NCBI RefSeq assembly: GCF_002215215.1
Contig: NZ_CP018632.1
Location: 186,501-250,500, forward strand
Length of the DNA stretch: 64,000 bases
Origin: Granulosicoccus antarcticus IMCC3135
GTDB lineage: Bacteria; Pseudomonadota; Gammaproteobacteria; Granulosicoccales; Granulosicoccaceae
Direction: 5' to 3'
Below, one piece after another: positions 1-64,000 of the stretch (positions within the stretch are counted from its first letter, which is position 1; every line of letters begins with the position of its first letter). A program made the position numbers and the translations under genes. Under the pieces are notes generated by a model. The model saw only the letters and a list, made by a program, of their open reading frames with translations, searched no databases and had not been told where the DNA came from.

Positions 1-21
1 TATTCCCCAGCGAGAAGCGTC

Positions 22-1008
22 GTGAGCGATAGCGTGAACAATCTGTTGATCGAGGCGCAAGGTCTCAGTCGCTTCTACGAGGTGTCCAACGGCTTTTTCG
101 GTGGAAATGCAACCGTCAAAGCCCTGAGTAATGTCTCATTCACTCTAGAGGCGGGACGCACACTGGCCGTGGTTGGAGAGTCGGGTTGCGGCAAGTCCAC
201 TCTGGCACGGGTTGTGACCATGATCGAGACGCCCACCGCAGGTGAGCTGACGCTGGATGGGCACCATATTCGCAGTGATGTTCCCTTGACAGAGCAGCAG
301 CAAGCCGAGCTTCGCGCCTCTGTGCAGATTGTCTTTCAGGACCCTTTTGGCTCATTGAACCCCAGGCAGACGATAGGCCGGATACTGGAGGAGCCGGTGC
401 TGATCAATCGACGGGATGTCACTAAGGCTCAACGTGAACAACAGGCTCGCGAAATGCTGAAGATGGTAGGTCTGCGTCCGGAGCATTACGATCGTTATCC
501 GCATATGTTCTCTGGTGGTCAGCGACAGCGAATTGCGGTAGCGCGTGCCCTGATGCTGGAGCCGCGCATTCTGGTGCTGGATGAGCCGGTCTCCGCACTC
601 GATTTATCCATCCAGTCGCAGATACTCAATCTGCTGGTTGAGTTGCAAGAGCGTCTGAATCTGGCCTATCTGTTCATCTCGCATGATCTGTCGGTGGTTC
701 GACATATGGCCGATGATGTCATGGTGATGTATCTGGGCCGAGTGGTTGAGCGAGGTTCGGCTGCCGAGGTGTTCGAATCTCCCAGGCACCCCTATACACG
801 CGCCTTGTTGTCAGCCACTCCGGTGGCCGATCCGACGCATGTGCAGACGCGTATTCGTCTGGAAGGCGAATTGCCGTCCCCGTTGAATCCGCCTGCCGGT
901 TGCGCCTTCAATCCGCGTTGCTGGAAGGCCGAAGATAAATGCCGACAATCAGCCCCTGAACTGACAGAGGGTGAAGCACACGCCGTGGCGTGCTATTTTC
1001 CCTTGTAG
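22..1008 (+). CDS. Peptide/nickel-type ABC transporter ATP-binding protein (DppF/OppF family)
   Basis: This is the cytoplasmic ATPase that powers an Opp/Dpp-type importer of oligopeptides or similar solutes. Visible motifs are Walker A GESGCGKST (about residues 52-60), the Q-loop in IVFQDP, the signature SGGQRQR, Walker B ILVLDEP with a following D-loop, and the switch His in ISHDLS. The C-terminal tail carries the Cys-rich CAFNPRC motif typical of the Opp/Dpp subfamily. Length (328 aa) is normal. The start is GTG at 22. Its GTGA suggests a 4-nt overlap with an upstream gene, probably the DppD-like partner ATPase, lying outside the window. The dehydrogenase gene follows closely, so it is probably the 3' part of a transport-catabolism operon. 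The substrate cannot be read from the sequence. Confidence 0.93.
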   Translation: MSDSVNNLLIEAQGLSRFYEVSNGFFGGNATVKALSNVSFTLEAGRTLAVVGESGCGKSTLARVVTMIETPTAGELTLDGHHIRSDVPLTEQQQAELRASVQIVFQDPFGSLNPRQTIGRILEEPVLINRRDVTKAQREQQAREMLKMVGLRPEHYDRYPHMFSGGQRQRIAVARALMLEPRILVLDEPVSALDLSIQSQILNLLVELQERLNLAYLFISHDLSVVRHMADDVMVMYLGRVVERGSAAEVFESPRHPYTRALLSATPVADPTHVQTRIRLEGELPSPLNPPAGCAFNPRCWKAEDKCRQSAPELTEGEAHAVACYFPL

Positions 1009-1029
1009 TCATCGTTGGAGTATCGTCCC

Positions 1030-2085
1030 ATGAGTCCGCTTAAAATTCTGATTGCAGGTTTGGGCAACATGGGGCGCAGCCACGCCATTGCCTGTGCACG
1101 GCACCCCGGCTTCGAGGTAGTAGGCCTGGTCAATCGATCGCCAGTGGCAGATTTGCCCGAGTCACTGGCGTCCGTACCGATGCACAGCGATTACCACGCC
1201 GCGCTGGAGTCGGTTGAGTGTGATGTGGTCTCCATCAATACCTATTCGGATACCCATGCCGAATACGCCATTGCCGCTATGGAAAAGGGTCGGCATGTGT
1301 TTCTTGAAAAACCGATGGCCACCACCGTGGAAGATGCCCGACGAGTCGTCGCGGTTGCCAATCGTCTGGATCGCAAACTGGTCGTAGGTTACATTCTGCG
1401 CCACCACCCATCCTGGGTACGCCTTATTCAGGAGGCGCGGGATCTGGGTGGACCCTATGTGTTTCGTCTGAACCTGAATCAGCAATCCTCGGGGGCTACC
1501 TGGAAGACGCATCTGCAGTTGATGCAATCCACCTCACCATTGGTTGATTGTGGGGTGCACTATGTGGACGTCATGTGCCAGATCACCGATGCCCTGCCGG
1601 TTCAAGTCAATGGTATGGGGGTACGTTTAACTGAATCCATCGAGCCGGAAATGTATAACTACGGGCACTTTCAGGTGCGCTTTGATGATGGATCGGTAGG
1701 CTGGTATGAAGCCGGCTGGGGACCGATGATGTCAGAGACCGCTTTCTTTGTAAAAGACATCATCTCGCCCAATGGAGCAGTGTCTATCGTCATGGATGAC
1801 AATGTACGCTCGGATGATATTGATGCCCATACCCGTACCTCTCGCATTCGCCTGCATAGAGCTGAGTTGAATGAGGCGGGGGAGTTTTCCAAGCCGGATA
1901 CCTTGCTGGATATGCACGACGAGCCTGATCACCAGGGCTTGTGTGATAACGAGCAGGCCTTTCTGCATGACGCTATCGTCAACAATACAGATCTGACCCG
2001 GCATTGGCGAGATGCCGTGCAGTCGTTACGTATCTGTATCGCCGCCGATGAAAGCGTGCGAAGTGGCAAGGCGGTTGATCTGTAG
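1030..2085 (+). CDS. Gfo/Idh/MocA family NAD(P)-dependent oxidoreductase
   Basis: The family oxidises or reduces sugars, inositols and related polyols in the cytoplasm. The N-terminus has a Rossmann nucleotide-binding fold with the glycine pattern AGLGNMG, and the family motif EKPMA lies near residue 95. The rest is the alpha/beta substrate-binding domain. Length (351 aa) fits. I chose ATG 1030 because GGAG lies 9 nt upstream; a TTG 15 nt earlier is in frame but has no ribosome site. It follows the ABC ATPase after about 20 nt, so the two are likely cotranscribed and may act on the imported compound. The exact substrate is unknown. Confidence 0.9.
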   Translation: MSPLKILIAGLGNMGRSHAIACARHPGFEVVGLVNRSPVADLPESLASVPMHSDYHAALESVECDVVSINTYSDTHAEYAIAAMEKGRHVFLEKPMATTVEDARRVVAVANRLDRKLVVGYILRHHPSWVRLIQEARDLGGPYVFRLNLNQQSSGATWKTHLQLMQSTSPLVDCGVHYVDVMCQITDALPVQVNGMGVRLTESIEPEMYNYGHFQVRFDDGSVGWYEAGWGPMMSETAFFVKDIISPNGAVSIVMDDNVRSDDIDAHTRTSRIRLHRAELNEAGEFSKPDTLLDMHDEPDHQGLCDNEQAFLHDAIVNNTDLTRHWRDAVQSLRICIAADESVRSGKAVDL

Positions 2086-2127
2086 AGTAGTTGAAATCAG
2101 AACAAGCAATCAATAGAGGAAAGGACG

Positions 2128-2481
2128 ATGTCTACGGATCTGAAGATTGATTATATTGAACTGCCTGCTGCGGATTTTGATGCCGTGCAAGCCTTCTATG
2201 AGGCAGTATTTGGCTGGACATTCGAGAGTTATGGTGACGAATATCGTGCATTCTCCGATGGCAAGCTGGATGGCGGGTTTTACAAGTCCACAGAAAAATC
2301 GACGACAGAGCGAGGCGCGGCGTTAGTGATTTTCTTTGCCACAGATCTGGAAGCCACAGAAAAGGCTGTAACAGAGGCAGGCGGTACGATCATCAAGCCG
2401 ATATTCAGCTTTCCCGGTGGTAGTCGCTTTCAGTTTCTTGACCCGCATGGGAATGAGCTGGCGGTTTGGACGCACGGGTAG
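2128..2481 (+). CDS. VOC superfamily (glyoxalase/dioxygenase-like) protein
   Basis: A single vicinal-oxygen-chelate domain of 117 aa. It begins DYIELPAADFDAVQAFYEAVFGW, a beta-alpha-beta start with the Phe/Tyr-rich segment usual in this fold, and ends DPHGNELAVW with the conserved Glu. Such proteins dimerise and often bind a metal, but the reaction varies widely. GAGGA stands about 8 nt before the ATG. It lies 42 nt after the Gfo/Idh/MocA gene in the same direction and could be the last gene of that operon. A strong hairpin follows. Function beyond fold is not predictable. Confidence 0.85.
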   Translation: MSTDLKIDYIELPAADFDAVQAFYEAVFGWTFESYGDEYRAFSDGKLDGGFYKSTEKSTTERGAALVIFFATDLEATEKAVTEAGGTIIKPIFSFPGGSRFQFLDPHGNELAVWTHG

Positions 2482-2511
2482 TGAAGTGGGGCGTGTAAAT
2501 CTGGAGCGTAA

Positions 2512-2541
2512 TGGCCGTTGGTGAGATGTTCCCAACGGCCA
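2512..2541. terminator. Perfect 10-bp stem-loop between convergent genes
   Basis: TGGCCGTTGG and CCAACGGCCA form a perfect 10-bp stem with a 10-nt loop. It lies between the VOC gene (plus) and the small membrane protein (minus), where a two-way terminator is expected. No T-run follows, so factor-independent termination is not certain. A diverged copy of the same segment lies exactly 700 bp downstream. Confidence 0.5.
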
Positions 2542-2557
2542 GCAACTTGATAGACGA

Positions 2558-3016
2558 TTATTCAAGAAAAATATCTGAATTTATATTTATGGCTTGAATT
2601 GAGTAAGAGCCATCTACAACACTTAACGTGGTAGTGATATTTGCGTCTCCTGATTCAAAATGTCCTAATGTACTGAAAATTACAACATCATATATTCCTG
2701 TGGAAGTAGTGACTCCAGATTGCGAACGCAAGAATTTGGATTCTTCTAATGATTTTAATTTTCCAAGTCTGGAAAATAATTCATAAATTTTCTGACCGCG
2801 CTCAGTTTCGAATGCTTCCAAAGCTTTTGGGGTTAATAATGGCTTTAAATTTTCGAAATCCCAACTGACTGCTTCGGGTAGATTCTTTGTCAAATAGGGT
2901 TCAGCCGCTTTAGTATGTTTGGAAGCGCTAAGGTAAGACCATGTAGCGAGACAAGCAGCCAGTACGAGGAGGAGCAGGAAAGCCGTGCCTACAATTTTCA
3001 GCAACTTTTTAAACAT
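2558..3016 (-). CDS. Hypothetical membrane-anchored or secreted protein
   Basis: A 152-aa protein with a basic start (MFKKLLK) and one hydrophobic stretch (about residues 8-27) that could be a signal anchor or an uncleaved signal; a Cys at residue 22 lies inside it (LAAC), so lipidation is possible. The remaining 120 residues are soluble, with a region resembling periplasmic NTF2-like or DUF-type domains (a Thr/Ser-rich beta strand pattern near the end), but I recognise no family. It stands alone and converges with the VOC gene. Codon use is more AT-rich than the neighbours. Confidence 0.7.
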   Translation of the reverse strand: MFKKLLKIVGTAFLLLLVLAACLATWSYLSASKHTKAAEPYLTKNLPEAVSWDFENLKPLLTPKALEAFETERGQKIYELFSRLGKLKSLEESKFLRSQSGVTTSTGIYDVVIFSTLGHFESGDANITTTLSVVDGSYSIQAININSDIFLE

Positions 3017-3520
3017 ATAATTCCTTTATGTGTAAGGCCAAAGCTAGCCTGAATAAATCATGAAGAGCTGGCGGCGCGACGGTAAAGTTGTAAGCTTATC
3101 AAAGCTTTAAAAATCAAGATCAGAAGCGCTCTGCCAGTGACGGATTGTACCTTGAGTCGCAAGGAAAAAAGCGCGTCCTTTACGTATTGTCTATGCAAAT
3201 CTGAACCGTAACGACCATTGGTGAGATGCTCCCAAGGCACACCCTAATGGGACTGTTGCATACGCCAACAATAGAAGGGGCGCTATAGGATCTGCGTATA
3301 TCAAGGCAGAATTGCAGGTGCCGACTGTTCTAGAGCTGCTGGTTTTCGCTGCTAGGCAACATATCAATTGCATAGGCAGCAAGTCGTTTCCAGAATCCAA
3401 TCCGAGTCATGATAATCCTTTTGGGGGCGTTGACAGGATACGCAACTGCAATGTGATTTGGACGCCCAGCATGGCATGTGCTGGCTGTCTGGACGAACGG
3501 GTAATGAGCTAGAGCCTGTT
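3017..3520. other. Non-coding stretch with a diverged repeat
   Basis: No convincing gene. Bases 3191-3240 repeat 2491-2540 at about three quarters identity, including the GTGAGATG core of the hairpin loop, at an offset of exactly 700 bp. Bases around 3461-3478 (CGCCCAGCATGG then CATG) resemble the 5' end of the group II introns at 37670 and 48429; this may be chance or a worn 5' remnant of the intron whose 3' end lies at 3743. Confidence 0.45.
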
Positions 3521-3712
3521 TTAGTTGGTCAGAGCTTCCTCAACGTCTTGCTTGTATTCGCTCTCCGAGCGTCCTGCCTCTTCCTCGCATTGAGCGCGTT
3601 CGTCTGAGTTGACAAGTTCGTTGCAGGCGCTACGTCGCCATTGCTCGTTGCCTTGGTAGGTTCCGCAGCTGGTTAGCAGGGTGGTCATCAGCATTGCAAA
3701 GAATAAGGGCAT
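3521..3712 (-). CDS. Small putative lipoprotein
   Basis: A 63-aa protein with a short hydrophobic start and a lipobox LLTSC at residues 13-17, so it would be a lipidated peptide of about 47 residues in the envelope. The mature part is charged, with two more Cys (SACNEL and AQCEEE), which could form a disulfide. No family recognised. It is isolated on the minus strand, next to a group II intron remnant, so it may be a passenger of mobile DNA. Confidence 0.55.
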   Translation of the reverse strand: MPLFFAMLMTTLLTSCGTYQGNEQWRRSACNELVNSDERAQCEEEAGRSESEYKQDVEEALTN

Positions 3713-3742
3713 GGGCTCGTACCAAAAAAAGGGCCGTACATA

Positions 3743-3835
3743 TTACGCCAAGGGTGGATCTCTCTTCACCATTTAGTATGAAACGTCCTGTGAAAATCCA
3801 CATGCAGGGTGTTATGGGAAGGGCTGGCCAATCCT
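3743..3835 (+). mobile_element. 3' end remnant of a group II intron (domains V-VI)
   Basis: The segment aligns with the 3' ends of the full introns at 44463-44555 and 50246-50338: TTACGCCAAGGGTGGATCTC, then CACCATT.AGTATGAAACG, then CATGCAGGGTGTT and GGGCTGG. The domain V tip differs (GTGAAAATCCAC against TGCGGACCCGCA), yet still pairs with itself, which indicates an older related intron rather than a recent break from the others. No reverse transcriptase remains beside it. Confidence 0.7.
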
Positions 3836-3875
3836 TATTCCTGCTCAGGCTTTTTCTCAGATAATCACAGCTTGT

Positions 3876-4331
3876 TTAGTGCTCTGAATGTATCCGACCG
3901 AGTTGTTGTAGATGTGTGAATAGCGCTTTCTGATCGCTTGCAGATAAAGAAGAGAGTGCCTTGTTTTCTGCTTCCTCAACCGCCTGGCGGGCGACGCACA
4001 TGCAGGACTCACCGCTCTTGGAAATACTGAAATAAGTGTAACGAGCATCGTCGTCTGATTTCCGGCGCGACATGTAGCCTTTTTCTTCCAAACTGTTGAC
4101 GATGCGGTTCATTGCTGGCGATTCAACGCCTGTTGCGGTCGCGAGCAAGTTCAGGACGCAATCGGGGTTTTGCGAGACGAGATAGAGCGTTGTGAGCTCT
4201 AACGGCGAAAGACCATTGGCTTTGAGTACGGGTACCGTTGCGTCCCGCAGGCGGCGTGACGCGCGTCTCAGTAGATACCCAATGGATTGTTCCATGTCCG
4301 CTGTGTCGAGTTGCTTGACCACTTTGGCCAT
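3876..4331 (-). CDS. MarR family transcriptional regulator
   Basis: A 151-aa winged-helix repressor. The core GLSPLELTTLYLVSQNPDC, the recognition helix region ATGVESPAMNRIVNSLEEKG and the wing RRKSDDDARYTYFSIS are characteristic of MarR. I start it at ATG 4331 because GGAGA lies 6 nt upstream; a longer frame to 4391 would run into the probable operator. It is divergent from the M20-TRAP operon and probably represses both promoters until a substrate, likely an aromatic or amide, is bound. The ligand is not deducible. Confidence 0.9.
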   Translation of the reverse strand: MAKVVKQLDTADMEQSIGYLLRRASRRLRDATVPVLKANGLSPLELTTLYLVSQNPDCVLNLLATATGVESPAMNRIVNSLEEKGYMSRRKSDDDARYTYFSISKSGESCMCVARQAVEEAENKALSSLSASDQKALFTHLQQLGRIHSEH

Positions 4332-4372
4332 CGTGTCTCCAATTAACCCTGTGTGGGAGAAGAACATAACAA

Positions 4373-4397
4373 AAGTAATTGCATTTAGCAACTACTT
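4373..4397. promoter_or_regulatory. Probable MarR operator
   Basis: AAGTAATTGC-attta-GCAACTACTT is an inverted repeat with 9 of 10 matches, in the divergent promoter region between the MarR gene and the amidohydrolase operon. Size and spacing fit a MarR dimer site. A related half-site, AAGCAATTGTA, lies 35 nt further on. Binding is inferred. Confidence 0.6.
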
Positions 4398-4456
4398 AAA
4401 ATATAGTAACCAAAAGCAATTGTATTTTGTATCTATCTACCAGGAGGAATTCTCTT

Positions 4457-5641
4457 TTGAAAAAAGTTCCTAATGTCCCCCAGGGGTTGATTCAGCGAAG
4501 TACGGATGACCGTCGATGGCTGCATGCCAATCCTGAGCTGGGTTTTGAATTACCAAAAACCGTGGCCTACGTGGTTGATCGTTTGTCAGTACTAGGTATT
4601 CCGCATGAAACTGGTATCGGTCAAACAGGCATCGTGGCCAGTATCAAGGGGCGCGGCGATTCTGGTCGAGCCATCGGCTTTCGTGCCGACATGGACGCCC
4701 TACCGATTGCCGAAGAAACCGACGCTGAATATCAGTCCACTGTGGCAGGCCGAATGCACGCGTGTGGTCATGATGGGCACACGGCGATCTTGCTTGGCTT
4801 GGCAGAACTCCTAAGTGAGAGTCGTGATTTTGACGGTACAGTAAGGCTTGTATTTCAACCTGCCGAAGAAGGTTTCGCTGGTGCGAGGCACATGGTTGAA
4901 GACGGGTTGTTCGAACGTTTCCCAATGGAGCGTATCTTTGGTCTTCATAATTGGCCAGATCTGCCTGCTAATGTCGTTGGTACACAGCGCGGTCCTATCA
5001 TGGCTGCATCTCACCTGTTGCGTATCACTCTTGCAGGGAAGGGCGGTCATGCCGCGATGCCGCATCAGTCCGTTCCTCTCATGACTGTTGCCGCGCATGT
5101 GCAACTGGCACTCAACAGCTATGTTGCACAGCAAGTCAATGCCCAACGAGCGGTTGTAGTGTCGATGACGCAAGTCATTTCAGGTGATGCCATCAGTGCA
5201 TTGCCAGAGCATGTGCAGATGATCGGATCAGTTCGTATTCTGCACGGTGATGCGAAAGAGGCCTGTGTGCGAGGACTATCTGGGTTAATTGAGGCAGTTG
5301 CTACGGGTTTTGGTGCGAGTGCACAAGTTGAGTTTATCGACGGTTACCCAGTGACTGTGAACGATGCTGATTCCACCCGACTTGTTGAGCGTGCTGTTGC
5401 TAATCTGGGTCTTTCGCATCAGTGTGAAGACAACGGTCTAGACCCTTCAATGGCCTCCGAGGATTTTGCATTTATGCTCGAGGCTTGCCCAGGGTCGTAT
5501 TTCTGGCTGGGACAAGGTGCCACTAATGGTCGTGCTCTGCACGCACCGACATATGATTTCAATGACGACACAATCGGGACCGGTATTGCGCTTTTTGCTG
5601 AAATAGCACGTGTAGCACTATCCAATGAAAAAACTTTATAG
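4457..5641 (+). CDS. M20 family metallo-amidohydrolase (hippurate hydrolase / N-acyl amino acid amidohydrolase type)
   Basis: A cytoplasmic zinc hydrolase that cleaves an acyl-amino acid or similar amide. Metal-site motifs are ADMDALP, MHACGHDGHT, QPAEEG and, near the end, MASEDFAFM; the dimerisation domain lies between (about residues 170-280, GKGGHAAMPHQS). Length (394 aa) matches IAA-amino acid hydrolase/HipO relatives. I chose TTG 4457, preceded by a strong AGGAGG at 4442-4447 with 9-nt spacing. First gene of a run with dctP, dctQ, dctM and a glutamine amidotransferase, so the TRAP system probably imports its substrate or a relative. MarR control is likely. Confidence 0.92.
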   Translation: MKKVPNVPQGLIQRSTDDRRWLHANPELGFELPKTVAYVVDRLSVLGIPHETGIGQTGIVASIKGRGDSGRAIGFRADMDALPIAEETDAEYQSTVAGRMHACGHDGHTAILLGLAELLSESRDFDGTVRLVFQPAEEGFAGARHMVEDGLFERFPMERIFGLHNWPDLPANVVGTQRGPIMAASHLLRITLAGKGGHAAMPHQSVPLMTVAAHVQLALNSYVAQQVNAQRAVVVSMTQVISGDAISALPEHVQMIGSVRILHGDAKEACVRGLSGLIEAVATGFGASAQVEFIDGYPVTVNDADSTRLVERAVANLGLSHQCEDNGLDPSMASEDFAFMLEACPGSYFWLGQGATNGRALHAPTYDFNDDTIGTGIALFAEIARVALSNEKTL

Positions 5642-5653
5642 GGAACTGAATCA

Positions 5654-6679
5654 ATGATTAATTTTCGCTCTATCTCTATCGCGTCACTTATCGCTTTCAG
5701 CTTGGCATCACCTGTTGAAGCTACAGAAAAGCTGCGATTGTCAACACCGATTCCAGCCAGCCATCCGTTGATGACAAAGGTGCTTAAACCTTGGGCTGCC
5801 AACGTTAAAGAGGTCACTGAGGGTCGAGTCGTTGTGCGGATTATGCCCAAGATAGTTGGGTCTTACGCCGGTCAGTTTGACGTGGCTGCAACCGGGCAGG
5901 CCGATATATCCATGGGCAATCAATCGTATAGCCCGGGCAGATTCAAGCAATATGCATTCGCAGAATTACCCGGACTTGGGGACCGAGCTGAAGCTACGTC
6001 GGTAGCATTTTGGGATACCTACAATCAGTACTTCGGTCCCAAGGACGAAATGGCAGAAGTGAAGGTTTTGTCGCTTTATACAGCCGGACCCGGGCAGCTT
6101 TTTACCACTGAGCATGTTGTTAGTTCCATGGATGGAAACAAGGGTGTAAAGGTTCGAGGCGGTGGTGAAGCGGCTACCCGTGTGGTTGACACACTTGGCA
6201 TGACGTCTATACAGGCTCCGTTCTCAAAGGCTGCAGAAATGATCTCTAATGGTGTTGTAGATGGGGCAATGTTGGAGCGGTCGTTGGTTCCTGTTTTCGG
6301 CTTTGACCGCTACTTCAAGAATCGCTTTGTCTATCCTGGTGGATTGTTCAACGTCAGCTATTTCATGGTGATGAACAAAAAAAGCTGGGCCGAATTAGAT
6401 CCGAAGGATCAGGCGGCAATTGATGCCATCAGTGGCCAGGTCTTGGCTCAGCAGTTCGGCCAGGTCTGGGATGAAATAGGCGTTAGCGCCGATAAAGCTT
6501 TTTTGGACAGCGGCATGCTCACCACGGCAGCAGAAGGTCCACTAAAAGAAAACCTGGCTGAGGCATTCAAGGCGTACGAGAAAACCTGGATTGATTCGGT
6601 GTCCGCTGATGGCTTTGATGGGCAAGAAATCATCGACAGCTATCGTGCGCTGGTGAACGAGATCGAACAGGGGCTGTAA
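5654..6679 (+). CDS. TRAP transporter substrate-binding protein (DctP family)
   Basis: The periplasmic receptor of a tripartite ATP-independent transporter for an organic acid. It has a Sec signal peptide (hydrophobic residues about 6-19, cleavage near VEA-TEK) and the DctP fold with segments typical of the family, such as GQFDVAATGQADI and, later, KGVKVRGGGEAAT, where the Arg normally binds the ligand carboxylate. 341 aa is normal. It lies 12 nt after the amidohydrolase gene and 95 nt before dctQ. Confidence 0.92.
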   Translation: MINFRSISIASLIAFSLASPVEATEKLRLSTPIPASHPLMTKVLKPWAANVKEVTEGRVVVRIMPKIVGSYAGQFDVAATGQADISMGNQSYSPGRFKQYAFAELPGLGDRAEATSVAFWDTYNQYFGPKDEMAEVKVLSLYTAGPGQLFTTEHVVSSMDGNKGVKVRGGGEAATRVVDTLGMTSIQAPFSKAAEMISNGVVDGAMLERSLVPVFGFDRYFKNRFVYPGGLFNVSYFMVMNKKSWAELDPKDQAAIDAISGQVLAQQFGQVWDEIGVSADKAFLDSGMLTTAAEGPLKENLAEAFKAYEKTWIDSVSADGFDGQEIIDSYRALVNEIEQGL

Positions 6680-6774
6680 TTGTAAGCCACTGCACGAAAG
6701 CTGGCTGGTCGGCCGAAGCCGCGCCAGTCAGCGTAGCTGTTGTAAGTTTGTTTCAACCACGAGGAGAATGTGTG

Positions 6775-7275
6775 ATGCCAGAAATGAGATCAAAGTCTTC
6801 GCCGACCAGGGTGCAGACGCTTTTCGACAACGTGTCGCGAACAGGGGCCACAGTAGCCTGGACACTGATTGCATTAGTCACTTTTGTCGACGTGGTCGGG
6901 AGGGAGGTCTTCTCAATGCCGATCCCCGGTGGCTACGAGATAATCCAGATTTTAATGACGATTGGTGTGTTTTTCTCGTTGCCAATTGTGGCGCTCAGGC
7001 GCGGGCACGTTCGGGTCGATTTACTGTATCAATCCATGCCGGCTAGTTTAAAGCGTCTGTCAGATGTGTTTTCCAAACTGGTTTCCATTGTGTATTTCTC
7101 CCTGTTGGCTTGGGGGACAACACAATTTTTCCTGCACGCAATGGGTACAGGTGAACGGTCGGTCTATCTGCATATGCCACATTGGATGCCGGCGTTGCTC
7201 ATGGGGGCTTTTCTGATAGCCACTGTTTTTTGCTGTGTTATCACGCCGTCTAGTGACGGCCCAAGCGAGAGTTGA
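6775..7275 (+). CDS. TRAP transporter small permease (DctQ family)
   Basis: The four-helix small membrane subunit that joins the large permease in the inner membrane. Hydrophobic segments are visible near residues 24-45, 58-80, 95-120 and 135-155, and the family signature VDVVGREVF is present, followed later by LRRGHVRVDLL. I start at ATG 6775, which has GAGGAG at 6761-6766; an in-frame start 27 nt earlier is less likely. It precedes dctM by 3 nt, so the two are translationally linked. Confidence 0.9.
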   Translation: MPEMRSKSSPTRVQTLFDNVSRTGATVAWTLIALVTFVDVVGREVFSMPIPGGYEIIQILMTIGVFFSLPIVALRRGHVRVDLLYQSMPASLKRLSDVFSKLVSIVYFSLLAWGTTQFFLHAMGTGERSVYLHMPHWMPALLMGAFLIATVFCCVITPSSDGPSES

Positions 7276-7278
7276 GTC

Positions 7279-8565
7279 ATGGAAATTTTTATCATTCTCG
7301 CGGTTGTCATGTTGCTTACGATGATGGTAGGTGTACCGATCGCCTACTGTTTAGGTTTGGTGGGCCTTATCGGACTTGCGTTGGATATTGGTTTTAATTC
7401 AACGATGTCATTAGCTGGCTCAACAGTATTTGAAACCGGATTTTCCTATGAGTTCTCGGTTGTACCGCTCTTTATCGCTATGGGGAATTTTGTCGCCAGA
7501 GCGCATCTTTCAGATAAGTTGTTCAAGGCTGCTGGTGCTTTTATAGGGCACTATCGTGGCGGGCTAGGCATGGCTGCAGCGCTTTCTTGTGGAGCATTCA
7601 GCGCAGTCTCTGGAAGTTCGCTGGCGACGGCTGCCACCATGAGCCGTGCATCAATGCCATCGATGCGCAAGGCCGGCTACCACGACAGTTTGTCTACAGG
7701 TGTAATCGCCGCTGGCGGCACTCTGGGCATTTTGATTCCGCCGTCAATCGTACTGATCATCTACGCAATAATGACTGAACAAGACATCTCCGACATGTTT
7801 GTGGCGGGAATTGTGCCCGGCCTGTTGGGGGTTATAGGCTACATGGCTACTGTTAAGGTTGTCACTACTCTGAACCCTGATGCAGGGCCCGCGAGTGAAA
7901 AACAAAGTTGGTCTGAGCGTTGGCAGTCACTCATTGGAGTCGTCGATATTCTGATCCTGTTCGTTGTTGTGCTCGGGGGTATTTATTTTGGTCTGTTAGC
8001 CTCAACTGAGGCGGCGGGCATTGGTGCAGTCATGGCGATGGTTCTGGTGGCGTTGCGCGGACGACTCACTTGGGCGCTGCTTCTCGATGTGATGACTGAA
8101 ACGGGGAAAACCACGGCGATGTTGTTCACCATTTACATGGGAGCGCTGTTCTTCACTGAGTTCGTGAATTTTTCAGGGCTTACCGACGAGCTCGCGGATC
8201 TGGTGATGGCACTCGAACTTAGTCCTGTAATGCTCGTTATGTTGATTCTGTTTATCTGCCTCATGCTAGGTATGGTCCTCGAGGCGATGTCGATCATTCT
8301 ATTGCTGGTGCCAATCGTGACTCCAATTTTGGTCAGTATGGATATCAATCTGATCTGGTTTGGGATTCTGTTGGTGGTTGCCACTGAGATAAGTCTGATC
8401 ACTCCTCCTGTAGGGATGAATGTTTTTGTACTCAAGTCTGTCAACGATGATGTGCCATTAACCACCATCTTTCGAGGTGTGTTGCCTTTCATCGTCGCCG
8501 ACTTTATTCGTCTTGGCCTGCTTATCGCTGTGCCGGCTTTGTCAATTGGCTTACTGACCACTTAA
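7279..8565 (+). CDS. TRAP transporter large permease (DctM family)
   Basis: The 428-aa sodium-driven transport subunit with about 12 membrane segments. The conserved loop SCGAFSAVSGSSLATAATMSR, the AGGTLGILIPPSI motif and the C-terminal EISLITPPVGMNVFVL are all diagnostic. It is complete. It is third of the dctPQM set and is followed 13 nt later by the glutamine amidotransferase gene, which keeps the operon going. Confidence 0.95.
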   Translation: MEIFIILAVVMLLTMMVGVPIAYCLGLVGLIGLALDIGFNSTMSLAGSTVFETGFSYEFSVVPLFIAMGNFVARAHLSDKLFKAAGAFIGHYRGGLGMAAALSCGAFSAVSGSSLATAATMSRASMPSMRKAGYHDSLSTGVIAAGGTLGILIPPSIVLIIYAIMTEQDISDMFVAGIVPGLLGVIGYMATVKVVTTLNPDAGPASEKQSWSERWQSLIGVVDILILFVVVLGGIYFGLLASTEAAGIGAVMAMVLVALRGRLTWALLLDVMTETGKTTAMLFTIYMGALFFTEFVNFSGLTDELADLVMALELSPVMLVMLILFICLMLGMVLEAMSIILLLVPIVTPILVSMDINLIWFGILLVVATEISLITPPVGMNVFVLKSVNDDVPLTTIFRGVLPFIVADFIRLGLLIAVPALSIGLLTT

Positions 8566-8578
8566 CAGGAGAATCACT

Positions 8579-9304
8579 GTGTCACGCAATATTGCCATTG
8601 TCTCGAACGTCAACATGCCCGAGGGCCCGTTGTCTCACTTTGAAGATGAATTCGAACAAATCGCATCCGGTTTGCTCCTGCACGAACCGACATGGAAGTT
8701 CACTCGATATCGTCCTTATCTGGGTGAATACCCTCAAGATCTTAATGCCTATGACGGGGTTGTCTTTTCCGGGAGTCCATCTTCAGTAAACGAGCCCGAG
8801 CCTTGGATTTCAGAGATGCTCGAGCTCATTCGCACCTTGCATAAAATGAAGAAACCGATGGCTGGGATCTGCTTCGGTCATCAAGCTATCGCCAAGGCGC
8901 TCGGTGGCCACGTCGGCATCAACCCTGACGGCTGGTCGATTGGGGCGGTGCCCGTAGACTGGAAAACGCATTCAAGTTGGATGCAGCCGGCTAAACGAGA
9001 CCTTAGACTCTATGCGATTCACAATGAGCAGGTCCTCGAATTACCTGATGGAGCAGAGATGACTGCGACCGCACAGGGTTGCCCGTTCGCAGGTTTCCGG
9101 ATTGGCACTCACGTAATGACAACCCAGCATCACCCTGAAATGCCAAAGGAGTTTGTTGGTGCTGTGCTGGAATGGCTGAAAGCACCGTTGGAGCACGGTC
9201 CAGATGTCAAATCATTGATACGTGCAGATGAATCACTGAAGCAAGAAGTCGACGGCGCTTTAATGATGGGTTGGATCACTCAATTTTTATCACAAGGCAA
9301 GTAA
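8579..9304 (+). CDS. Type 1 glutamine amidotransferase (class I GATase-like)
   Basis: A free-standing class I glutaminase-fold protein of 241 aa. The nucleophile elbow GICFGHQ places Cys at residue 98, and the His-Glu pair is in QHHPEM (residues 183-188). Relatives include the GMP-synthase-like amidotransferases and gamma-glutamyl hydrolases, so it might release ammonia from, or remove, a gamma-glutamyl group on the transported compound. The start is GTG, with AGGAG 7 nt upstream. Last gene of the MarR-controlled operon. The role in the pathway is inference. Confidence 0.85.
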   Translation: MSRNIAIVSNVNMPEGPLSHFEDEFEQIASGLLLHEPTWKFTRYRPYLGEYPQDLNAYDGVVFSGSPSSVNEPEPWISEMLELIRTLHKMKKPMAGICFGHQAIAKALGGHVGINPDGWSIGAVPVDWKTHSSWMQPAKRDLRLYAIHNEQVLELPDGAEMTATAQGCPFAGFRIGTHVMTTQHHPEMPKEFVGAVLEWLKAPLEHGPDVKSLIRADESLKQEVDGALMMGWITQFLSQGK

Positions 9305-9463
9305 CCCAGTCGATGAGGTACATCGCACTCGAAAAACCTTATACACGCAGCAACTGCGTGGCTGGTTTGGAACAGGGAGAGTTGCAGGGTAGGTTTATGA
9401 GGATGGCAATGTCAGCGGCATTGGCTGCGTCGAAATATTGGGCTCCGCATAGACATCCTCCAA

Positions 9464-9850
9464 TTATGGCAGCGTATCAATGACTCGAGAGTTCATCCTG
9501 TTACGAAGCCAGTCATGCAATTCGCAACACCCCGTTAGTATTGCCAGAATCCATGCCGTCAATCCTGCACCCGAGAGTTTGACAAGCATTGCGATATCCT
9601 CTGATGCTGTCGGCAAGGAATACTGATTTCGCAAACTGTCCCAATGTGTGTCCAGGATGACGGATGCTACAACTTGGACAATCGCGACAAGTATTACCGG
9701 TAGGCAGATAGTGGCGACTGCGAGCCAATTGGAAGTTGAAGGAAATCGAGTAGAGAGTCGCACGCGTCGGCGGTGGAAGTAGCCGATAGCCAACGCGCCG
9801 AAAACAAAAGTCTGTGCCAGATAGAGAGTTTGGCCGAGTGCATTGTCCAA
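9464..9850 (-). CDS. Hypothetical membrane protein
   Basis: 128 aa with three likely membrane helices (about residues 8-25, 42-65 and 93-110) and a basic loop HRRRVR after the first, so a short inner-membrane protein. No family recognised. It lies between the amidohydrolase operon and the PhyH gene, on the opposite strand to both. The ATG at 9850 is the only good start. It is plausible but has no supporting motif. Confidence 0.5.
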   Translation of the reverse strand: MDNALGQTLYLAQTFVFGALAIGYFHRRRVRLSTRFPSTSNWLAVATICLPVILVAIVQVVASVILDTHWDSLRNQYSLPTASEDIAMLVKLSGAGLTAWILAILTGCCELHDWLRNRMNSRVIDTLP

Positions 9851-10253
9851 AGTGATATTCCTGTTCTCAGTGTCGGTTTGTGTTGCTGCTATGCGTCAGT
9901 GTTGCATATTCGGTATGAGTGCAGCGGTGGTATTCATAAAAAATCAAACCGAAATATTCGTCTTTATATTGGCATTTAATTTGGTACCAGGCAGGCAAGT
10001 TACAGCTTGGATATTCAATTGGATGCCTGCCCAAAACCAGAGTCATTCCCAATAGTTTTGGTTCGGGTTTCCGTCTAGTTGATGACTGGGCTTCTGTGGG
10101 TTATTCCCGGGCAAGATGCTGACGATCAAACAGACCGGTAATGTGCTGCGGGCTCAGACGCTGCTCGATCCACTTGTTATTTAGTATTTGTATTTATCTC
10201 ATCAACCATTGAGAATCAAGCTACTCAGGAATCCACACGAGCAGGTGCAGCGC
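9851..10253. other. Intergenic, nothing recognised
   Basis: Upstream of the PhyH gene. No tRNA, repeat or clear promoter seen. The sequence keeps the reading frame of the PhyH gene open back to 10188, but the alignment-like start of the domain favours the later ATG. Confidence 0.4.
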
Positions 10254-11048
10254 ATGAGTCTGGAAAATACCCTTGATGAATCGACCATTGAAAGCTTTCG
10301 GCAAGACGGAGTTGTGCTGATCAAAGGCCTGTTCAATGACTGGGTTGATACGATTCGAGCAGGCATTGAACGCAATATGCGCGAGCCGGGCCCTTATGCC
10401 GCTGAGAATCTCAAGGAAGGCGAACAAGGGCGTTTTTTTGATGACTACTGCAATTGGACGCGCATTCCGGAATTTGAACAAGTCATCAGACAATCCGAAG
10501 CAGCTGCTGTGGCAGCCAGGTTGATGGGATCTTCAGGGGTGCAGGTATTCCACGATCATGTGCTGGTAAAAGAGCCAGGCACCTCGAAGGCGACCCCTTG
10601 GCACCAGGACTCCCCTTATTACTTTGTAGAAGGCAAGCAGACTGTCAGCTTCTGGAGCCCAGTGGATACCGTTAAGGAAGCCTCCTTGCGTTGTGTCGCG
10701 GGCTCACACCGTTGGAAGAAGCCGGTGCTACCGACGCGCTGGTTGGCTGAAACAGGCTTCTATCCCGATAGCGATGACTATATGCCGGTTCCTGATCCGG
10801 ATAAAGAAGGCATGCCGATAATGGAATGGCAGATGGAGCCAGGGGATGCGGTCGCTTTCGATTTTCGGACCCTGCACGGAGCACGAGGCAATGAATCGGC
10901 TCAGCGGCGTCGGGCGTTCTCACTGAGGCTGGTAGGAGATGATGCCCGATATATCAGCCGCCCCGGACCGACATCGCCACCGTTTCCGGGTCATGACATG
11001 GTTGATGGGCAAGTGCTTCGCGAGGATTGGTTTCCGAGAGTGTATTGA
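10254..11048 (+). CDS. Phytanoyl-CoA dioxygenase (PhyH) family protein
   Basis: An Fe(II)/2-oxoglutarate-dependent oxygenase, about 264 aa. The iron ligands are seen as the HxD in TPWHQDSPYY and the distal His in DFRTLHGARGN; the later Arg in AFSLRLVGDD would hold 2-oxoglutarate. Bacterial members hydroxylate varied substrates, including ectoine and small lipids, so the substrate is open. I use ATG 10254 because the domain starts right after it; an in-frame start at 10188 would add 22 residues without family likeness. It stands alone upstream of the broken formylglycine-enzyme gene. Confidence 0.88.
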   Translation: MSLENTLDESTIESFRQDGVVLIKGLFNDWVDTIRAGIERNMREPGPYAAENLKEGEQGRFFDDYCNWTRIPEFEQVIRQSEAAAVAARLMGSSGVQVFHDHVLVKEPGTSKATPWHQDSPYYFVEGKQTVSFWSPVDTVKEASLRCVAGSHRWKKPVLPTRWLAETGFYPDSDDYMPVPDPDKEGMPIMEWQMEPGDAVAFDFRTLHGARGNESAQRRRAFSLRLVGDDARYISRPGPTSPPFPGHDMVDGQVLREDWFPRVY

Positions 11049-11050
11049 AT

Positions 11051-11188
11051 GTGGGGTTGTTGCGGATAGACTACGATTTCGATGGCGATCCTGGACTGCT
11101 GGATAAGAGCAAGACTGCGGGCGGTACCAAGAAACCGGGTGAGATCGAGAGCGAAGCCGAGATTCGTCAGTTCATGGCGAGGTACTAG
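11051..11188 (+). other. Short open frame after PhyH, possible gene remnant
   Basis: A 45-codon frame (GTG at 11051, TAG at 11186) reads LRIDYDFDGDPGLLDKSKTA and onward, acidic and in a coding-like composition. It could be the tail of a lost gene; the wording loosely recalls arylsulfatase C-termini, which would make sense beside a sulfatase-activating enzyme, but I cannot support that by any conserved residue. Confidence 0.25.
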
Positions 11189-11277
11189 GGCATGATCTCC
11201 AGCAGATCATATTCTCAAAACCGAGATCCATGCCAAGGCAATAGCGGTACCCTGAAGCTTGGTAGGTAATAGAGGCA

Positions 11278-12345
11278 ATGTGCGCACATATGCAGTACAG
11301 CAAACATTCCGAAGATGAGCGATCTGAATCCTGCCGGGCATCCTGCTTGGCTGGGAGTGGGGGCGCCAAGCTGGAGGCGCATTCGGAATTTACGCCGGGG
11401 GCAGGGCATGCATGCTGTGCGCAGGTGCGTGACAAGCCTCCTGCGAGCCGTCCTCACATCCAGCTTGCCAAGAGCCTTCGTTGTGCCGAGTCTTTAAGAC
11501 CTGCCGCCAGATTCATCCCCGGTGGGCTGGCCTATATCGGTACCACGACACCGGGAATACTCAATGATGGAGAAACACCATTGCGACGGGTGCGCATCAA
11601 GCCCTTTCGCATGAGCGAGACAACCATCACCAATGCCCAGTTCAGGGTTTTTGTCGAACAGACAAGGTATGTGACTGAGGCCGAGCGATTCGGTTGTTCA
11701 TTCGTCTTCTGGCAACAGGTACCGGAACATATCGAATCATCACGAGGCGTGGTGGGAACCGAATGGTGGCGAGAGATTCACGGCGCGAACTGGCGTGAGG
11801 TCAATGGCCCCGGTTCTCAGGCTGCGGCCTGTCATGAGGAGCATCCGGTGGTACACGTATCCTGGAATGATGCTACAGCCTATGCCCACTGGGCAGGTGC
11901 GCGTCTGGCAAGTGAGGCGGAGTGGGAACATGCCGCACGCGGTGGGCTAGGTGATGTCAAATTCCCCTGGGGCAATGAAGAGCCGGATGACACTGCCACC
12001 TTCCCCTGCAACACCTGGCAAGGCGATTTCCCGAATAACAATACAGCGGCTGTTGGCTTTACAAGTACAGCACCGGCACGATCGTTCGAACCTAATGGCT
12101 ATGGTTTGTACAATATGTGCGGCAATGTCTGGGAATGGATGAGTGACGAATACAGCAACACTTCCAGGAATGCGAAAGCACGATCTTGACTACGCGCCAT
12201 GAAGGGCTTCAAATTGTCGAAAGAAGGGTCCTTTCTCTGCCACAAGAGCTATTGCTATCGTTATCGAATTGCTGCCAGAACCGGGTCATCTTCAGATAGT
12301 TCGACTACGCATCAGAGTTTCAGAGTGGTTTGGGATGATGAGTGA
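11278..12345 (+). pseudogene. Formylglycine-generating enzyme (SUMF1-like), interrupted by in-frame TGA
   Basis: The family converts a Cys in sulfatases to formylglycine. The FGE-sulfatase domain starts at ARFIPGGLAYIG and runs through HPVVHVSWNDA, ARLASEAEWEHAARGG and CGNVWEWMSDE. A TGA at 12187 then stops the frame. In the same frame, 12199-12345 encodes the missing end, SFLCHKSYCYRYRIAART and DSSTTHQSFRVVW, which includes the two active-site cysteines (CxxxxC). The usual GGSF reads EGSF and the usual GF reads SF, so the part after the stop is also drifting. Up to the TGA the product would lack its catalytic half. The N-terminal 80 residues have no clear match, so the true start is uncertain. 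No sulfatase gene is next to it. Confidence 0.85.
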
Positions 12346-12639
12346 GCACGGTGGGGGCTTTCGTGTACTCGGGCTCGGCAGGCTTGTTTAAAGCATGGCT
12401 GCAACGATAACAATCTGAACGATTGGCATATCTACCTGGCTCCTGCATCCGGTGTTCGCCCGAACAGGGTAGCACTGGTGGGGCAGTGGTCGACGATGAC
12501 ACCCTTGATGAACAGGCAGGTATCCCCACCTCCCCCGGCAATCTGCAAGGCACAGTGTATTCGTCTACTGATGCAGCCGCTTGACTTGGGAAGCGGCTCA
12601 GGACGACGGCTGGATCTTGGGATACGATATATTGCGCGA
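12346..12639. other. Intergenic DNA without recognisable gene
   Basis: Lies between the broken FGE gene and a transposase fragment. All frames are short; nothing could be assigned. Probably scar sequence from transposition. Confidence 0.35.
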
Positions 12640-12790
12640 CGGGAAGCTTGTTCGGAGACCGAGTCGAACGCGTTGCCGGAGGTCCTGTGCTGATTGTAGA
12701 TGGCAAGAATACGGCCAAGGAAAGCAAGAAGGTGCCAAGGGTGAAAAGCCTGTATCAAGAGAGAATCAAACAGCAAATCGGCCTACATAA
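12640..12790 (+). pseudogene. Fragment of IS4-like DDE transposase
   Basis: About 50 codons encode FGDRVERVAGGPVLIVDGKN and KESKKVPRVKSLYQER. This matches segment by segment the better preserved copy at 35540-35660 (FGSRIERVNDRVVLIADGKK, GRKMPVVKCLHQES). The aspartate in VDGK would be the first DDE acid. Both ends are missing. Confidence 0.6.
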
Positions 12791-12916
12791 TGGGCCATTC
12801 ATGGCAGTGCTCATTTCGCTACAGGAACGAACCAACTTTAGTGTTGGGATGTAACCTATACATCGCCCTCAATCCGTGGATAATACTTGTACCTGCTGAT
12901 AATAATGGGTGTCTAG

Positions 12917-13411
12917 AGCCGAAAAATAGTTGGCTATGAAATGTACAAATTGGAGACCAGCGAGCTAATCGTGGAGTTGTTTGCGAGGACTGTTCTTGCA
13001 GAGAAATGTCGAGGAAAAGGTCTTGTTTTGCATGTCCACAATGGAGCGCAGCAGCGATCCAGCACTATTTGTGTCAAATTGGATGAACTGGGGTTGCAGA
13101 CCTCATACAACCGGCCAAGAGTATCAAATGACAATGCCTGTTCAGAGTCGCTATTCCGAACAATTATGTGTCGTCATGACTTCCTGACGCAAGTCTTTGC
13201 AGACTTAAAGACAGCATGAGCCTGGGTGCTGAAATTTGTTCGCTGGTACAACACAGAGCATCGACATCGTGCGATCAAATTCGTAACGCCGAGTAGGCGT
13301 TATAAAGGCATAGGCGTCGATATTCTTGCCAGCCGTATCCGTGTCTATGTAGAAACGAAAGAGCTTACGGGAGTGGTAAGACACGAAATTGAGTATGGTC
13401 GGAGAAAGTAA
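12917..13411 (+). pseudogene. IS3-family transposase OrfB (rve integrase), truncated with a nonsense codon
   Basis: The frame reads IVGYEMYKLETSELIVELF, then LVLHVHNGAQ (where functional copies have the catalytic Asp in SDNGA), RPRVSNDNACSESLFRT (the second acid and the conserved ESLF), and after a TGA at 13217 it continues in the same frame as VLKFVRWYNTEHRHRAIKFV. So one fragment of the C-terminal catalytic core is preserved, with the first catalytic Asp already changed and one stop. The N-terminal half and OrfA are absent. Not active. Confidence 0.8.
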
Positions 13412-13683
13412 GACTCAATCCGCAGCAGCATGAACTGAAGCAAGGCAAAAATTAGGAATAGCGGCATAAGTAAATCGGTCAACTATCTTGACGATCACCG
13501 CTTCTCAGCGTTTAATGAAGTCATGTTGTTAAATTTTTAAGATAAGCTTGTTCGAGATATGCTTAGTTCGTAGACAGGTTTATAAAATCGACCACTATTT
13601 TAGGGGGCGAAGTAATTTTTTCGGTCGGGTTCGGGGCGTGGATTTTTCTGATCAATATTGCCATTAGCGAGAGATGTTTTATT

Positions 13684-14217
13684 ATGAATAAATTAACCAA
13701 TAATCATCAGACGTTTATGTTTAAAGTGTTTACCGTATTATCATGCTGTTTTCTATTGATAGGGTGCGCTCAACTAAATACACTTTATACGGATGTTGAT
13801 GAGCTGCCTGGAAATCGACTGAAAATTTTGTCTAAAGGATCATGGGATTCTACATCTCGCGTGGAGATCGTCGAGAGCACGGCAGAAAAAAGATGCGGAG
13901 GAGCCTATGAAGTCATATCCACAGACTTCGAGGTTAAACCTGGAGGTGCTATAGGGAAAAATCTAGTTGCTATAGTTCAATGTGAAGGTCAGATTGGTCA
14001 GAATACCAGGATAACTAATTCTACAAAGAAAGCGCCTGTAGATCGAGCAGTAATCAATGCACAGAGAAAATTGAATGATCTCGGTTACGACGCAGGTAGT
14101 GCTGATGGCATATTAGGGCAGGGAACTAAGTCTGCAATTAAACAGTTTCAGATAGATAATGACCTCGAGATCAACAGTCTTCTCGATAGAGAAACATCTG
14201 CTCTTTTAGGAATTTAA
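13684..14217 (+). CDS. Lipoprotein with C-terminal peptidoglycan-binding domain
   Basis: 177 aa. A signal sequence (hydrophobic residues about 14-27) ends in a lipobox LIGC, so the protein is predicted to be lipidated. The middle (about residues 30-110) is unknown. The last 55 residues form a PG_binding_1 domain (INAQRKLNDLGYDAGSADG, then GTKSAIKQFQ), which would tether it to the cell wall. It lies between two patches of transposon debris and is transcribed alone. Likely an envelope structural or stress protein; nothing specific. Confidence 0.85.
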   Translation: MNKLTNNHQTFMFKVFTVLSCCFLLIGCAQLNTLYTDVDELPGNRLKILSKGSWDSTSRVEIVESTAEKRCGGAYEVISTDFEVKPGGAIGKNLVAIVQCEGQIGQNTRITNSTKKAPVDRAVINAQRKLNDLGYDAGSADGILGQGTKSAIKQFQIDNDLEINSLLDRETSALLGI

Positions 14218-14541
14218 ATTCCTGATAGAAGGTGACTTTAGCTTATTCAGGATAATAAATTCTCGTGGCTCGACTGAATAATCTGTGGGTATTCTGACCT
14301 GAATTTCGTAGATTGACAGTAGCAGTGAAGGTGCATCCGGCGCCTGCCTCTGAGATGATGAAAGTGCGAACAACCATCGTCAATTAGAGAGTAAGTGCCC
14401 GGATGCAGATCAAGACTATCCTGAATAACGTCCAGAAGTTCAAATCTTGTGTGTACGGAGGGGCTGGACCGCTGACAAACACTAAGCAGCCGACTTTGGA
14501 AATCGATGTGTATGAGCGTCGGAACAGTTGGTCACTATGCT

Positions 14542-16040
14542 CCAATGGCACTCGGTTAGCTTCAACCGATTGATCTGAAAGGAATTTCAGGAAGAATTTC
14601 AGAAAGGTTGCAGTGGCCGGTCCGGGCGAGTACGTTTCAGGTTGCGAAACAATCAACGTAACCGGAACCAGCCACCATGCAGCCTACCTGCGAGTTGCCC
14701 TCAGAGCAACACCTGCGCGCCAGACTTCGACTCTGTCGGGGTCTTCAATTTGATCACTGATAAGCGCTTCTTCGACACGGTCGAGTCACATCTGCCAGCG
14801 CATCGCGAACGCACCTATCCACCGACCGAAACTCTGGCGATGTTTGTCGCACAGGTTCTTAACGACGATAGTTCTTGTCAGCGAGCCGTTAACGATCGAA
14901 TCGTTCGCTGCCTGCAGCATGGACTGCGGCCACCGGGAACATCGACGGCGGCTTATTGTGAAGCACGATCTCGCTTGCCTAGCTCGATGGTCGAAGCGCT
15001 CTTCAAAACGGTCGGCCAGAAGGTCAGCAACAACGCGTTGCCCGAGTGGCTCTGGCGTGGGCGTTCTGTCTATTTCATCGATGGTACTGGGCTTTCGATG
15101 CCGGACACACCCGACAACCAACTCGCGTATCCGCAACCCTCCAGCCAGCAGAAGGGTATCGGTTTCCCCGAAGCTCGCATGGTTGCATTGTCGTGTGCGG
15201 CCACGGGTGCAATCATTGATGCGTTGATCGGGCCAGCCAAGGGCAAGACAACGGGGGAATTGTCGCAGATGCGAACTCTGGCTCGCAGTTTGAAGCCAGG
15301 GGATGTCCTGGTGGGCGATGCGATCTACGAAACCTACTGGACGTTTGTGATGCTGCAGGGTATCGGCTGCGATGGGGTTTTCGAAATCAACGGCAGTCGC
15401 TCTCGCCCCGAAAAACGACGCGCACACCTGACGTTCAAACGTCCGGTCAGGCCTGAGTGGATGGATGCAGAGACCTACGAATTGTGTCCGAGGGAAATCA
15501 GGGTGCGTCAGGTGGTCAGCCGTCGTCGTGGGTATCAGGACACCTTTTTCATTACCTCACTCACTGACCAACGTCTGGTCAGTGCCAAGGAAATTGTCGC
15601 ACTGTACCTGCGTCGATGGAACGTGGAAACTGACTTTCGCTCGCTCAAGTGCGCTCTGGATGCAGGGATACTGAGCTGCCGCAGTGCTGAGATGATCGAG
15701 AAAGAACTCTGGGTTCACCTACTTGCCTACAATCTGACACGGTTATTGATGAGTGAAGCTGCAGCGATAAGTAATCGAGAGCCGCGTTCAATCAGCTTTC
15801 GGCATACCGTGCAATTGTGGAGCGCCTGGTCCCAGTGTGGTCAGCAACTTGATGCCCAAGGTTGGACCTATTTGCTCCAAGCAATTGCTGGACCTCGGGT
15901 CGGGAATCGTCCAGGGCGGCGAGAGCCACGAGCCGTAAAACGTAGGCCCAAATCGCGCAAATTGTTGGATATTCCACGATCAGCCGCGCGAACTTGCTGT
16001 CACATGTACGAGCAGTGATTGCCTATCCGAGTGCCATTGG
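14542..16040 (+). mobile_element. IS4-family insertion sequence, copy 1 (about 1.5 kb)
   Basis: The ends are inverted repeats: CCAATGGCACTCGGTTAG at 14542-14559 and CTATCCGAGTGCCATTGG at 16023-16040, 17 of 18 positions matching. One transposase gene fills the element. No convincing target duplication is visible. A second, decayed copy with the same left end lies at 25907-27386. Confidence 0.85.
14642..16018 (+). CDS. IS4-family transposase
   Basis: A DDE transposase of 458 codons. The IS4 signature YLRRWNVETDFRSLK gives Y-(2)-R-(3)-E-(6)-K exactly, with the Glu as third catalytic acid. Upstream acids are in FIDGTG and in LVGDAIYETYW. Copy 2 (26030) reads MQPTCDLPLEQHLRSRFDS at the start, but here a one-base insertion near 14728 shifts that frame. 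The open frame shown begins at a TTG in another phase, so natural expression would need the alternative start or frameshifting. Otherwise the catalytic core is undamaged. Confidence 0.85.
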   Translation: MRNNQRNRNQPPCSLPASCPQSNTCAPDFDSVGVFNLITDKRFFDTVESHLPAHRERTYPPTETLAMFVAQVLNDDSSCQRAVNDRIVRCLQHGLRPPGTSTAAYCEARSRLPSSMVEALFKTVGQKVSNNALPEWLWRGRSVYFIDGTGLSMPDTPDNQLAYPQPSSQQKGIGFPEARMVALSCAATGAIIDALIGPAKGKTTGELSQMRTLARSLKPGDVLVGDAIYETYWTFVMLQGIGCDGVFEINGSRSRPEKRRAHLTFKRPVRPEWMDAETYELCPREIRVRQVVSRRRGYQDTFFITSLTDQRLVSAKEIVALYLRRWNVETDFRSLKCALDAGILSCRSAEMIEKELWVHLLAYNLTRLLMSEAAAISNREPRSISFRHTVQLWSAWSQCGQQLDAQGWTYLLQAIAGPRVGNRPGRREPRAVKRRPKSRKLLDIPRSAARTCCHMYEQ

Positions 16041-16152
16041 GGTATGACACGTCAGAATATGTGAGCACACCTGACTCTGATGTGGGCTCAAGGTATGTGT
16101 CTGCTGGTAGCGAGGTAAATGCTGAAACAAGGCAGATTTTACCGTGCACTGG

Positions 16153-16412
16153 TTATTCATCGACTTGCTCCAGTGCAGCGACCAGATCAATACCCGCTTC
16201 CGATACCTCTCGATAGTTGGGCACCCAGTGGACGTAGCGCGAGGTGGTATGAACGGATCGATGCCCCAGCTGATGTTGCAGTTTGTGTATGTGCATGCCT
16301 GCTTCAAGCTGATGAGTTGCATAGGCGTGTCTCAAGGAATGGATGCCGCCGACTTTCTCAATACCCGCCTTTTTCTTGGCGGCAGTGAATACCCGCTGCA
16401 TAAGCGGCACCC
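16153..16412 (-). pseudogene. Tyrosine recombinase, C-terminal part (cut by IS66 element)
   Basis: The last 85 codons of a phage-type integrase: HSLRHAYATHQLEAGM holds the HxxR pair, LGHRSVHTTSRYVH holds the second His and the nucleophile Tyr. The first part lies beyond the IS66 element at 19164-19774. Joining the parts at the duplicated GTCAGATG still leaves a one-base frame difference before MQRVFTAAKKK, so the gene probably was broken even before or apart from the insertion. The type matches integrases often found with IS91-like elements; an IS91 remnant lies at 35.9 kb. Confidence 0.8.
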
Positions 16413-16420
16413 GTCAGATG
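16413..16420. repeat. 8-bp target duplication, left of IS66
   Basis: GTCAGATG, repeated directly at 19164-19171. Eight bases is the usual duplication for IS66-family elements. Confidence 0.9.
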
Positions 16421-16474
16421 GTGAGCTTACGCCAGCCCAGTAAAATTAACGCCTGAGCCTGTGCTACTACAAAC

Positions 16475-18199
16475 TCAGCCTTGTTGGCTGGGGTAATTCC
16501 AGGGCATCCAGTTTTGCGGGGCAGCGCGCACGGCCAGCTGATTTCTCTGTACCGCCACCAGGTAGTCCAGGGCATCCACATCCGTTTCCATACAGGTAGC
16601 CAGTATCGAGGTGATGGTGTCGGAGACTTTGGCGCCGTTTTCGGTCTTGAAAAACTGAGAGTTCTTGCGTGCTCTTACCATCAATTTGATGATTCTTTCA
16701 CAGGCATTGTTATCGATCGGAGCCCCAGGGATATGGCAGAACGCGCACAAACCGTCGAAGTGGCGATTAAAATAAGCCATGGCACGACCCAGGTTGCTGT
16801 TCGGTTCCACCGGGCCACCCTCTTGGGTTTGTGCCTGACACCACTGCCTGATCTGAGTCATCAGTGGCAATGAATGCACGTAATGATAGACCTGACGCTG
16901 GTGGGAATCGAACGCCTGCTCCTTGCAGTGATCGTCGTTTGCCCACACCCCTGCGTAGAGCTCCAGGGCAAACAGGCTTTCATCTGGACACTGATGAGCA
17001 AGCTCGGCAAAGCCTCTGCGGCCATGCGAATTACATAGAGACACTATGAAGTCCTTGTCGGTGACGTGATTGGAGCTCAGGGCATCGCTCATCAAAATGG
17101 GCACCGACAAACCAGGGCTGCGATGTCCCAGTATTTCGTCAAACCACTCACCTGCGTGACCCACGCTGGTCTGATAAAGCACCAATCGTCGTGCCTGATC
17201 CGATGACAGCGGATCCGAAGTCGTACCACTGTCGGGTAGCGGCAAGATGGCCAGACAGGCCGAGCTGTAGACCCCCGAGCGGTGTTCGCGCCCCTTGGGC
17301 GCTGCCTGCTTGACCAGAATCCGGTGTGTGGTGTCATCCAGGTAGAACACTTGCGCGTCGGCTGCCATCGATACCAGGGCTACAAACACCGGGGTCAGGT
17401 GATCAGCCAGCTTCTGGCACTGATCGAAGATCGTGGAGGCACTCAGATGTGAGCCGAGTAGGCCTTGCAGTGACTGCTGGCGGTAGAACGGACTGGCGAC
17501 GAAATACTTGTAGATCGCCATCATGGCGATAGCCGAGTAACCGTACATCTGACCGGGGCGCCCATCGGCTCGCACCTTGGGCGGCAGCTCGGCGGTATAG
17601 ATTTCATGGCAGGCCGAGCAGCGTAGCTGCTCGCTGACATGCTGCTCGGCACTGAACGGTGAATGCCCGACAATGCGCAGAAGCTGGGCCGGATGGTACT
17701 TGTACACCTTGCCTGCCTGGCAACCGGGACAGGGATCACCCTTGTTCAGGCCCTCGATGCCATGATGATGGACCGTGGGTTTGATGGAAGCCTTCTTGGG
17801 CTTCTTGTTGCGATTGTCCTTTTTGCCCGTCCCTGTGCGCGGGCGCCCCGTGTCGTTTTGCTCGTCGGCATCTGCATCAGCCTTGGCCTTGTCACCACCC
17901 GAGCCTTCACCCTTGTTCTTGCCCGGATGGTTCTTCAGTCTCTCGGACGGATTGACCATACCCAGTAGCTTCTTCAGCTTCAGGATGGTCAGATTATTGT
18001 GGCTGATGCGCTCCTGCATGGTAGCCAATGTCATCATGGCACTGGCCAACAGGTCGTAATCCCCGGCGCTGAGCGCCATGCCGTGTTCGCGCGCCTCTGA
18101 AATACGCGCCATCAGCTCATCAAGCTGTATCTCGCTCAGGTCGATGAAGCCGGTTGGCTTCTCAACGTTCACTGGAGACTCGGAGACGTGGGCGCTCAT
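16475..18199 (-). CDS. tnpC: IS66 transposase TnpC
   Basis: 574 aa. The coiled N-terminal region with a leucine-rich segment (NNLTILKLKKLLGM) is followed by a Lys/Asp-rich linker, a zinc-finger region with CPGCQAGK and CSACHEIY, and the DDE catalytic domain (FYLDDTTHRI, then MSDALSSNHV; CERIIKLMVRARKNSQFF near the end as in IS66). I chose ATG 18199 because it overlaps the tnpB stop as ATGA, pointing to coupled translation; a longer frame starting at a TTG 90 nt upstream is less likely. Catalyses transposition of the surrounding element. Confidence 0.92.
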   Translation of the reverse strand: MSAHVSESPVNVEKPTGFIDLSEIQLDELMARISEAREHGMALSAGDYDLLASAMMTLATMQERISHNNLTILKLKKLLGMVNPSERLKNHPGKNKGEGSGGDKAKADADADEQNDTGRPRTGTGKKDNRNKKPKKASIKPTVHHHGIEGLNKGDPCPGCQAGKVYKYHPAQLLRIVGHSPFSAEQHVSEQLRCSACHEIYTAELPPKVRADGRPGQMYGYSAIAMMAIYKYFVASPFYRQQSLQGLLGSHLSASTIFDQCQKLADHLTPVFVALVSMAADAQVFYLDDTTHRILVKQAAPKGREHRSGVYSSACLAILPLPDSGTTSDPLSSDQARRLVLYQTSVGHAGEWFDEILGHRSPGLSVPILMSDALSSNHVTDKDFIVSLCNSHGRRGFAELAHQCPDESLFALELYAGVWANDDHCKEQAFDSHQRQVYHYVHSLPLMTQIRQWCQAQTQEGGPVEPNSNLGRAMAYFNRHFDGLCAFCHIPGAPIDNNACERIIKLMVRARKNSQFFKTENGAKVSDTITSILATCMETDVDALDYLVAVQRNQLAVRAAPQNWMPWNYPSQQG

Positions 18200-18633
18200 G
18201 GTTGAGGGGGCTGGGGAGTACAAGAGGTTGCAGGATTGGAAGAAAGCGTAGTGGATGGCGGTGAAGATGCAAGCGGTGTTGCATGACAATCACTGGGTGC
18301 TGATGTGGACTGAGCCACCGGTGAGAACCACTCACCACTGAGCAGCAAGCGTAATTGCCGGGCGCTGGCCGGTGATAGCTCCTCATGACCCGTGGGCCAA
18401 CCTGTGAATTTGCCACGAGACAGTCTTTTTGTCATTAACCAGTAGCCGGTGCCGTCATAACTCAAGGCGCGAATCATGGTTTTTGCCCGGTTGATAAAGA
18501 CGAAAATGGTGCCATCAGTGGGATCCTGTCCCAGCGTGTTCCGGCACTGAGCAACGAAGCCGTCTATTCCCTTGCGAAAATCCGAAGGAGCCACGCCCAA
18601 CAGGATTGGGCTTTGATGAGTCAGCAGAATCAT
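18196..18633 (-). CDS. tnpB: IS66 accessory protein TnpB (Orf2)
   Basis: 145 aa. The diagnostic stretch DFRKGIDGFVAQCRN is followed by DPTDGTIFVFINRAKTMIRALSYDGTGYWL, as in all IS66 Orf2 proteins. The C-terminal 35 residues are low-complexity and Ser/Pro/Thr-rich, longer than typical. The start ATG overlaps the tnpA stop (TGATG) and its stop overlaps the tnpC start. Required for transposition together with TnpA and TnpC; the exact role is unclear. Confidence 0.92.
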   Translation of the reverse strand: MILLTHQSPILLGVAPSDFRKGIDGFVAQCRNTLGQDPTDGTIFVFINRAKTMIRALSYDGTGYWLMTKRLSRGKFTGWPTGHEELSPASARQLRLLLSGEWFSPVAQSTSAPSDCHATPLASSPPSTTLSSNPATSCTPQPPQP

Positions 18634-19076
18634 CAGGAGACCCTTGCGTTGTTGCTGATCCGGGCAGCGGCCTGGAACACCTCGTCGAGTGTGAATGCAC
18701 GATCGATACGAATCACAGTCTCGTTGGGTAACTCGATGATCAGACTGCCAGTGATTGGCGAAGCTGGTTCGGCTGCCACTTCTCCAGTGACAGGTAATCG
18801 AACGAAACCCGCCGTCGTATCGGTATGGACAGAGCGCTCAGCAGGCAACGTGCTCTGAGGCGTAGGTTGCGCATCAGACCATTGTTTGAGTGCATTGGCG
18901 TTGATGCGTAAGGCGCGGCAAATATGAAAGGCACAGTGATGATCCAGCAACGCTACGGCGCATAGACGCAATGTAATGGGTGTCGGCTCGCGTCGCAATC
19001 GGTTGCTACGCCATTGATCGAAGGCGTGCTGGGCGCTTCTCAGCGAGGGCTTGAAATCAACTACCTCTGCGTTCAT
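18633..19076 (-). CDS. tnpA: IS66 accessory protein TnpA (Orf1, helix-turn-helix)
   Basis: 147 aa from ATG 19076, which has GGAG 7 nt upstream; the frame stays open to 19127 but those codons lie close to the element end. The central region (CRALRINANALKQWSD) resembles the helix-turn-helix of IS66 TnpA, and the tail (ELPNETVIRIDRAFTLDEVFQ) matches the family's usual ending. First gene of the tnpABC operon. Confidence 0.85.
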   Translation of the reverse strand: MNAEVVDFKPSLRSAQHAFDQWRSNRLRREPTPITLRLCAVALLDHHCAFHICRALRINANALKQWSDAQPTPQSTLPAERSVHTDTTAGFVRLPVTGEVAAEPASPITGSLIIELPNETVIRIDRAFTLDEVFQAAARISNNARVS

Positions 19077-19163
19077 CGATCGTCTCCAGGGAGTAGGTTG
19101 CTGGCGGAGACACAGTGAACCAGACAATCAGGGTGATATTTTACTGGGCTGGCGTAAGCTCAC

Positions 19164-19171
19164 GTCAGATG
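19164..19171. repeat. 8-bp target duplication, right of IS66
   Basis: GTCAGATG, partner of 16413-16420. Confidence 0.9.
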
Positions 19172-19759
19172 TCGATCAGATCTTTGGCCTTCAAATAGCC
19201 AGGGTTGCGGTCGAAAACTCTGCCAGTAAATACGCAGAGCTAGCAACAAAGCATCTGACATGATCACGGCACGATCTTTAGCACCCTTGCCCTGTTCTAC
19301 TCTGAGTAAATTACGTTCACTGTCGATGTGGCGAACCTTTAGTGACACCAACTCGCTGAGTCGTAAGCCACAGCCGTAACAGGTTTGTAGCATAGTACGG
19401 TGTTTGAGATTACTCAGCTGATTAATGATGCTGGCCACCTCGGAACGTGTCAACAGTTCCGGAATACGCTGTGGTCTTTTCGGAACGATCACAGGCACCT
19501 CGAATGGGGGCCAGCCCATCACTTTTTCATAGAAAAACTGAATGCCGGCCAAATACCCCTGACAGCTTGCCGGAGCCAGCTTGCGTTCTTTGACCAGATA
19601 TTCAAAGAATGGCTGTAATTCGCAGAGCGAGATCTGATCCGGTGGACGGTGATAAAATTTGATGAGCTGTTTGACAGCGACGGCGTAGCTGTCATAGGTA
19701 TTGATTGAATAGCCGCGCTGCAGTATGGCATCCAGAAGTTTTTGACGTAAAGGTGTCAT
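19164..19759 (-). pseudogene. Tyrosine recombinase, N-terminal part (cut by IS66 element)
   Basis: About 198 codons with the SAM-like core-binding domain (MTPLRQKLLDAILQRGYS, then YLAGIQFFYEKVMGW) and the start of the catalytic domain, including the first active-site Arg in CYGCGLRLSELVSLK and the Lys of GKGAKDR. I start at ATG 19759 with GGAG 8 nt ahead. It stops soon after running into the IS66 terminus. The remaining catalytic residues lie at 16153-16412. Confidence 0.85.
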
Positions 19760-19881
19760 CAGATAACTCCTCATTCAGACCAAAAGCGGCCTGTGAATAG
19801 TTAAATACCGATGAATGTTGGAAGCACAGTTACAGGAGGAATCTGTCAGCTTTCAAAGCGCCGCGCAGCGGTTTAGTTCAA

Positions 19882-19913
19882 AATGCAATATGCTGTGCAC
19901 AGCATATTGCATT
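19882..19913. repeat. Perfect 32-bp palindrome
   Basis: AATGCAATATGCTGTG followed directly by its reverse complement CACAGCATATTGCATT, with no spacer. It lies at the 5' broken edge of a transposase fragment. It could be the scar of a hairpin-mediated rearrangement or a binding site; nothing nearby decides. Confidence 0.8.
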
Positions 19914-20727
19914 CTACGCCAATCAGAAGATCATCAAAGGGCTTGTTGGCGATGGCAATCACCTGGTGACCCGGATCAAAAACAACGCGGTAGGCTACAA
20001 GATGCCCGAACCTTGCCAGCGTCGAAAACGAGGTCGTCCACCCAAGTACGGCGAGCGAGTCCCCCTGGCGTCGATACGTCACAAGCCTGGCCCGTTCCAC
20101 AAAGCGCCCAGTCCAGTTTATGGCGATCACGCAGTCGTGATCAAGTATCGTGTGCGCGATCTGCTCTGGAAGCCTGCGGGGGGATTGGTACGCTTTGTCA
20201 TTGTGGAATATCCCAAGCGCGGCCACTGCCTGCTGATGTCCACGGATCTGAGCTTGAGCGCGCTGGAGATCATTGAACTCTACGGGCTGCGCTTCAAAAT
20301 CGAGCATAGCTTCAAGCAAGCCAAGGGCGTGATCGGCACGTACAGCTATCACCTGTGGATGCAGGACATGCAACCACTTCGTCGTCACCAGGGTGATCAG
20401 TATCTACACAAAAAACCGAAGGTCTATCGAGATCATGTGCATCGCAAAATCAAGGCCTATCACGTGCAAGTGCAAGCCGGTATTGTGGCTCAGGGCTTGA
20501 TGCAGTATCTGTCAGTCACCGAGGAGCAGCGTGTGTGGCAGGGCTTCGGCTCGTGGCTGCGCACAATACGGGCACATGTCGCGCCCTCCGAACGGGTAGT
20601 TGGAATGGCACTGCGAAATGCGTTGCCTGAATTTCTGCTAGGCAGTGGTGAAAAGCATGCCTTGGCGAAATTCATCACCGAACGTCAAGATACTGATTTG
20701 ATGCCAGAATTTCGTCTGGCTGCATAG
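19906..20727 (+). pseudogene. C-terminal part of an IS4-like DDE transposase
   Basis: The frame begins in HIAFYANQKIIKGLVGDGNH (in functional relatives DAYYA..., with the second acid) and goes on LVTRIKNNAVGY, GRPPKYGERV, LMSTDLSLSALEIIELYGLR and FKIEHSFKQAKGVIGTYSYH, the last containing the third acid, down to the natural end near 20727. About the first half of the protein is missing. The complementary N-terminal half of a related copy is at 35480-35940; a shorter piece is at 12640. Not active. Confidence 0.8.
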
Positions 20728-20753
20728 GGCATACATTCCACTCTTGAGGAGGG

Positions 20754-21250
20754 ACAGTAAGCGTTTCTATGGCGTTAAACCGGCAACCTTTGATTTTCTA
20801 GGTTTCACACACTATTACACTGCCGCAAGAGCGAATGGTCGATTTACTGTGGGACGGAAAACGATCAAAGGACAAATGGTGGTGTCGCTGAAAATAATTA
20901 AACGCGAATTGCGCCGTCGTATGCATCGACCTATCTCCGAAACTGGACGCTGGCTAAGTCGGGTATTGACAGGACATATGAATTACTTTTCTGTGCCTGG
21001 CAACTAACAAGAGTCTGGCCTACTTCTTTATCAGAGTCGAACGGCTCTGGCTGCGCTCTCTCAGGCGCAGAAGCCAACGTAACATAATGACGTGAGCGCG
21101 CTTTCATCGAATCAAGACGATCTTCTTTCCACTAATTAAAGTGCAACATCCTTACCCCAAGGCTCGCTTTGACGCCAAAAATCAAGGCAGGAGCCCGGTG
21201 CGTTAGTAGCGCACGCCGGGATCTGTGCGAGGGGTGCCGAGCAACCGGAA
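20754..21250 (+). pseudogene. Group II intron reverse transcriptase/maturase, C-terminal remnant
   Basis: FYGVKPATFDFLGFTHYYTA, then MHRPISETGRWLSRVLTGHM and NYFSVPGN are the end of the RT thumb and maturase (X) domain of a common proteobacterial group II intron type. After a stop at 21005 other frames give LYFRVERLWLRSL-like text and VQHPYPKARFDAKNQGRSPV, the usual end of this maturase type, so frameshifts have accumulated. The RT catalytic core is absent. It is a different intron type from those at 27386 and at 37670. Confidence 0.7.
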
Positions 21251-21673
21251 TTCCTATCGCGACCGTCTTGATCACCATGAATCAGAATCGGTGATCGACA
21301 AGCCCCAGAATATGCACTTTCGCAGCAGGCAGACTATCTGATTAACAGACACTTATCATGACCGCCAATGGAAAGTGAAAGAGGTGCGAACAGCTGAATA
21401 GTTACCCCGAATATAGGTAAATTCGAATCTTAGTGAATATTCATGTAGTAATTTATGAATAAACGTGTAAGTGCTTGTTATTACGAATTGCAATTGCCAA
21501 AAATTTGCCGCTTTAGTCTTGAGCTCCATGTTTTTGTGATGAAGGTTTCAATTTCATCGATAAAACATGTTAAGTCGCTACCAAGCTTGACCGATATAGA
21601 TACATAGGCGATCCAAGCCACTCATTATTTGGTCGTCAATATATTGTCGCAAATTGCGCATGAGGCGAACCAA
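21251..21673. other. Non-coding, nothing recognised
   Basis: Probably the 3' RNA part of the intron remnant at first, then AT-rich DNA without frame, repeat or clear promoter. Confidence 0.35.
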
Positions 21674-21841
21674 ATGAAAGCATTTATCGCAGGGCTGGTG
21701 TTACTTGCAGGTGTATTAAAAGCGGTAGGTACGCAGGCCGATCCTACGCAAAATATTATCGTTCAGATTTCATATTGGATTGATGCCTTGGCATTCTTAC
21801 TAATATACTTAATAGTAGTTACTCAAAAGGACAATAAGTAG
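21674..21841 (+). CDS. Small hypothetical membrane protein
   Basis: A 55-aa frame with two hydrophobic stretches (IAGLVLLAGVLKAVG and IDALAFLLIYLIVV) and a charged tail, so a two-helix hairpin in the membrane is possible. GAGGCG lies about 10 nt before the ATG; a longer frame starting at 21629 adds unlikely residues. No family known. It sits in transposon debris, so it may be a chance frame. Confidence 0.35.
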   Translation: MKAFIAGLVLLAGVLKAVGTQADPTQNIIVQISYWIDALAFLLIYLIVVTQKDNK

Positions 21842-21879
21842 AGAGCCCTAATTGTTGGACAGCAACCAGAGCACCTTTC

Positions 21880-22050
21880 GTTAATATGCTGTCTTCCTAA
21901 TTGCAGATTGAATGTAAAACGAATTGAGTTTGTTTTCCCCAGTGACTGGTGCCGGCGCTTGGTATTATAAAATTCGAAGTATCGACCTAATAACTGATTC
22001 GCATCGCCAACCGTGTCATAAGCTTGCAGGTAAACATATTTGTAATTCAC
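21880..22050 (-). pseudogene. IS3-family OrfB C-terminal fragment
   Basis: YKYVYLQAYDTVGDANQLLG followed by RYFEFYNTKRRHQSLGK is the conserved end of the IS3-type integrase (WIxFYNxxRxHxxL region), with third acid lost. Only about 50 codons survive. Confidence 0.7.
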
Positions 22051-22084
22051 ACTGCGTCACAGCCGTTCGACGAACACATTTACG

Positions 22085-22290
22085 AGAAAACCTGCTCAGA
22101 GAGTTTCTTCCACACATTGAAGGTGGAAGCCGTTCACGGTGAACTATTTTCAACACGTAAAATGATGAGAGTAGTCGCGTTCGATTACATAAAAACTGAC
22201 AGTAATAGAGTCATTCATCACGCATAATTCGGAAATACAAGTTCGGTTAAGTATGGGTTGGCACATGTGGCTTGATTGATTGTCCACTAG
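22085..22290 (+). pseudogene. IS3-family OrfB fragment, another copy and opposite strand
   Basis: CSESFFHTLKVEAVHGELFS and MRVVAFDYIKTDSNRVIHH are the segment around the third catalytic acid (ESFF.TLK.E) of a different IS3-type integrase; TSSVKYGLAHVA follows in another frame as the usual C-terminus. It abuts the previous fragment tail to tail. Confidence 0.7.
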
Positions 22291-22382
22291 GGAAGTTCAG
22301 ACGTTTCAATCATGATTACGACAAGCGGGTACCCCTGAGTTCGTCCTGGGCGCTATCCCAGTCAGAACTCAGCATGTTCAGC

Positions 22383-25300
22383 TTACTGTTTTGTATCTGA
22401 GTCTTCAAGATCGCCTATTGATCGCGCCAGTAAATTCGATGGTTCCAACGAACGCCCGTCTGAGCTGACTGCTGTTGAAACCATGGCTGCTATGCTATTG
22501 AATATGCAACCTTGCGAACAAGGTAGTAATCTCCCACCACGGATTTCAAACACTTTCCAATAGTCGTCATCAGCTGAGAGTTCGTTAGAGGGTGGTGTGA
22601 AAACTCTGGGCGATTGACCGCCAATCGACACTCTAACTTGGGCATTCGACGTGCTGGTGATCGAGCCCGAGCCTGTATAGTGTCTAACTGCATAGACGTA
22701 ACGGTCATCGGCGCCTGTTTCGAGGGTTTGCACTGTGATTGTCTCAGGACCAAAGCTGGATCGGTCATCTACATCCAACGACGCATTGCTGGCATTAGGG
22801 TCACTGTAATAGACGTGGTATTCAGTGTTATCACCCGTCAACTTAATTAAATGCGAGTCTAGATCACGTGGATTTTGACCCCAGCTTAACACTGTGCTCA
22901 TACCACCTACTGCGACAAATCCGGCTGGGTCCGTGGCAAGAGAACATTGCGTTTGCTCACTGAAATGCTCGCAGATAAAACCTGAAACATCGGAGTATCC
23001 TTCAACAGTGGCTTCGACGTTGTAAGTGTCATACGGCAGAGTCAGCTCAACTAGAAATACATCATTTGATTCACCACTGGCGACCTGAACGCCCCCCGAA
23101 TTAAACACTGTGTATGAAAACTGACTCAGCGGTAAGCCATTAGAAGAGTCTGATAAATCCAATGAAAGACTGCCATCTACTCGATCTGGCGCTTGCAGCC
23201 GAATAACACCAACATTTCCTTGGCTCTCATCGGACGTGGCGACTGTGTCAAAAGAACGCATTTCCGCTCGTAGCCCTGGAGCTGGAGATGAATTTGTCGA
23301 TCGAGTTGGATCTGCAAAAATCGTGATGCGAGAATTGGGAAAGAAAGGTAGCGACTCGGAGAAGCCGCCACTCTCATTAGTTTGAGTTGATAAGCCCTGA
23401 CCGTTGGGATAGCTTATAGACACGAACACGTTAGCTGCGGGGAAGCCACCGACTTCAACACGCCCGGCGACTACAATAGTTTCGCCTTGTTCAGGCTCGA
23501 TTATTTGCTCGCCTGTATTATTCAGTAAGTCGGTAATGTAGTGCCAAGCTGCGTGTGTACAATTTTCAGGTTCGTCAGCTTTACATAGCTCAAAACCGAC
23601 TTCTGTAAGATTCAAGCCACCAGAGTTTTTCGAACTGTGCGTGTATCCGAACTGATAGTCCTCATCACTAGTTATCCAGAAATCATGTTGAAACTGAGAA
23701 TTGAATTGTCCAGCCTCAAAACTATTTGCCTCAGAACTATTTGATGTGACCTCCGTGTGTCCTAGGTAATATTCGAAAACTGGCTTTCCTTCAATATTGC
23801 TTTCTAATGCACGCAACGTTTGAGACTTCCACAGTTGCCCATAGGAACTTATCAATCCGTCGTGGCTCGCTGTTCTATATCTATCAGGTAAAATAAGGTC
23901 GTCTAGTAAACCTCCAGGGTTTTCCTTCGAAGACTCAGCACCTATCAGTACGTTAGTAGAAATCATTGGGTATGATGCTGGATAGGTACTCGCCAAATCA
24001 AACGCAAGCTTACCAACTGGCTGGTCAGCAAGACCGATATACTGTTTCATTGTTTGTTCTTGAAACTCAGAGCCTTCAAATAATCCCAAACTTGGACTGT
24101 ATTCTTTCCCGAGCTGATGGCAGTTGATAGAACCACACAATGTGCTCGATACAACGCCGGCGTGATTGTCACTAAATCCTCTGTTGAACGTCCATGATTG
24201 ATCTCCACTTGTGTATTCGCTTGTGGAACCATACACACCGGAATGAGGTGATCCAACCGTTGTAACAGACGCTATCATGTTTTCGAAGCGTTGAATTGAT
24301 GACGTTGAATCCTGCACATCAAGCGACAGGCCTTGCAGCATTGTGCGAACCAAGACCCCACCAAAAGAATGAGACACAATATGTACTTTTTTTCCTGTAG
24401 CTGTATTGATCTGTTCGATTGCAGTGGCCAGCTCTTCCGCTACCAGTTCAAATCTCGCGTTAGTTTGCCAGCGGAATGTCAATGGGAAAAATCGCCGTTC
24501 AGCGTCTAGCTCGAGTTCTTGAATCATGCCTGTCAACCGCCCAAAATAATCATCTCTTCCACCTAAAGCACCACTGGGGTCGAATCCGTGTACAAAAAGA
24601 ACAGGCTCTCTACCTTGATAATTCGCGACATCCGTGCTGCTAATAGTTGATTGAAGCGCAGTCGCACATTGGATTTTTACGTCGATATCATCATAGTGAG
24701 ATAACAAACCCTGTGTAACTAACGGTTCAAACGTTGGTAGCACGCGCGGTTCGCCACCGTTTTCAAATCTGCTTTCGTCAAAGGAAACATTTGAAACAAA
24801 AACGCCTTCTGTTCCTGACCACACATTCGACATCAAATAGTCGTCTGGATATTTGACTGAATTGTTGTAACGAAGGTTAGAACAGACAGCCGGAACGTTG
24901 AACTGAGAGAGGCTATTTACACGACTTCTACTCTGTATGTTTCTGTCGGCACTAGACCGAACTTCGCCGTCCGAGAACGCATCACTATTTCGAAAATTGA
25001 CATATAGCTCAGTGAGTGGGGCATGATCCAACGTGATTTTTCCTCTATCACTTTCAGATATTTCTGGCAGAGAATCAAATTTAAAAGCATATTCAGACGG
25101 ACCACTTTCTACTAGTGAAAAGCTAAGTGTGTAGTCACTTTCCAAGTCACCATTACTGCGGATTAAAACATCATTCCACTCTGTCGAGATGACTCCGCCA
25201 GATGCGGGCATCAAACCCGACAAAAGTATTGTTTCCAAGGCGATGTAAAGCGAGTAATCTAGAGTTTCCGAGAACGATATCCCATCAGTGTTGCTTATCG

Positions 25301-25664
25301 AATACGAGATAGTGAAGGGCAAAGTTACTCCACCTGTTGTAGACGCTGGGGGGCTTAATTTCAGATTTAACTCATCATCAATACTCGCCCAATCTGGAGC
25401 ACCTGAGAGGCTGAGCGATGACACCGTGCTATCACCGTAGGTAGTCAAAATCGGCACGACAACAATCTCACCGGGAACTACTGAGGTGCCGACGTTTTCA
25501 TCGATTTGAAGGGTGTAGTTAAAGTTTGCGATGTCAACGCTGTCGACGCCCGGTTCAATATTTTGCCCGTCATTCTGCAGCTCATTGGAGTTTGATGAGG
25601 AGTCGCAGCCTACCAAATATAAACAGACTATTGTGGTGGCGAGAATACTAACCGAGTGCTTCAT
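22383..25664 (-). CDS. Large lipoprotein with alpha/beta-hydrolase (lipase-like) domain
   Basis: 1093 aa. The signal peptide ends in a lipobox LVGC, so it is anchored in the envelope, probably the outer membrane. The first 330 residues look like beta-sandwich segments. From about residue 350 an alpha/beta-hydrolase domain starts with the oxyanion segment VLFVHGFDPSGALGG; the nucleophile elbow is VHIVSHSFGGVLVR, as in PGAP1/lipase class proteins. From about 720 comes a carboxypeptidase-regulatory-like beta domain (VEVGGFPAANVFVSISYPNG), and near 930 a YfaP/DUF2135-like domain (WGQNPRDLDSHL, then YYSDPNASNASLDVDD). Probably a surface esterase or lipase. Single gene with intact frame amid transposon debris. 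Confidence 0.8.
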   Translation of the reverse strand: MKHSVSILATTIVCLYLVGCDSSSNSNELQNDGQNIEPGVDSVDIANFNYTLQIDENVGTSVVPGEIVVVPILTTYGDSTVSSLSLSGAPDWASIDDELNLKLSPPASTTGGVTLPFTISYSISNTDGISFSETLDYSLYIALETILLSGLMPASGGVISTEWNDVLIRSNGDLESDYTLSFSLVESGPSEYAFKFDSLPEISESDRGKITLDHAPLTELYVNFRNSDAFSDGEVRSSADRNIQSRSRVNSLSQFNVPAVCSNLRYNNSVKYPDDYLMSNVWSGTEGVFVSNVSFDESRFENGGEPRVLPTFEPLVTQGLLSHYDDIDVKIQCATALQSTISSTDVANYQGREPVLFVHGFDPSGALGGRDDYFGRLTGMIQELELDAERRFFPLTFRWQTNARFELVAEELATAIEQINTATGKKVHIVSHSFGGVLVRTMLQGLSLDVQDSTSSIQRFENMIASVTTVGSPHSGVYGSTSEYTSGDQSWTFNRGFSDNHAGVVSSTLCGSINCHQLGKEYSPSLGLFEGSEFQEQTMKQYIGLADQPVGKLAFDLASTYPASYPMISTNVLIGAESSKENPGGLLDDLILPDRYRTASHDGLISSYGQLWKSQTLRALESNIEGKPVFEYYLGHTEVTSNSSEANSFEAGQFNSQFQHDFWITSDEDYQFGYTHSSKNSGGLNLTEVGFELCKADEPENCTHAAWHYITDLLNNTGEQIIEPEQGETIVVAGRVEVGGFPAANVFVSISYPNGQGLSTQTNESGGFSESLPFFPNSRITIFADPTRSTNSSPAPGLRAEMRSFDTVATSDESQGNVGVIRLQAPDRVDGSLSLDLSDSSNGLPLSQFSYTVFNSGGVQVASGESNDVFLVELTLPYDTYNVEATVEGYSDVSGFICEHFSEQTQCSLATDPAGFVAVGGMSTVLSWGQNPRDLDSHLIKLTGDNTEYHVYYSDPNASNASLDVDDRSSFGPETITVQTLETGADDRYVYAVRHYTGSGSITSTSNAQVRVSIGGQSPRVFTPPSNELSADDDYWKVFEIRGGRLLPCSQGCIFNSIAAMVSTAVSSDGRSLEPSNLLARSIGDLEDSDTKQ

Positions 25665-25906
25665 TTAAAGTATATATGCCTTAAAACCCAGTCAGGACTA
25701 TACGTGATTAAGGATTCACACAACAATCTATTTATGCAAAGTCCGGCCCAATCCAGGAACTCTCGATGGAGAATACTGATCAGGAGTACAGGTTTCATCT
25801 AGCCTCACTTTGCCAAGAGAGTTTTTGCCTCCCTAAAAATTATTCATAAGGCTATAGCAGTGGTAAGACTCGGAAGCCGTTCGAGTAATCTTAGTGGGCT
25901 ATATAT

Positions 25907-27386
25907 CAATGGCACTCGGTTAGAGCCAAGGGTCTGATCTAAAAGAGATTTCAGGAATTTTGTAGTGGCCGGCTCCGGCGAGTACGTTTCAGGTTGCGAA
26001 ACAATCAACGTAACCGAAACCAGCCACCATGCAGCCTACCTGTGACTTGCCTTTAGAGCAACACCTGCGCTCCAGATTCGACTCTATCGGGGTGTTCAAT
26101 TTGATTACCGATAATCGCTTCTTCGACACCGTCGAGTCAAATCTGCCTGCACATCGCGAACGCATTTATCCACCGACCGAAACTCTGGCGATGTTCGTCG
26201 CATAGGTTCTTAACGACGATGGTTCTTGTCAACGGGCCGTTAACGAGCGAATCGTTCGCTGCCTGCAGCATGGGTTGTGGCCACCGGGAAACTCGACAGC
26301 AGCCTATTGTGAGGCGCGCGCCCCCTTGCCCGTATTGCTGGTCGAAACACTCTTCAAGACGGTTGGCCAGCGAGTCAGTGATAACGCCTTGCCCGAGTGG
26401 CTTTGGCGGGGCGTTCTGTCTATTTCATTGATGGTACCGGACTGACGATGCCGGGCACGCCCGACAACCAGCGCGCGTATCCGCAACCGTCCAGCCAGCA
26501 GGAGGACATTGGTTTGCCCCGAAGCTCGCTTCGGTTGCATTGTCGTGTGCAGCCACGGATGCGATCATTGATGCGGTGATCGCACCAGCCAAGGGCAAGT
26601 CAACCGGGGAGCTGTCGCAAATGCGGACTCTGGCTCGCAGTTTGACGCCGGGGGATCTCCTGGTCTGCGATGCGATTTTCGAAACTTACTGGACATTTGC
26701 GATGCTGGAAGGTATCGGTTGCGATGGGATTTTCGAAATCAACGGCAGTCGCTCCCGCCCTGAAAAACGACGCGCATACCTGACACTGCATCGTCCAAGC
26801 CAGCCTGAGTGGATGAATGCCGAGACTTACGAATCGTGTCCGAAGCAAATCAGGGTGCGTCAGGTAATCAGCCGCCGTCGCGGGTATCAGGACACTTTTT
26901 TCATTACCTCACTCACTGACCAACGTTCGGTCAGTGCCAAAGAGATAGTCGCACTGTACTAGCGTCGATGTAACGTGGAGACGGATTTTCGCTCGCTCAA
27001 GTGCGCTCTGGATGCGGGAATACTGAGTTGCCTCAGTGCAGACATAATCAAGAAGGAACTCTGGGTGCGCCTGCTTGATTATAATTTGACACGGTTATTG
27101 ATGAGTGAAGCCGCTGCGTTGTGTCATCGAGAGCCTCGTTCAATTAGCTTCCGGCATACCGTGCAACTGTGGAGTGCCTGGTCCCAGTGTGGTCAGCAAC
27201 TTAATGCCCATGGCTGGGGCTATTTGCTCCGAGCGGTTGCTGGACGTCGGGTCGGGAATCGCCCGGGACGCCGAGAGCCAAGAGCCATAAAACGAAGACC
27301 CAAACAACGAAAACTGCTGAACATGCCGCGATCAGATGCGCGAACTTGCTGTCATAGATATGAGCAGTGATCGCTTATCCGAGTGC
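25907..27386 (+). mobile_element. IS4-family insertion sequence, copy 2, decayed
   Basis: Same left end as copy 1 (CAATGGCACTCGGTTAG at 25907-25923). The right end keeps only TATCCGAGTGC (27376-27386), exactly where the group II intron starts, so the intron or another event removed the last bases. The transposase frame beginning at ATG 26030 has a TAG at 26203, a one-base loss near 26408, a one-base gain near 26525 and a TAG at 26959. The first 20 codons are in the correct frame here, unlike in copy 1. Confidence 0.85.
26030..27370 (+). pseudogene. IS4-family transposase, disrupted
   Basis: Matches the copy at 14642-16018 over its whole length with roughly nine residues in ten alike in surviving stretches (for example LSQMRTLARSLTPGDLL, IFEINGSRSRPEKRRAYLTL). 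Two nonsense codons and two compensating indels destroy it; the YREK motif is hit directly (tyrosine followed by TAG, then RRCNVETDFRSLK). Confidence 0.88.
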
Positions 27387-28540
27387 GTGTGTTGCAGCAA
27401 TCGCTGGTCGAACATTAAGGAGGATGCTCGAAATGCGATGAGAAGCTGCGGAAGTGATGGAGGAGTTTGTGACCCTCCGGTATCGGCCTGCAGGGGCAGG
27501 TATCAAACCGCCTCCGAGCGGCATTGGCTAAAGACCGTTGTTGTGAGCATCGGGCGAAAAGGTGCGATGAAACAAGCGCATCAGGTATGGATTGAGAAGA
27601 CGTACGCCCGTGAATCAGCGTTAAAGTGTCGAAATTAAGTTAGACGATGTCGAAACCGAGGGGAGCACTTACCTTCGGGACAGGTCCATCAGATACCTGT
27701 TTACGGGGTGGGCGGCATCCGGCATAGAGCTGACGTGATCTCAATCTGGGCGCTTTTGTGGAACTGCAAGAACCTGATCCTTGTGATGTTAAGGGAGTCG
27801 GCCAAGAGAAGAAAATCGAGGCCCAGAGTACCAAGGCACAAGTCAGGGACGGACCAACTCGTAGTAGCGTTGAAGTGCTTGTAATGAGCGCGGAGCAAAG
27901 GGGTTGGGGTGATCTGTTGAAATCAGTGTGTCAACATTTTGAGGGAGGAACATGTGAAGGATACAAAACCATTTGATATTTCCGAACGTCAGGTAGCGGA
28001 GGCCTACCAGCGCGTGAAGGCAAACAAAGGAGGAGCAGGAGTCGACAAGCAATCGATCGAACAATTCGACCGAAAGCTTGACGGCAATCTCTACAAGCTG
28101 TGGAATCGGGTAGCTACTACCCGCCGCCTGTCAAGGCTGTGCCGATTGCTGAGAAAAGTGGAGGTGAGCGAATACTCGGAGTGCCCACTATCGCGGATCG
28201 AACCGCACAAGCAGTGGTCACTGGGGTGTTGGTACCTGTATTAGAGCCGGGACTTCATGAAGACTCCTACGGGTACCGACCTAACAGATCAGCCCATCAA
28301 GCGATTGAGGTTACGCAAGCGCGTTGCCGACAGATCGACTGGGTGCTGGAATACGATATTCGTGGGCTGTTCGATAATATCGATCATGCCTTAGTGCTCA
28401 AAGCACTGCGTCGGCATACTCAAGAGAAGTGGATACTGTTATATGTGGAGCGCTGGCTAACGGCTCCGATGCAAGAGCAGGATGGAGCCCTGACACCGCG
28501 TGAGAAGGGATGCCTGCAAGGGTCCATATGTAATGCTATA
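27386..28540 (+). mobile_element. 5' part of a group II intron
   Basis: Begins GTGTGTTGCAGC, fitting the GUGYG start of group II introns, followed by about 560 nt of structured RNA-type sequence and the first half of a reverse transcriptase gene. It ends abruptly near 28540 before the RT active site. It is unrelated in detail to the IIC introns at 37670 and 48429. Insertion is at the broken right end of the IS4 copy. Confidence 0.65.
27954..28540 (+). pseudogene. Group II intron reverse transcriptase, N-terminal half with frameshift
   Basis: Starts at GTG 27954 with GGGAGG ahead. VAEAYQRVKANKGGAGVDKQ and LYKLWNR run in the first frame; near 28105 the frame shifts and continues YYPPPVKAVPIAEKSGGERI, DSYGYRPNRSAHQAI and WVLEYDIRGLFDNIDHAL to LYVERWLTAP, then breaks off before YADD. 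RT subdomains 0 to about 3 are represented. Not functional. Confidence 0.82.
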
Positions 28541-28745
28541 CATATTGAATAGGATCTTATTGATCGTGCGGCGATAGCCGCACTGCCAATAAGAGCATTG
28601 AGCTGAGTTGCGAGTGTCTGCCTGCTAGAAGCTATGGGGAAAGTATAAGGCCACCACGCCACCCAACGGCACACGGTCCTCTCATACGGACTTACACGCG
28701 CTCTGAGGGCCTCTGAGATAGGCTCATGGTTCAGGTGTCTCTTGG

Positions 28746-28784
28746 GTGTTAGTGCCGGTGTAAAAGCGCGGGTAATTGCCGCGG
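28746..28784. repeat. 39-bp inverted repeat, left arm
   Basis: GTGTTAGTGCCGGTGTAAAA and the next 19 bases are the exact reverse complement of 29497-29535. The arms enclose about 790 bp with one zinc-ribbon gene, like the terminal repeats of a small transposable element. Confidence 0.85.
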
Positions 28785-28921
28785 ACGTCTAATTGGTGGA
28801 AATTCCTTGTATGAATTCCTCTGCCGTGATATCGCAATGACAAGGTCAGAATCAGAGCATCTCTACTGTTGATGACCCATTCTTGCAGTGACCTGTAGAT
28901 GGACATTATTCGGAGAGAAGG

Positions 28922-29401
28922 TTGGGCGTTAATTGCACTACAGAGGCGGAGCAGTGCCTGAACGATGCTGGGTACTCTGAGAGCTCCTCAGCACGCCTGT
29001 TTCAATGTGCTCGATGCTACGCTCAGACTATGATTTGCAGATGCTGTGATAGAGGCAACAGGTACTGCTCGAATTGCACTATACCTGCACATAAAGAAGC
29101 TAGGCAACGTGCCGCAAAACGCTACCAACAAAGCCTGCAAGGACGCTCGAAGCATGCAGATCGGCAACGCCGATATAGAGCAAGACAAAGAGTGTTAGCG
29201 GTAAAAGTGACGCACCAGGGTAGCTCTGAAACGATTGACGTGGTAGCCGTGGCGAAGAAGCCTCTAGCGACTCCATTGCGCCAGAAAAGAACAGAGCACT
29301 ACAGCAATTTCACCATCGTTTGCGACTACTGCGAAGGGATATGCTCGCAATTCTTGCGTAGTGATTTTCTTTCATTGACTGACCGTTCACGTCAACACTG
29401 A
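28922..29401 (+). CDS. Transposon-associated cysteine-rich (zinc-ribbon) protein
   Basis: 159 aa from a TTG start. CARCYAQTMICRCCDRGNRY followed by CSNC gives a CxxC-CxxC cluster. After it comes a basic run (KEARQRAAKRYQQSLQGRSK, HADRQRRYRARQ) and VTHQGS, a set I know from conserved hypothetical proteins found beside transposase genes in proteobacteria. It may bind DNA. The C-terminal 40 residues with another CDYCEGIC look variable. It sits inside the 39-bp inverted repeat. Function unknown. Confidence 0.55.
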   Translation: MGVNCTTEAEQCLNDAGYSESSSARLFQCARCYAQTMICRCCDRGNRYCSNCTIPAHKEARQRAAKRYQQSLQGRSKHADRQRRYRARQRVLAVKVTHQGSSETIDVVAVAKKPLATPLRQKRTEHYSNFTIVCDYCEGICSQFLRSDFLSLTDRSRQH

Positions 29402-29496
29402 AACTTGAAACGCCAGAAACAATCTGTGCCCAGAAAGTGTGTTTCGAGCAATAAAGAGAATGATTCATTCCGCCCAGGCATGGGTCACCCTCAACT

Positions 29497-29535
29497 CCGC
29501 GGCAATTACCCGCGCTTTTACACCGGCACTAACAC
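29497..29535. repeat. 39-bp inverted repeat, right arm
   Basis: Perfect partner of 28746-28784. It overlaps the last codons of the truncated zinc-ribbon gene that starts at 29837, which suggests that the element end cut that gene. Confidence 0.85.
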
Positions 29536-29837
29536 TTGGCGCAAAGCAGCACTACAAGAACGCCAAGATACTGCTTAGGACCGAGAAAACGCACTGATGC
29601 AGGAGTGACGCGACGACGAAATTCCTCGTTGCTGCAACAAAAACTGACACGTACTACCTGTGAAATATAAAACAGCCCTGACAAGCCTTTCGGAACTCGA
29701 GGGTAGTTAGCACTGTGCAATACACAGCCACAATGCGGACAACCTTTTACCCGGGTTTCAAGTGCAAACTTTCTATCAATCTGAAGCAGGTCGTTGTAGA
29801 GGTTTTCAATGTCGATTGCTTGATTGTCCATAGTCAT
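29529..29837 (-). pseudogene. Truncated transposon-associated zinc-ribbon protein
   Basis: 102 codons. CPHCGCVLHSANYPRVPKGL, then FCCSNEEFRRRVTPASVRFL and YLGVLVVLLCA belong to a conserved family found near transposases (full members run to about 200 aa with a helix-turn-helix). The frame ends in AKC where the 39-bp repeat begins, so the second half is lost. Starts at ATG 29837. Confidence 0.6.
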
Positions 29838-29930
29838 TTCTCCGGGAATTGGCTATAGGAATATTCGTGCTCTAATACTTTGTCAACCACGCAAGTTGAT
29901 GTTTACAATCTTTGTCCATCGCATAATGTG

Positions 29931-30561
29931 AGCGAAAAAGGCGGTTTTTACCCCAGATAGACTGGCCGTGCTCACCCTGTTCGATAGTAGTGTGAACGTT
30001 GTATATGACGGTCCGGTTGCATTCAAGGGCGGCCTGTTATGGCGAAGTTTTCGCAGTGAAGCCTTGACGCTGACGCAATCAACGGATAGTGATGTGAAGA
30101 TGGCAGGATGGTTACAGGACAGCGGTTCGTTCACACGCAATGACAGCTACTCATTGCGTCGTACAGAGCAGCTGGCAGTCCATGCAGTCGAGACCGATGG
30201 TGCCGTACTTGATGTGACCGACGCCACCATTTACTGGGGTGGCGGTTTAGGGCGAGCGTCGCTTGATTTCTCTGCTGATCTGGCCGGTCGTGCCATCTTC
30301 CGCTCAGCAGAGACTGATGATAGACGGATCAAAGTCAGCACACCTTTGCCTTTTCACTATCTAGCGGAACCGTCAGCTTGGAATACAGCATGGACATTCC
30401 CAGAGGGACGCCTGCAGCTGCTGGCAGATGATGGCAGTGAGTTGACCCTGGATGCTGGAGCTTCGGAATCCGGTCGTGTGCAGATCACTTTGAGCAATAG
30501 TGATGGGGATGCGCAGTTTGATGTGGATTGGACGTTGTGGGCGGAAATGCTGCGGCCTTGA
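29931..30561 (+). pseudogene. C-terminal fragment of an unidentified protein
   Basis: The frame is open from 29931, with a GTG at 29968 as the first possible start, and gives about 200 residues rich in short beta strands (WRSFRSEALTLTQSTDSDV, AVETDGAVLDVTDATIYWGG). It reads like the end of a larger extracellular or periplasmic beta protein cut by the rearrangement upstream. No family recognised; it could also be an intact small protein. Confidence 0.4.
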
Positions 30562-30708
30562 ATAAAGCTCTTTAACAGAATGGCCGGATCAATGGTCGGC
30601 CGGCCTTCAAACTCGTTGCGATGGAACGCATGGAATACTGACAAATCCAGCTCATGCTTGATCAGGAAATGGGCAGCGTGTTCAAAGGTGGGGGGCATCC
30701 GCGTAGAC
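30561..30708 (-). pseudogene. N-terminal fragment of an IS1182/IS5-like transposase
   Basis: MPPTFEHAAHFLIKHELDLS, VFHAFHRNEFEGRPTIDPAI and LLKSFIQG match the start of these transposases. About 50 codons are left. Confidence 0.55.
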
Positions 30709-30717
30709 CCAATTAAA

Positions 30718-31743
30718 CTAATTGTTGATGTCCAAATCCAAATAATACTTTGCCATTTCAATTGACGCATCTTCCGAGCTGATTGCCTCAGTATTAGAAA
30801 ATGCGACGAACCAAGTATTAACTTCGTGTGCGTTAACAATAACGGTATTGAATCCTACCCAGCCACCCGTATGCACTCGCACTTCCATGCCGCCGATCTG
30901 GTCAAACCCCCATCCATAACCGTACTGAACGTCCTCTCCATTATTTGTTTTCACTTTAGAAAATATTCTTTCTGTAGTGGCAGGGCTAACCAGAATATTG
31001 TTGTCAATAGCGTGTATCCATGCTTCCATATCGGTGAGCGATGTATATACGCCATCTTCACCTTGAAGAGCATTGCCGGTGTTGTAGTCAATATTTTCGA
31101 AGAAAGGCCATGCACCATACGATATCGCCTGATTCCGAATAGTTGAAGGATACGTAATAATTGCAGTGTTCTTCATACCGGCAGGATCGAATATTCTATC
31201 TTTACTGAAGTCTTTGAACGACTGACCGGATGCGCTCTCTACAATTAACGCAAGCAGGCTGTAACCACCGTTACTGTACTCATACCTTTCACCAATTTCG
31301 AAATCCAGTTTTGTTTGGCTTTTATAGTAGGCGTAGACATCATCATTGCTGATTAACGGCTTGTTCTTGTTGGAGCTAAAGAATGCATCTCCATAGTCGG
31401 GTAGCCCGCTTAGATGATGGACAAGATGACAGACTTTAATCTTGCTCATGTATTCAGGCAAATCTACAAGATAATTTCCAATATAATGGTCTCCTGATAT
31501 TTTTCCCTGCTCTTCAAGAATGGCAACTGCCATAGCAGTGAACTGCTTTGATACAGATGCCATTCTAAAATTTGTATCGCAGTCAATACGTTCTTTCGTT
31601 TCTAGATTGCTGAGCCCATAGCCTCTTTTAAATACGGTAGTACCATCCTGTATCACCAAAACAGCCAGGCCTGGGCCGCACGCTTCATCATACTGAGCAA
31701 ACCTTGCATCAAATGGCAAAATATCTGGCTTCTCGATGGTCAT
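30718..31743 (-). CDS. Serine hydrolase, beta-lactamase class C / DD-peptidase-like
   Basis: 341 aa from ATG 31743. The catalytic SxxK is SVSK (residues 63-66), the second motif is YSN (156-158, EYSNGGYS) and the third HTGG near residue 290, as in class C-type esterases and peptidases. There is no signal peptide, so the protein would stay in the cytoplasm, which argues against antibiotic resistance and for an esterase or peptidase. Codon use is AT-rich. All surrounding cassette genes share the strand, and I read it as an integron cassette cargo whose own attC was lost to transposon debris downstream. Confidence 0.88.
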   Translation of the reverse strand: MTIEKPDILPFDARFAQYDEACGPGLAVLVIQDGTTVFKRGYGLSNLETKERIDCDTNFRMASVSKQFTAMAVAILEEQGKISGDHYIGNYLVDLPEYMSKIKVCHLVHHLSGLPDYGDAFFSSNKNKPLISNDDVYAYYKSQTKLDFEIGERYEYSNGGYSLLALIVESASGQSFKDFSKDRIFDPAGMKNTAIITYPSTIRNQAISYGAWPFFENIDYNTGNALQGEDGVYTSLTDMEAWIHAIDNNILVSPATTERIFSKVKTNNGEDVQYGYGWGFDQIGGMEVRVHTGGWVGFNTVIVNAHEVNTWFVAFSNTEAISSEDASIEMAKYYLDLDINN

Positions 31744-31880
31744 GAATTTTGCTTCATTCAACTGAGTATACTAAACACGGAAACAAGCGGTCTGTGCCAA
31801 GAGTCTATTCTATTTTTGTTCCTTGTCCAAAGGGGTTGTTTGTCTGATCAGAGCCTTGTGCGAAGATAGGTGTTTAGCGG

Positions 31881-31977
31881 ATCGAACAGCTGCAATAAGG
31901 TGAGCTTTAGGCTGGCGCGAAGGAGCGGTAGCGCAGGCGCGGCAGGGTCAAGTTACAGTTTCAATGCTTGGTTATGT
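31881..31977 (-). other. attC recombination site 1
   Basis: Outer boxes AAC (ATCGAAC at 31881) and GTT (GTTATGT at 31971) frame arms GCAATAAGGTGAGCTT and AAGTTACAGTTTCAATGC, which pair with unpaired extra bases in the right arm. In known attC sites the extra bases lie in the R''-L'' arm, so the functional orientation here is minus, the same as the gene. It lies just downstream of the HD gene at 32017, as for a cassette. Near-identical sequence recurs at 37580 and 48338. Confidence 0.75.
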
Positions 31978-32016
31978 GTCGCTTTATATGCTGAACCTAC
32001 AAAATATTTTCGCTGC

Positions 32017-32544
32017 TTATGTCGTCACCATCGTTGAGGCTAAACGACTGTCTCCCTCGGCGGCTATATCTTCAAATATCGTATCGAGCTTGTCAAATAA
32101 ATCCCAACGTTCTTTGCCGATTTGGTTCGCCGTTAAATCTATTATTTCAAGCTCTAAATTTTCTACCCTCTTACCTTTCCATAATTTGTCTGCTAAGGCT
32201 ACTAGCAGCTCTTCGTATGATGTTTCCATTCTTTCGTACTGTGCGTGGCTTCTACAGAATCTTGCGACTACGGGAGAAACATCGTGTTCCAATAGTAGTT
32301 TTTCTCCTGCTAACTCATGCAAGGAGCCAGGTTCATCCAATTCGTTTTTGTAAATTATTTTCCCCGCATCGTGACAAGCTGCGCCCAAGCACACTAAATT
32401 CTCATCTAGTGTAACTCCTATTTCTTTTAATTCATTAGCCAATTTTTCGGCTACTGCTCCTACGTGTATTACGTGATCTATCAGCCGGCTAGGTGCACCA
32501 AGCGATTTATAAAGTGCATAGACATCCTCTCGGCATTTGATCAT
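32017..32544 (-). CDS. HD-domain protein (putative phosphohydrolase)
   Basis: 175 aa. The HD pattern is readable as HVIHVGAVAEKLA with the first His, ACHDAGKI with the HD pair, and a later His/Asp in LLVALADKLWKG, the arrangement of HD-family metal-dependent phosphohydrolases that act on nucleotides or other phosphate esters. I prefer ATG 32544; an in-frame TTG lies 30 nt upstream. AT-rich, single, with attC site 1 starting 40 nt after its stop, so it is best read as an integron cassette. Confidence 0.8.
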   Translation of the reverse strand: MIKCREDVYALYKSLGAPSRLIDHVIHVGAVAEKLANELKEIGVTLDENLVCLGAACHDAGKIIYKNELDEPGSLHELAGEKLLLEHDVSPVVARFCRSHAQYERMETSYEELLVALADKLWKGKRVENLELEIIDLTANQIGKERWDLFDKLDTIFEDIAAEGDSRLASTMVTT

Positions 32545-32633
32545 TCTACATATCCGAAAATTGTGACGATTCAATAGAAATATATTTTTGGTGACGAGAG
32601 CTTGCCTGCTACAGATAACAGCTGCGATGTTTT

Positions 32634-32950
32634 GTGTACGCCCCGCATGGGCATGAACTTATGAGGTGGAAGTCCTCTATAGGAAGATCACTATCTGGAT
32701 CCCAATCATGAAGTCATTAGATGATAACTACTAGCGAATGGCAAGAGCCAATCCGAGAGGAACGGTCTGAAGGAAGCCGCTAGCAAACCTGTATGCTGAT
32801 GAACAAGAACATCCTATGAGGTGTATACGGAAGGCCGCCCGCAGAAGGGGAGTCAGCACAAGATCCGGAACGTCGGCCGGACGAAGCCAGATAATCTGAT
32901 GGCCACAGTAAATGATGCAGTTGTGCGGGGAAAGTTCATGTTCATATCTG
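32634..32950 (+). mobile_element. 5' remnant of a group IIC intron
   Basis: From GTGTACGCC it follows the introns at 37670 and 48429 closely (GGTGGAAGTCCTCTATAGGA, TTAGATGATAACTACTAGCG, GAACGGTCTGAAGGAAGCCG, TAAATGATGCAGTTGTGCGG) and stops resembling them after 32950. Upstream AACAGCTGCGATGTTTT looks like a collapsed attC. The rest of the intron and its RT are gone. Confidence 0.8.
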
Positions 32951-33167
32951 ACATTGTATACCGCACACTGGCCACTCAACTGATCCATAAGGCCGTCTAC
33001 GAAAAGAACGAAGCTGGAAAGGTGTTGGTCTCCGGACCATGTCGGCAAGCTTTGCTGACGGCACTTTTGAGATTGGTACGACGGCTTCAGTCGTTCCACC
33101 GAAATCACTAAACATGCCATCAAGGCTAACTTACTTACACGGAATCCGGAAGACACTGATGATTTTC

Positions 33168-34745
33168 TTAGTACCGTTTGTTGTCTAGAAATCCAAGTTC
33201 GTTCTTGAAGTGCAGTTCTCTCTTTCGGGCGAATGCCTTTACAGCGTACAACTCAGATCTGGCGATCATTCTTCCTTCGATGTAAGCATATTCAGTATCC
33301 AACAGATCCTTGTGAACTTTAAAAGTAAGCGTTTCACTATCAAGCTGTATTAGATGCCGATCAAAAAGCTTATGTACATCGCTTCTTAACACAATACCGT
33401 TATTTGAATCACTGGTCTCACCTCCGTAATAAGGAAAGATGTGCGCGGCCTCCAAGATCTCGATTATCTTGCAATGTGTTAACTCGCACCAAGGTCCATG
33501 CTTTCTCAGCAATAACTTCCTAAATTCGCTTTGTCCCTCTCGTGCAACGACAGAACGAACGTTATGCTTATAAGACGACGGAGTGAATATACCGCTCACG
33601 TCATTATCTATGGCATCGGCATCAATATATCCATCCTGCACAAGCAAACCAATGTATTTATCGATAGCTTGCAGCACAGGATCCACTCCAGCGCGTACGC
33701 GTCGCAATCCAAAAACTGCCGCCAGCTCGTCACTGTCTAGAACAGCGGAATCTCTCCAAAGATCACGTAATACTTCATTTGTGATGAGACTAGGATTTGT
33801 ATATATTCTAGTTACTAAATCATCATTTATTTCTACTTTATATTTTTCCCTCGATAAAGATTCTTCGTTAGCGCTGTATTTTTTGGCATCGACGCCAGAC
33901 TCTATATTATTGATATCGCCATTATTTGATTGCTCAGTCTCTACAATAGCTGATATCGAACCCATCACGTTACTCAAGGGCAATTTATACTTATCAAACA
34001 AAGACTTGTTAGCCTGCGCCTGAGTATCACCAACAGCACTATAGAGAATTATTCCATTATCATCCATCGCTTCTGATAGCCAGTGTCCATACTCCTCATC
34101 ATACATGGATTTAAATACCAAGCTTACTGGCTTGTCATGCTTTTGACCACGCTTTACAATTTCCGAGGCATTCGGAAACAGTGATTTTTTTTCTAAGATC
34201 TCTCTTTTTTTTATGATTGATCTCTTTCTATTTTCACTCATTTCTTGGTTTTTAAAATCTGACCAATGACCATCAATACGAAATGTCACCTCGGATCTAG
34301 CTTTAATTTCATGGTTACCATGTAATTTTACTGACCCCGCGGACCAACGGTTAACCGCCCGAACGAAGGCTTTGTGATTCTGCCTAGGCCATTGGCTAAT
34401 AGCACGTGAGAGGTTCTGTACCGATTCGCATAATTGAAGCTTCGATGAGGCACTTTCAAGCTCTATAAGCCAACGCTGCACGATTTCCTCACCATCACTG
34501 GAAGTAAATCCCCAGCTAAGATTATTATTTTTAGTCAGAACTTTTGCGGCATGCCTCGCGTCCAAAACTGACCTGAAATAGTTTGTATTCCACTTTCCTA
34601 CATAAATACTTTCTTTGTACCCAAGAACATATCTATCAGCGTTTCCACGGCACCTTCCCGCTATACAAAATGATGAGCCTGCACTGGCGAAGCACAATTC
34701 TGATGTAGACACTCTGTCTAACAGTAATTCTAATTCACTGGCCAT
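33168..34745 (-). CDS. HNH endonuclease domain protein
   Basis: 525 aa. The C-terminal 100 residues are an HNH_2-type nuclease domain: EFRKLLLRKHGPWCELTHC, AAHIFPYYGGETSDSNNGIV, LRSDVHKLFDRHLI, with the His-Asn-His set in AAHI, NNGI and VHKLFD. The first 400 residues resemble nothing I know and contain a highly charged middle part (residues 150-210 KRSIIKKREILEKKSLF). Such an architecture, a variable sensor or DNA-recognition part plus a nuclease, is common in restriction and defence proteins. Starts at ATG 34745. A cassette in the minus-strand array by context; no attC could be found downstream because an intron remnant lies there. Confidence 0.82.
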   Translation of the reverse strand: MASELELLLDRVSTSELCFASAGSSFCIAGRCRGNADRYVLGYKESIYVGKWNTNYFRSVLDARHAAKVLTKNNNLSWGFTSSDGEEIVQRWLIELESASSKLQLCESVQNLSRAISQWPRQNHKAFVRAVNRWSAGSVKLHGNHEIKARSEVTFRIDGHWSDFKNQEMSENRKRSIIKKREILEKKSLFPNASEIVKRGQKHDKPVSLVFKSMYDEEYGHWLSEAMDDNGIILYSAVGDTQAQANKSLFDKYKLPLSNVMGSISAIVETEQSNNGDINNIESGVDAKKYSANEESLSREKYKVEINDDLVTRIYTNPSLITNEVLRDLWRDSAVLDSDELAAVFGLRRVRAGVDPVLQAIDKYIGLLVQDGYIDADAIDNDVSGIFTPSSYKHNVRSVVAREGQSEFRKLLLRKHGPWCELTHCKIIEILEAAHIFPYYGGETSDSNNGIVLRSDVHKLFDRHLIQLDSETLTFKVHKDLLDTEYAYIEGRMIARSELYAVKAFARKRELHFKNELGFLDNKRY

Positions 34746-34831
34746 AGTTATTGAAAATCATATATTTTCTTATATTACTCGTGAGTGGAGAGTTCTCAGG
34801 CATTTTCAGCTCTGCCATGCTCGTCCTCAAT

Positions 34832-35089
34832 CTAGTCTTGCACTGATTGATCGAAGTCATGCATTTCTTCTTGCGAGCAATTCCCAGGGCCTCCGCATTC
34901 CTCCATCCACGATATCAGAAAACCTTGTATTTCTTCAATCGGGTACTGCGGATGAAGCTTGTGAAGATGCTCGATTGACTGGCGAAGCGTCAGCGATCGA
35001 ATAGCTTTTTTGCTTCGGCGCCAAATGAGTTCTCGCGTCCTGTCCTTGATTCGCACCTTGTCCAGGCTGTCTCCGATTACATCCTCCAT
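34832..35089 (-). CDS. Hypothetical protein, possibly partial
   Basis: 85 aa, charged, helical (RTRELIWRRSKKAIRSLTLR, QSIEHLHKLHPQYPIEEIQG). Coding-like composition and the same strand as the cassettes favour a gene, but there is no clear ribosome site at ATG 35089 and the frame continues 13 codons upstream to a stop, so it may be the tail of a cut gene. Family unknown. Confidence 0.4.
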   Translation of the reverse strand: MEDVIGDSLDKVRIKDRTRELIWRRSKKAIRSLTLRQSIEHLHKLHPQYPIEEIQGFLISWMEECGGPGNCSQEEMHDFDQSVQD

Positions 35090-35479
35090 GTCGGCCCAGG
35101 CTTTTTCTTCACCAACCCAATGGATTCATCTCGCTAGAGGCAGGAGCTTCCTGTGTATGATTCTGCTCTGCTGCAGGTTTTATCAGTCTGATCAACGATT
35201 GCAGCAGAGTCATGTTTGCTCTCCGGTAAGTGCTGATAGCGTTGTTGTCTTCAGCCAACTCGACAATTGTGTACTACATACCCAGCAGACTTTGTCTAAC
35301 AAAGGCTGTCGAGCATATCTCTCATCTGGTTACATTGGTATCAAGCCGCTCAGGCCTGCTTTCTCTCGTTATCTTATCGTTGTTGGCGTTGCCGGTATGT
35401 GTATTCGTCAAGACAATCTTGGCGTCACCAGTCTTGCGCTGCGAATCGCCGAGTATGAAAGTTTACTGTGCAACATGCA

Positions 35480-35940
35480 TAGCCCGGGCATCTGCCTGTC
35501 AAGGTTGACTCATTGCTGGGTCCGCTGCGTGTTCCAGCTCTTCGGATCTCGTATAGAAAGGGTCAATGATCGGGTGGTGCTCATTGCCGATGGCAAGAAG
35601 ATCGCCAAACAGGGGCGAAAGATGCCAGTTGTGAAGTGTTTGCACCAGGAGTCTGATAATCACAGTAAACCCGAATTTATCATGGATCATTCAACGCAAG
35701 CGGTGTCTCTGCTGGTAAGCGCGATCAATAGTGCATTTGCCGTGCCGCTGGATATCAAAATTCACGAGGGGTTGGTGTTCTCCAATCGAAGCAAGCAGAC
35801 CTTGCTCGACAAACTTATCGGGCTGATCGGCACGTTCGATTTACCAGAGCACTATTATCTCGTAACCAATGCCCTACTACGCCAGTGGCGCGACGGTGAA
35901 CAGCATGCTCGATACGGGCAGAACTGCGTAACACGGCCTG
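35480..35940 (+). pseudogene. IS4-like DDE transposase, N-terminal/middle part
   Basis: WVRCVFQLFGSRIERV, VLIADGKKIAKQGRKMPVVK, LHQESDNHSKPEFIMDHSTQ, AVSLLVSAINSAFAVPL and TFDLPEHYYLVTNA follow in one frame, then a one-base shift continues YYASGATVNSMLDTG. Acids one and two of DDE are thus covered. The 3' end is cut where the IS91 remnant begins. The related C-terminal half lies at 19906-20727, 15 kb away. Confidence 0.78.
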
Positions 35941-36665
35941 GCAGCACCAAAGAGAAGTTTATGAGTTGTTGTTCTCAGCAGCGGTGAGCACATGCCGTGA
36001 CTTTGCCCTGCGTGACAAGTAGTTGCAGGGCGAAATCGAACAAACCGCCGTGCTCCACACTTGGTCGGCCACACACACAGACCCGCCGACTCGACTATCA
36101 TCCGCACGTACATGTGATCATTCCCGCGGGAGCTATCGACGAGAAAAGGCGGTGTTGGCGAGAGAAGCGGGGCAAGTTTCTCTTCGTGCAAAAGGCTCTG
36201 GCCAAGGTTTTTCGAGCCAAGTTACTCAAAGGGCTCTCGGAGCAGGCATTGCTACCAGGGAAGAAGCTGGCTACTGAGTGGATCGTTGCTTGTCGCCCTG
36301 TCGGCTCTGGGCTGTCTGCCTTGAAGTATCTTTCGCGATACTTGTATAAAGGGGTGATCGGAGAGAAGCAACTAATCAGTGACAATGGCCAGCGGGTAAC
36401 CTTCTCATGCCGCAAGGGAGGGGCAGGAAAAAGATGTACCCCTACTGTTCAAGGACCAAGCTTCATCTGGTTAATCCTTCAACACGGGTTGCCATGAGGC
36501 TTTCGGCGAGTGCGGGACTAGGGCTTCCTGCACGGCATTGCCAAACGACACGGAATACTCTTGCAGTGACTACTGAAAGTTGCCATTCCTATCGCGAGGT
36601 ATGCAACTCGAAACAAAACCGTGCTGAAGTGCAACGTGTGCCGTAAGAGCTCGACTTTTAGTGGG
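35917..36665 (+). pseudogene. IS91-family (Y2/HUH) transposase remnant
   Basis: QGEIEQTAVLHTWSAT, then DYHPHVHVIIPAGAI (the HUH metal motif HVHV), KKLATEWIVACRPVGSGL and SALKYLSRYLYKGVIGEKQL are spread over several frames between 36025 and 36400. FIWLILQHGLP and GFRR follow with stops, and CNVCRKSS near 36640 would be the terminal zinc site. The part with the tyrosine nucleophile (ALKYLSRYLYKG) is present but frameshifts remove function. Confidence 0.78.
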
Positions 36666-37003
36666 TATAGAAAATAGCCGCTTCTTGGTTATGGTTAACG
36701 ATATTCGAGTAAACATATAAGGCAAACCAACACGGCGGGTAACAGTGCTTCTATTCGATCGCATATACGCCGACAATTCACCTGTGAGGCCGTTGCTCGC
36801 GCCGCAAACCGCCCAGCTGAATGGCTCTGAGCGATCAGGACAATACATCTGCATTATAAAAGAGCGATTCGTGAGCCGACATCGGACCCGTTCAACCCGG
36901 GATAAAGTCGCGGCTATGCGCTATTTATCCTTTTCGTTATCAAGCATAGATGAGCACTTTTGCTACTAAAGTGCTCAAGGAATGACTACCTAAGAGCGAA
37001 CAT
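36666..37003. other. Non-coding stretch with hairpin
   Basis: No supportable gene. A strong hairpin lies at 36951-36977. The attC expected downstream of the HdeA-like cassette was not found here. Confidence 0.35.
36951..36977. terminator. Stem-loop downstream of HdeA-like gene
   Basis: TGAGCACTTT and AAAGTGCTCA pair perfectly around a 7-nt loop. Position 27 bp after the stop of the minus-strand gene suits a terminator, but there is no T-run on that strand. Confidence 0.45.
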
Positions 37004-37345
37004 CTACCCATTTACTCCGCCCAGCCGTTTGTATACGGTGAAGGCGCCATCAATTAGACTTGACTTCGGATTGAGCCTGCAGTGCGAATCGATTTCGGTT
37101 TCGATTTGTCCCGGTTTAATCGACAACATGTTTTTCTGAAAACTGTTTGAGCCGTCGTGCTGTGATTGCGCAGACAAATATCCGTCTATCCAGAATTTCA
37201 TCGCTCTTTTTTCTTCAATGTTCGCAGTTGCAAACAAGCTACAAGTAACGAAGCCCAAGCTCAAAGCGGCCGCCTCCTGAGCGTTTCCCACTCCAGAGAC
37301 ACTGAATGCTAGCACTGCAACTTTTAAAATACTTTCAATTTTCAT
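37004..37345 (-). CDS. Periplasmic HdeA/HdeB-like small protein
   Basis: 113 aa with a Sec signal (hydrophobic residues 8-20, likely cut after GNA). The mature part has the pattern CSLFATANIEEKRAMKFWID-GYLSAQS...HCRLNPKSSLID: two Cys, Trp and GY as in HdeA-type acid-stress chaperones and related small periplasmic proteins. The match is by pattern only. AT-rich and minus strand; attC site 2 lies upstream, as expected for the next cassette's boundary. Likely a cassette gene. Confidence 0.65.
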   Translation of the reverse strand: MKIESILKVAVLAFSVSGVGNAQEAAALSLGFVTCSLFATANIEEKRAMKFWIDGYLSAQSQHDGSNSFQKNMLSIKPGQIETEIDSHCRLNPKSSLIDGAFTVYKRLGGVNG

Positions 37346-37579
37346 TGTTCAATTCTTTACGTGCATGAAATAGGCTGGCGGACCTTTATCCTTGTAGTTG
37401 CTTTTATTATTTCTTCGTAGGTTCGCCATGATTTTATATTTTGAACTGATAGGCAATAAAAACTTGCTCTTATTATAAGCGTTATTTACGAGTGAGAAAT
37501 GGGCAACAAACATTTTTACTTCTTTAAGGCTACTGTTGGCTTTGGTATCTTTCGATCATGATTAAATTTTGCATTGTAA

Positions 37580-37669
37580 ACCGAACAGCCGCAATATACT
37601 AAACTTGAGGTCGACACGCTGAAGCAGTAGCGCAGGCGTGGCAGGGTCAAGTTACAGCCTCATTGCTTT
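37580..37669 (-). other. attC recombination site 2, split by group IIC intron
   Basis: CCGAACAGCCGCAATATACT then AAACTTGAGG, and at the right GGGTCAAGTTACAGCCTCAT followed by TGCTTT, match site 3 (48338) over the whole length. The intron starts at the place where the right GTT box is expected. Orientation minus, by the extra bases in the right arm. Confidence 0.72.
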
Positions 37670-38190
37670 GTGTACGCCCAGCATGGGCATGAACTAATGA
37701 GGTGAAAGTCCTCTGTAGGAAGATCACCATCCCGTGATTCCAGCTATGGAGTCATTAGATGATAACTACTAGCGAATGGCAAGGGCCAATCCGTGAGGAA
37801 CGGTCTGAAGGGAGCCGCTAGCAAACCTGTGAGCTGATGAACAAGAACATCATATGAGGCGTAGGCAGAAGGCGAGTCAGCACAAGATGACGAAGCCAGG
37901 TGATCTGATGGCCACCGTAAATGATGCAGTTGTGCAGGGAAAGTTCATGTTCTTATCTGGGGAGATCTGTTTGACGTGCGATCGGCCCTTTTCCAGTGAG
38001 GCGCTGGATGACCAAGCCTTGGCTCTTTGGACTCCATCAGCCAAAGAGAGCGAATCGATGGACACCGATAGCGCCGATGCGGGCAACCGCACTGGTGATC
38101 AAACAGAAGTCAGCAGACGGCATAGTAGCCAAACGCTCACCGTAATGGGTGAGACACGGTGAAGACGGAAGGCCGCCCCGCCTGAACATA

Positions 38191-38526
38191 GTGAATAAAG
38201 GAGGAGCCCTGACAGACTTGAGCACACGAACACCGTCCGGTGATGGCGTGACTCAGCGTCCTGTCACGAAGCCAGCCTTTGGTGACGATCTACTTGAACG
38301 CATTCTGGACTCTGATAATCTACGCAGAGCCTGGAACCGTGTTCGAGCCAATAAGGGAGCTGCAGGTGTCGATGGCATGTCCATTGATGAGTTTCCTGGC
38401 TGGGCAAAAGCCGGGCACTGGAAACGTGTTGTCAACGAACTGGAAACAGGTCGTTACCAGCCCTCTCCGGTCCGACGGGTTGAGATCGACAAGCCTGACG
38501 GCAGTAAGCGCCCGCTAGGTATTCCG
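38191..38526 (+). pseudogene. Intron reverse transcriptase, part 1 of 3
   Basis: Starts at GTG 38191 (the ATG of the intact copy). DLLERILDSDNLRRAWNRVR and NKGAAGVDGMSIDEFPG, then GSKRPLGIP form RT domain 0-1. The frame enters the first recombinase element right after GIP and stops at 38550. Confidence 0.9.
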
Positions 38527-38563
38527 ACGGTCCACGCGAACTACACCTGATACCAATTCCAGT

Positions 38564-38827
38564 TTGGGATGTGTCACGGTAACTCATCCCTTCCATCCAT
38601 TGACCCAGCAACGTTTTGATGTCCTGAAGCGCCGTCGCGTATCGGGCGTGGAGACGTTGATTATTCGTCACCCTGAGCGCGGCACTCTGGCCGTTGCGCA
38701 AGAGTGGACAGACTGGGAGCCGCTAAGCGAATTAGCCTCACCGGGTGTGATCCTGGAGTTTGATTCGCTGCTGACTCTTGCCACGCTGGTACGTCAACTG
38801 ACCGAGTCCGACGGAGTTGACGAATGA
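38564..38827 (+). CDS. DUF5372-like small protein of recombinase element
   Basis: 87 aa from a TTG. THPFHPLTQQRFDVLKRRR at the start and ILEFDSLLTLATLVRQL at the end are characteristic of a small conserved protein encoded ahead of large serine recombinases. Role unknown, perhaps a recombination directionality or DNA-binding factor. Confidence 0.7.
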   Translation: MGCVTVTHPFHPLTQQRFDVLKRRRVSGVETLIIRHPERGTLAVAQEWTDWEPLSELASPGVILEFDSLLTLATLVRQLTESDGVDE

Positions 38828-38875
38828 TTTCATGTAGACTATTATCTGGGCAGTCATATACGTGGTCCGACAACT

Positions 38876-39208
38876 ATGCAGGATATTTCGACCACTCAAC
38901 TCAGGCGCCGGCGCAAGCAACTGTTACGCAAAATCCCACCGTTGGATACTGTTCTACGTGGCTCGCTGATCGAACGCTACAAACGTTGCGGCAAACCAAA
39001 CTGCAAGTGCGCTACTGGCCAGGGACACGGCCCGAAGTACTACTTGTCGATCAGCCGCACGGGGGCACGCCCCGCCATGGATTACGTCCCACAAGACACT
39101 CAGCCGCAAGTGGCCGAGTATCTTGCCAACTATCGCGAGATCCGCGACAGGCTCGATCAATTGTGCGCGATCAATCAGGAGTTGTTGCGCCGTCGGGAAC
39201 GGTTTTAG
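38876..39208 (+). CDS. DUF6788-like small protein of recombinase element
   Basis: 110 aa. RRRRKQLLRKIPPLDTVLRG, then IERYKRCGKPNCKCATGQGH and GPKYYLSIS: a Cys pair motif CGKPNCKC seen in this family, possibly metal or DNA binding, and a coiled C-terminal part (REIRDRLDQLCAINQELLRR). Second gene of the three-gene element; accessory role inferred from constant neighbourhood. Confidence 0.7.
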   Translation: MQDISTTQLRRRRKQLLRKIPPLDTVLRGSLIERYKRCGKPNCKCATGQGHGPKYYLSISRTGARPAMDYVPQDTQPQVAEYLANYREIRDRLDQLCAINQELLRRRERF

Positions 39209-39347
39209 GTGCTGGCGGTGAGTGCCTCATCTACCACGCTCACCGCCACCTTCGATACCACTGCCGCCGCAACACTGATGGCCAACATGCTAGAGGCCTG
39301 GTTGCGCGAGCCCATCGATTCCTGCCGCCCTGTGGAGGAGTGTACCG

Positions 39348-41411
39348 ATGAGCACGAAGTTGACAGAACAGCATCTTCAGCGACAGGCGTACGTGTACGT
39401 GCGTCAATCGACGATGGGCCAAGTGAGATGGCATCAGGAGAGCACGGAGCGCCAGTATGCTCTGCGCGACAAAGCGATTGGAATGGGTTGGACGACAGAA
39501 CAGATAGTGACACTGGACGGGGATCTGGGTGTGTCGGGAGCACAGACCACAGGTCGCAACGATTTCAAACGACTGGTGGCGGATGTGTCAATGGGGGACG
39601 TGGGAGCGGTGTTCGCTCTGGAGGCGTCGCGGTTGGCCCGCTCAAGTCTGGAGTGGCATCGATTGATCGAACTGTGTGCAATGACGCAGACGGCGGTTAT
39701 CGACGAAGACGGTTGCTACGACCCGGGAGATTTCAACGATGCGTTGTTACTGGGGATGAAGGGAACGTTGGCACAGGCAGAATTGCATTTTCTGCGCGCG
39801 CGCCTCCAGGGTGGCAAACTGAACAAGGCCAGAAAGGGTGAGTTGAGGTTTCCGTTGCCGGTGGGTTTGTGCTTTGACGATCAGGATCGAACGGTACTCG
39901 ACCCAGATGATGAGGTGCGAGGCGCGGTACACATGGTGTTCTCGTTGTTCAACGAGGTTGGTACTGCCTATGGCGTGGTCCATCGTTTTGGTGACAAGGG
40001 GTTAAAATTCCCCAAGCGTTCATACGGCGGCGCATGGGACGGCAAGCTGATCTGGGGGCCGCTGTGTGAGTCTCGCGTCCTATCAATTCTATCGAACCCC
40101 ACTTATGCTGGTGCCTACGTATACGGACGCTATCAGTCCAAAAAGCAGGTTGATGCCAATGGTGAGATTCAAACCCGGTCCTGCGAAGTACCCATGGAGT
40201 CATGGCGCGTCAATTTACGCGATCATCATGAGGGCTATGTTAGCTGGGATGAATACCTGCAGAATCGAGAGCGATTGGATAGGAATCGAACCAACAGTGA
40301 GCAGACATTGTTGAGCGGTGCGGCACGAGAAGGCCTGGCTATGCTGCAGGGCTTGCTACTGTGTGGTTGTTGCGGCCGTAAACTCACCGTTCGCTACAAA
40401 GGCAACGGCGGCATCTATCCGCTCTATGAATGCAACTGGCGCCGACGAGAAGGTGTTGCAACAAAGTCTTGTATGTTTGTTCAGGCAAACGTTCTGGACC
40501 CGGTGGTCTGTGAAGCGGTGTTGGCAGCGATGATTCCTGCACAAGTGGAACTGGCTGTGGAATCGGTGCGTCAACTGCAAGAGCGCGACCAGTCGGTGGG
40601 GCAACAATGGCAGCGAAGAATCGAACGTGCTGGCTATGAAGCACAGCTGGCACAACGGCGTTACGAGGAAGTGGACCCGTCGAACCGTCTGGTTGCATCG
40701 ACGCTAGAGCAGCGCTGGAACAATGCACTGGAGGAGTTGCAAAAACTCGAAGAACAGTACGCGCAGTTCCACTCAAAAGAGGCGTGCATTGTCAGTGATG
40801 AACAGCGCCAGATGGTGTTGGCCTTAGCAAAGGATCTGCCGCGTTTATGGAATGCGAAAACAACCTCGTCTAAAGATAAAAAGCGTATGTTGAGGCTTTT
40901 GATTAAGGACATCACCGTCGAAAAACGACGGGAAGAGCGCCAAGCGATTCTGCACGTACGTTGGCAAGGTGGTGCGACGAATGACATCGTCGTGCAGCTG
41001 CCAGCGCCTATCGCTGAGCAGCTACGTTATCCAGCCGAGATGGTTGAAAAAATCAGAGCGTTAGCCTGCACGATGAGGGACAAAGACATTGTCGCTGAAC
41101 TCAATGCACAAGGACTGCGAAGCCCAAAAGGCAAGAAGTTCACGGCACCCATGATCTCGTGGGTTCGTTACCGACATCGGATTCCCTGCGCTGATCTAAA
41201 ACGATCTAATGAGCTAACCGTCAACGAGGTAATGGTACGCTTCGGTATCAGCCGCAACGTCGTCTACTACTGGATAGAGTGCGATGTTGTTGAGGCTCGA
41301 CAACTTGAACACGGAACGCCTTACTGGATCACGCTCACACGAAGCAAAGAAAAGGAGCTCGAAGACTGGGTGAGAAACTCAACCCGAATAGATACCCCGG
41401 TCAATCCCTAA
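39348..41411 (+). CDS. Large serine recombinase (resolvase/invertase type)
   Basis: 687 aa. The N-terminal resolvase domain starts QAYVYVRQSTMGQVRWHQES, where the Ser in VRQST is the nucleophile, and contains FALEASRLARSSLEWHRL with the active-site Arg. A Recombinase domain (about residues 180-290, RVLSILSNPTYAGAYVYGRY) and a zinc-ribbon (LLLCGCCGRKLTVRY, YECNWRRREG) follow; a coiled segment and a C-terminal helix-turn-helix (VNEVMVRFGISRNVVYYWIE) end it. It would catalyse integration and excision of the 2.9-kb element. Complete and apparently intact. Confidence 0.92.
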   Translation: MSTKLTEQHLQRQAYVYVRQSTMGQVRWHQESTERQYALRDKAIGMGWTTEQIVTLDGDLGVSGAQTTGRNDFKRLVADVSMGDVGAVFALEASRLARSSLEWHRLIELCAMTQTAVIDEDGCYDPGDFNDALLLGMKGTLAQAELHFLRARLQGGKLNKARKGELRFPLPVGLCFDDQDRTVLDPDDEVRGAVHMVFSLFNEVGTAYGVVHRFGDKGLKFPKRSYGGAWDGKLIWGPLCESRVLSILSNPTYAGAYVYGRYQSKKQVDANGEIQTRSCEVPMESWRVNLRDHHEGYVSWDEYLQNRERLDRNRTNSEQTLLSGAAREGLAMLQGLLLCGCCGRKLTVRYKGNGGIYPLYECNWRRREGVATKSCMFVQANVLDPVVCEAVLAAMIPAQVELAVESVRQLQERDQSVGQQWQRRIERAGYEAQLAQRRYEEVDPSNRLVASTLEQRWNNALEELQKLEEQYAQFHSKEACIVSDEQRQMVLALAKDLPRLWNAKTTSSKDKKRMLRLLIKDITVEKRREERQAILHVRWQGGATNDIVVQLPAPIAEQLRYPAEMVEKIRALACTMRDKDIVAELNAQGLRSPKGKKFTAPMISWVRYRHRIPCADLKRSNELTVNEVMVRFGISRNVVYYWIECDVVEARQLEHGTPYWITLTRSKEKELEDWVRNSTRIDTPVNP

Positions 41412-41450
41412 CGCCAACTGCACGAGGTGCATTATGAAACCACGGTCCCG

Positions 41451-41795
41451 AGTGTTTTAGATCGGATTATCCAGCAAGCTATTGCCCAGATACTAACGCC
41501 AGTGTTTGATCCAGACTTCTCTGAGAGTAGTTTTGGATTCAGACCAAGGCGCAGTGCGACACAAGCGGTTAAGCAGGTTCACTCCATCATCAAGGCGGGA
41601 CGTCGCATTGCTGTGGATGTGGATTTGTCCAAGTTCTTTGATCGGGTAAATCATGATCTGCTCATGTCACTTCTCGGAAGAAAGATTCGAGATAGACGTG
41701 TGTTACGATTGATCAAACTCTACCTGAGAGCTGGAGTTATCGATAACCAGCTCTATCAAGAGAGTCGAGACGGTGTTCCTCAGGGCGGCCCACTT
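41451..41795 (+). pseudogene. Intron reverse transcriptase, part 2 of 3
   Basis: SVLDRIIQQAIAQILTPVFD, SFGFRPRRSATQAVKQVHSI, VDVDLSKFFDRVNHDLLMSL and RDGVPQGGPL: RT motifs 1 to 4 without the YADD box. The frame enters the second recombinase element after GPL. Confidence 0.9.
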
Positions 41796-43466
41796 ACTCC
41801 CCTTACAACTGTGCATAAAATGGTCTCCTTTATCTGATTTCGTCTGTGGGCCACTGCTGACACTGTGTGATGGTGTTGGATCAATACGGAATATCACCAC
41901 CACTTCCTCCTTGTAGATCTCAACTCGTTTGACTAGTGCTCGGATGGTATCGCGTTTGGTGATGAAGTCCGTAGTCGATAGATTCACGTTGATGGTTTTA
42001 GCAAATTCCTCCAAGTGGTTGATAACCAGAAACAGCTCACGCTGTGCGGATTGGGACTGATCCCCTTGCTCGATTTGCTCTTCGATTTCCGTGATACGTG
42101 CCTTTATCTGTTTGATCTTGGGCTCAAAATCCTGTTGATCTATGACATCACTGGCATAGCTGTCAATCAGGCGTGACGCACCCTTTTTCAATTGTGCTTT
42201 CTGCTGTTTCAACGCCGTGATGTCGTGCCTCTCATGCTCCTTTTTCTCCAGAACATTCAAGCGCCGTTCGTACTCTTTTTTCAGCCTCTCAGGGTTCTCC
42301 AGTGCATTGATCACCTCGGCCCACACCAACTCATCCAGCGTCTGAGTTCGCACCTGGGAATTGTCACAAATTCTTTGACCACCAAAGCGATAGGCATCCG
42401 TTCCGATACAACGATAGTAGGCATATTGAAACTTTCCTTTAGCGGTTGATGGGCTGACTCTTTTGCCGTAGTAGGCGTAGTGACAATGCCCACATACCGT
42501 CAATCCTTGCAATAAATGTTTAGCCCCACGCTCTCCAACTCGTGCTCGCTTTCGGTTCTCGTCCAGTTGAGCTTGTACCGCCTCGTACAACGGCTGACTT
42601 ACGATCGGCGGAACAGGAATCTCGATCCAATCCTTACGTTGCACTCGGTGCGTTGAGTGCGGCTTCTTGGGTGTCTCGGCACTGTGCTTCTGGGGTCGTA
42701 CCCTCGGCATTAATGCACCGGCTTTGGTCTTTCCAAAAGCGGCTTTGCCCATGTACGCCGGATTCTGCAGCATGCTCCAGACAACACTACGATCCCAGTG
42801 GCTTTTTCCTGTTTTTGTAGGGATATTCGCTTCACCAAGACGCCGACATACCGTTCCAATACTGAATCTGTCGACCCCTATCCAGTTGAATATCTGACGT
42901 ACTGTTTTCGCCTGTTCAAGATCAATCACATACTGGGCAGGTTTACCGTCGAGTTGCTTACGTGTATAGCGATAGCCGTAGGGTGCTCCAGAGAGTACGT
43001 TAACGCTGCCCACACGAGCACGGTGAAGCTTCCCTCGACGATGACGTTCGATGATCTTGGCTCTCTCGTACTCGGCAAACATCCCTTGCATCTGCAACAA
43101 CATTTCCTCTTCGGGCGAGGTGCCAACCTTGTGGTTTAGAAAGTTGACGACAACGCCTGCGCTGGCAAACTCCTCCATGAGCAAAGCCTGGTGGGCATAC
43201 TTGCGCGAGAGGCGATCTGGGGAATGAATATACAGGTGATCAACGGCTCCGATAGAAATAGCATCACGCAACCTCTCCAATTCCGGACGGATCAGCGTAG
43301 CGCCACTCACTCCCGCATCACTGAAAACCATGTCATCGATTAGCTGCCCGCCATCGCTGACAATCCTCTCTTTCAGCGCCTGAATCTGGCTATCGATGGT
43401 GCAATCCTTGGCCTGCTTTGGCGATGAGACTCGTGCGTAGAGTGCGCAGATGTTTTGATGGCTCAT
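41703..43466 (-). CDS. Serine recombinase of element 2
   Basis: 587 aa as open. The resolvase domain begins ICALYARVSSPKQAKDCTID with the catalytic Ser in RVSS; YIHSPDRLSRKYAHQALLME carries the conserved Arg pair. A Recombinase domain (APYGYRYTRKQLDG to NPAYMGKAAFG) and a zinc ribbon (CGHCHYAYYGKR and YYRCIGTDAY, CDNSQ) follow, then a coiled-coil. The element ends at 41796, so the last 31 residues (from SKWAALRN) are supplied by antisense intron sequence; the proper stop seems to lie outside the element. Start ATG overlaps the upstream small gene as ATGA. Likely active enzyme. Confidence 0.9.
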   Translation of the reverse strand: MSHQNICALYARVSSPKQAKDCTIDSQIQALKERIVSDGGQLIDDMVFSDAGVSGATLIRPELERLRDAISIGAVDHLYIHSPDRLSRKYAHQALLMEEFASAGVVVNFLNHKVGTSPEEEMLLQMQGMFAEYERAKIIERHRRGKLHRARVGSVNVLSGAPYGYRYTRKQLDGKPAQYVIDLEQAKTVRQIFNWIGVDRFSIGTVCRRLGEANIPTKTGKSHWDRSVVWSMLQNPAYMGKAAFGKTKAGALMPRVRPQKHSAETPKKPHSTHRVQRKDWIEIPVPPIVSQPLYEAVQAQLDENRKRARVGERGAKHLLQGLTVCGHCHYAYYGKRVSPSTAKGKFQYAYYRCIGTDAYRFGGQRICDNSQVRTQTLDELVWAEVINALENPERLKKEYERRLNVLEKKEHERHDITALKQQKAQLKKGASRLIDSYASDVIDQQDFEPKIKQIKARITEIEEQIEQGDQSQSAQRELFLVINHLEEFAKTINVNLSTTDFITKRDTIRALVKRVEIYKEEVVVIFRIDPTPSHSVSSGPQTKSDKGDHFMHSCKGSKWAALRNTVSTLLIELVIDNSSSQVEFDQS

Positions 43467-43827
43467 TGCGGGCTCCTGGATGGCCTCAGAATGTCAGGAT
43501 CAGCTTGTTGGTCCGACTCGGCCTCATCAGTGTTGGGTGGTGTAGAGAGGCTCACAGCCACTGTGGGGCTGAATCTCTGGTAGGCCTGCTGCAAACAATC
43601 GTGGGAGAAGCGGTTGGGTTCGAACTCGACCCTAACAGTCAGCACCTGGCGTCGTTTGCGCTTGGTCATGACGTTGCCCCTGTAGTCCTGGAGATCGACG
43701 GATCAATGGCTACAAACAGCTCAATGTGCGCTTCTGTATTGCCTTTGAAATGACCGCTGAGACACGCTCTGCCAATGCGGATACCCCAGTGTACGCCGGT
43801 TTTTGCTCTTTTGTTGGTAGCGTACTT
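41796..43827 (-). mobile_element. Serine-recombinase mobile element 2 (2.0 kb)
   Basis: Set by comparison with the intact intron, where CCCACTTTCGCCG is continuous. Here CCCACTT ends at 41795 and ACTTTCGCCG resumes at 43824, leaving ACTT on both sides as the likely crossover core or short duplication. It encodes a recombinase and a small upstream gene on the minus strand and is unrelated in gene content to element 1, although both chose the RT gene. Confidence 0.85.
43463..43669 (-). CDS. Small basic protein upstream of recombinase 2
   Basis: 68 aa, start MTKRKRRQVLTVRVEFEPNR, with ATGA overlap to the recombinase gene, so cotranscribed and coupled. No family identified; size, position and coupling suggest an accessory factor of recombination. 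Confidence 0.6.
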   Translation of the reverse strand: MTKRKRRQVLTVRVEFEPNRFSHDCLQQAYQRFSPTVAVSLSTPPNTDEAESDQQADPDILRPSRSPQ

Positions 43828-44499
43828 TCGCCGTTATTGTCGAATGTCATGCTTGACCCTTTAGACAAGGAACTGGAAAGACGCGGCCATCAATTTACTC
43901 GCTACGCGGACGACTTTACTATTTTAGTCAGTAGTCAGCGTGCTGGCGAACGGGTGCTACACAGCATCAGCCAATTCTTGCAAAACCGTTTGAAACTGGT
44001 TGTGAATACAACTAAAAGCCGTGTCGTTAAAGCCAAAGATTGTCAGTTCCTGGGTTTCACTTTCGGGGCTGGCAGAATTCAATGGCACGCATCGTCCTTG
44101 CACAATTTCAAACGCGAGGTACGACGTCTAACGAACCGTAACTGGGGTGTATCAATGCGCTACCAGATATTCAGGCTCAGTCAGTATCTACGTGGCTGGG
44201 TAAACTATTTTGGTATTGCCAGCTGCTATAACCAGTGTGTCGAACTCGATCATTGGATTCGACGCCGTTTACGAATGGCCTACTGGCGGCAGTGGCGTTT
44301 ACCTCGTACCAAAATAGGAAAACTGCTAAAGCTGGGAGTGCAGATACAGACAGCGGTTGCGTGCGGTCGCACGAGTAAAGGACCTTGCCGTAGTTCCAAG
44401 ACCCCGGGCATTCAAGAGGCGTTATCTAACGCTTACTTGAAAGCTGAAGGCTTGTTCTCATTACGCCAAGGGTGGATCTCACCTCACCATTCAGTATGA
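43828..44499 (+). pseudogene. Intron reverse transcriptase, part 3 of 3
   Basis: SPLLSNVMLDPLDKELERRG, RYADDFTILVSSQRAG with the catalytic YADD, LGFTFGAGRIQWHASSLHNF and the maturase domain down to LFSLRQGWISPHHSV. The frame is intact to the natural stop. Without the two insertions the protein would differ from the copy at 48935 at only a few residues. Confidence 0.9.
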
Positions 44500-44763
44500 A
44501 ACGCCCTGTGCGGACCCGCATGCAAGGTGTTGTGGGGAGGGCTGGCTAAACACCAGCCCTTACCCGATTATGCATTTTCCCGGTTCCAGCTAGTGTCCAT
44601 CCGAAAACAGCCTGAGAGCCGCACAAACCGCCAATCCGGAACTCAGACTGCACTAAATTGGTCTCACCTATTACCGGAAGATAAGCGGTTTCGTGATTTT
44701 GGCGTGTTCCTACAAGCATGGCCCTTATTTCAGACACGACGAACCCTGAGCGTGCCCGCCCAT

Positions 44764-46222
44764 CTGGGTAATTCAGTAAACTCAGTGGTTCAGACAGGGC
44801 GTAGTCGAGCCATCACCGTCAGGTTATGGCTGACCACCGATGACCAGACAAATGAGCGGTAGTGTTGCAGACCCTTCCAGGTACATCGGGTTAATCCGTA
44901 GGCGCGTTTCAGGCACGAAATGCCTGCTTCAATACCGGCTCGAAAGTTCTTTAACTGGCGATACACCCAGGCACTCTTTGCCATATCCGCGATACTGAGA
45001 CCGCGTTTCTTGTTGAAGGCCATGTCGGTGACACCCATGGCCTTTACGGCCTCCAGGTTCGCCCCACTGGCATAGCCTCCGTCGGCGGCCACTTGTCGAG
45101 GGGGCTGATCGAACAGAGTCACGTGACGCTTAAGCATCGGCAGCAATCGATCCGTATCGGCAGGGTTGCCCTCTTCGATCACCACATCCAGGATCAAGCC
45201 GCTTTTGCCCGAACTCAGATTGAGTTTGTGCCCGTACTCGATGTCTCTGGCACCCTTGATCACGATGTCGGTATGAGCTTCAAATATACTGAATATTTTC
45301 TCTTGTGCCGGGACCTTCTCACCATTGAACACGCGTCGTTGTGTTTGATCGATTACCCTTTGAATACAGGGTTTAAAGCGTGCTACCTCCGCTTGCCAAT
45401 TTGCCTTTTTGTGTATGTCTGTGCAAGAGAGGCTCACGGCCATCTCTGCCTTTTCCAGATTGGCCAACGTCACGGATGTCACCTGGATCAGATCGGCATA
45501 CAGCGGTACTTTCTCCGTTATGCCTTTCGTATTGAAGATCTGATGAGCACGTCGTTTGGCCCGGCGTTGATGATTGACGAATTCGATCACCGGCTTCCCG
45601 GGCAGTTTGCCAACCGCTTTGAGTAGTCGGGTCATGACACGCACGCTATCGAACAGCAGAGAGCTGTCTGTGGGTTCGTGAATATCCGACTCGGTGACTG
45701 TGCTGTCAATGCGGATCTTTCTCGCATTCTCAACCTTCTCGAGCTGCGCTTCCTGGAGCACGCAGTGATTGATTCGCTCCCAGGTCTCGGGTGTGATCCG
45801 ACTGATCGTATCCTGGAGAGCGGACTTCTTCGGAAACCAGCCCATGGGCAAACGGGCAAAGGCCTGGAAGGAGGCTGAATCGCACAAATGGAACGACAAC
45901 TCGTGGTAACTCAGTTGACGCATCTGCTTGAGCAAGGCGCATCGCACGACACACTCAACGGGTAGTCCGACACGCCCCGTTTTCTGCACAGCCTTCACCC
46001 GTAAATCGGCTGCAATCCAGTCCAGAACCTCAACGTGTCGATCCAGAAACGCTGAAATGGCCTTCAACTCAAGGCCGATCTCGTGTTCGCTGAATGATTC
46101 GAATATACTGGTGTTGACAGTGCGCTGAATTCGCATTGTTACCTCCGGTGGTTTTTGTGATTCCTTGTAAATCAGTCGCTTGATGCACAAGGTAGCAAAA
46201 ATCACCGGAACTTATTACCCAG
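44764..46222 (-). mobile_element. ISNCY-like insertion sequence
   Basis: Imperfect terminal inverted repeats start CTGGGTAAT at 44764 and end ATTACCCAG at 46222. One transposase gene on the minus strand fills it. No target duplication recognised. It ends inside the last codons of the GIY-YIG gene, whose stop TAA is given by the IS terminus, and separates that gene from its attC. Confidence 0.75.
44790..46136 (-). CDS. ISNCY-type transposase
   Basis: 448 aa from ATG 46136, which has GGAGG 6 nt upstream. The N-terminal part (VECVVRCALLKQMRQLSYHE, LSFHLCDSASFQAFARLPMG) and the core ARKIRIDSTVTESDIHEPTD with the first catalytic Asp match ISNCY/IS1202-like transposases. QVAADGGYASGANLEAVKAM holds the second acid and NFRAGIEAGISCLKRAYGL the third Glu. 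Looks complete, so the element may be mobile. Confidence 0.85.
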   Translation of the reverse strand: MRIQRTVNTSIFESFSEHEIGLELKAISAFLDRHVEVLDWIAADLRVKAVQKTGRVGLPVECVVRCALLKQMRQLSYHELSFHLCDSASFQAFARLPMGWFPKKSALQDTISRITPETWERINHCVLQEAQLEKVENARKIRIDSTVTESDIHEPTDSSLLFDSVRVMTRLLKAVGKLPGKPVIEFVNHQRRAKRRAHQIFNTKGITEKVPLYADLIQVTSVTLANLEKAEMAVSLSCTDIHKKANWQAEVARFKPCIQRVIDQTQRRVFNGEKVPAQEKIFSIFEAHTDIVIKGARDIEYGHKLNLSSGKSGLILDVVIEEGNPADTDRLLPMLKRHVTLFDQPPRQVAADGGYASGANLEAVKAMGVTDMAFNKKRGLSIADMAKSAWVYRQLKNFRAGIEAGISCLKRAYGLTRCTWKGLQHYRSFVWSSVVSHNLTVMARLRPV

Positions 46223-46799
46223 AAATTCCCGAATTCGGATTTGATTTCAATCGTTTAGCGTTTTCGGACGGACACCAGCTAGATTCTGGGTGCAGGCGTA
46301 TTAACTCTTCTTCTATGCAATTTTTCAAGCTTTGTGGCTCAATCTCTGCCCATGCGATTTTGACGCTGCCACCACCCTGAACATGATCTATAATCCTGCT
46401 TAGTTTTGCTCCAGTTTTTTCATGCTTTTTTATTAGGTGATTGCGAATCCGCGATCTCGGTAGATTCCTGGTTGTTTTTCCAATATAGCAAATCGTGAAT
46501 TCGTCAGAATTGATGTCACGAATAAATATTGCGTATATGTTTGCCCTACCTGAAACGGACTCTAGTAGAGTAGCATTTTCTTCTTGTAAAGCTATAGAGT
46601 TCCAAAGTGCAATATTCGATGATGCGTATGCAACCGGTCTTTGGTTATTCTCATTGAAGAGATGATCATTAACTTCTCGTACAAATGCAATCAATTCATC
46701 GGTCTTATCAAATTCCATACAAATTCTCTCAAATAATTTACCTATATTTCTGCGAGTTTGATGATGCATGTTCGAAGCGGAAGATAAGAAAGTGAGCAT
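46215..46799 (-). CDS. GIY-YIG-like nuclease domain protein
   Basis: 194 aa. GRANIYAIFI and, 12 residues on, CYIGKTTRNLPRSRIRNHLI reproduce the GIY-YIG pair followed by the Arg-rich helix; a Glu in CIEEELIRLHP would fit the metal ligand. The first 80 residues are unknown. The C-terminus ends NSGISG with a stop supplied by the ISNCY element, so the natural end may be lost. It lies 18 nt after the membrane-anchored gene and seems to share a cassette with it. AT-rich. Confidence 0.65.
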   Translation of the reverse strand: MLTFLSSASNMHHQTRRNIGKLFERICMEFDKTDELIAFVREVNDHLFNENNQRPVAYASSNIALWNSIALQEENATLLESVSGRANIYAIFIRDINSDEFTICYIGKTTRNLPRSRIRNHLIKKHEKTGAKLSRIIDHVQGGGSVKIAWAEIEPQSLKNCIEEELIRLHPESSWCPSENAKRLKSNPNSGISG

Positions 46800-46817
46800 C
46801 TAATTTTCGACTGCAGT

Positions 46818-47342
46818 TTATTTCGATTCTTCATCATCAAATAGAACAGGTATATAGCCATCGTGAATATTGGAATTAGAAAACCCCACATTTGGACTCA
46901 TTTTCTGCAAACCGTTGTCACCCTTGAACAGCAAGCTCAAAGACATATGACCTTGGTTTAAGTAACCTCGAGCAATATCTTTTGGTAATAATTTTACAAT
47001 ACCTCTGACCTTCGATTGCTTCATTATTGACAGATTGGTAAAGGTCGAATCTCCACCAAAACTTATCACCTCGAAAGCGGCACTTTGATACCTGCCACCT
47101 CCCGGAAACCAGTAAAACACGTCACCTCTACCGTAGAGTAGAATTTCATTATCTGTATAATTCTGAAACTCTACAATTAATGATACTTCGCTATCGTCTG
47201 CGCGAGAGGGGAAATCTTTAAAATGATGATGAACCTTTTCTATTAGATAAAACCCGAAAGACAATAGACCTACAAAAGTGCCTATAGCTGTCAACTTGCT
47301 AGGTAAAGACCATGACTTCCATTGTTTTCTAGTCGGTATCAA
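46818..47342 (-). CDS. Membrane-anchored hypothetical protein
   Basis: 174 aa from a TTG preceded by AGGA. After WSLPSKLTAIGTFVGLLSFG, a single N-terminal helix seen in many cassette-type and defence-associated proteins, a soluble domain of about 130 residues follows on the inner or outer face. That domain is beta-rich (SEVSLIVEFQNYTDNEILLY) and has no known family. Starts within 50 nt of the cassette boundary at 47384, as is typical for integron cassettes. Confidence 0.7.
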   Translation of the reverse strand: MIPTRKQWKSWSLPSKLTAIGTFVGLLSFGFYLIEKVHHHFKDFPSRADDSEVSLIVEFQNYTDNEILLYGRGDVFYWFPGGGRYQSAAFEVISFGGDSTFTNLSIMKQSKVRGIVKLLPKDIARGYLNQGHMSLSLLFKGDNGLQKMSPNVGFSNSNIHDGYIPVLFDDEESK

Positions 47343-47383
47343 TATTTTTTCCTGTTACTTAATATAAGGCATAACGACAAGAG

Positions 47384-47479
47384 GCATAACATCGCATTCA
47401 CCTGCAATTGACATTCCCCGAACAGAGCGTCAGCGTCGGGAGGGCAATGTCAAATGACAGGTGCAATGTACTGTTCGAT
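47384..47479 (-). other. attC recombination site, distinct type
   Basis: GCATAAC at 47384 and GTTCGAT at 47473 are the outer boxes. Between them CACCTGCAATTGACATT pairs with AATGTCAAATGACAGGTG, leaving two unpaired bases in the right arm, and an inner loop CGAACAGAGCGTCAGCGTCG remains. The extra bases again give minus orientation. It lies 105 nt after the stop of the minus-strand gene at 47584, where a cassette attC belongs. Its sequence differs from sites 1 to 3. A second GGCATAAC stands 15 bp to the left. Confidence 0.78.
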
Positions 47480-47583
47480 TTACTTATGGTCTTACTTCGC
47501 AGCGGCATGGGCTGTTCTGACTTCGCAAATTCAGTGCGGCTAGTTTTCAGGGTCGCGCGTCTTGGCGGTGGGTATTTGGTTGG

Positions 47584-48123
47584 CTACTGGTTTTTCTCTA
47601 GATGCTTTAAAATGACACTGTTAGATGCCTTGCGAATAACAACATTTTCTGAGCTTTGTTCTATCTCTATGAATCCTGATCTCGCAGGATTTCTGTGTAG
47701 AGTGGAAAGGCGTTCTAACTGCATATCCTTATATCTCGACGGTAGAGATGAAATTATTCTCTCATCTAAGTCAAAATATCCTGCAAGTTTTCTTGCTGCA
47801 GTTTGAGCATCAATTAGCGTTGCCTCCCCTTCGCTAAAACGATCTAGTTGCATTAAAACGGCATCGACTAAGTCATTGACCAAATTGGAATTCTTTCTTA
47901 GTTCCTTTTTTACTTCGCGTGATATTTTTCGAAAATCTTTTTCATTCATGCCTACGTTGCTTGGGCGTTCTTCACTTAAAAGCGGGAATCTCACTTTCCC
48001 TTGCTTGTTGTGAACGGTTTTCTCAAGATGCACATTTTTCCAATGCACACCTTGCCCATCTCCTGCTTGATGAGTATCGAAGGAAATATTTTGTCCATTT
48101 ATTAGTTTTCTTAACTTTGCCAA
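47584..48123 (-). CDS. Hypothetical cassette protein
   Basis: 179 aa, TTG start with AGGA 8 nt upstream. Charged and mostly helical (FRKISREVKKELRKNSNLVN, DLVDAVLMQLDRFSEGEATL); the end is beta-like (SGFIEIEQSSENVVIRKAS). Not recognised. Bounded by attC sites on both sides (47384 and 48338), so this is the clearest single-gene cassette of the window. Confidence 0.7.
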   Translation of the reverse strand: MAKLRKLINGQNISFDTHQAGDGQGVHWKNVHLEKTVHNKQGKVRFPLLSEERPSNVGMNEKDFRKISREVKKELRKNSNLVNDLVDAVLMQLDRFSEGEATLIDAQTAARKLAGYFDLDERIISSLPSRYKDMQLERLSTLHRNPARSGFIEIEQSSENVVIRKASNSVILKHLEKNQ

Positions 48124-48337
48124 TTTGATTCCTTTGTTCTATCAACATTTCACGACGAATTATCTGCCTGCATCTTAAATTCAAAAATTGCATAGAGTCA
48201 ATGTATCCGCCGTTTGCTGGGAGCTGCGGTACAAATACTGATCGTACTCATCAGTGAGGGCCGTAAATGATCAGTCGAATTTTGTGCGAACGGATCACTT
48301 ATCGCATTGACCTTGGCTGTAACGAAGTTTCCTAGCA

Positions 48338-48428
48338 AATCGAACAGCCGCAATAAGGTGAACTTGAGGCTGACGCGGCGAAGCGGCAGCGCAGACGTGG
48401 CTGGGTCAAGTTTCAGCTTCATTGCTTT
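48338..48428 (-). other. attC recombination site 3, split by group IIC intron
   Basis: ATCGAAC, then arms GCAATAAGGTGAACTTGA and TCAAGTTTCAGCTTCATTGC pair almost fully, with a G and an A left over in the right arm. The intron begins right after GCTTT, before the second outer box. Orientation minus. Nearly the same sequence as sites 1 and 2. Confidence 0.78.
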
Positions 48429-50356
48429 GTGTACGCCCAGCATGGGCATGAACTAATGAGGTGAAAGTCCTCTGTAGGAAGATCACCATCTAGTGATTCC
48501 AGCTATGGAGCCATTAGATGATAACTACTAGCGAATGGCAAGGGCCAATCCGTGAGGAACGGTCTGAAGGAAGCCGCTAGCAAACCTGTGAGCTGATGAA
48601 CAAGAACATCATATGAGGCGTAGGCAGAAGGCGAGTCAGCACAAGATGACGAAGCCAGGTGATCTGATGGCCACCGTAAATGATGCAGTTGTGCAGGGAA
48701 AGTTCATGTTCTTATCTGGGGAGATCTGTTTGACGTGCGATCGGCCTTTTTCCAGTGAGGCGCTGGATGACCAAGCCTTGGCTCTTTGGACTCCATCAGC
48801 CAAAGAGAGCGAATCGATGAACACCGATAGCGCCGATGCGGGCAACCGCACTGGTGATCAGACAGAAGTCAGCAGACGGCATAGTAGCCAAACGCTCACC
48901 GTAATGGGTGAGACACGGTGAAGGCCCGAACATAATGAATAAAGGAGGAGCCTTGACAGACTTGAGCACACGAACACCGTCCGGTGATGGCGTGACTCAG
49001 CGTCTTGTCACGAAGCCAGCCTTTGGTGACGATCTACTTGAACGCATTCTGGACTCTGATAATCTACGCAGAGCTTGGAACCGTGTTCGAGCCAATAAGG
49101 GAGCTGCAGGTGTCGATGGCATGTCCATTGATGAGTTTCCTGACTGGGCAAGTGCGGGGCACTGGAAACGTGTTGTCAACGAACTGGAAACAGGTCGTTA
49201 CCAGCCCTCTCCAGTCCGACGGGTTGAGATCGACAAGCCTGATGGCAGTAAGCGCCCGCTAGGTATTCCGTGCGTTTTAGATCGGATTATCCAGCAAGCT
49301 ATTGCCCAGATACTAACGCCAGTGTTTGATCCAGACTTCTCTGAGAGTAGTTTTGGATTCAGACCAAGGCGTAGTGCAAAACAAGCGGTTAAGCAGGTTC
49401 ACTCCATCATCAAGGCGGGACGTCGCATTGCTGTGGATGTGGATTTGTCCAAGTTCTTTGATCGGGTAAATCAGGATCTGCTCATGTCACTTCTCGGCAG
49501 AAAGATTCGAGACAAGCGTGTGCTACGATTGATCAAACGTTACCTGAGAGCTGGGGTTATCGATAACCAGCTTTATCAAGAGAGTCGAGACGGTGTACCT
49601 CAGGGCGGCCCACTTTCGCCGTTATTGTCGAATATCATGCTTGACCCTTTAGACAAGGAGCTGGAAAGACGCGGCCATCAATTTTCTCGCTACGCGGACG
49701 ACTTTACTATTTTAGTCAGTAGTCAGCGTGCTGGCGAACGGGTGCTACACAGCATCAGCCAATTCTTGCAAAACCGTTTGAAACTGGTTGTGAATACAAC
49801 TAAAAGCCGTGTCGTTAAAGCCAAAGATTGTCAGTTCCTGGGTTTCACTTTCGGGTCTGGCAGAATTCAATGGCACGCGTCGTCCTTGCACAATTTCAAA
49901 CGTGAGGTACGACGTTTAACGAACCGCAACTGGGGTGTATCCATGCGCTACCAGATATTCAGGCTCAGCCAGTACTTACGTGGCTGGGTAAACTATTTTG
50001 GCATTGCCAACTGCTATAACCAGTGTGTCGAACTCGATCATTGGATACGACGCCGTTTACGAATGGCCTACTGGCGGCAGTGGCGTTTACCTCGTACCAA
50101 AATAGGAAAACTGTTAAAGCTGGGAGTTAAGATACAGACAGCGGTTGCGTGCGGTCGCACGAGTAAAGGACCTTGCCGTAGTTCCAAGACCCCGGGCATT
50201 CAACAGGCGTTATCTAACGCCTACTTGAAAGCTGAAGGTTTGTTCTCATTACGCCAAGGGTGGATCTCACTTCACCATTCAGTATGAAACGCCCTGTGCG
50301 GACCCGCATGCAGGGTGTTGTGGGGAGGGCTGGCTAAACACCAGCCCTTACCCGAT
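48429..50356 (+). mobile_element. Intact group IIC intron in an attC site
   Basis: Begins GTGTACGCCCAGC and ends in the domain V and VI hairpins (GCCCTGTGCGGACCCGCATG, GGGCTGG...CCAGCCC) and TTACCCGAT. About 500 nt of ribozyme precede an uninterrupted RT gene. All parts look functional. Insertion into attC fits the known habit of the IIC-attC group. It runs opposite to cassette transcription. Confidence 0.88.
48935..50287 (+). CDS. ltrA: Group II intron reverse transcriptase/maturase
   Basis: 450 aa, the protein that helps splicing and copies the intron RNA into a new site. RT motifs: SFGFRPRRSAKQAVKQVHSI, VDVDLSKFFDRVNQDLLMSL, GVPQGGPLSPLLSNIMLDPL and RYADDFTILV with the YADD catalytic pair; the maturase X domain follows (LRGWVNYFGIANCYNQCVEL). 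There is no endonuclease domain, as in class C. ATG 48935 corresponds to the GTG of the broken copy; an in-frame TTG at 48953 with GGAGG close by is an alternative. Confidence 0.93.
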   Translation: MNKGGALTDLSTRTPSGDGVTQRLVTKPAFGDDLLERILDSDNLRRAWNRVRANKGAAGVDGMSIDEFPDWASAGHWKRVVNELETGRYQPSPVRRVEIDKPDGSKRPLGIPCVLDRIIQQAIAQILTPVFDPDFSESSFGFRPRRSAKQAVKQVHSIIKAGRRIAVDVDLSKFFDRVNQDLLMSLLGRKIRDKRVLRLIKRYLRAGVIDNQLYQESRDGVPQGGPLSPLLSNIMLDPLDKELERRGHQFSRYADDFTILVSSQRAGERVLHSISQFLQNRLKLVVNTTKSRVVKAKDCQFLGFTFGSGRIQWHASSLHNFKREVRRLTNRNWGVSMRYQIFRLSQYLRGWVNYFGIANCYNQCVELDHWIRRRLRMAYWRQWRLPRTKIGKLLKLGVKIQTAVACGRTSKGPCRSSKTPGIQQALSNAYLKAEGLFSLRQGWISLHHSV

Positions 50357-50562
50357 TCGGTATGCGTTTAAAATTGACATGTCCGTCGTGACTCGCGCTC
50401 CGTTGCTAATGTTAGTATGTCAAGACTAATCAAAATAGTGTCTACTGCCAGCGAGCATACGGCGTAAAATTATATCCAATTGCAATAAAGAAAATAGAAA
50501 TTTCTCAACAACTGCGTTAGCTCTCTATTCGCACTGCGATCTGCTGCGTTTCCATATGTTAT

Positions 50563-51548
50563 TTATTGGCAATTTGAAAATTCTCTCCCAACATCATCTT
50601 CATACTTAGTCAGCAATTTCATAAACAAAATGGATTTCGTGTAGTCCAACGCGATTTTTTCTTCTTGTATGTATGCAGTTAAAAAACAATTCGTAATCTG
50701 ATTAAGCATAATTGCCGTGGCATGTGCTGGCAAAGTCATTCCTGAATTTGATTGGCCAATCAAAAGTAAATCTTCTTTCGCTTCCTCCATACCCAGTAGT
50801 GTTTTCATTTCACTGTAATCAGCGTGGATATTTCTACTCGCTAGTTTGTAATAGTGAGACCATCCATCTAAATTTACATGCCCTCTTAATTTTTCCAGCT
50901 TTGAATACCCAGTAAACTTGCGAGCCCAGTGCCAGTGAATTTCGCCCTCACTCAATGCTTCTTTTAGCTCTAAAGCGTCCTCTAACTCCTTATCAGTATA
51001 TGGTTCAACTTCCATTTTCTCTGCAGTTTTTTGATACTCTTCAATTCCTTCTACATTTTTTATATAGCCGTGTCTAATATAATCAACTGCAGCACTCTTC
51101 CCATATTTATGAATTATCAAGCAAGTTACTGATATCTCGAATAAAGTCCGCCACCTAGCCAAAGCACCATCAGGATAACCTCCCTTTATTAAATGTATAA
51201 TCTCTGATGTAATTCTGCATGCATTCGCATGGAGTCTCATGAGTACGCCAAGTAGCGGATCATTTTCTAACTCCGGGAAACTTAGATAATATTCTTGAAA
51301 CCAGAAAGCGGCTTCCTGAGTCGCAATGTAATGCAACTCAAGTTTATCGAGTCCTGGCCCCCAACGTTTACAATTTCTATCTATAAACTCTTGATGCTCT
51401 TTGCGCTGGCTTAATAAGTTGTCTTTTTCTGTGTCTTTTGTTGTTTCGAAAAATATTTTCGTAGCCTCATCCAGTAATTCTTCAAATTCAATCTGACTAT
51501 CTTTTTTTCAAGCCTACTTTGAGCTGCTTTCAAAATATCGTCAAACAT
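50563..51548 (-). CDS. DUF5677 family protein with one-base frameshift near its start
   Basis: The main frame 50563-51336 encodes LRLHANACRITSEIIHLIKG and GYPDGALARWRTLFEISVTC, the hallmark of DUF5677 (helical, unknown function). The true start is probably ATG 51548 (MFDDILKAAQSRLEKK, AGGAA upstream), but a run of seven A near 51507 is one base short to join it to DSQIEFEELLDEATKIFFET in the main frame. This is either a slippage mutation or a sequence error. If corrected the protein has about 328 residues. Minus strand; it would be the cassette served by attC site 3. Confidence 0.72.
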
Positions 51549-51580
51549 TTTTGTTCCTATTAGTGAAAACGCGCGAGCGA

Positions 51581-51628
51581 TCTTCTTCTTCTTCTTCTTC
51601 TTCTTCTTCTTCTTCTTCTTCTTCTTCT
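51581..51628. repeat. Trinucleotide microsatellite (TCT)16
   Basis: Forty-eight bases of unbroken TCT repeats, reading AGA on the minus strand, about 35 nt upstream of the start of the DUF5677 gene. Length variation would alter spacing of that promoter region. Confidence 0.97.
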
Positions 51629-52100
51629 ACACACAGATCCAGTCTCGGCGCAGACGTGAACTTCTCTGTTGCACTATATTTTTTTCAAATCAGCACGTTT
51701 TCGTAATGTGGCCGAATTGTTGAAAGTGGACCTTAGCAAACCGAACAAGTATTCGGTGGGTTCAGTTATGCACCAATACCAACGCCTCACCCGTATCAGT
51801 AAAAGCCCGCGTCACCCCATCACCAATACGAATTCAAAACCCATCCAAGTCCACTACGCCCCCACCATCCACCCCTGAAATATCGCACATACGTCACATT
51901 TCTCCAAACCCTATATCCCGTTATTTTTACCACCCCCAAATAACCCCTTCCAAGTTAAAGAAGCTCCCCCGAAGCAAACGTCCCCAAACCTAATTTCTGC
52001 CGCCCAAACCACAGTCAGCAACCAGCCTGTCAGTAAAACTCCCAGACTGGTAAAATCCAGCCACGGCTGCTTGCCGCTACTCAAAAAAGGGAGAATGATT
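51629..52100. other. Intergenic, end of the cassette array
   Basis: No integrase gene and no attI-like site recognised, although on this side an integron platform would be expected. Pyrimidine-rich, Cys/Pro-type sequence without frames worth reporting. Confidence 0.4.
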
Positions 52101-52922
52101 GTGTCTACAAAGGATGTGCAAGTTGGTGTCAAGGGCAGGCCTGCCTGGTATCTACCCGCTCAAGTCTGTTTGCTGCTGGTCTTGGCTTTTTCCTTGTCCA
52201 GTTGCCAGACCATTACTCGTATCAGTTGCAACCAGAAGAACTGGACCAAGGCCGGTCAGAAGGACGGTAAGGCAGGCAAGGTGTCTGAGGTGAGCTTTCA
52301 GGAGCATTTCGATAAATGCTCTGCAGCAGGCTCCGATGCCGACGAGGCTGCTTACATGACCGGCTATCGCTCAGGGCTGGGTAACTTCTGCACGCTTGAT
52401 AATGGACTGGAACAAGCCACTCAGGGTTTTGAAAACAAGAACATCTGCCTGAGCGTCATGGGGCCTGATTTTGACAACGGTTTCGCGCAAGGCCTGGCCG
52501 TTCTCTGTAGTGCTTCGGGTGGCCAGCGGTTCGGTATGTCCGGGGGAACTTACAGAGGTTCCTGTCCTGCTGGAACCGAGCAGGAATTTCTCACAAGCTA
52601 TCTCAACGCGATTAACTTGGCGCTGCCGCAATCCATGCAGGACATCGCAACGCTTGAGGAAAAACGCGACTCACTGGACTCCGAGATCGATCTTCTGGAA
52701 ACACTGGTGAGCTATCAGGACAAGGAGCTTAAGTCTGCTGAAGCTGCTGAGAGCAAAGCCTTCAAAGATCTGGTGAAACAGCAACGCTCTACCTACAAGA
52801 GTGATTTGAGTAGTCGCCAGAGTGAAAAGTGGAAGACCGAAAGTGATCTGGACGAGGCCGAGAAAAAACGCGAGAACTTGCAGAAAATGCAGCAGCAGTG
52901 GCAGATTGAACTGGATTCCTGA
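52101..52922 (+). CDS. DUF2799-type lipoprotein
   Basis: 273 aa from GTG 52101 (GGGAG 7 nt upstream; an ATG 6 nt earlier is too close to it). The signal ends in LSSC, a lipobox. The mature part repeats the W..AGQKDGKAGK and Y.TGYRSGLGNFC / FDNGFAQGLAVLC patterns of DUF2799 proteins, with paired Cys. The C-terminal 90 residues form a coiled coil (LEEKRDSLDSEIDLLETLVS, DEAEKKRENLQKMQQQWQ). Probably an envelope protein; function unknown. Confidence 0.8.
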   Translation: MSTKDVQVGVKGRPAWYLPAQVCLLLVLAFSLSSCQTITRISCNQKNWTKAGQKDGKAGKVSEVSFQEHFDKCSAAGSDADEAAYMTGYRSGLGNFCTLDNGLEQATQGFENKNICLSVMGPDFDNGFAQGLAVLCSASGGQRFGMSGGTYRGSCPAGTEQEFLTSYLNAINLALPQSMQDIATLEEKRDSLDSEIDLLETLVSYQDKELKSAEAAESKAFKDLVKQQRSTYKSDLSSRQSEKWKTESDLDEAEKKRENLQKMQQQWQIELDS

Positions 52923-52999
52923 TTAATTCACGATCACCAAACAGGGTGCTCTTCAGGATCTGGCAACCAGCATATAGGTGCACGACGGCGGCCAGATAC

Positions 53000-53635
53000 C
53001 TATCGGCCTTTCCACAGGCACCAGGTAGCCAGCAATGGCGAGACTCCTGAACGCATGGAATGCAGGGCATTAGGCGGATTATGGACGATGCCGCCAATGC
53101 CCGGCTCATGCCACTCACCACTGTTCTGCTGCCACTGACCCGGTGTCAGTGCCACATAAACCTCTTCAGGCAAGTGTCGATGCTCGGGGTAGGTGACACC
53201 CGGTCTCATCACACTTACGCCAATCCAGACATCATCGCGCTCTTCCAGTCCACCCTTGCCAACCAGTGTCGCATTAGCATGACCGGAAAGAAAAGGCTCA
53301 CCGGTACGCTCGGCACCGGGGCGTATGAACCAGCTCAGTTGCGGTGCCAGGCTAGCCAGTGACCGAGCATGTTCGATAAGCGCTGCCAATGCGTCTGTTG
53401 CCTGTGTGCTCCCCTCTGTCGCAGGTACCGACAGATCTTCCACAAGACCATCGAGCAAACTGCAGCAGGGCTGGATCACCGGTTCCGGACTCATCCTTTG
53501 CCCGGGTGTGGCCTGCATGGCATCCACAATGCGCTGCACGGTCAGGCGGGCAGGGCTATGGGCTGCGCTACGATCATCAATGGCCGCCTGCAGGGTGTGC
53601 AGAAAATGTTGCAGTTCAGGATGTCGATCATGCAT
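53000..53635 (-). CDS. Cupin related to DMSP lyases DddL/DddQ
   Basis: 211 aa. A C-terminal cupin barrel with metal ligands in EHRHLPEEVY (His152, His154, Glu158, Tyr160) and NALHSM (His192), as in the DMSP lyase cupins that split dimethylsulfoniopropionate to DMS and acrylate; QLSWFIRPG before the barrel also fits. The N-terminal 95 residues are helical. It follows dctM by 69 nt on the same strand, so the TRAP system probably imports the substrate. A different carboxylate substrate cannot be excluded, and no acrylate-consuming genes are near. Confidence 0.75.
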   Translation of the reverse strand: MHDRHPELQHFLHTLQAAIDDRSAAHSPARLTVQRIVDAMQATPGQRMSPEPVIQPCCSLLDGLVEDLSVPATEGSTQATDALAALIEHARSLASLAPQLSWFIRPGAERTGEPFLSGHANATLVGKGGLEERDDVWIGVSVMRPGVTYPEHRHLPEEVYVALTPGQWQQNSGEWHEPGIGGIVHNPPNALHSMRSGVSPLLATWCLWKGR

Positions 53636-53703
53636 GAGCCGCGCCGGTGAGCAAGAGTCAATCTTTTAATACACCGGCGCATGATGCAAAGTCAATGAAG
53701 GTT

Positions 53704-55023
53704 TTAAATGGCATCCCCCATCACCAGATTCGGCAGCCAGGTGGCCAGTCCCGGAAAAATAGCCAGCAATATGATCGCCAGGATCATGCAGCCAACATAG
53801 GGCAAGGAACCCAGCAGAATCGTCTTCAACTTGATATCCGGTGCAATGCCGTTAATGACATACAGATTGAGTCCCACCGGTGGCGAGATCAGGCCGATCT
53901 CCATATTGATCGTCAGAATGACAGCAAACCAGTAGGGGTCAAACCCTGCGGTGGTAATGACCGGCAACAGCACAGGGGCTGCCATCAGGATCACGGCCAC
54001 GGGCGGCAGAAAAAAGCCTGCAACCAGCAAGAACACATTGATCAGAGCCATCAGTACCCAGCGGTTCACATCCAGATCACCAATAGCGGCGGCAATCGTC
54101 TGAGTGATATAGAGGCTGGAGAGCATATAGCTGAAGACCGCTGCCGCACCAATGATAAACAGGATCATGACGCTTTCGCGAGTCGAATCCCGCAGTACGA
54201 CCCACAGGGACTTCGGGCTCCACAAGCGATAGATGATGATGGCAATCAGCAGGCACAACAGGGCACCAACAGCAGCGGTCTCTGATGGGGTGGCCACACC
54301 GCCGTACATCGAATACAGCACACCGGCGATAATCAACAGGAAAGGCAGGACTCGAGGCAGTATCTCGAACTTTTCTTTCCAGCTGAAGCTGCGCGCCTCC
54401 AGTGCACCGCTGAACGCCTGTTGCCGCCAGGTGCTGTAGATAGACCAGGCCATGAACAGACCCATCAGTAGCAGTCCGGGAATGACACCTGCCAGAAACA
54501 AGCGGCCAATAGAGGTCTCGGTGGCAATGCCGTAGACGATCATGGTGACAGAGGGGGGAATGAGAATACCCAGCGTGCCGCCGGCCGCAATAGAGCCTGC
54601 CGCCACACCATCCGGATATCCGCGTTTGCGCATCTCGGGGATGCCCATCTTGCCGATCGCGGCACAGGTGGCAGGTGAGGAGCCGGACATGGCAGCAAAC
54701 AGGGCGCAGGCACCCAGATTGGATATCACCAGGCCACCGGGCACCCGTGTCAGCCAGCGATCCAGAGCCTCGTACAGATCGGCACCGGCGCGGGTCGAGG
54801 AGATGGCCGAGCCCATGATCACGAACATGGGGATGGACAACAGAGCAAAGCTGTTCAGGTCGCCGAAGAAGACTTCGGGCATCAGCTCCAGTGAGCGCAG
54901 ACCGTCAAAGGCGAACAGGAAGCCTGCCGAGACGATCAACAAGCCGGTGGCAACCGAGACACCGGAAAACAGGACGACGATGGTAATCAGGGCAACCAGT
55001 GCCCCCAGAGTCAACGGATCCAT
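53704..55023 (-). CDS. TRAP transporter large permease (DctM)
   Basis: 439 aa with about 12 membrane segments. AGADLYEALDRWLTRVPGGL, AMSGSSPATCAAIGKMGIPE, AAGGTLGILIPPSVTMIVYG and EIGLISPPVGLNLYVINGIA are family hallmarks. Its ATG overlaps the dctQ stop. Inner-membrane channel of the transporter in the dctPQM-lyase operon. Complete. Confidence 0.95.
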   Translation of the reverse strand: MDPLTLGALVALITIVVLFSGVSVATGLLIVSAGFLFAFDGLRSLELMPEVFFGDLNSFALLSIPMFVIMGSAISSTRAGADLYEALDRWLTRVPGGLVISNLGACALFAAMSGSSPATCAAIGKMGIPEMRKRGYPDGVAAGSIAAGGTLGILIPPSVTMIVYGIATETSIGRLFLAGVIPGLLLMGLFMAWSIYSTWRQQAFSGALEARSFSWKEKFEILPRVLPFLLIIAGVLYSMYGGVATPSETAAVGALLCLLIAIIIYRLWSPKSLWVVLRDSTRESVMILFIIGAAAVFSYMLSSLYITQTIAAAIGDLDVNRWVLMALINVFLLVAGFFLPPVAVILMAAPVLLPVITTAGFDPYWFAVILTINMEIGLISPPVGLNLYVINGIAPDIKLKTILLGSLPYVGCMILAIILLAIFPGLATWLPNLVMGDAI

Positions 55024-55598
55024 CAGTGTTTGCGCTCGTCAGTGTGCAAGGTATCCAGGCCTGTGGCGACGGCGACCAGATCCGCTATCAGTTGCAGGAT
55101 GAACAGGCCAAAGCCGACCGGCATGGCAAGGTAGGGAATCCACAGTCTCGGGCCCCACACGGTTTCAGAACGCCAGCCTTTCTCCCAGGTCACCAACCAC
55201 AGTTCAAGGCCATAGAAGAACATGATGCCCATGACGCCGATGGCGGCTACAAGCGTGACCATCGACAGGGCCTTGGCCGCCTTGGCGGGCAATAGCAGCG
55301 GTAATAGATCCACGCTGACATGACCACGCGCCCGCTGTACATAGGGTAAGCCGATCAGGGTTGCTGCAATCATCAGATAGATGACGGTTTCTGTCTGCCA
55401 GACCGTGGAGGCATTGTTGATCTTGCGTACCCAGATCATCTGGCAGGTCAGTAGTACGGCAATCAGAATCATGCTGGCCGAGACGGCTCCGCATACACCG
55501 GAGATTCTGTCTACCGTGCGCATCCACAAGGGACGAGGCAGGGAGCTTGCGTTCTCCTGCCTCGTGCTTGTGGTGTCTTGAGGTTTGTGATCAGTCAC
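55023..55598 (-). CDS. TRAP transporter small permease (DctQ)
   Basis: 191 aa, four membrane helices (around residues 35-55, 68-88, 110-130 and 155-178) with the pattern RARGHVSVDLLPL typical of DctQ. The N-terminus is a longer hydrophilic tail with Thr/Ser/Gln. It follows dctP by 12 nt and overlaps dctM. Confidence 0.9.
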   Translation of the reverse strand: MTDHKPQDTTSTRQENASSLPRPLWMRTVDRISGVCGAVSASMILIAVLLTCQMIWVRKINNASTVWQTETVIYLMIAATLIGLPYVQRARGHVSVDLLPLLLPAKAAKALSMVTLVAAIGVMGIMFFYGLELWLVTWEKGWRSETVWGPRLWIPYLAMPVGFGLFILQLIADLVAVATGLDTLHTDERKH

Positions 55599-55610
55599 GG
55601 TAGGGATCGA

Positions 55611-56609
55611 TTACTGGACTGACAAAGCCAGATCAAGCAGTTCCTGACCATCGGGGGTATCTTCGACAAAACTCTTGTAGGAGGACTCGGTCGCCATGGC
55701 ACGCCAGGCATCAAATTCCTCGGCGCTCATTTGCTTGATTTCAACCCCGGCTTCTGTGAAGACTCTGACAGACTCTGCATCCTCTTTCTTGGCCTCTTCA
55801 AGGTAGTAGGCCTGGGCATTGGCAGAGGCAGCGCGCAGTGCTTCCTGCTGAGCTTCGTTCAGGTCATCAAAGGCATCCTTGTTCATCAGCAAAGGCTGAT
55901 ACATGAACCACAGGGCGACATCGCCTGCTGGTGTATAGCACTTGACCTGTTCATACAAACGGTAGGAGACAAAGGAGGAGGATGAGGTATTGGCACCATC
56001 GAGTACGCCGGTCTGCATGGCGGTGTAGATCTCGGAGGAGGCCATGGAAGCAATGGAGCCACCGGCCTTGGCCAGCATCTGCTCGAAGGCTTTGCCTGCC
56101 GCTCGTAATTGCATACCAGCGACATCATCAGGGCTGGAGATACATTTGTCCTTGCCTGCAAAACCACCGGCCAGATAGCCATGCACCAATACCATCACAT
56201 CGTCTTCTGCCATGATGGATTCGATACGCTGCATGAATTCAGAGTCGTTCATGCGCGCTGCATGATCGTGGTTCTTGATCAGACCTGGCATCAGTGTCAG
56301 GTTGTAGGCAGGCTGTTGTCCGCCCGCGTAGGACAGCGGTAGAACAGTCATGTCCAACTGACCGCGAGACAGCGGCTTGTATTGTTCTGTGGCAGGAAAC
56401 AGGGATTTGGATGGAAATATCTTGATATCCAGATCCACATCGGCTGCCGCTACTTCATCGGCCACCATTTGTGCCACTTTGTGGCGAATGTCATTGGTTG
56501 ACCACTGATGCGATAAACGCAGCTCCGTGGCGCTGGCGATGCCACTTGTAAGCCCGAAAACGCAAAGGCTGGACATCAGCAATCGGTTGAGAGTCGGATT
56601 CTTTTTCAT
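55611..56609 (-). CDS. TRAP transporter substrate-binding protein (DctP)
   Basis: 332 aa. Sec signal peptide (hydrophobic residues 9-24, likely cut at ASA-TEL). The receptor fold is shown by PSKSLFPATEQYKPLSRGQL and GMQLRAAGKAFEQMLAKAGG, in which the conserved Arg would contact the ligand carboxylate, and by SEIYTAMQTGVLDGANTSSS. First gene of the operon; the promoter region carries a GntR-type palindrome at 56690. The ligand may be DMSP or another organic acid, inferred from the neighbour. Confidence 0.92.
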   Translation of the reverse strand: MKKNPTLNRLLMSSLCVFGLTSGIASATELRLSHQWSTNDIRHKVAQMVADEVAAADVDLDIKIFPSKSLFPATEQYKPLSRGQLDMTVLPLSYAGGQQPAYNLTLMPGLIKNHDHAARMNDSEFMQRIESIMAEDDVMVLVHGYLAGGFAGKDKCISSPDDVAGMQLRAAGKAFEQMLAKAGGSIASMASSEIYTAMQTGVLDGANTSSSSFVSYRLYEQVKCYTPAGDVALWFMYQPLLMNKDAFDDLNEAQQEALRAASANAQAYYLEEAKKEDAESVRVFTEAGVEIKQMSAEEFDAWRAMATESSYKSFVEDTPDGQELLDLALSVQ

Positions 56610-56686
56610 ATTCCACCTTCCAGTTTATGAGACGCCGCGACTTGGTAGGTCACCACACACAAGAGAAGTGTTATGGTTGGCGCTAA

Positions 56687-56707
56687 GGTTTGTATACAAT
56701 ATATGAC
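56687..56707. promoter_or_regulatory. Palindromic operator upstream of dctP operon
   Basis: Centre TTGTATACAA (56690-56699) is a perfect palindrome, embedded in a 21-nt stretch that recurs unchanged at 57246-57266 before the GntR gene. GntR/FCD regulators often bind such sites. It lies about 80 nt before the dctP start and could control both divergent genes. Confidence 0.7.
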
Positions 56708-56771
56708 GCCTTGAATGCAAGTTTTAACGACGTCCGTTTTGCTCCTCCACGCCTTCACCGGTTGCAAAAAT

Positions 56772-57080
56772 ATGCTGGAATTAAGACCCAATTGCGAGTG
56801 CTGTGACAGGGATCTACCGCCTGAATCTACAGAGGCGATGATATGCACCTATGAATGTACGTTCTGTAAGCAGTGCGTCGATGAGGTGCTCCACAATGTA
56901 TGTCCCAATTGCGGTGGAGGCTTTGTTTCTCGACCCTTTCGCCCAAGAATCGCCCGTCGGCAGGGCGTCAGTCTTGAACACCAGCCGGCCTCAACCAAGC
57001 GGGTTCAGACACGCTACAGCCTGGATGAACTGAAGGAGTTTTGTGAAAAGACCAGGCACCTGCAGCCTGAAGAGCGATAG
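56772..57080 (+). CDS. DUF1272 family zinc-binding protein
   Basis: 102 aa. MLELRPNCECCDRDLPPEST, ICTYECTFCKQCVDEVLHNV and CPNCGGGF: four Cys pairs typical of DUF1272, a small metal-binding protein of unknown role. The C-terminal 45 residues extend beyond the usual length. ATG 56772 chosen because the family begins at MLELRPNC; no clear ribosome site. Divergent from the TRAP operon. Confidence 0.88.
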   Translation: MLELRPNCECCDRDLPPESTEAMICTYECTFCKQCVDEVLHNVCPNCGGGFVSRPFRPRIARRQGVSLEHQPASTKRVQTRYSLDELKEFCEKTRHLQPEER

Positions 57081-57245
57081 GTCGAAAAGTTGATATCAAC
57101 TGGAAATGCAGCAGCGCTCTAGCCGAGTCCAGATCATTGAACGGGCGGCAAGAGCAGGTTGGTGATACCGAGGCCGGTCGCCTCTCAAAGTGAATAGCAT
57201 CTGCCGCTGCAAGGCCCATTTATAGAGATATTATGGATGGCACAC

Positions 57246-57266
57246 GGTTTGTATACAATATATGAC
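57246..57266. promoter_or_regulatory. Palindromic operator upstream of the GntR gene
   Basis: TTGTATACAA at 57249-57258 with the same flanks as at 56687. About 70 nt before the GntR start, so autoregulation is likely. Confidence 0.7.
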
Positions 57267-57327
57267 CCTTGGAGTGCAATTCTTGAAGTAGTATTTATCC
57301 AGATGATTCAACTTCAGATTAAACGGT

Positions 57328-58047
57328 ATGGCTGGAAAACCCGACGTGCGAAAGGAAAACACTACAGCTGGGGTTGAACCCGCTGTTCGCCCCGCCATGC
57401 AGATACGCGAGCAGATCGAGCAGGATATTCTGCTCGGCGAACTGCCCCTAGGGTATCGTCTGGACGAGCAGCAACTGGCTGATCGATTCTGTGTGTCGCG
57501 CACCCCGGTCAGAGAAGCTCTGCAGCTGTTGATCGCATCCGGCCTGGTGGAGCATCGGCCTAACCGAGGGGCGTTTGTACATACCCCCTCACTGACAGAC
57601 CTGCTGGAGATGTTCGAGGTCATGGCCGAGCTTGAGGCCATGTGCGGTCGACTGGCAACGCGGCGTGCTACACAGGAAGATATTCAGGAACTGCAAGCGC
57701 TGGGACGTGACTGTGAGGCCGCCTTGAAGGGCGGTGATAGCAACCACTACTATCGTGAGAACGAGCGCCTGCATCAGGCTTTATACCGTATGTCCGGAAA
57801 TCGTTTTCTGGCGGCGCAAGCCTCCTCATTGCACCATCAGCTGCAGGCCTATCGACGTCTGCAGCTACGTGTCCCTTATCGTATGCGGCAATCGATGAGC
57901 GAGCACGAGGAGATCATTGTTGCCATTGCAGCTGGCGATGTTGGGCGCGTCGAAGTGGCCATTCGCCAGCATATTTCGATTCAGGGAGAGCGGTTCAACG
58001 ATTTGCTGTCTTCACAGAGACAGCAAAACGATAAGGTCAGATCCTGA
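57328..58047 (+). CDS. GntR family regulator, FCD subfamily
   Basis: 239 aa. The N-terminal winged helix has IREQIEQDILLGELPLGYRL, LADRFCVSRTPVREALQLLI and VEHRPNRGAFV. The C-terminal FCD ligand domain follows (EMFEVMAELEAMCGRLATRR, then NERLHQALYRMSGN, SEHEEIIVAIAAGD, IRQHI), with Asp/His residues that often bind a metal. It likely responds to a carboxylate and represses the TRAP-lyase operon and itself through the repeated TTGTATACAA sites. Confidence 0.92.
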   Translation: MAGKPDVRKENTTAGVEPAVRPAMQIREQIEQDILLGELPLGYRLDEQQLADRFCVSRTPVREALQLLIASGLVEHRPNRGAFVHTPSLTDLLEMFEVMAELEAMCGRLATRRATQEDIQELQALGRDCEAALKGGDSNHYYRENERLHQALYRMSGNRFLAAQASSLHHQLQAYRRLQLRVPYRMRQSMSEHEEIIVAIAAGDVGRVEVAIRQHISIQGERFNDLLSSQRQQNDKVRS

Positions 58048-58115
58048 ATCACTGAATTCTGGAACTTCAGAACCGTAGAGCCTTGAGACTCCAGAACTCA
58101 GGGCTTGCTGATTTT

Positions 58116-59489
58116 CTAGGAAGCAGGGGGTAGCAATACGGTTTTCAGATTCATGAATTCGTGCAGCCCATAAGGTCCCAGCTCCCGACCATGGCCCGAA
58201 CGCTTGATGCCACCAAAAGGCGCCTCAGGTGAGGAGGCGACAATCTGATTGACAGCGGTCATGCCCGCTTCGATATCACGGATAAAGCGCTCTTGTTCGG
58301 CAGGCTCGGTGGTCCACACCGAAGAGCCCAGTCCGAAGGGAATGTCATTGGCAAGTTTGATGGCTTCATCAATATCAGCCACTTTAAAGGCCATCATCAC
58401 CGGCCCGAATATCTCCTCGGCCATCAGGTCACTGCTGGGTGGTACATTCACCAGAATACCCGGAGACATGAAGGCACCGTCGCCCGGCAACGCTTCGCCA
58501 CCGAACAGCAGGGTGGCTCCGGCTTTTTTCGCAGACTCCAGCTGTGACAGCACCGTGTCCCGTTGTTCAAAGCTCGACAGGGGGCCCATGTCGGTGTTGG
58601 CATCCATGGGGTCACCGGTGGTCACCGCTTTCATGGCTTCCGAATACTTCTCCAGAAATGCGTCATGGATGTCAGCATGCACAATCAGACGTTTGGCGCA
58701 GATACAGGACTGTCCCGTGTTCTGGATACGGCCTGTGACCGCTTTGCTGACCGCATCGTCCAAGTCTGCTGATGGCATGACAATGAACGGGTCAGAGCCG
58801 CCCAGTTCCAGTACGACTTTTTTCAAATGGCGTCCGGCTTGCTCGGCAACAGCCATCCCTGCGCCTTCGCTTCCTGTCAGTGTGACAGCGACAATACGTT
58901 CATCGGCAATGATGTCGGCAACCGCTCCAGACTTGATGGCAAGATTCTGAAACAGGCCTTCTGGGCCGTCAGCCGCCAGCACCATCTCTTCCATCAAGGC
59001 TCCAACGCCCTGCACAATACTGGCATGCTTCAACAGTCCGACATTGCCGGCCATGATGGTGGGTGCCAGAAAACGTACAGCCTGCCAGAAGGGGAAGTTC
59101 CACGGCATGACGGCCAGTACCGGGCCCTGCGGCAACCATTGGGCAAGCGCTTTGTTGCCGTTGCTCAGCTCTATGTTCTCAGGCTCCAGCATAGCGGGGC
59201 CATGCTCGGCGTAATAACGAAAAGCCGCGGCGCACTTTTGCACTTCGGCCACCGAGGAGGCGTAGGTTTTACCCATCTCCTGGGTTGCCATTGTTGCCAG
59301 TCGATCTTTCTGGGATTCGTACTGATCGGCCAGTCGGTTCAACAGAGCTGAACGTTCTTCCAGGCTCGATGTTCGCCATTGCTGATAAGCCGTTGCGGCC
59401 TTGTCGAGTTTCTCTTCGATCTGTGCGGCAGTCAGTTCTTCGTGAGTGCTTATCTGCTGACCCGTCGCCGGGTTGGTGCTGGTGAACAT
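58116..59489 (-). CDS. NAD(P)-dependent aldehyde dehydrogenase (succinate-semialdehyde type)
   Basis: 457 aa, cytoplasmic. Catalytic Cys in NTGQSCICAKR, general-base Glu in VVLELGGSDPF, and the Asn of MPWNFPFWQ are in place, along with the C-terminal APFGGIKRSGHGREL. It resembles GabD/Sad-type enzymes of the shorter class, which oxidise succinate semialdehyde or similar aldehydes. It faces the GntR gene tail to tail and might oxidise an aldehyde from the same pathway, but the operon relation is not shown. Complete; frame ends LLPPAS. Confidence 0.93.
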   Translation of the reverse strand: MFTSTNPATGQQISTHEELTAAQIEEKLDKAATAYQQWRTSSLEERSALLNRLADQYESQKDRLATMATQEMGKTYASSVAEVQKCAAAFRYYAEHGPAMLEPENIELSNGNKALAQWLPQGPVLAVMPWNFPFWQAVRFLAPTIMAGNVGLLKHASIVQGVGALMEEMVLAADGPEGLFQNLAIKSGAVADIIADERIVAVTLTGSEGAGMAVAEQAGRHLKKVVLELGGSDPFIVMPSADLDDAVSKAVTGRIQNTGQSCICAKRLIVHADIHDAFLEKYSEAMKAVTTGDPMDANTDMGPLSSFEQRDTVLSQLESAKKAGATLLFGGEALPGDGAFMSPGILVNVPPSSDLMAEEIFGPVMMAFKVADIDEAIKLANDIPFGLGSSVWTTEPAEQERFIRDIEAGMTAVNQIVASSPEAPFGGIKRSGHGRELGPYGLHEFMNLKTVLLPPAS

Positions 59490-59916
59490 GCAATCTCCTG
59501 TAGATGTTTATCGGCAAGATAATCGGTGAAAAGTATTTGCATGAGTCAGAGGTAGGCACCTGCAACCATGCACAGTCTTCAAACAATACCGGTGAAGATC
59601 CTGCGATAACGAGACAGGTAAATGTTCTACAGTTGCGCTCTTGGGAGGCTGTCCAGGATATCGCCCACCTCAGGAACTGGACCATCTGGTGTCCGAAGCT
59701 GTATTTCGCTGGATTGCGAGCAAGTCAGGCAGGTATGGTCTGCTTTCGGCCGAGGCCGGTAGTACATTGGATAAAAAGCTGTGGGTCTGCAAAGTGCTTG
59801 TAGCGGGCTGTCGCATCTGATTTGCCGGAATTCGCCTGTCGGTCAGCAATCGGCCAAGAGCAGGAATAGGCGTCTTGCCTGCGACGGTCTGCTTTCCAGC
59901 AAATCACAGGGCTTAC

Positions 59917-59954
59917 AAAAGGTGAACAGTTCTCTGGCGAAGTGTTCACCTTTT
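59917..59954. repeat. GTGAACA hairpin, copy 1
   Basis: AAAAGGTGAACA and TGTTCACCTTTT form a perfect 12-bp stem around a 14-nt loop. Ends with TTTT, so it could terminate transcription in either direction. Confidence 0.75.
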
Positions 59955-60028
59955 GGCCTTGCTGACCAAGGCTACGAGGCATGAACGGTGTAAGTATGCG
60001 GTTGTGGATTTGACAGGTTCAGTTAAAA

Positions 60029-60058
60029 AGTGAACACTTCCTTATCAAACTGTTCACT
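60029..60058. repeat. GTGAACA hairpin, copy 2
   Basis: AGTGAACA and TGTTCACT, 8-bp stem, 14-nt loop, ending 21 nt before the lipoprotein start. Same core as copies 1 and 3, same loop size as copy 1. Confidence 0.65.
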
Positions 60059-60079
60059 CTCCAATACACGGAAGATTTA

Positions 60080-60967
60080 ATGAAACTATATTTCCTGGTG
60101 GCTTTGTGCACCATGCTTTTAGCAAGCTGTAGTAGCAGTTCTTCTACTCAAGACAGTGAAGTGGATACTACTTTGACAGGTGTGTTTTTGGATAGTGCAG
60201 TAGAAGGTGTTTCCTACAATACCGAAACCCTCTCTGGAGTGACCAACGAAAATGGAGAGTTTCAATACGTAGAAGGCGAAAGCGTTACATTTTCTGTTGG
60301 AGATCTAAGTTTTCCACTAATTAGTGCCATGGAAACTGTTACCCCTATTGACATGTCTGAGGCTAGGAGCATCTACGACAACGTGGTTGTGAACACTATT
60401 GTTCTCCTCCAATCTCTAGACGTTGACGCTAACCCAAGTAATGGTATCGAAATATCAGATCAAGCCGCTGCTGCAAGTGCTGCAGCGATCGACTTGAACG
60501 TAGCCCCTTCAGAATTCTCACAAAACCCAGACGTCGTTAACTTAATTGCAAATTCAGGCTCATCCAACACGAGCTTGATTCCCGCAGAAGTCGCATTGGT
60601 TCATTTTCAAATGACGCTCGTTGGTACAGGGGAGCTACAATCTTTGACTAGACTTGAATACACAAATTTGATGATTGGAAGCACTGCTGATTTTGCATCC
60701 GGTTCAAAAATATACTATCGCTCCGACGGCGTGAAATTCTCAAGAAGGTTAAACGGTGATGAATACCAAGGAACTTGGTCTCTTGATTCGAACGGATTGA
60801 TTTGTGAAGAGATTAGAGGTGGTGAGTCAACTTACTGCATCGCGGATGCAGAGAATTACCTGATGACTAAGAATCCAGCAGTTGGCAGTTACAATTATTC
60901 AGAAACAGGTTTTGTTAGTGGTGTAACTATAACCACTGGCAACACACTCGGTTTATCTGGACCGTAG
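60080..60967 (+). CDS. Lipoprotein with a short surface-type repeat domain
   Basis: 295 aa. The signal ends LLASC, so it is lipidated, followed by a Ser-rich linker. GVFLDSAVEGVSYNTETLSG and VTNENGEFQYVEGESVTFSV match a beta domain found at the start of many bacterial surface lipoproteins. The rest (DVVNLIANSGSSNTSLIPAE to GTWSLDSNGLICEEIRGG) has a small lipocalin-like pattern. Envelope function, not further defined. Single gene between two GTGAACA hairpins. Confidence 0.75.
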   Translation: MKLYFLVALCTMLLASCSSSSSTQDSEVDTTLTGVFLDSAVEGVSYNTETLSGVTNENGEFQYVEGESVTFSVGDLSFPLISAMETVTPIDMSEARSIYDNVVVNTIVLLQSLDVDANPSNGIEISDQAAAASAAAIDLNVAPSEFSQNPDVVNLIANSGSSNTSLIPAEVALVHFQMTLVGTGELQSLTRLEYTNLMIGSTADFASGSKIYYRSDGVKFSRRLNGDEYQGTWSLDSNGLICEEIRGGESTYCIADAENYLMTKNPAVGSYNYSETGFVSGVTITTGNTLGLSGP

Positions 60968-61045
60968 TCGAGGTTGTGATTCGAGTCATATCTACCTCAC
61001 CGTTAGTGTTTACCAATCAGCTGTTAGAACTCAGGAAAAATTACT

Positions 61046-61438
61046 GTGAAAATTATTCGGATATTGTCTTTGACAACGGCTTGCCTCGTCTCTGGTTGTG
61101 CGGCAAATAGTGAAGTAAAAGAAATCGAGATAGATCTAGTAGCGTTGACAAAAATACAATTGCAAGAGTTACTGGTGAACCATACGTTCCCTTTCTCAAA
61201 AGGAGGTATGTTTTTCGAGTCTGATACAGTTGCGACTGTGCATTGGGATGGGGAAAATGAAGACACGATCTGGTATGCAACCGAAGATAGTACGTTTTGC
61301 TATACCGCAGAGGTATTCGGTGGCGCAGAGGAATGCTTGGGCTTGAAAAAGACAGCTTCAGGGGATTATTTGCGTGAATTTGAAGGAAAGACAATTCCTG
61401 TCAAAGCATCTGACATAAAGGAAGGGAAAACTTTCTAG
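61046..61438 (+). CDS. Small lipoprotein, DUF995-like
   Basis: 130 aa from GTG 61046 with AGGA 9 nt upstream. The lipobox is LVSGC. The mature part, LQELLVNHTFPFSKGGMFFE followed by DGENEDTIWYATEDSTFCYT and a second Cys at AEECLG, recalls DUF995-type small envelope proteins, which bind no known ligand. It ends 11 nt before the third GTGAACA hairpin. Confidence 0.75.
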   Translation: MKIIRILSLTTACLVSGCAANSEVKEIEIDLVALTKIQLQELLVNHTFPFSKGGMFFESDTVATVHWDGENEDTIWYATEDSTFCYTAEVFGGAEECLGLKKTASGDYLREFEGKTIPVKASDIKEGKTF

Positions 61439-61838
61439 AATCAACCTGAAGGTGAACACTTTCCCCAGCAATCAGTTCACCTTTCCGATCTATAAACCGG
61501 ACTGTCATCAACATCTGACGAACAGCCGAATTGGGTCGATACCGGGAGTTGCCTTCGACGTGCGATCCATGTCCGCGACGGTCCGTAAAGAGGACTTTCC
61601 GGACCGTTGTACACCGATCAGTGAACCGTATTTCGGCCGGCCTGCATCAGGGTGGTCATCATAGGTAATGCAGAAAATTCGTGATTTCCAAAGCCTGCGT
61701 TTACGTCTCCGTTGGAGACTCCAGTGGCAGACTGGTTCTCGTAGACACCTGACGCCACCAATGCCTCTATAACTGTCAGGCCGCTAGTGACAGCCCGATC
61801 AGGTCGATTGCTGACGTGTGCCGCTTTTCATTCAAAGA
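61439..61838. other. Intergenic with third hairpin
   Basis: Holds hairpin copy 3 and otherwise no gene that I can support. Confidence 0.4.
61449..61483. repeat. GTGAACA hairpin, copy 3
   Basis: AAGGTGAAC and GTTCACCTT form a 9-bp stem, 17-nt loop, just after the stop of the small lipoprotein gene. Likely its terminator, or a member of a dispersed hairpin family. Confidence 0.7.
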
Positions 61839-62207
61839 CTATTCGCAAATTGCGAATCGAGCATCGAACTCTGGCGCCTGGAAAAATTTCAGGCGAAAGT
61901 CGTCAACATCATTCTGTACAGTGAGGTTGTAGTCGCTGTTCAGCTCTTCATTGTACGGAGCACCCTTGTCCCCTGACGCTACGCGGTTGAAATCGCCAGT
62001 CAGGATATTGTTCTCGATTTGACACGCATCGTAGTTACCTCTGAAGTTCCCGCCGAACTGGATCCAATTGTCGTTATAGTGAACGTAATAACCGCCAAAC
62101 TCGCATTTTAAACCCTGAAAGCCGTGTACCATTTTTACGCTCCAGGTGGTGTGGTTAGAAGGCTTTCGCAGTGCCAAGTATGACTTTTTCCGGTTGATAT
62201 CTGCCAT
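61839..62207 (-). CDS. Hypothetical protein
   Basis: 122 aa from ATG 62207. No signal peptide. The middle, VKMVHGFQGLKCEFGGYYVH and WIQFGGNFRGNYDACQIENN, is beta-rich with two Cys. No family found. The frame is compact and starts right after the decarboxylase stop, so both may be cotranscribed. Confidence 0.6.
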   Translation of the reverse strand: MADINRKKSYLALRKPSNHTTWSVKMVHGFQGLKCEFGGYYVHYNDNWIQFGGNFRGNYDACQIENNILTGDFNRVASGDKGAPYNEELNSDYNLTVQNDVDDFRLKFFQAPEFDARFAICE

Positions 62208-62208
62208 T

Positions 62209-63657
62209 CTATCCATCACCAATAAGACTATTGCCAATGCGCAGAGTTTCCGCCACTAGCAGGTGCAAGTCTTCGGGCAAGGTTCGATGATTGTTGATTG
62301 CCGCTCGCAGGCAGTGGCTAGCGTGTACTGTGGTATCAGAGAGTACCGCAGTACCTTCCTCTTGCAATCGGAGCATGATCTCGGTGTTCAGTGCTTTCAG
62401 TTCATCCTTGCTCCTGCCACCTGGATCAAACAGGAAGCAGACAATATTGATGCTGGTCGGGAAAAGCAATCGCAGTTGGGTGGCCTGTTCAATCAATGCC
62501 GATAAGTAAGCTGCCTTGGCAATGTCTTGATCGATGAGTCGCCCGAATTTTTTGACGCCATGCTCTCGCAGAGACATCCATACTTTCAGGGCGCGAAATC
62601 CACGCGACGTCTGGATACCGTAGTCATGTAGAAACGGAGCAGCTGCCAAACCACGAGCAGCAGGCTTCAAATATTCGGGCGACAGCGAGAACGCTTTCAA
62701 GTGTGCAGACTTGTCACGCACCAGGGCGCATCCCACCTCAAATGGTGCATGCAACCATTTATGCGGGTCCAGTGCCACCGAGTCTGCACGCTCGATACCG
62801 GCCACCCGCCATCGGTTGTTCGGAGCAATGGCAATCAATGCACCGATACAGCCGTCCACGTGAAAAGACAACCCTTGCTCTTCACAGAATTCCGCAATGG
62901 ATTCAAGGTCATCAATTGCGCCGGTGTTGACGGTACCAGCGGTAGCAATAACGCAAGCTGGCCTGAGCCCCTCTGAGCGGTGTTGCGCGACCAGACTACG
63001 CAATACGTCCACATCCATGCTCATATCGCTCTTTGATGGCACTCTAACCAAAGCATGGTTTCCCAATCCCAGTGTCTCCATGGCTTGCTGGTGACAGCTA
63101 TGCAGCTGATCTGATCCGTAGTAGCGTAACGGTTTCGGCATTGCCGCTACGCCCTCTTCACGAACATCGCATCCGGCGTGTCGGTTGCGCGCAACGGTCA
63201 GCCCGATCAGATTCGCTACCGAGCCACCGCTGACAAGTGAACCGCTGGTGGACTCCGGCAGGCCTATCATTTCTCGAAGCCATTGAACCACCTGACCATC
63301 CATCAGGGCAGCAGCATGATTCCCGCCACCAAGGTTAGAGCCTTGAATCGCTGCCATGAAATCTGCCAGCGCTCCGGTGACATTGCTGGTGCCCATATAC
63401 CACGCCCAGAAGCGCGGATGAATGTTCCCCATGGGATACGCCATGACCGTGTCATTGACCTCAGCCACGATCTGGGAAAGTGGCGTTGGGTCTTCTGGCA
63501 CACGTGAGGTAAATCCGATTCTTATGGAATCCGGCATTTCCCGCCAGACGGGTCGATTTCGAACATCCCGTGTATGCTCAATGGCAGCATCGGTGACTTG
63601 ATGGGCGAGGCGACGCATCGCGTTCCAATCTTGCGGATCCAGGTTCTCATAGTCCAT
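62209..63657 (-). CDS. Group II PLP-dependent decarboxylase (aromatic/acidic amino acid type)
   Basis: 482 aa. The PLP lysine is in SVALDPHKWLHAPFEVGCAL, the PLP-stacking His region in LHSCHQQAMETLG, SLVSGGSVANLIGL near the phosphate and ATAGTVNTGAIDD before the cofactor Asp (FHVDGCIGALIA). The overall order fits aromatic-L-amino-acid decarboxylase and its relatives; the usual HVDAAW reads HVDGCI here, so substrate preference is open. ATG 63657 has GAGGTGG 6 nt upstream. Confidence 0.9.
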   Translation of the reverse strand: MDYENLDPQDWNAMRRLAHQVTDAAIEHTRDVRNRPVWREMPDSIRIGFTSRVPEDPTPLSQIVAEVNDTVMAYPMGNIHPRFWAWYMGTSNVTGALADFMAAIQGSNLGGGNHAAALMDGQVVQWLREMIGLPESTSGSLVSGGSVANLIGLTVARNRHAGCDVREEGVAAMPKPLRYYGSDQLHSCHQQAMETLGLGNHALVRVPSKSDMSMDVDVLRSLVAQHRSEGLRPACVIATAGTVNTGAIDDLESIAEFCEEQGLSFHVDGCIGALIAIAPNNRWRVAGIERADSVALDPHKWLHAPFEVGCALVRDKSAHLKAFSLSPEYLKPAARGLAAAPFLHDYGIQTSRGFRALKVWMSLREHGVKKFGRLIDQDIAKAAYLSALIEQATQLRLLFPTSINIVCFLFDPGGRSKDELKALNTEIMLRLQEEGTAVLSDTTVHASHCLRAAINNHRTLPEDLHLLVAETLRIGNSLIGDG

Positions 63658-63862
63658 CGGTTCCACCTCACAGCGTAAACGCAATAAAGACACGCTAGTG
63701 CTTGCGGTCAAGTGCTGACCACAGGGTACAGTAGCACTTAAGAGACGGATTCTTCATCACGCCTTTTTAGTCTTTATGGCAGGAACCGGAAAAATTCGAA
63801 CCTGGATACTCATTGCAGAACAGCAGCTGTACTATCGATTTTTTTATTCAAAACGGGATTCT

Positions 63863-64000
63863 ATGGCTCAACCTAAAATACTCGGACTGAAAGGTGCATT
63901 AGAAATGCGTCTGTCGCAAGTGGATGATAATCACATCGCGCCATTGTCTGAATTCGTGCGTAGACTTCGAGTGAAGATGGGGCCTGGTGCTGCAATTCCG
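63863..64000 (+). CDS. Start of a protein resembling uracil-DNA glycosylase family, cut by window end
   Basis: 46 codons from ATG 63863. IAPLSEFVRRLRVKMGPGAA resembles the N-terminus of a uracil-DNA glycosylase-like family that continues with a PYFDP-type motif, which would follow here. The identification rests on this short piece only. Confidence 0.4.
   Translation, partial: MAQPKILGLKGALEMRLSQVDDNHIAPLSEFVRRLRVKMGPGAAIP

Follow-up and report, generated by a model that had tools for sequence, protein, structure and literature searches.

Large serine recombinase elements nested in a group IIC intron of an integrase-less cassette array in Granulosicoccus antarcticus

Cassette genes, attC sites and the absence of an integron integrase

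The window, i.e. the whole stretch of 64,000 nucleotides from the genome of Granulosicoccus antarcticus IMCC3135 that was analysed, contains eight cargo genes on the minus strand, as had been described from the sequence alone. These genes code for a serine hydrolase with a beta-lactamase fold (30718-31761; PF00144, 5.4e-54), an HD-domain protein (32017-32574; PF01966, 2.6e-10), an HNH endonuclease-domain protein (33168-34745; PF13391, 3.6e-11), an HdeA-like small protein (37004-37345; PF06411, 1.9e-5, 25.4 bits against a cut-off of 22 bits), three proteins to which no function is assigned (viz. 46215-46799, with no family over cut-off, and 46818-47342 and 47584-48123, both with no family match) and a DUF5677 protein (50563-51336; PF18928, 5.6e-26). 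A probable upstream part of the DUF5677 gene, extending to about 51548, is in another frame than 50563-51336. The 3' end of the gene at 46215-46799 has been altered by an IS element (44585-46283, minus strand) placed in its 3' part, which carries 24-nt terminal inverted repeats that are 88% complementary and a DDE transposase gene (44790-46205, PF01609).

Four palindromes, at 31881, 37580, 47384 and 48338, had been named as attC sites sharing one orientation. To these we applied a covariance model (R1) made from 8 attC sites, none of them taken from the window, three of which lie beside intI in a congener and five in a second array of the same genome. In a search of 177,798 bases with reporting at E<=5, this independent model matched all four palindromes, all on the minus strand, with E values from 3e-8 to 2e-4, and it found no further attC in the window; the array reading thereby survives the refuting test that had been set for it. 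The attC of the HD-domain cassette (31881-31977; 38.0 bits, E 1.1e-7) is uninterrupted and that of the 47584-48123 cassette (47384-47479; 36.1 bits, E 3.9e-7) is intact. The site at 37580-37669 (R1 match 37580-37676, 26.6 bits, E 1.9e-4) belongs to the genes 46215-46799 and 46818-47342, which share this single attC and are therefore read as one cassette (46215-47342), while that at 48339-48428 (R1 match 48339-48435, 40.0 bits, E 3.2e-8) belongs to the DUF5677 cassette. At both of the latter sites the R'' end has been moved by an intron, to 44570 in the first (boundaries read from the sequence) and to about 50358 in the second, where the R'' sequence matches poorly by eye after removal of the intron. 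A second and cruder method, viz. a palindrome scan of positions 14001-53000 calibrated on 4 shuffles, gave the 47.4 kb site a score of 18.2, a score of 13 not being reached by any of the shuffles. Within the same range the 31.9, 37.6 and 48.3 kb sites were not recovered as whole sites, and for the 37.6 kb one an internal part scored 10.2, inside the shuffle range; in two of these three sites the R'' box is separated by an intron. For these three sites a plus-strand orientation, suggested by ATCGAAC or ACCGAAC at their left end on that strand, was also considered and rejected, as R1 matches them only on the minus strand. An R' of GTTCGGT is also present in other attC sites of this genome.

With R1 no attC is found for the genes at 33168-34745 and 37004-37345, nor one belonging to the serine hydrolase gene at 30718-31761. 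The region from 30.7 to 51.5 kb does contain cassettes, but much of it consists of plus-strand introns, two large serine recombinase (LSR) elements and IS elements. The sequence-only reading of an array is supported, and was incomplete rather than wrong, the group IIC introns in attC and the nested LSR elements having been missed.

The description of the array as integrase-less is borne out by a genome-wide profile search, in which the integron-integrase family model TIGR02249 gave 23 weak tyrosine-recombinase matches in the 7.78 Mb genome and none of them reached its cut-off of 265 bits. One tyrosine-recombinase candidate on the minus strand (16153-16410 and 19160-19774), split by an IS66-type element and scoring below the TIGR02249 cut-off, was rejected as IntI because the IntI-specific stretch is absent from it (profile positions 178-242 are skipped) and because an Xer-like model fits it about equally (107.6 against 111.2 bits). 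An intI with this stretch, by which a complete integron is recognised, was not found in this search. Because the attC model matches four sites, all on the minus strand and close together, and no integrase over the cut-off is present in the genome, the array is a CALIN, in agreement with the earlier reading. The genome-wide search for further attC sites revealed two more clusters, giving three arrays in total. Among the congeners searched, intI is present in 16 of 26; the flank of one congener integron maps to C1:902325-904118 with 77% identity, and no attC was found at C1:902001-915000.

Group IIC introns and two recombinase elements in one reverse transcriptase gene

The introns all lie on the plus strand. 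Copy 1 (37670-44569; RF02001, 130.8 bits) is located within the 37.6 kb attC, and copy 2 (48429-50357; RF02001, 135 bits; RF00029, 44.1) is uninterrupted, has a reverse transcriptase (RT) gene at 48908-50287 with RVT_1 and GIIM domains, and has a 99.5% identical twin at 7.63 Mb. Between the HD and HNH genes lies the 5' remnant of another intron of the group IIC type, the third (32634-32950; RF02001, 80.5 bits), which is 82% identical in DNA to the intact copy. RF02001 is taken by us to represent a IIC-type ribozyme. Copies 1 and 2 share 95-97% DNA identity in three pieces, and the RT gene of copy 1 is likewise in three parts, split by the two LSR elements. A domain search of the RTs of the window introns found RT and maturase domains and no endonuclease domain. 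With the introns on the plus strand and the attC sites and cassettes on the minus strand, the insertion at two attC sites is at R'' and antisense to the cassettes. PMC7923331 describes group IIC-attC introns as lying at R'' in the bottom strand of attC, in the reverse orientation to the cassettes, with TTGT/T as the target of the majority of them, and thus not as a strictly defining one. This consensus is not seen at copies 1 and 2, where the 5' exon ends in GCTTT; the target of copy 1 reads GCTTT/ATGC.

LSR element 1 (38526-41447, plus strand) interrupts the RT motif LGI|P and is bordered by CC cores at 38524-38525 and 41448-41449. It carries on the plus strand a DUF5372 ORF of the Y4bD/Y4pK type (38564-38827; PF17342, 1.8e-18), a DUF6788 ORF (38876-39208; PF20586, 5.7e-32) and the gene for LSR1, a large serine recombinase of 687 aa (39348-41411; PF00239, PF07508, PF13408). 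An ORF of 175 aa (38824-39351), considered as a gene of this element, was rejected in favour of the DUF6788 ORF, which is in a different frame there. A second copy of the element, 99.6% identical over 2962 bp, is present at C1:7485016-7487977, where it cuts at the same motif a host RT with 45% aa identity to the window RT; the corresponding empty site is seen in four copies of this host RT gene that have no insertion, with 97-98% DNA identity on both sides.

LSR element 2 (41795-43824, minus strand) is inverted relative to the RT gene and lies in the motif PQGGP|LSP, with CT cores at 41793-41794 and 43825-43826. Its recombinase, LSR2 (587 aa; 41703-43466, minus strand; PF00239 4.8e-32, PF07508, PF13408), extends with its last ~30 codons antisense into the RT gene, and residues 557-587 match intact RT copies. 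Just upstream of it on the same strand is an ORF of 68 aa (43463-43669) with no Pfam match; ORFs with a similar EPxRF stretch, as read by eye, precede several relatives. The second copy of element 2 (C1:5144135-5146112; 98.6% over 1978 bp) is without its other end, and the RT beside it, which shares 35% aa identity with the window RT, is cut at the same motif. For both elements, empty sites are provided by intron copy 2 and its twin at 7.63 Mb. The resolvase, recombinase and zinc-ribbon domains of LSR1 and LSR2, the exact placement of the elements between short identical cores (CC and CT, respectively) and the empty copies mark both, by sequence, as LSR integrative elements. The stacking of two LSR elements in one RT gene, as in the window, was also observed in plasmid pWW53.

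Recurrent insertion of related recombinases in reverse transcriptase motifs

Relatives of the two recombinases were taken from best-scoring lists, not at random, and an RT was counted as alongside when an RT piece lies within 1.8 kb of the LSR gene. In the LSR2 protein search 7,911 of the best 8,000 scored relatives pass E 1e-80, so that there are at least this many, a figure for protein similarity only and not a count of RT-aiming elements. An RT is alongside in 37 of the 49 LSR2 loci, cut at the PQGGPLSP codon in either orientation, and for the same 37 loci at least one junction was obtained. For LSR1, an RT is alongside in 15 of 35 loci, with the cut at LGIP in 10 and at a third motif, FFD, in 5; junctions were obtained for 10 of these 15 and then for four of the other five (L024, L107, L115 and L125). 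In the remaining loci (12/49 for LSR2, 20/35 for LSR1) a stretch of 1.8 kb around the LSR gene contains no RT. Group II intron RNA domains were found in 10 of 12 RT-flanked loci submitted to Rfam, and the introns of such loci match different Rfam group II families. On the LSR1 tree the LGIP label arises by a single change (support 90/95), a number as low as this being obtained in 0 of 500 shuffles, and 18 of the 19 placed RT-less loci fall in clades lacking RT-flanked ones. On the LSR2 tree, six of the 11 placed RT-less loci form one clade and five (L022, L028, L029, L033 and L034) lie among RT-flanked loci. The core differs by one base between the two ends in five relatives (L011, L016, L039, L105 and L122), and strict core matching is therefore not a rule. 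Similarly, L009, L024/L107, L120 and L124 carry a different residue in place of the second G of PQGG, so that the code must consist of more than a GGN-GGN dyad. In some loci (e.g. L018, L040 and L105) the two halves that are joined come from different RTs or are of the same kind, from which it follows that later rearrangement is common.

The locus is best read as three nested layers, viz. an integrase-less cassette array, IIC-attC-type introns and two LSR elements in the RT gene of one intron, a reading to which we assign a probability of about 0.87. According to it, group IIC-attC-type introns would have moved by retrohoming into attC sites of an integron cassette array that lacks an integrase, at the R'' end and in antisense orientation to the cassettes, and two unrelated small elements, each consisting of little beyond an LSR gene and attachment site, would have entered the RT gene of one of these introns. 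Their route of entry would be site-specific recombination, with a two-base core that lies within a conserved RT motif, LGI|P in the case of element 1 and PQGGP|(L/I/V)SP in that of element 2. The sequences show the anatomy, the junctions and the empty sites, as well as repeated insertion at one codon in diverged RTs. Each recombinase probably relies above all on the invariant first and second codon bases of its motif, with the third bases tolerated, and the first two bases of one codon would serve as crossover core. The insertions presumably silence the RT, and the intron copy would therefore be immobile without help from another copy. We propose that the RT motif could serve as a safe and widespread dock, because the host would pay nothing for the splitting of a selfish intron's RT, introns are present in many copies and distant bacteria share one catalytic motif. 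More broadly, it appears reasonably likely, on the strength of the sequence comparisons, that intron RTs are a recurrent docking niche, in which at least three LSR clades of two diverged lineages, each reading one RT motif (LGIP, FFD or PQGGPLSP) through degenerate DNA, have given rise to cargo-poor hyperparasites that inactivate group II introns in several phyla.

Could the insertions instead act as a regulated switch, in which conditional excision restores the RT, as for the sigK-interrupting elements of some spore-formers? Excision of LSR elements is possible with the help of a directionality factor, a case of regulated excision being described in PMC5025042, and the small upstream ORFs could conjecturally be such factors. 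However, this is improbable, as the sequence data contain no sign of excision or conserved regulation, the second copy of element 2 is truncated, and the joining of unlike RT halves in some loci has ended reversibility there. It is somewhat less probable still that the LSRs are generalist recombinases which strike RT genes only since group II introns are numerous. Multi-targeting LSRs do exist, as reported in PMC10083194, and the relatives with no RT beside them could be viewed in this manner. A generalist, however, would strike other RT codons too, whereas the RT-flanked clades cut at one codon in RTs with 35-45% aa identity, and most of the RT-less loci (18/19 for LSR1, 6/11 for LSR2) have clades of their own. 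It is very improbable that the palindromes represent terminators of transcription or the ends of IS elements and not attC sites: the region is rich in IS elements, and IIC-attC introns can target terminators as well (PMC7923331), but the model built from attC sites beside a congener's intI and from the other array matches the palindromes in cassette orientation. Lastly, although LSR genes inside an intron would be carried along when it moves, it is hardly credible that they are old inherited intron parts (domain IV cargo), in view of the 99.6% identical element in two RTs of 45% identity, the element-free close copies of both host RTs, and the occurrence of both orientations and of introns from different Rfam group II families.

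If the nested reading and the docking niche are correct, then a large unnamed set of "recombinase family proteins" gains a definite target, and a natural enemy of group II introns is named. Site-specific recombinases would in this case evolve toward a conserved protein motif despite divergence in third codon bases, which bears on the evolution of LSR specificity, with many natural attB variants per enzyme. Such insertions could also be the cause of certain broken intron RT genes and of rearrangements associated with RTs, e.g. around the Fukatsuia copies. Further, with intI in 16 of the 26 congeners searched and three attC arrays but no intI here, Granulosicoccus offers a natural example of what becomes of cassettes that lack an integrase.

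Comparison with known systems

The array resembles other CALINs in having several attC sites of the same orientation, each after a cargo gene, and no intI over the cut-off in the genome; it differs from them in its invasion by introns and LSR elements and in the presence of intI in many congeners. The introns are similar to group IIC-attC introns, for which PMC7923331 cites Leon and Roy (2009), in their IIC-like Rfam RNA, in their protein, where RT and maturase domains but no endonuclease domain were found, and in their position antisense at R'' of attC, but copy 1 differs in its target (GCTTT/ATGC, not TTGT/T) and in its twice-interrupted RT. With IS607-type serine transposases the elements share a small size and movement by a serine recombinase; however, LSR2 scores 31.7 bits for this family against a cut-off of 110 bits, and the LSR target is narrow, whereas that of IS607 is loose. 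The nearest NCBIfam models are XisF for LSR1 (85 bits) and CcrB (127 bits) and XisF (117 bits) for LSR2, but these scores are far below the cut-offs (900 bits for CcrB, 375 bits for XisF), and the targets of Ccr and XisF differ from intron RT motifs. The literature searches made here listed no publication that describes LSR elements within RT motifs of group II introns, and in the text of the LSR survey PMC10083194 "reverse transcriptase" occurs zero times and "intron" once. The LSR integrative elements described there share with those of the window the domain set, the two-base core and a target that follows the clade. However, the window elements are only 2.0-2.9 kb in length with no clear cargo, and their target is the catalytic motif of another mobile element's RT, entered in either orientation; the docking of cargo-poor LSR elements in catalytic motifs of intron RTs is what is surprising here.

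The attC array and its missing integrase

According to the sequence-only reading, four palindromes in the window (bases 186501-250500 of a single contig of 7,783,862 bases, C1) are the attC sites, sharing one orientation, of an integron cassette array without integrase (CALIN). To avoid circularity, a covariance model was trained on eight sites all located outside the window. Three of them accompany an intact intI gene of a congener (G012, locus L051), and the other five belong to a different array in this genome (L089). The search with this model covered 177,798 bases, made up of the window plus seven further loci. This independent model matches the palindromes at all four positions named, all on the minus strand, viz. 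48339-48435 (40.0 bits), 31881-31977 (38.0 bits), 47384-47479 (36.1 bits) and 37580-37676 (26.6 bits), and the proposal thus survived the check that it had itself put forward; no fifth attC site was found in the window at E<=5 with the same model in these 177,798 bases. In the whole genome the model has at least 24 matches, consisting of at least nine sites at C1:6999207-7013277, at least six at C1:7624418-7634675, the four in the window, at least three single sites and two opposite-strand echoes, and these counts are lower bounds because 150 of the 842 first-look candidates were scored. The search of other genome regions, also called for earlier, has revealed two further arrays, both without integrase, and the second of these (at 7.63 Mb) contains a further intron copy, 99.5% identical and in antisense. 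The lack of an integrase also extends to the genome as a whole, where a profile search found no integron integrase over the TIGR02249 cut-off. Since the model matches four window sites and no integrase exceeds this cut-off in the genome, the CALIN reading is confirmed. TIGR02249 matches at E<=1e-40 are present in 24 of the 57 genomes searched (own genome counted, without match), among them 16 of 26 congeners, some of whose genomes are incomplete.

The array, as was claimed, has eight minus-strand cargo genes: a serine hydrolase (Pfam family PF00144), proteins matching the HD, HNH, HdeA-like and DUF5677 families, and three genes with no family over the cut-off. Three of them, the genes for the HNH, HdeA-like and hydrolase proteins, have no attC site that the covariance model found. 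The four attC sites correspond to four cassettes, one of them with two genes. An intron fragment is present at 32634-32950 and an IS-like remnant, which may resemble IS91, at ~35.1-36.7 kb. A CTT-triplet run (51585-51628) directly upstream of the DUF5677 gene lies at the right edge of the array. Elsewhere in the window, a Xer-like tyrosine recombinase (16153-19774, minus strand) is interrupted by an IS66-type element with the 8-bp repeat GTCAGATG at both ends; a perfect 40-nt inverted repeat (28746-28785 and 29496-29535, 710 nt apart) perhaps represents the ends of a small element; and a DMSP-lyase family gene adjoins a TRAP transporter DctM subunit (53000-55023, minus strand).

Recombinase elements nested in an intron

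The Rfam search of the window places group II RNA of a single family, RF02001, at 32749, 37787 and 48546, and the 3' domain RF00029 reaches gathering score in copy 2 alone (50287-50356). Intron copies 1 (37670-44569) and 2 (48429-50357) are 95-97% identical over three blocks, the 3' end among them, and the difference between them is two insertions, which split the reverse transcriptase (RT) gene of copy 1. Element 1 (38526-41447), flanked by CC cores, interrupts the P codon of the conserved RT motif LGIP and encodes DUF5372, DUF6788 and a 687-aa large serine recombinase (LSR1), whereas element 2 (41795-43824), flanked by CT cores, interrupts the L codon of PQGGPLSP (PQGG) and carries a 68-aa ORF and LSR2 on the opposite strand. 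A second genomic copy of element 1 (99.6% over 2962 bp) occupies the same codon of an RT with 45% aa identity to the window RT, and four intact copies of this gene, which match the flanks on either side at 97-98% DNA identity, show its empty site. The second copy of element 2 (98.6% over 1978 bp), whose other end is lost, adjoins an RT with 35% aa identity cut in the same motif. The LSR2 frame continues into the RT gene in antisense (41703-41792, minus strand), and its annotated C-terminus is therefore set by the insertion site. The window also contains a remnant of another intron family, RF01999, with an RT fragment (27459-28552, plus strand), and a further stretch resembling the 3' part of the intron (3742-3831).

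Relatives of the recombinases and their target codons

The LSR2 sample comprised 32 loci from genome contigs and 11 plasmid loci of the best 30 among 52 matching records; 14 LSR1 plasmid loci were of the best 30 among 453, and two searched sets of 369 and 398 genomes supplied further loci. At E 1e-60, LSR1 was found in 4/369 and 12/398 genomes and LSR2 in 3/398 (own genome counted). After leaving out 26 overlapping own-genome loci (L056-L081), an RT match lies no more than 1.8 kb away, on one side or both, for 37 of 49 LSR2 rows (26/32 genome-contig and 5/11 plasmid loci) and 15 of 35 LSR1 rows (9/14 plasmid loci, seven LGIP and two FFD, a third conserved motif), counts that include dependent rows (13 Fukatsuia copies; L030 and L121; L024 and L107). 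Named hosts of RT-flanked LSR2 include Pseudomonas, Marinobacter, Paraglaciecola, Fukatsuia, Cupriavidus, Propionivibrio, Rhizobium, Streptomyces and planctomycetes, and those of LGIP-targeting LSR1 are Burkholderiaceae, Microvirga, two cyanobacteria, the own genome and one more genome. Rfam detected group II intron RNA, of at least two families, in 10 of 12 RT-flanked loci, and none in L083 and L125. Of the 32 LSR2 loci on genome contigs, 13 come from a single Fukatsuia symbiont genome (L018-L023, L029, L032, L033, L035-L037, L040); at several of these, the RT halves that face each other across the element are of like kind, both N-terminal or both C-terminal, which suggests rearrangement between copies.

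At least one junction could be read in all 37 RT-flanked LSR2 rows and in 10 of those of LSR1. Within each clade the RT is cut at one codon, and the element ends that follow it are similar; alignment gaps had shifted the junctions of L016, L027, L030, L121, L032 and L122, which were realigned by eye, and L096 could be resolved on one side. LSR2 elements interrupt a codon for L, I or V. The core consists of the first two bases of that codon, usually CT, AT or GT, and its first base is unequal between the two ends in L011, L016, L039, L105 and L122. Insertions occur in both orientations relative to the RT. In an LSR1 side clade (L114, L115, L125, L024/L107) the cut is near RTa residue 184, the third motif, and the C-terminal half restarts at FD of motif A in L024/L107, L115 and L125; L114 had no readable junction. 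On plasmid pWW53 (L107) and a near-twin contig (L024), LSR2-type and side-clade LSR1-type elements flank one small RT piece, a layout suggesting that one RT gene received two insertions, like that of copy 1; in L106 the two types are adjacent. Two of the 12 LSR2 rows that lack an RT match, L022 and L029, have RT-like letters at one junction, as read by eye.

In the trees, which omit five too-short rows (L030, L038, L121, L095, L135), LGIP targeting by LSR1 is a single change (nine rows; support 90/95; shuffled mean 8.1), and FFD labels five of the six rows of its clade. For LSR2 the PQGG label involves six changes, being found in a whole five-row clade and in 29 of 41 other rows, with L025 labelled 'other' although its junction places it at PQGG. 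Six alphaproteobacterial and cyanobacterial plasmid members (L108-L110, L117-L119) form a clade with no RT within 1.8 kb.

Proposed target recognition and comparison with known introns

The attB sites of LSRs are imperfect dyads. The GG-x-(L/I/V)-SP codons (GGN-GGN-NNN-NTN-TCN-CCN) show, by eye, some dyad in their fixed bases, and many element ends are near-symmetric, GGCGTA-NT-(A/T)(A/G)CGCC. These features could account for insertion in both orientations and for one target across RTs differing at third positions. However, L009, L024/L107, L120 and L124 encode another residue in place of the second glycine. Insertion would remove the RT of the intron copy, and copy 1 would therefore need an RT from another source in order to move; intact copies are present in the same genome.

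Searches of the open-licence literature, outside which most subscription papers lie, found no description of LSR elements that target RT motifs of group II introns, and 'reverse transcriptase' is absent from the text of a large LSR survey (PMC10083194). Both window copies begin at the R'' end of an attC site, directly past its stem, and are antisense to the cassettes. They are alike in position and direction to IIC-attC introns, for which PMC7923331 describes the same location and antisense direction; however, their 5' exon ends in GCTTT, whereas the target given there is TTGT/T.
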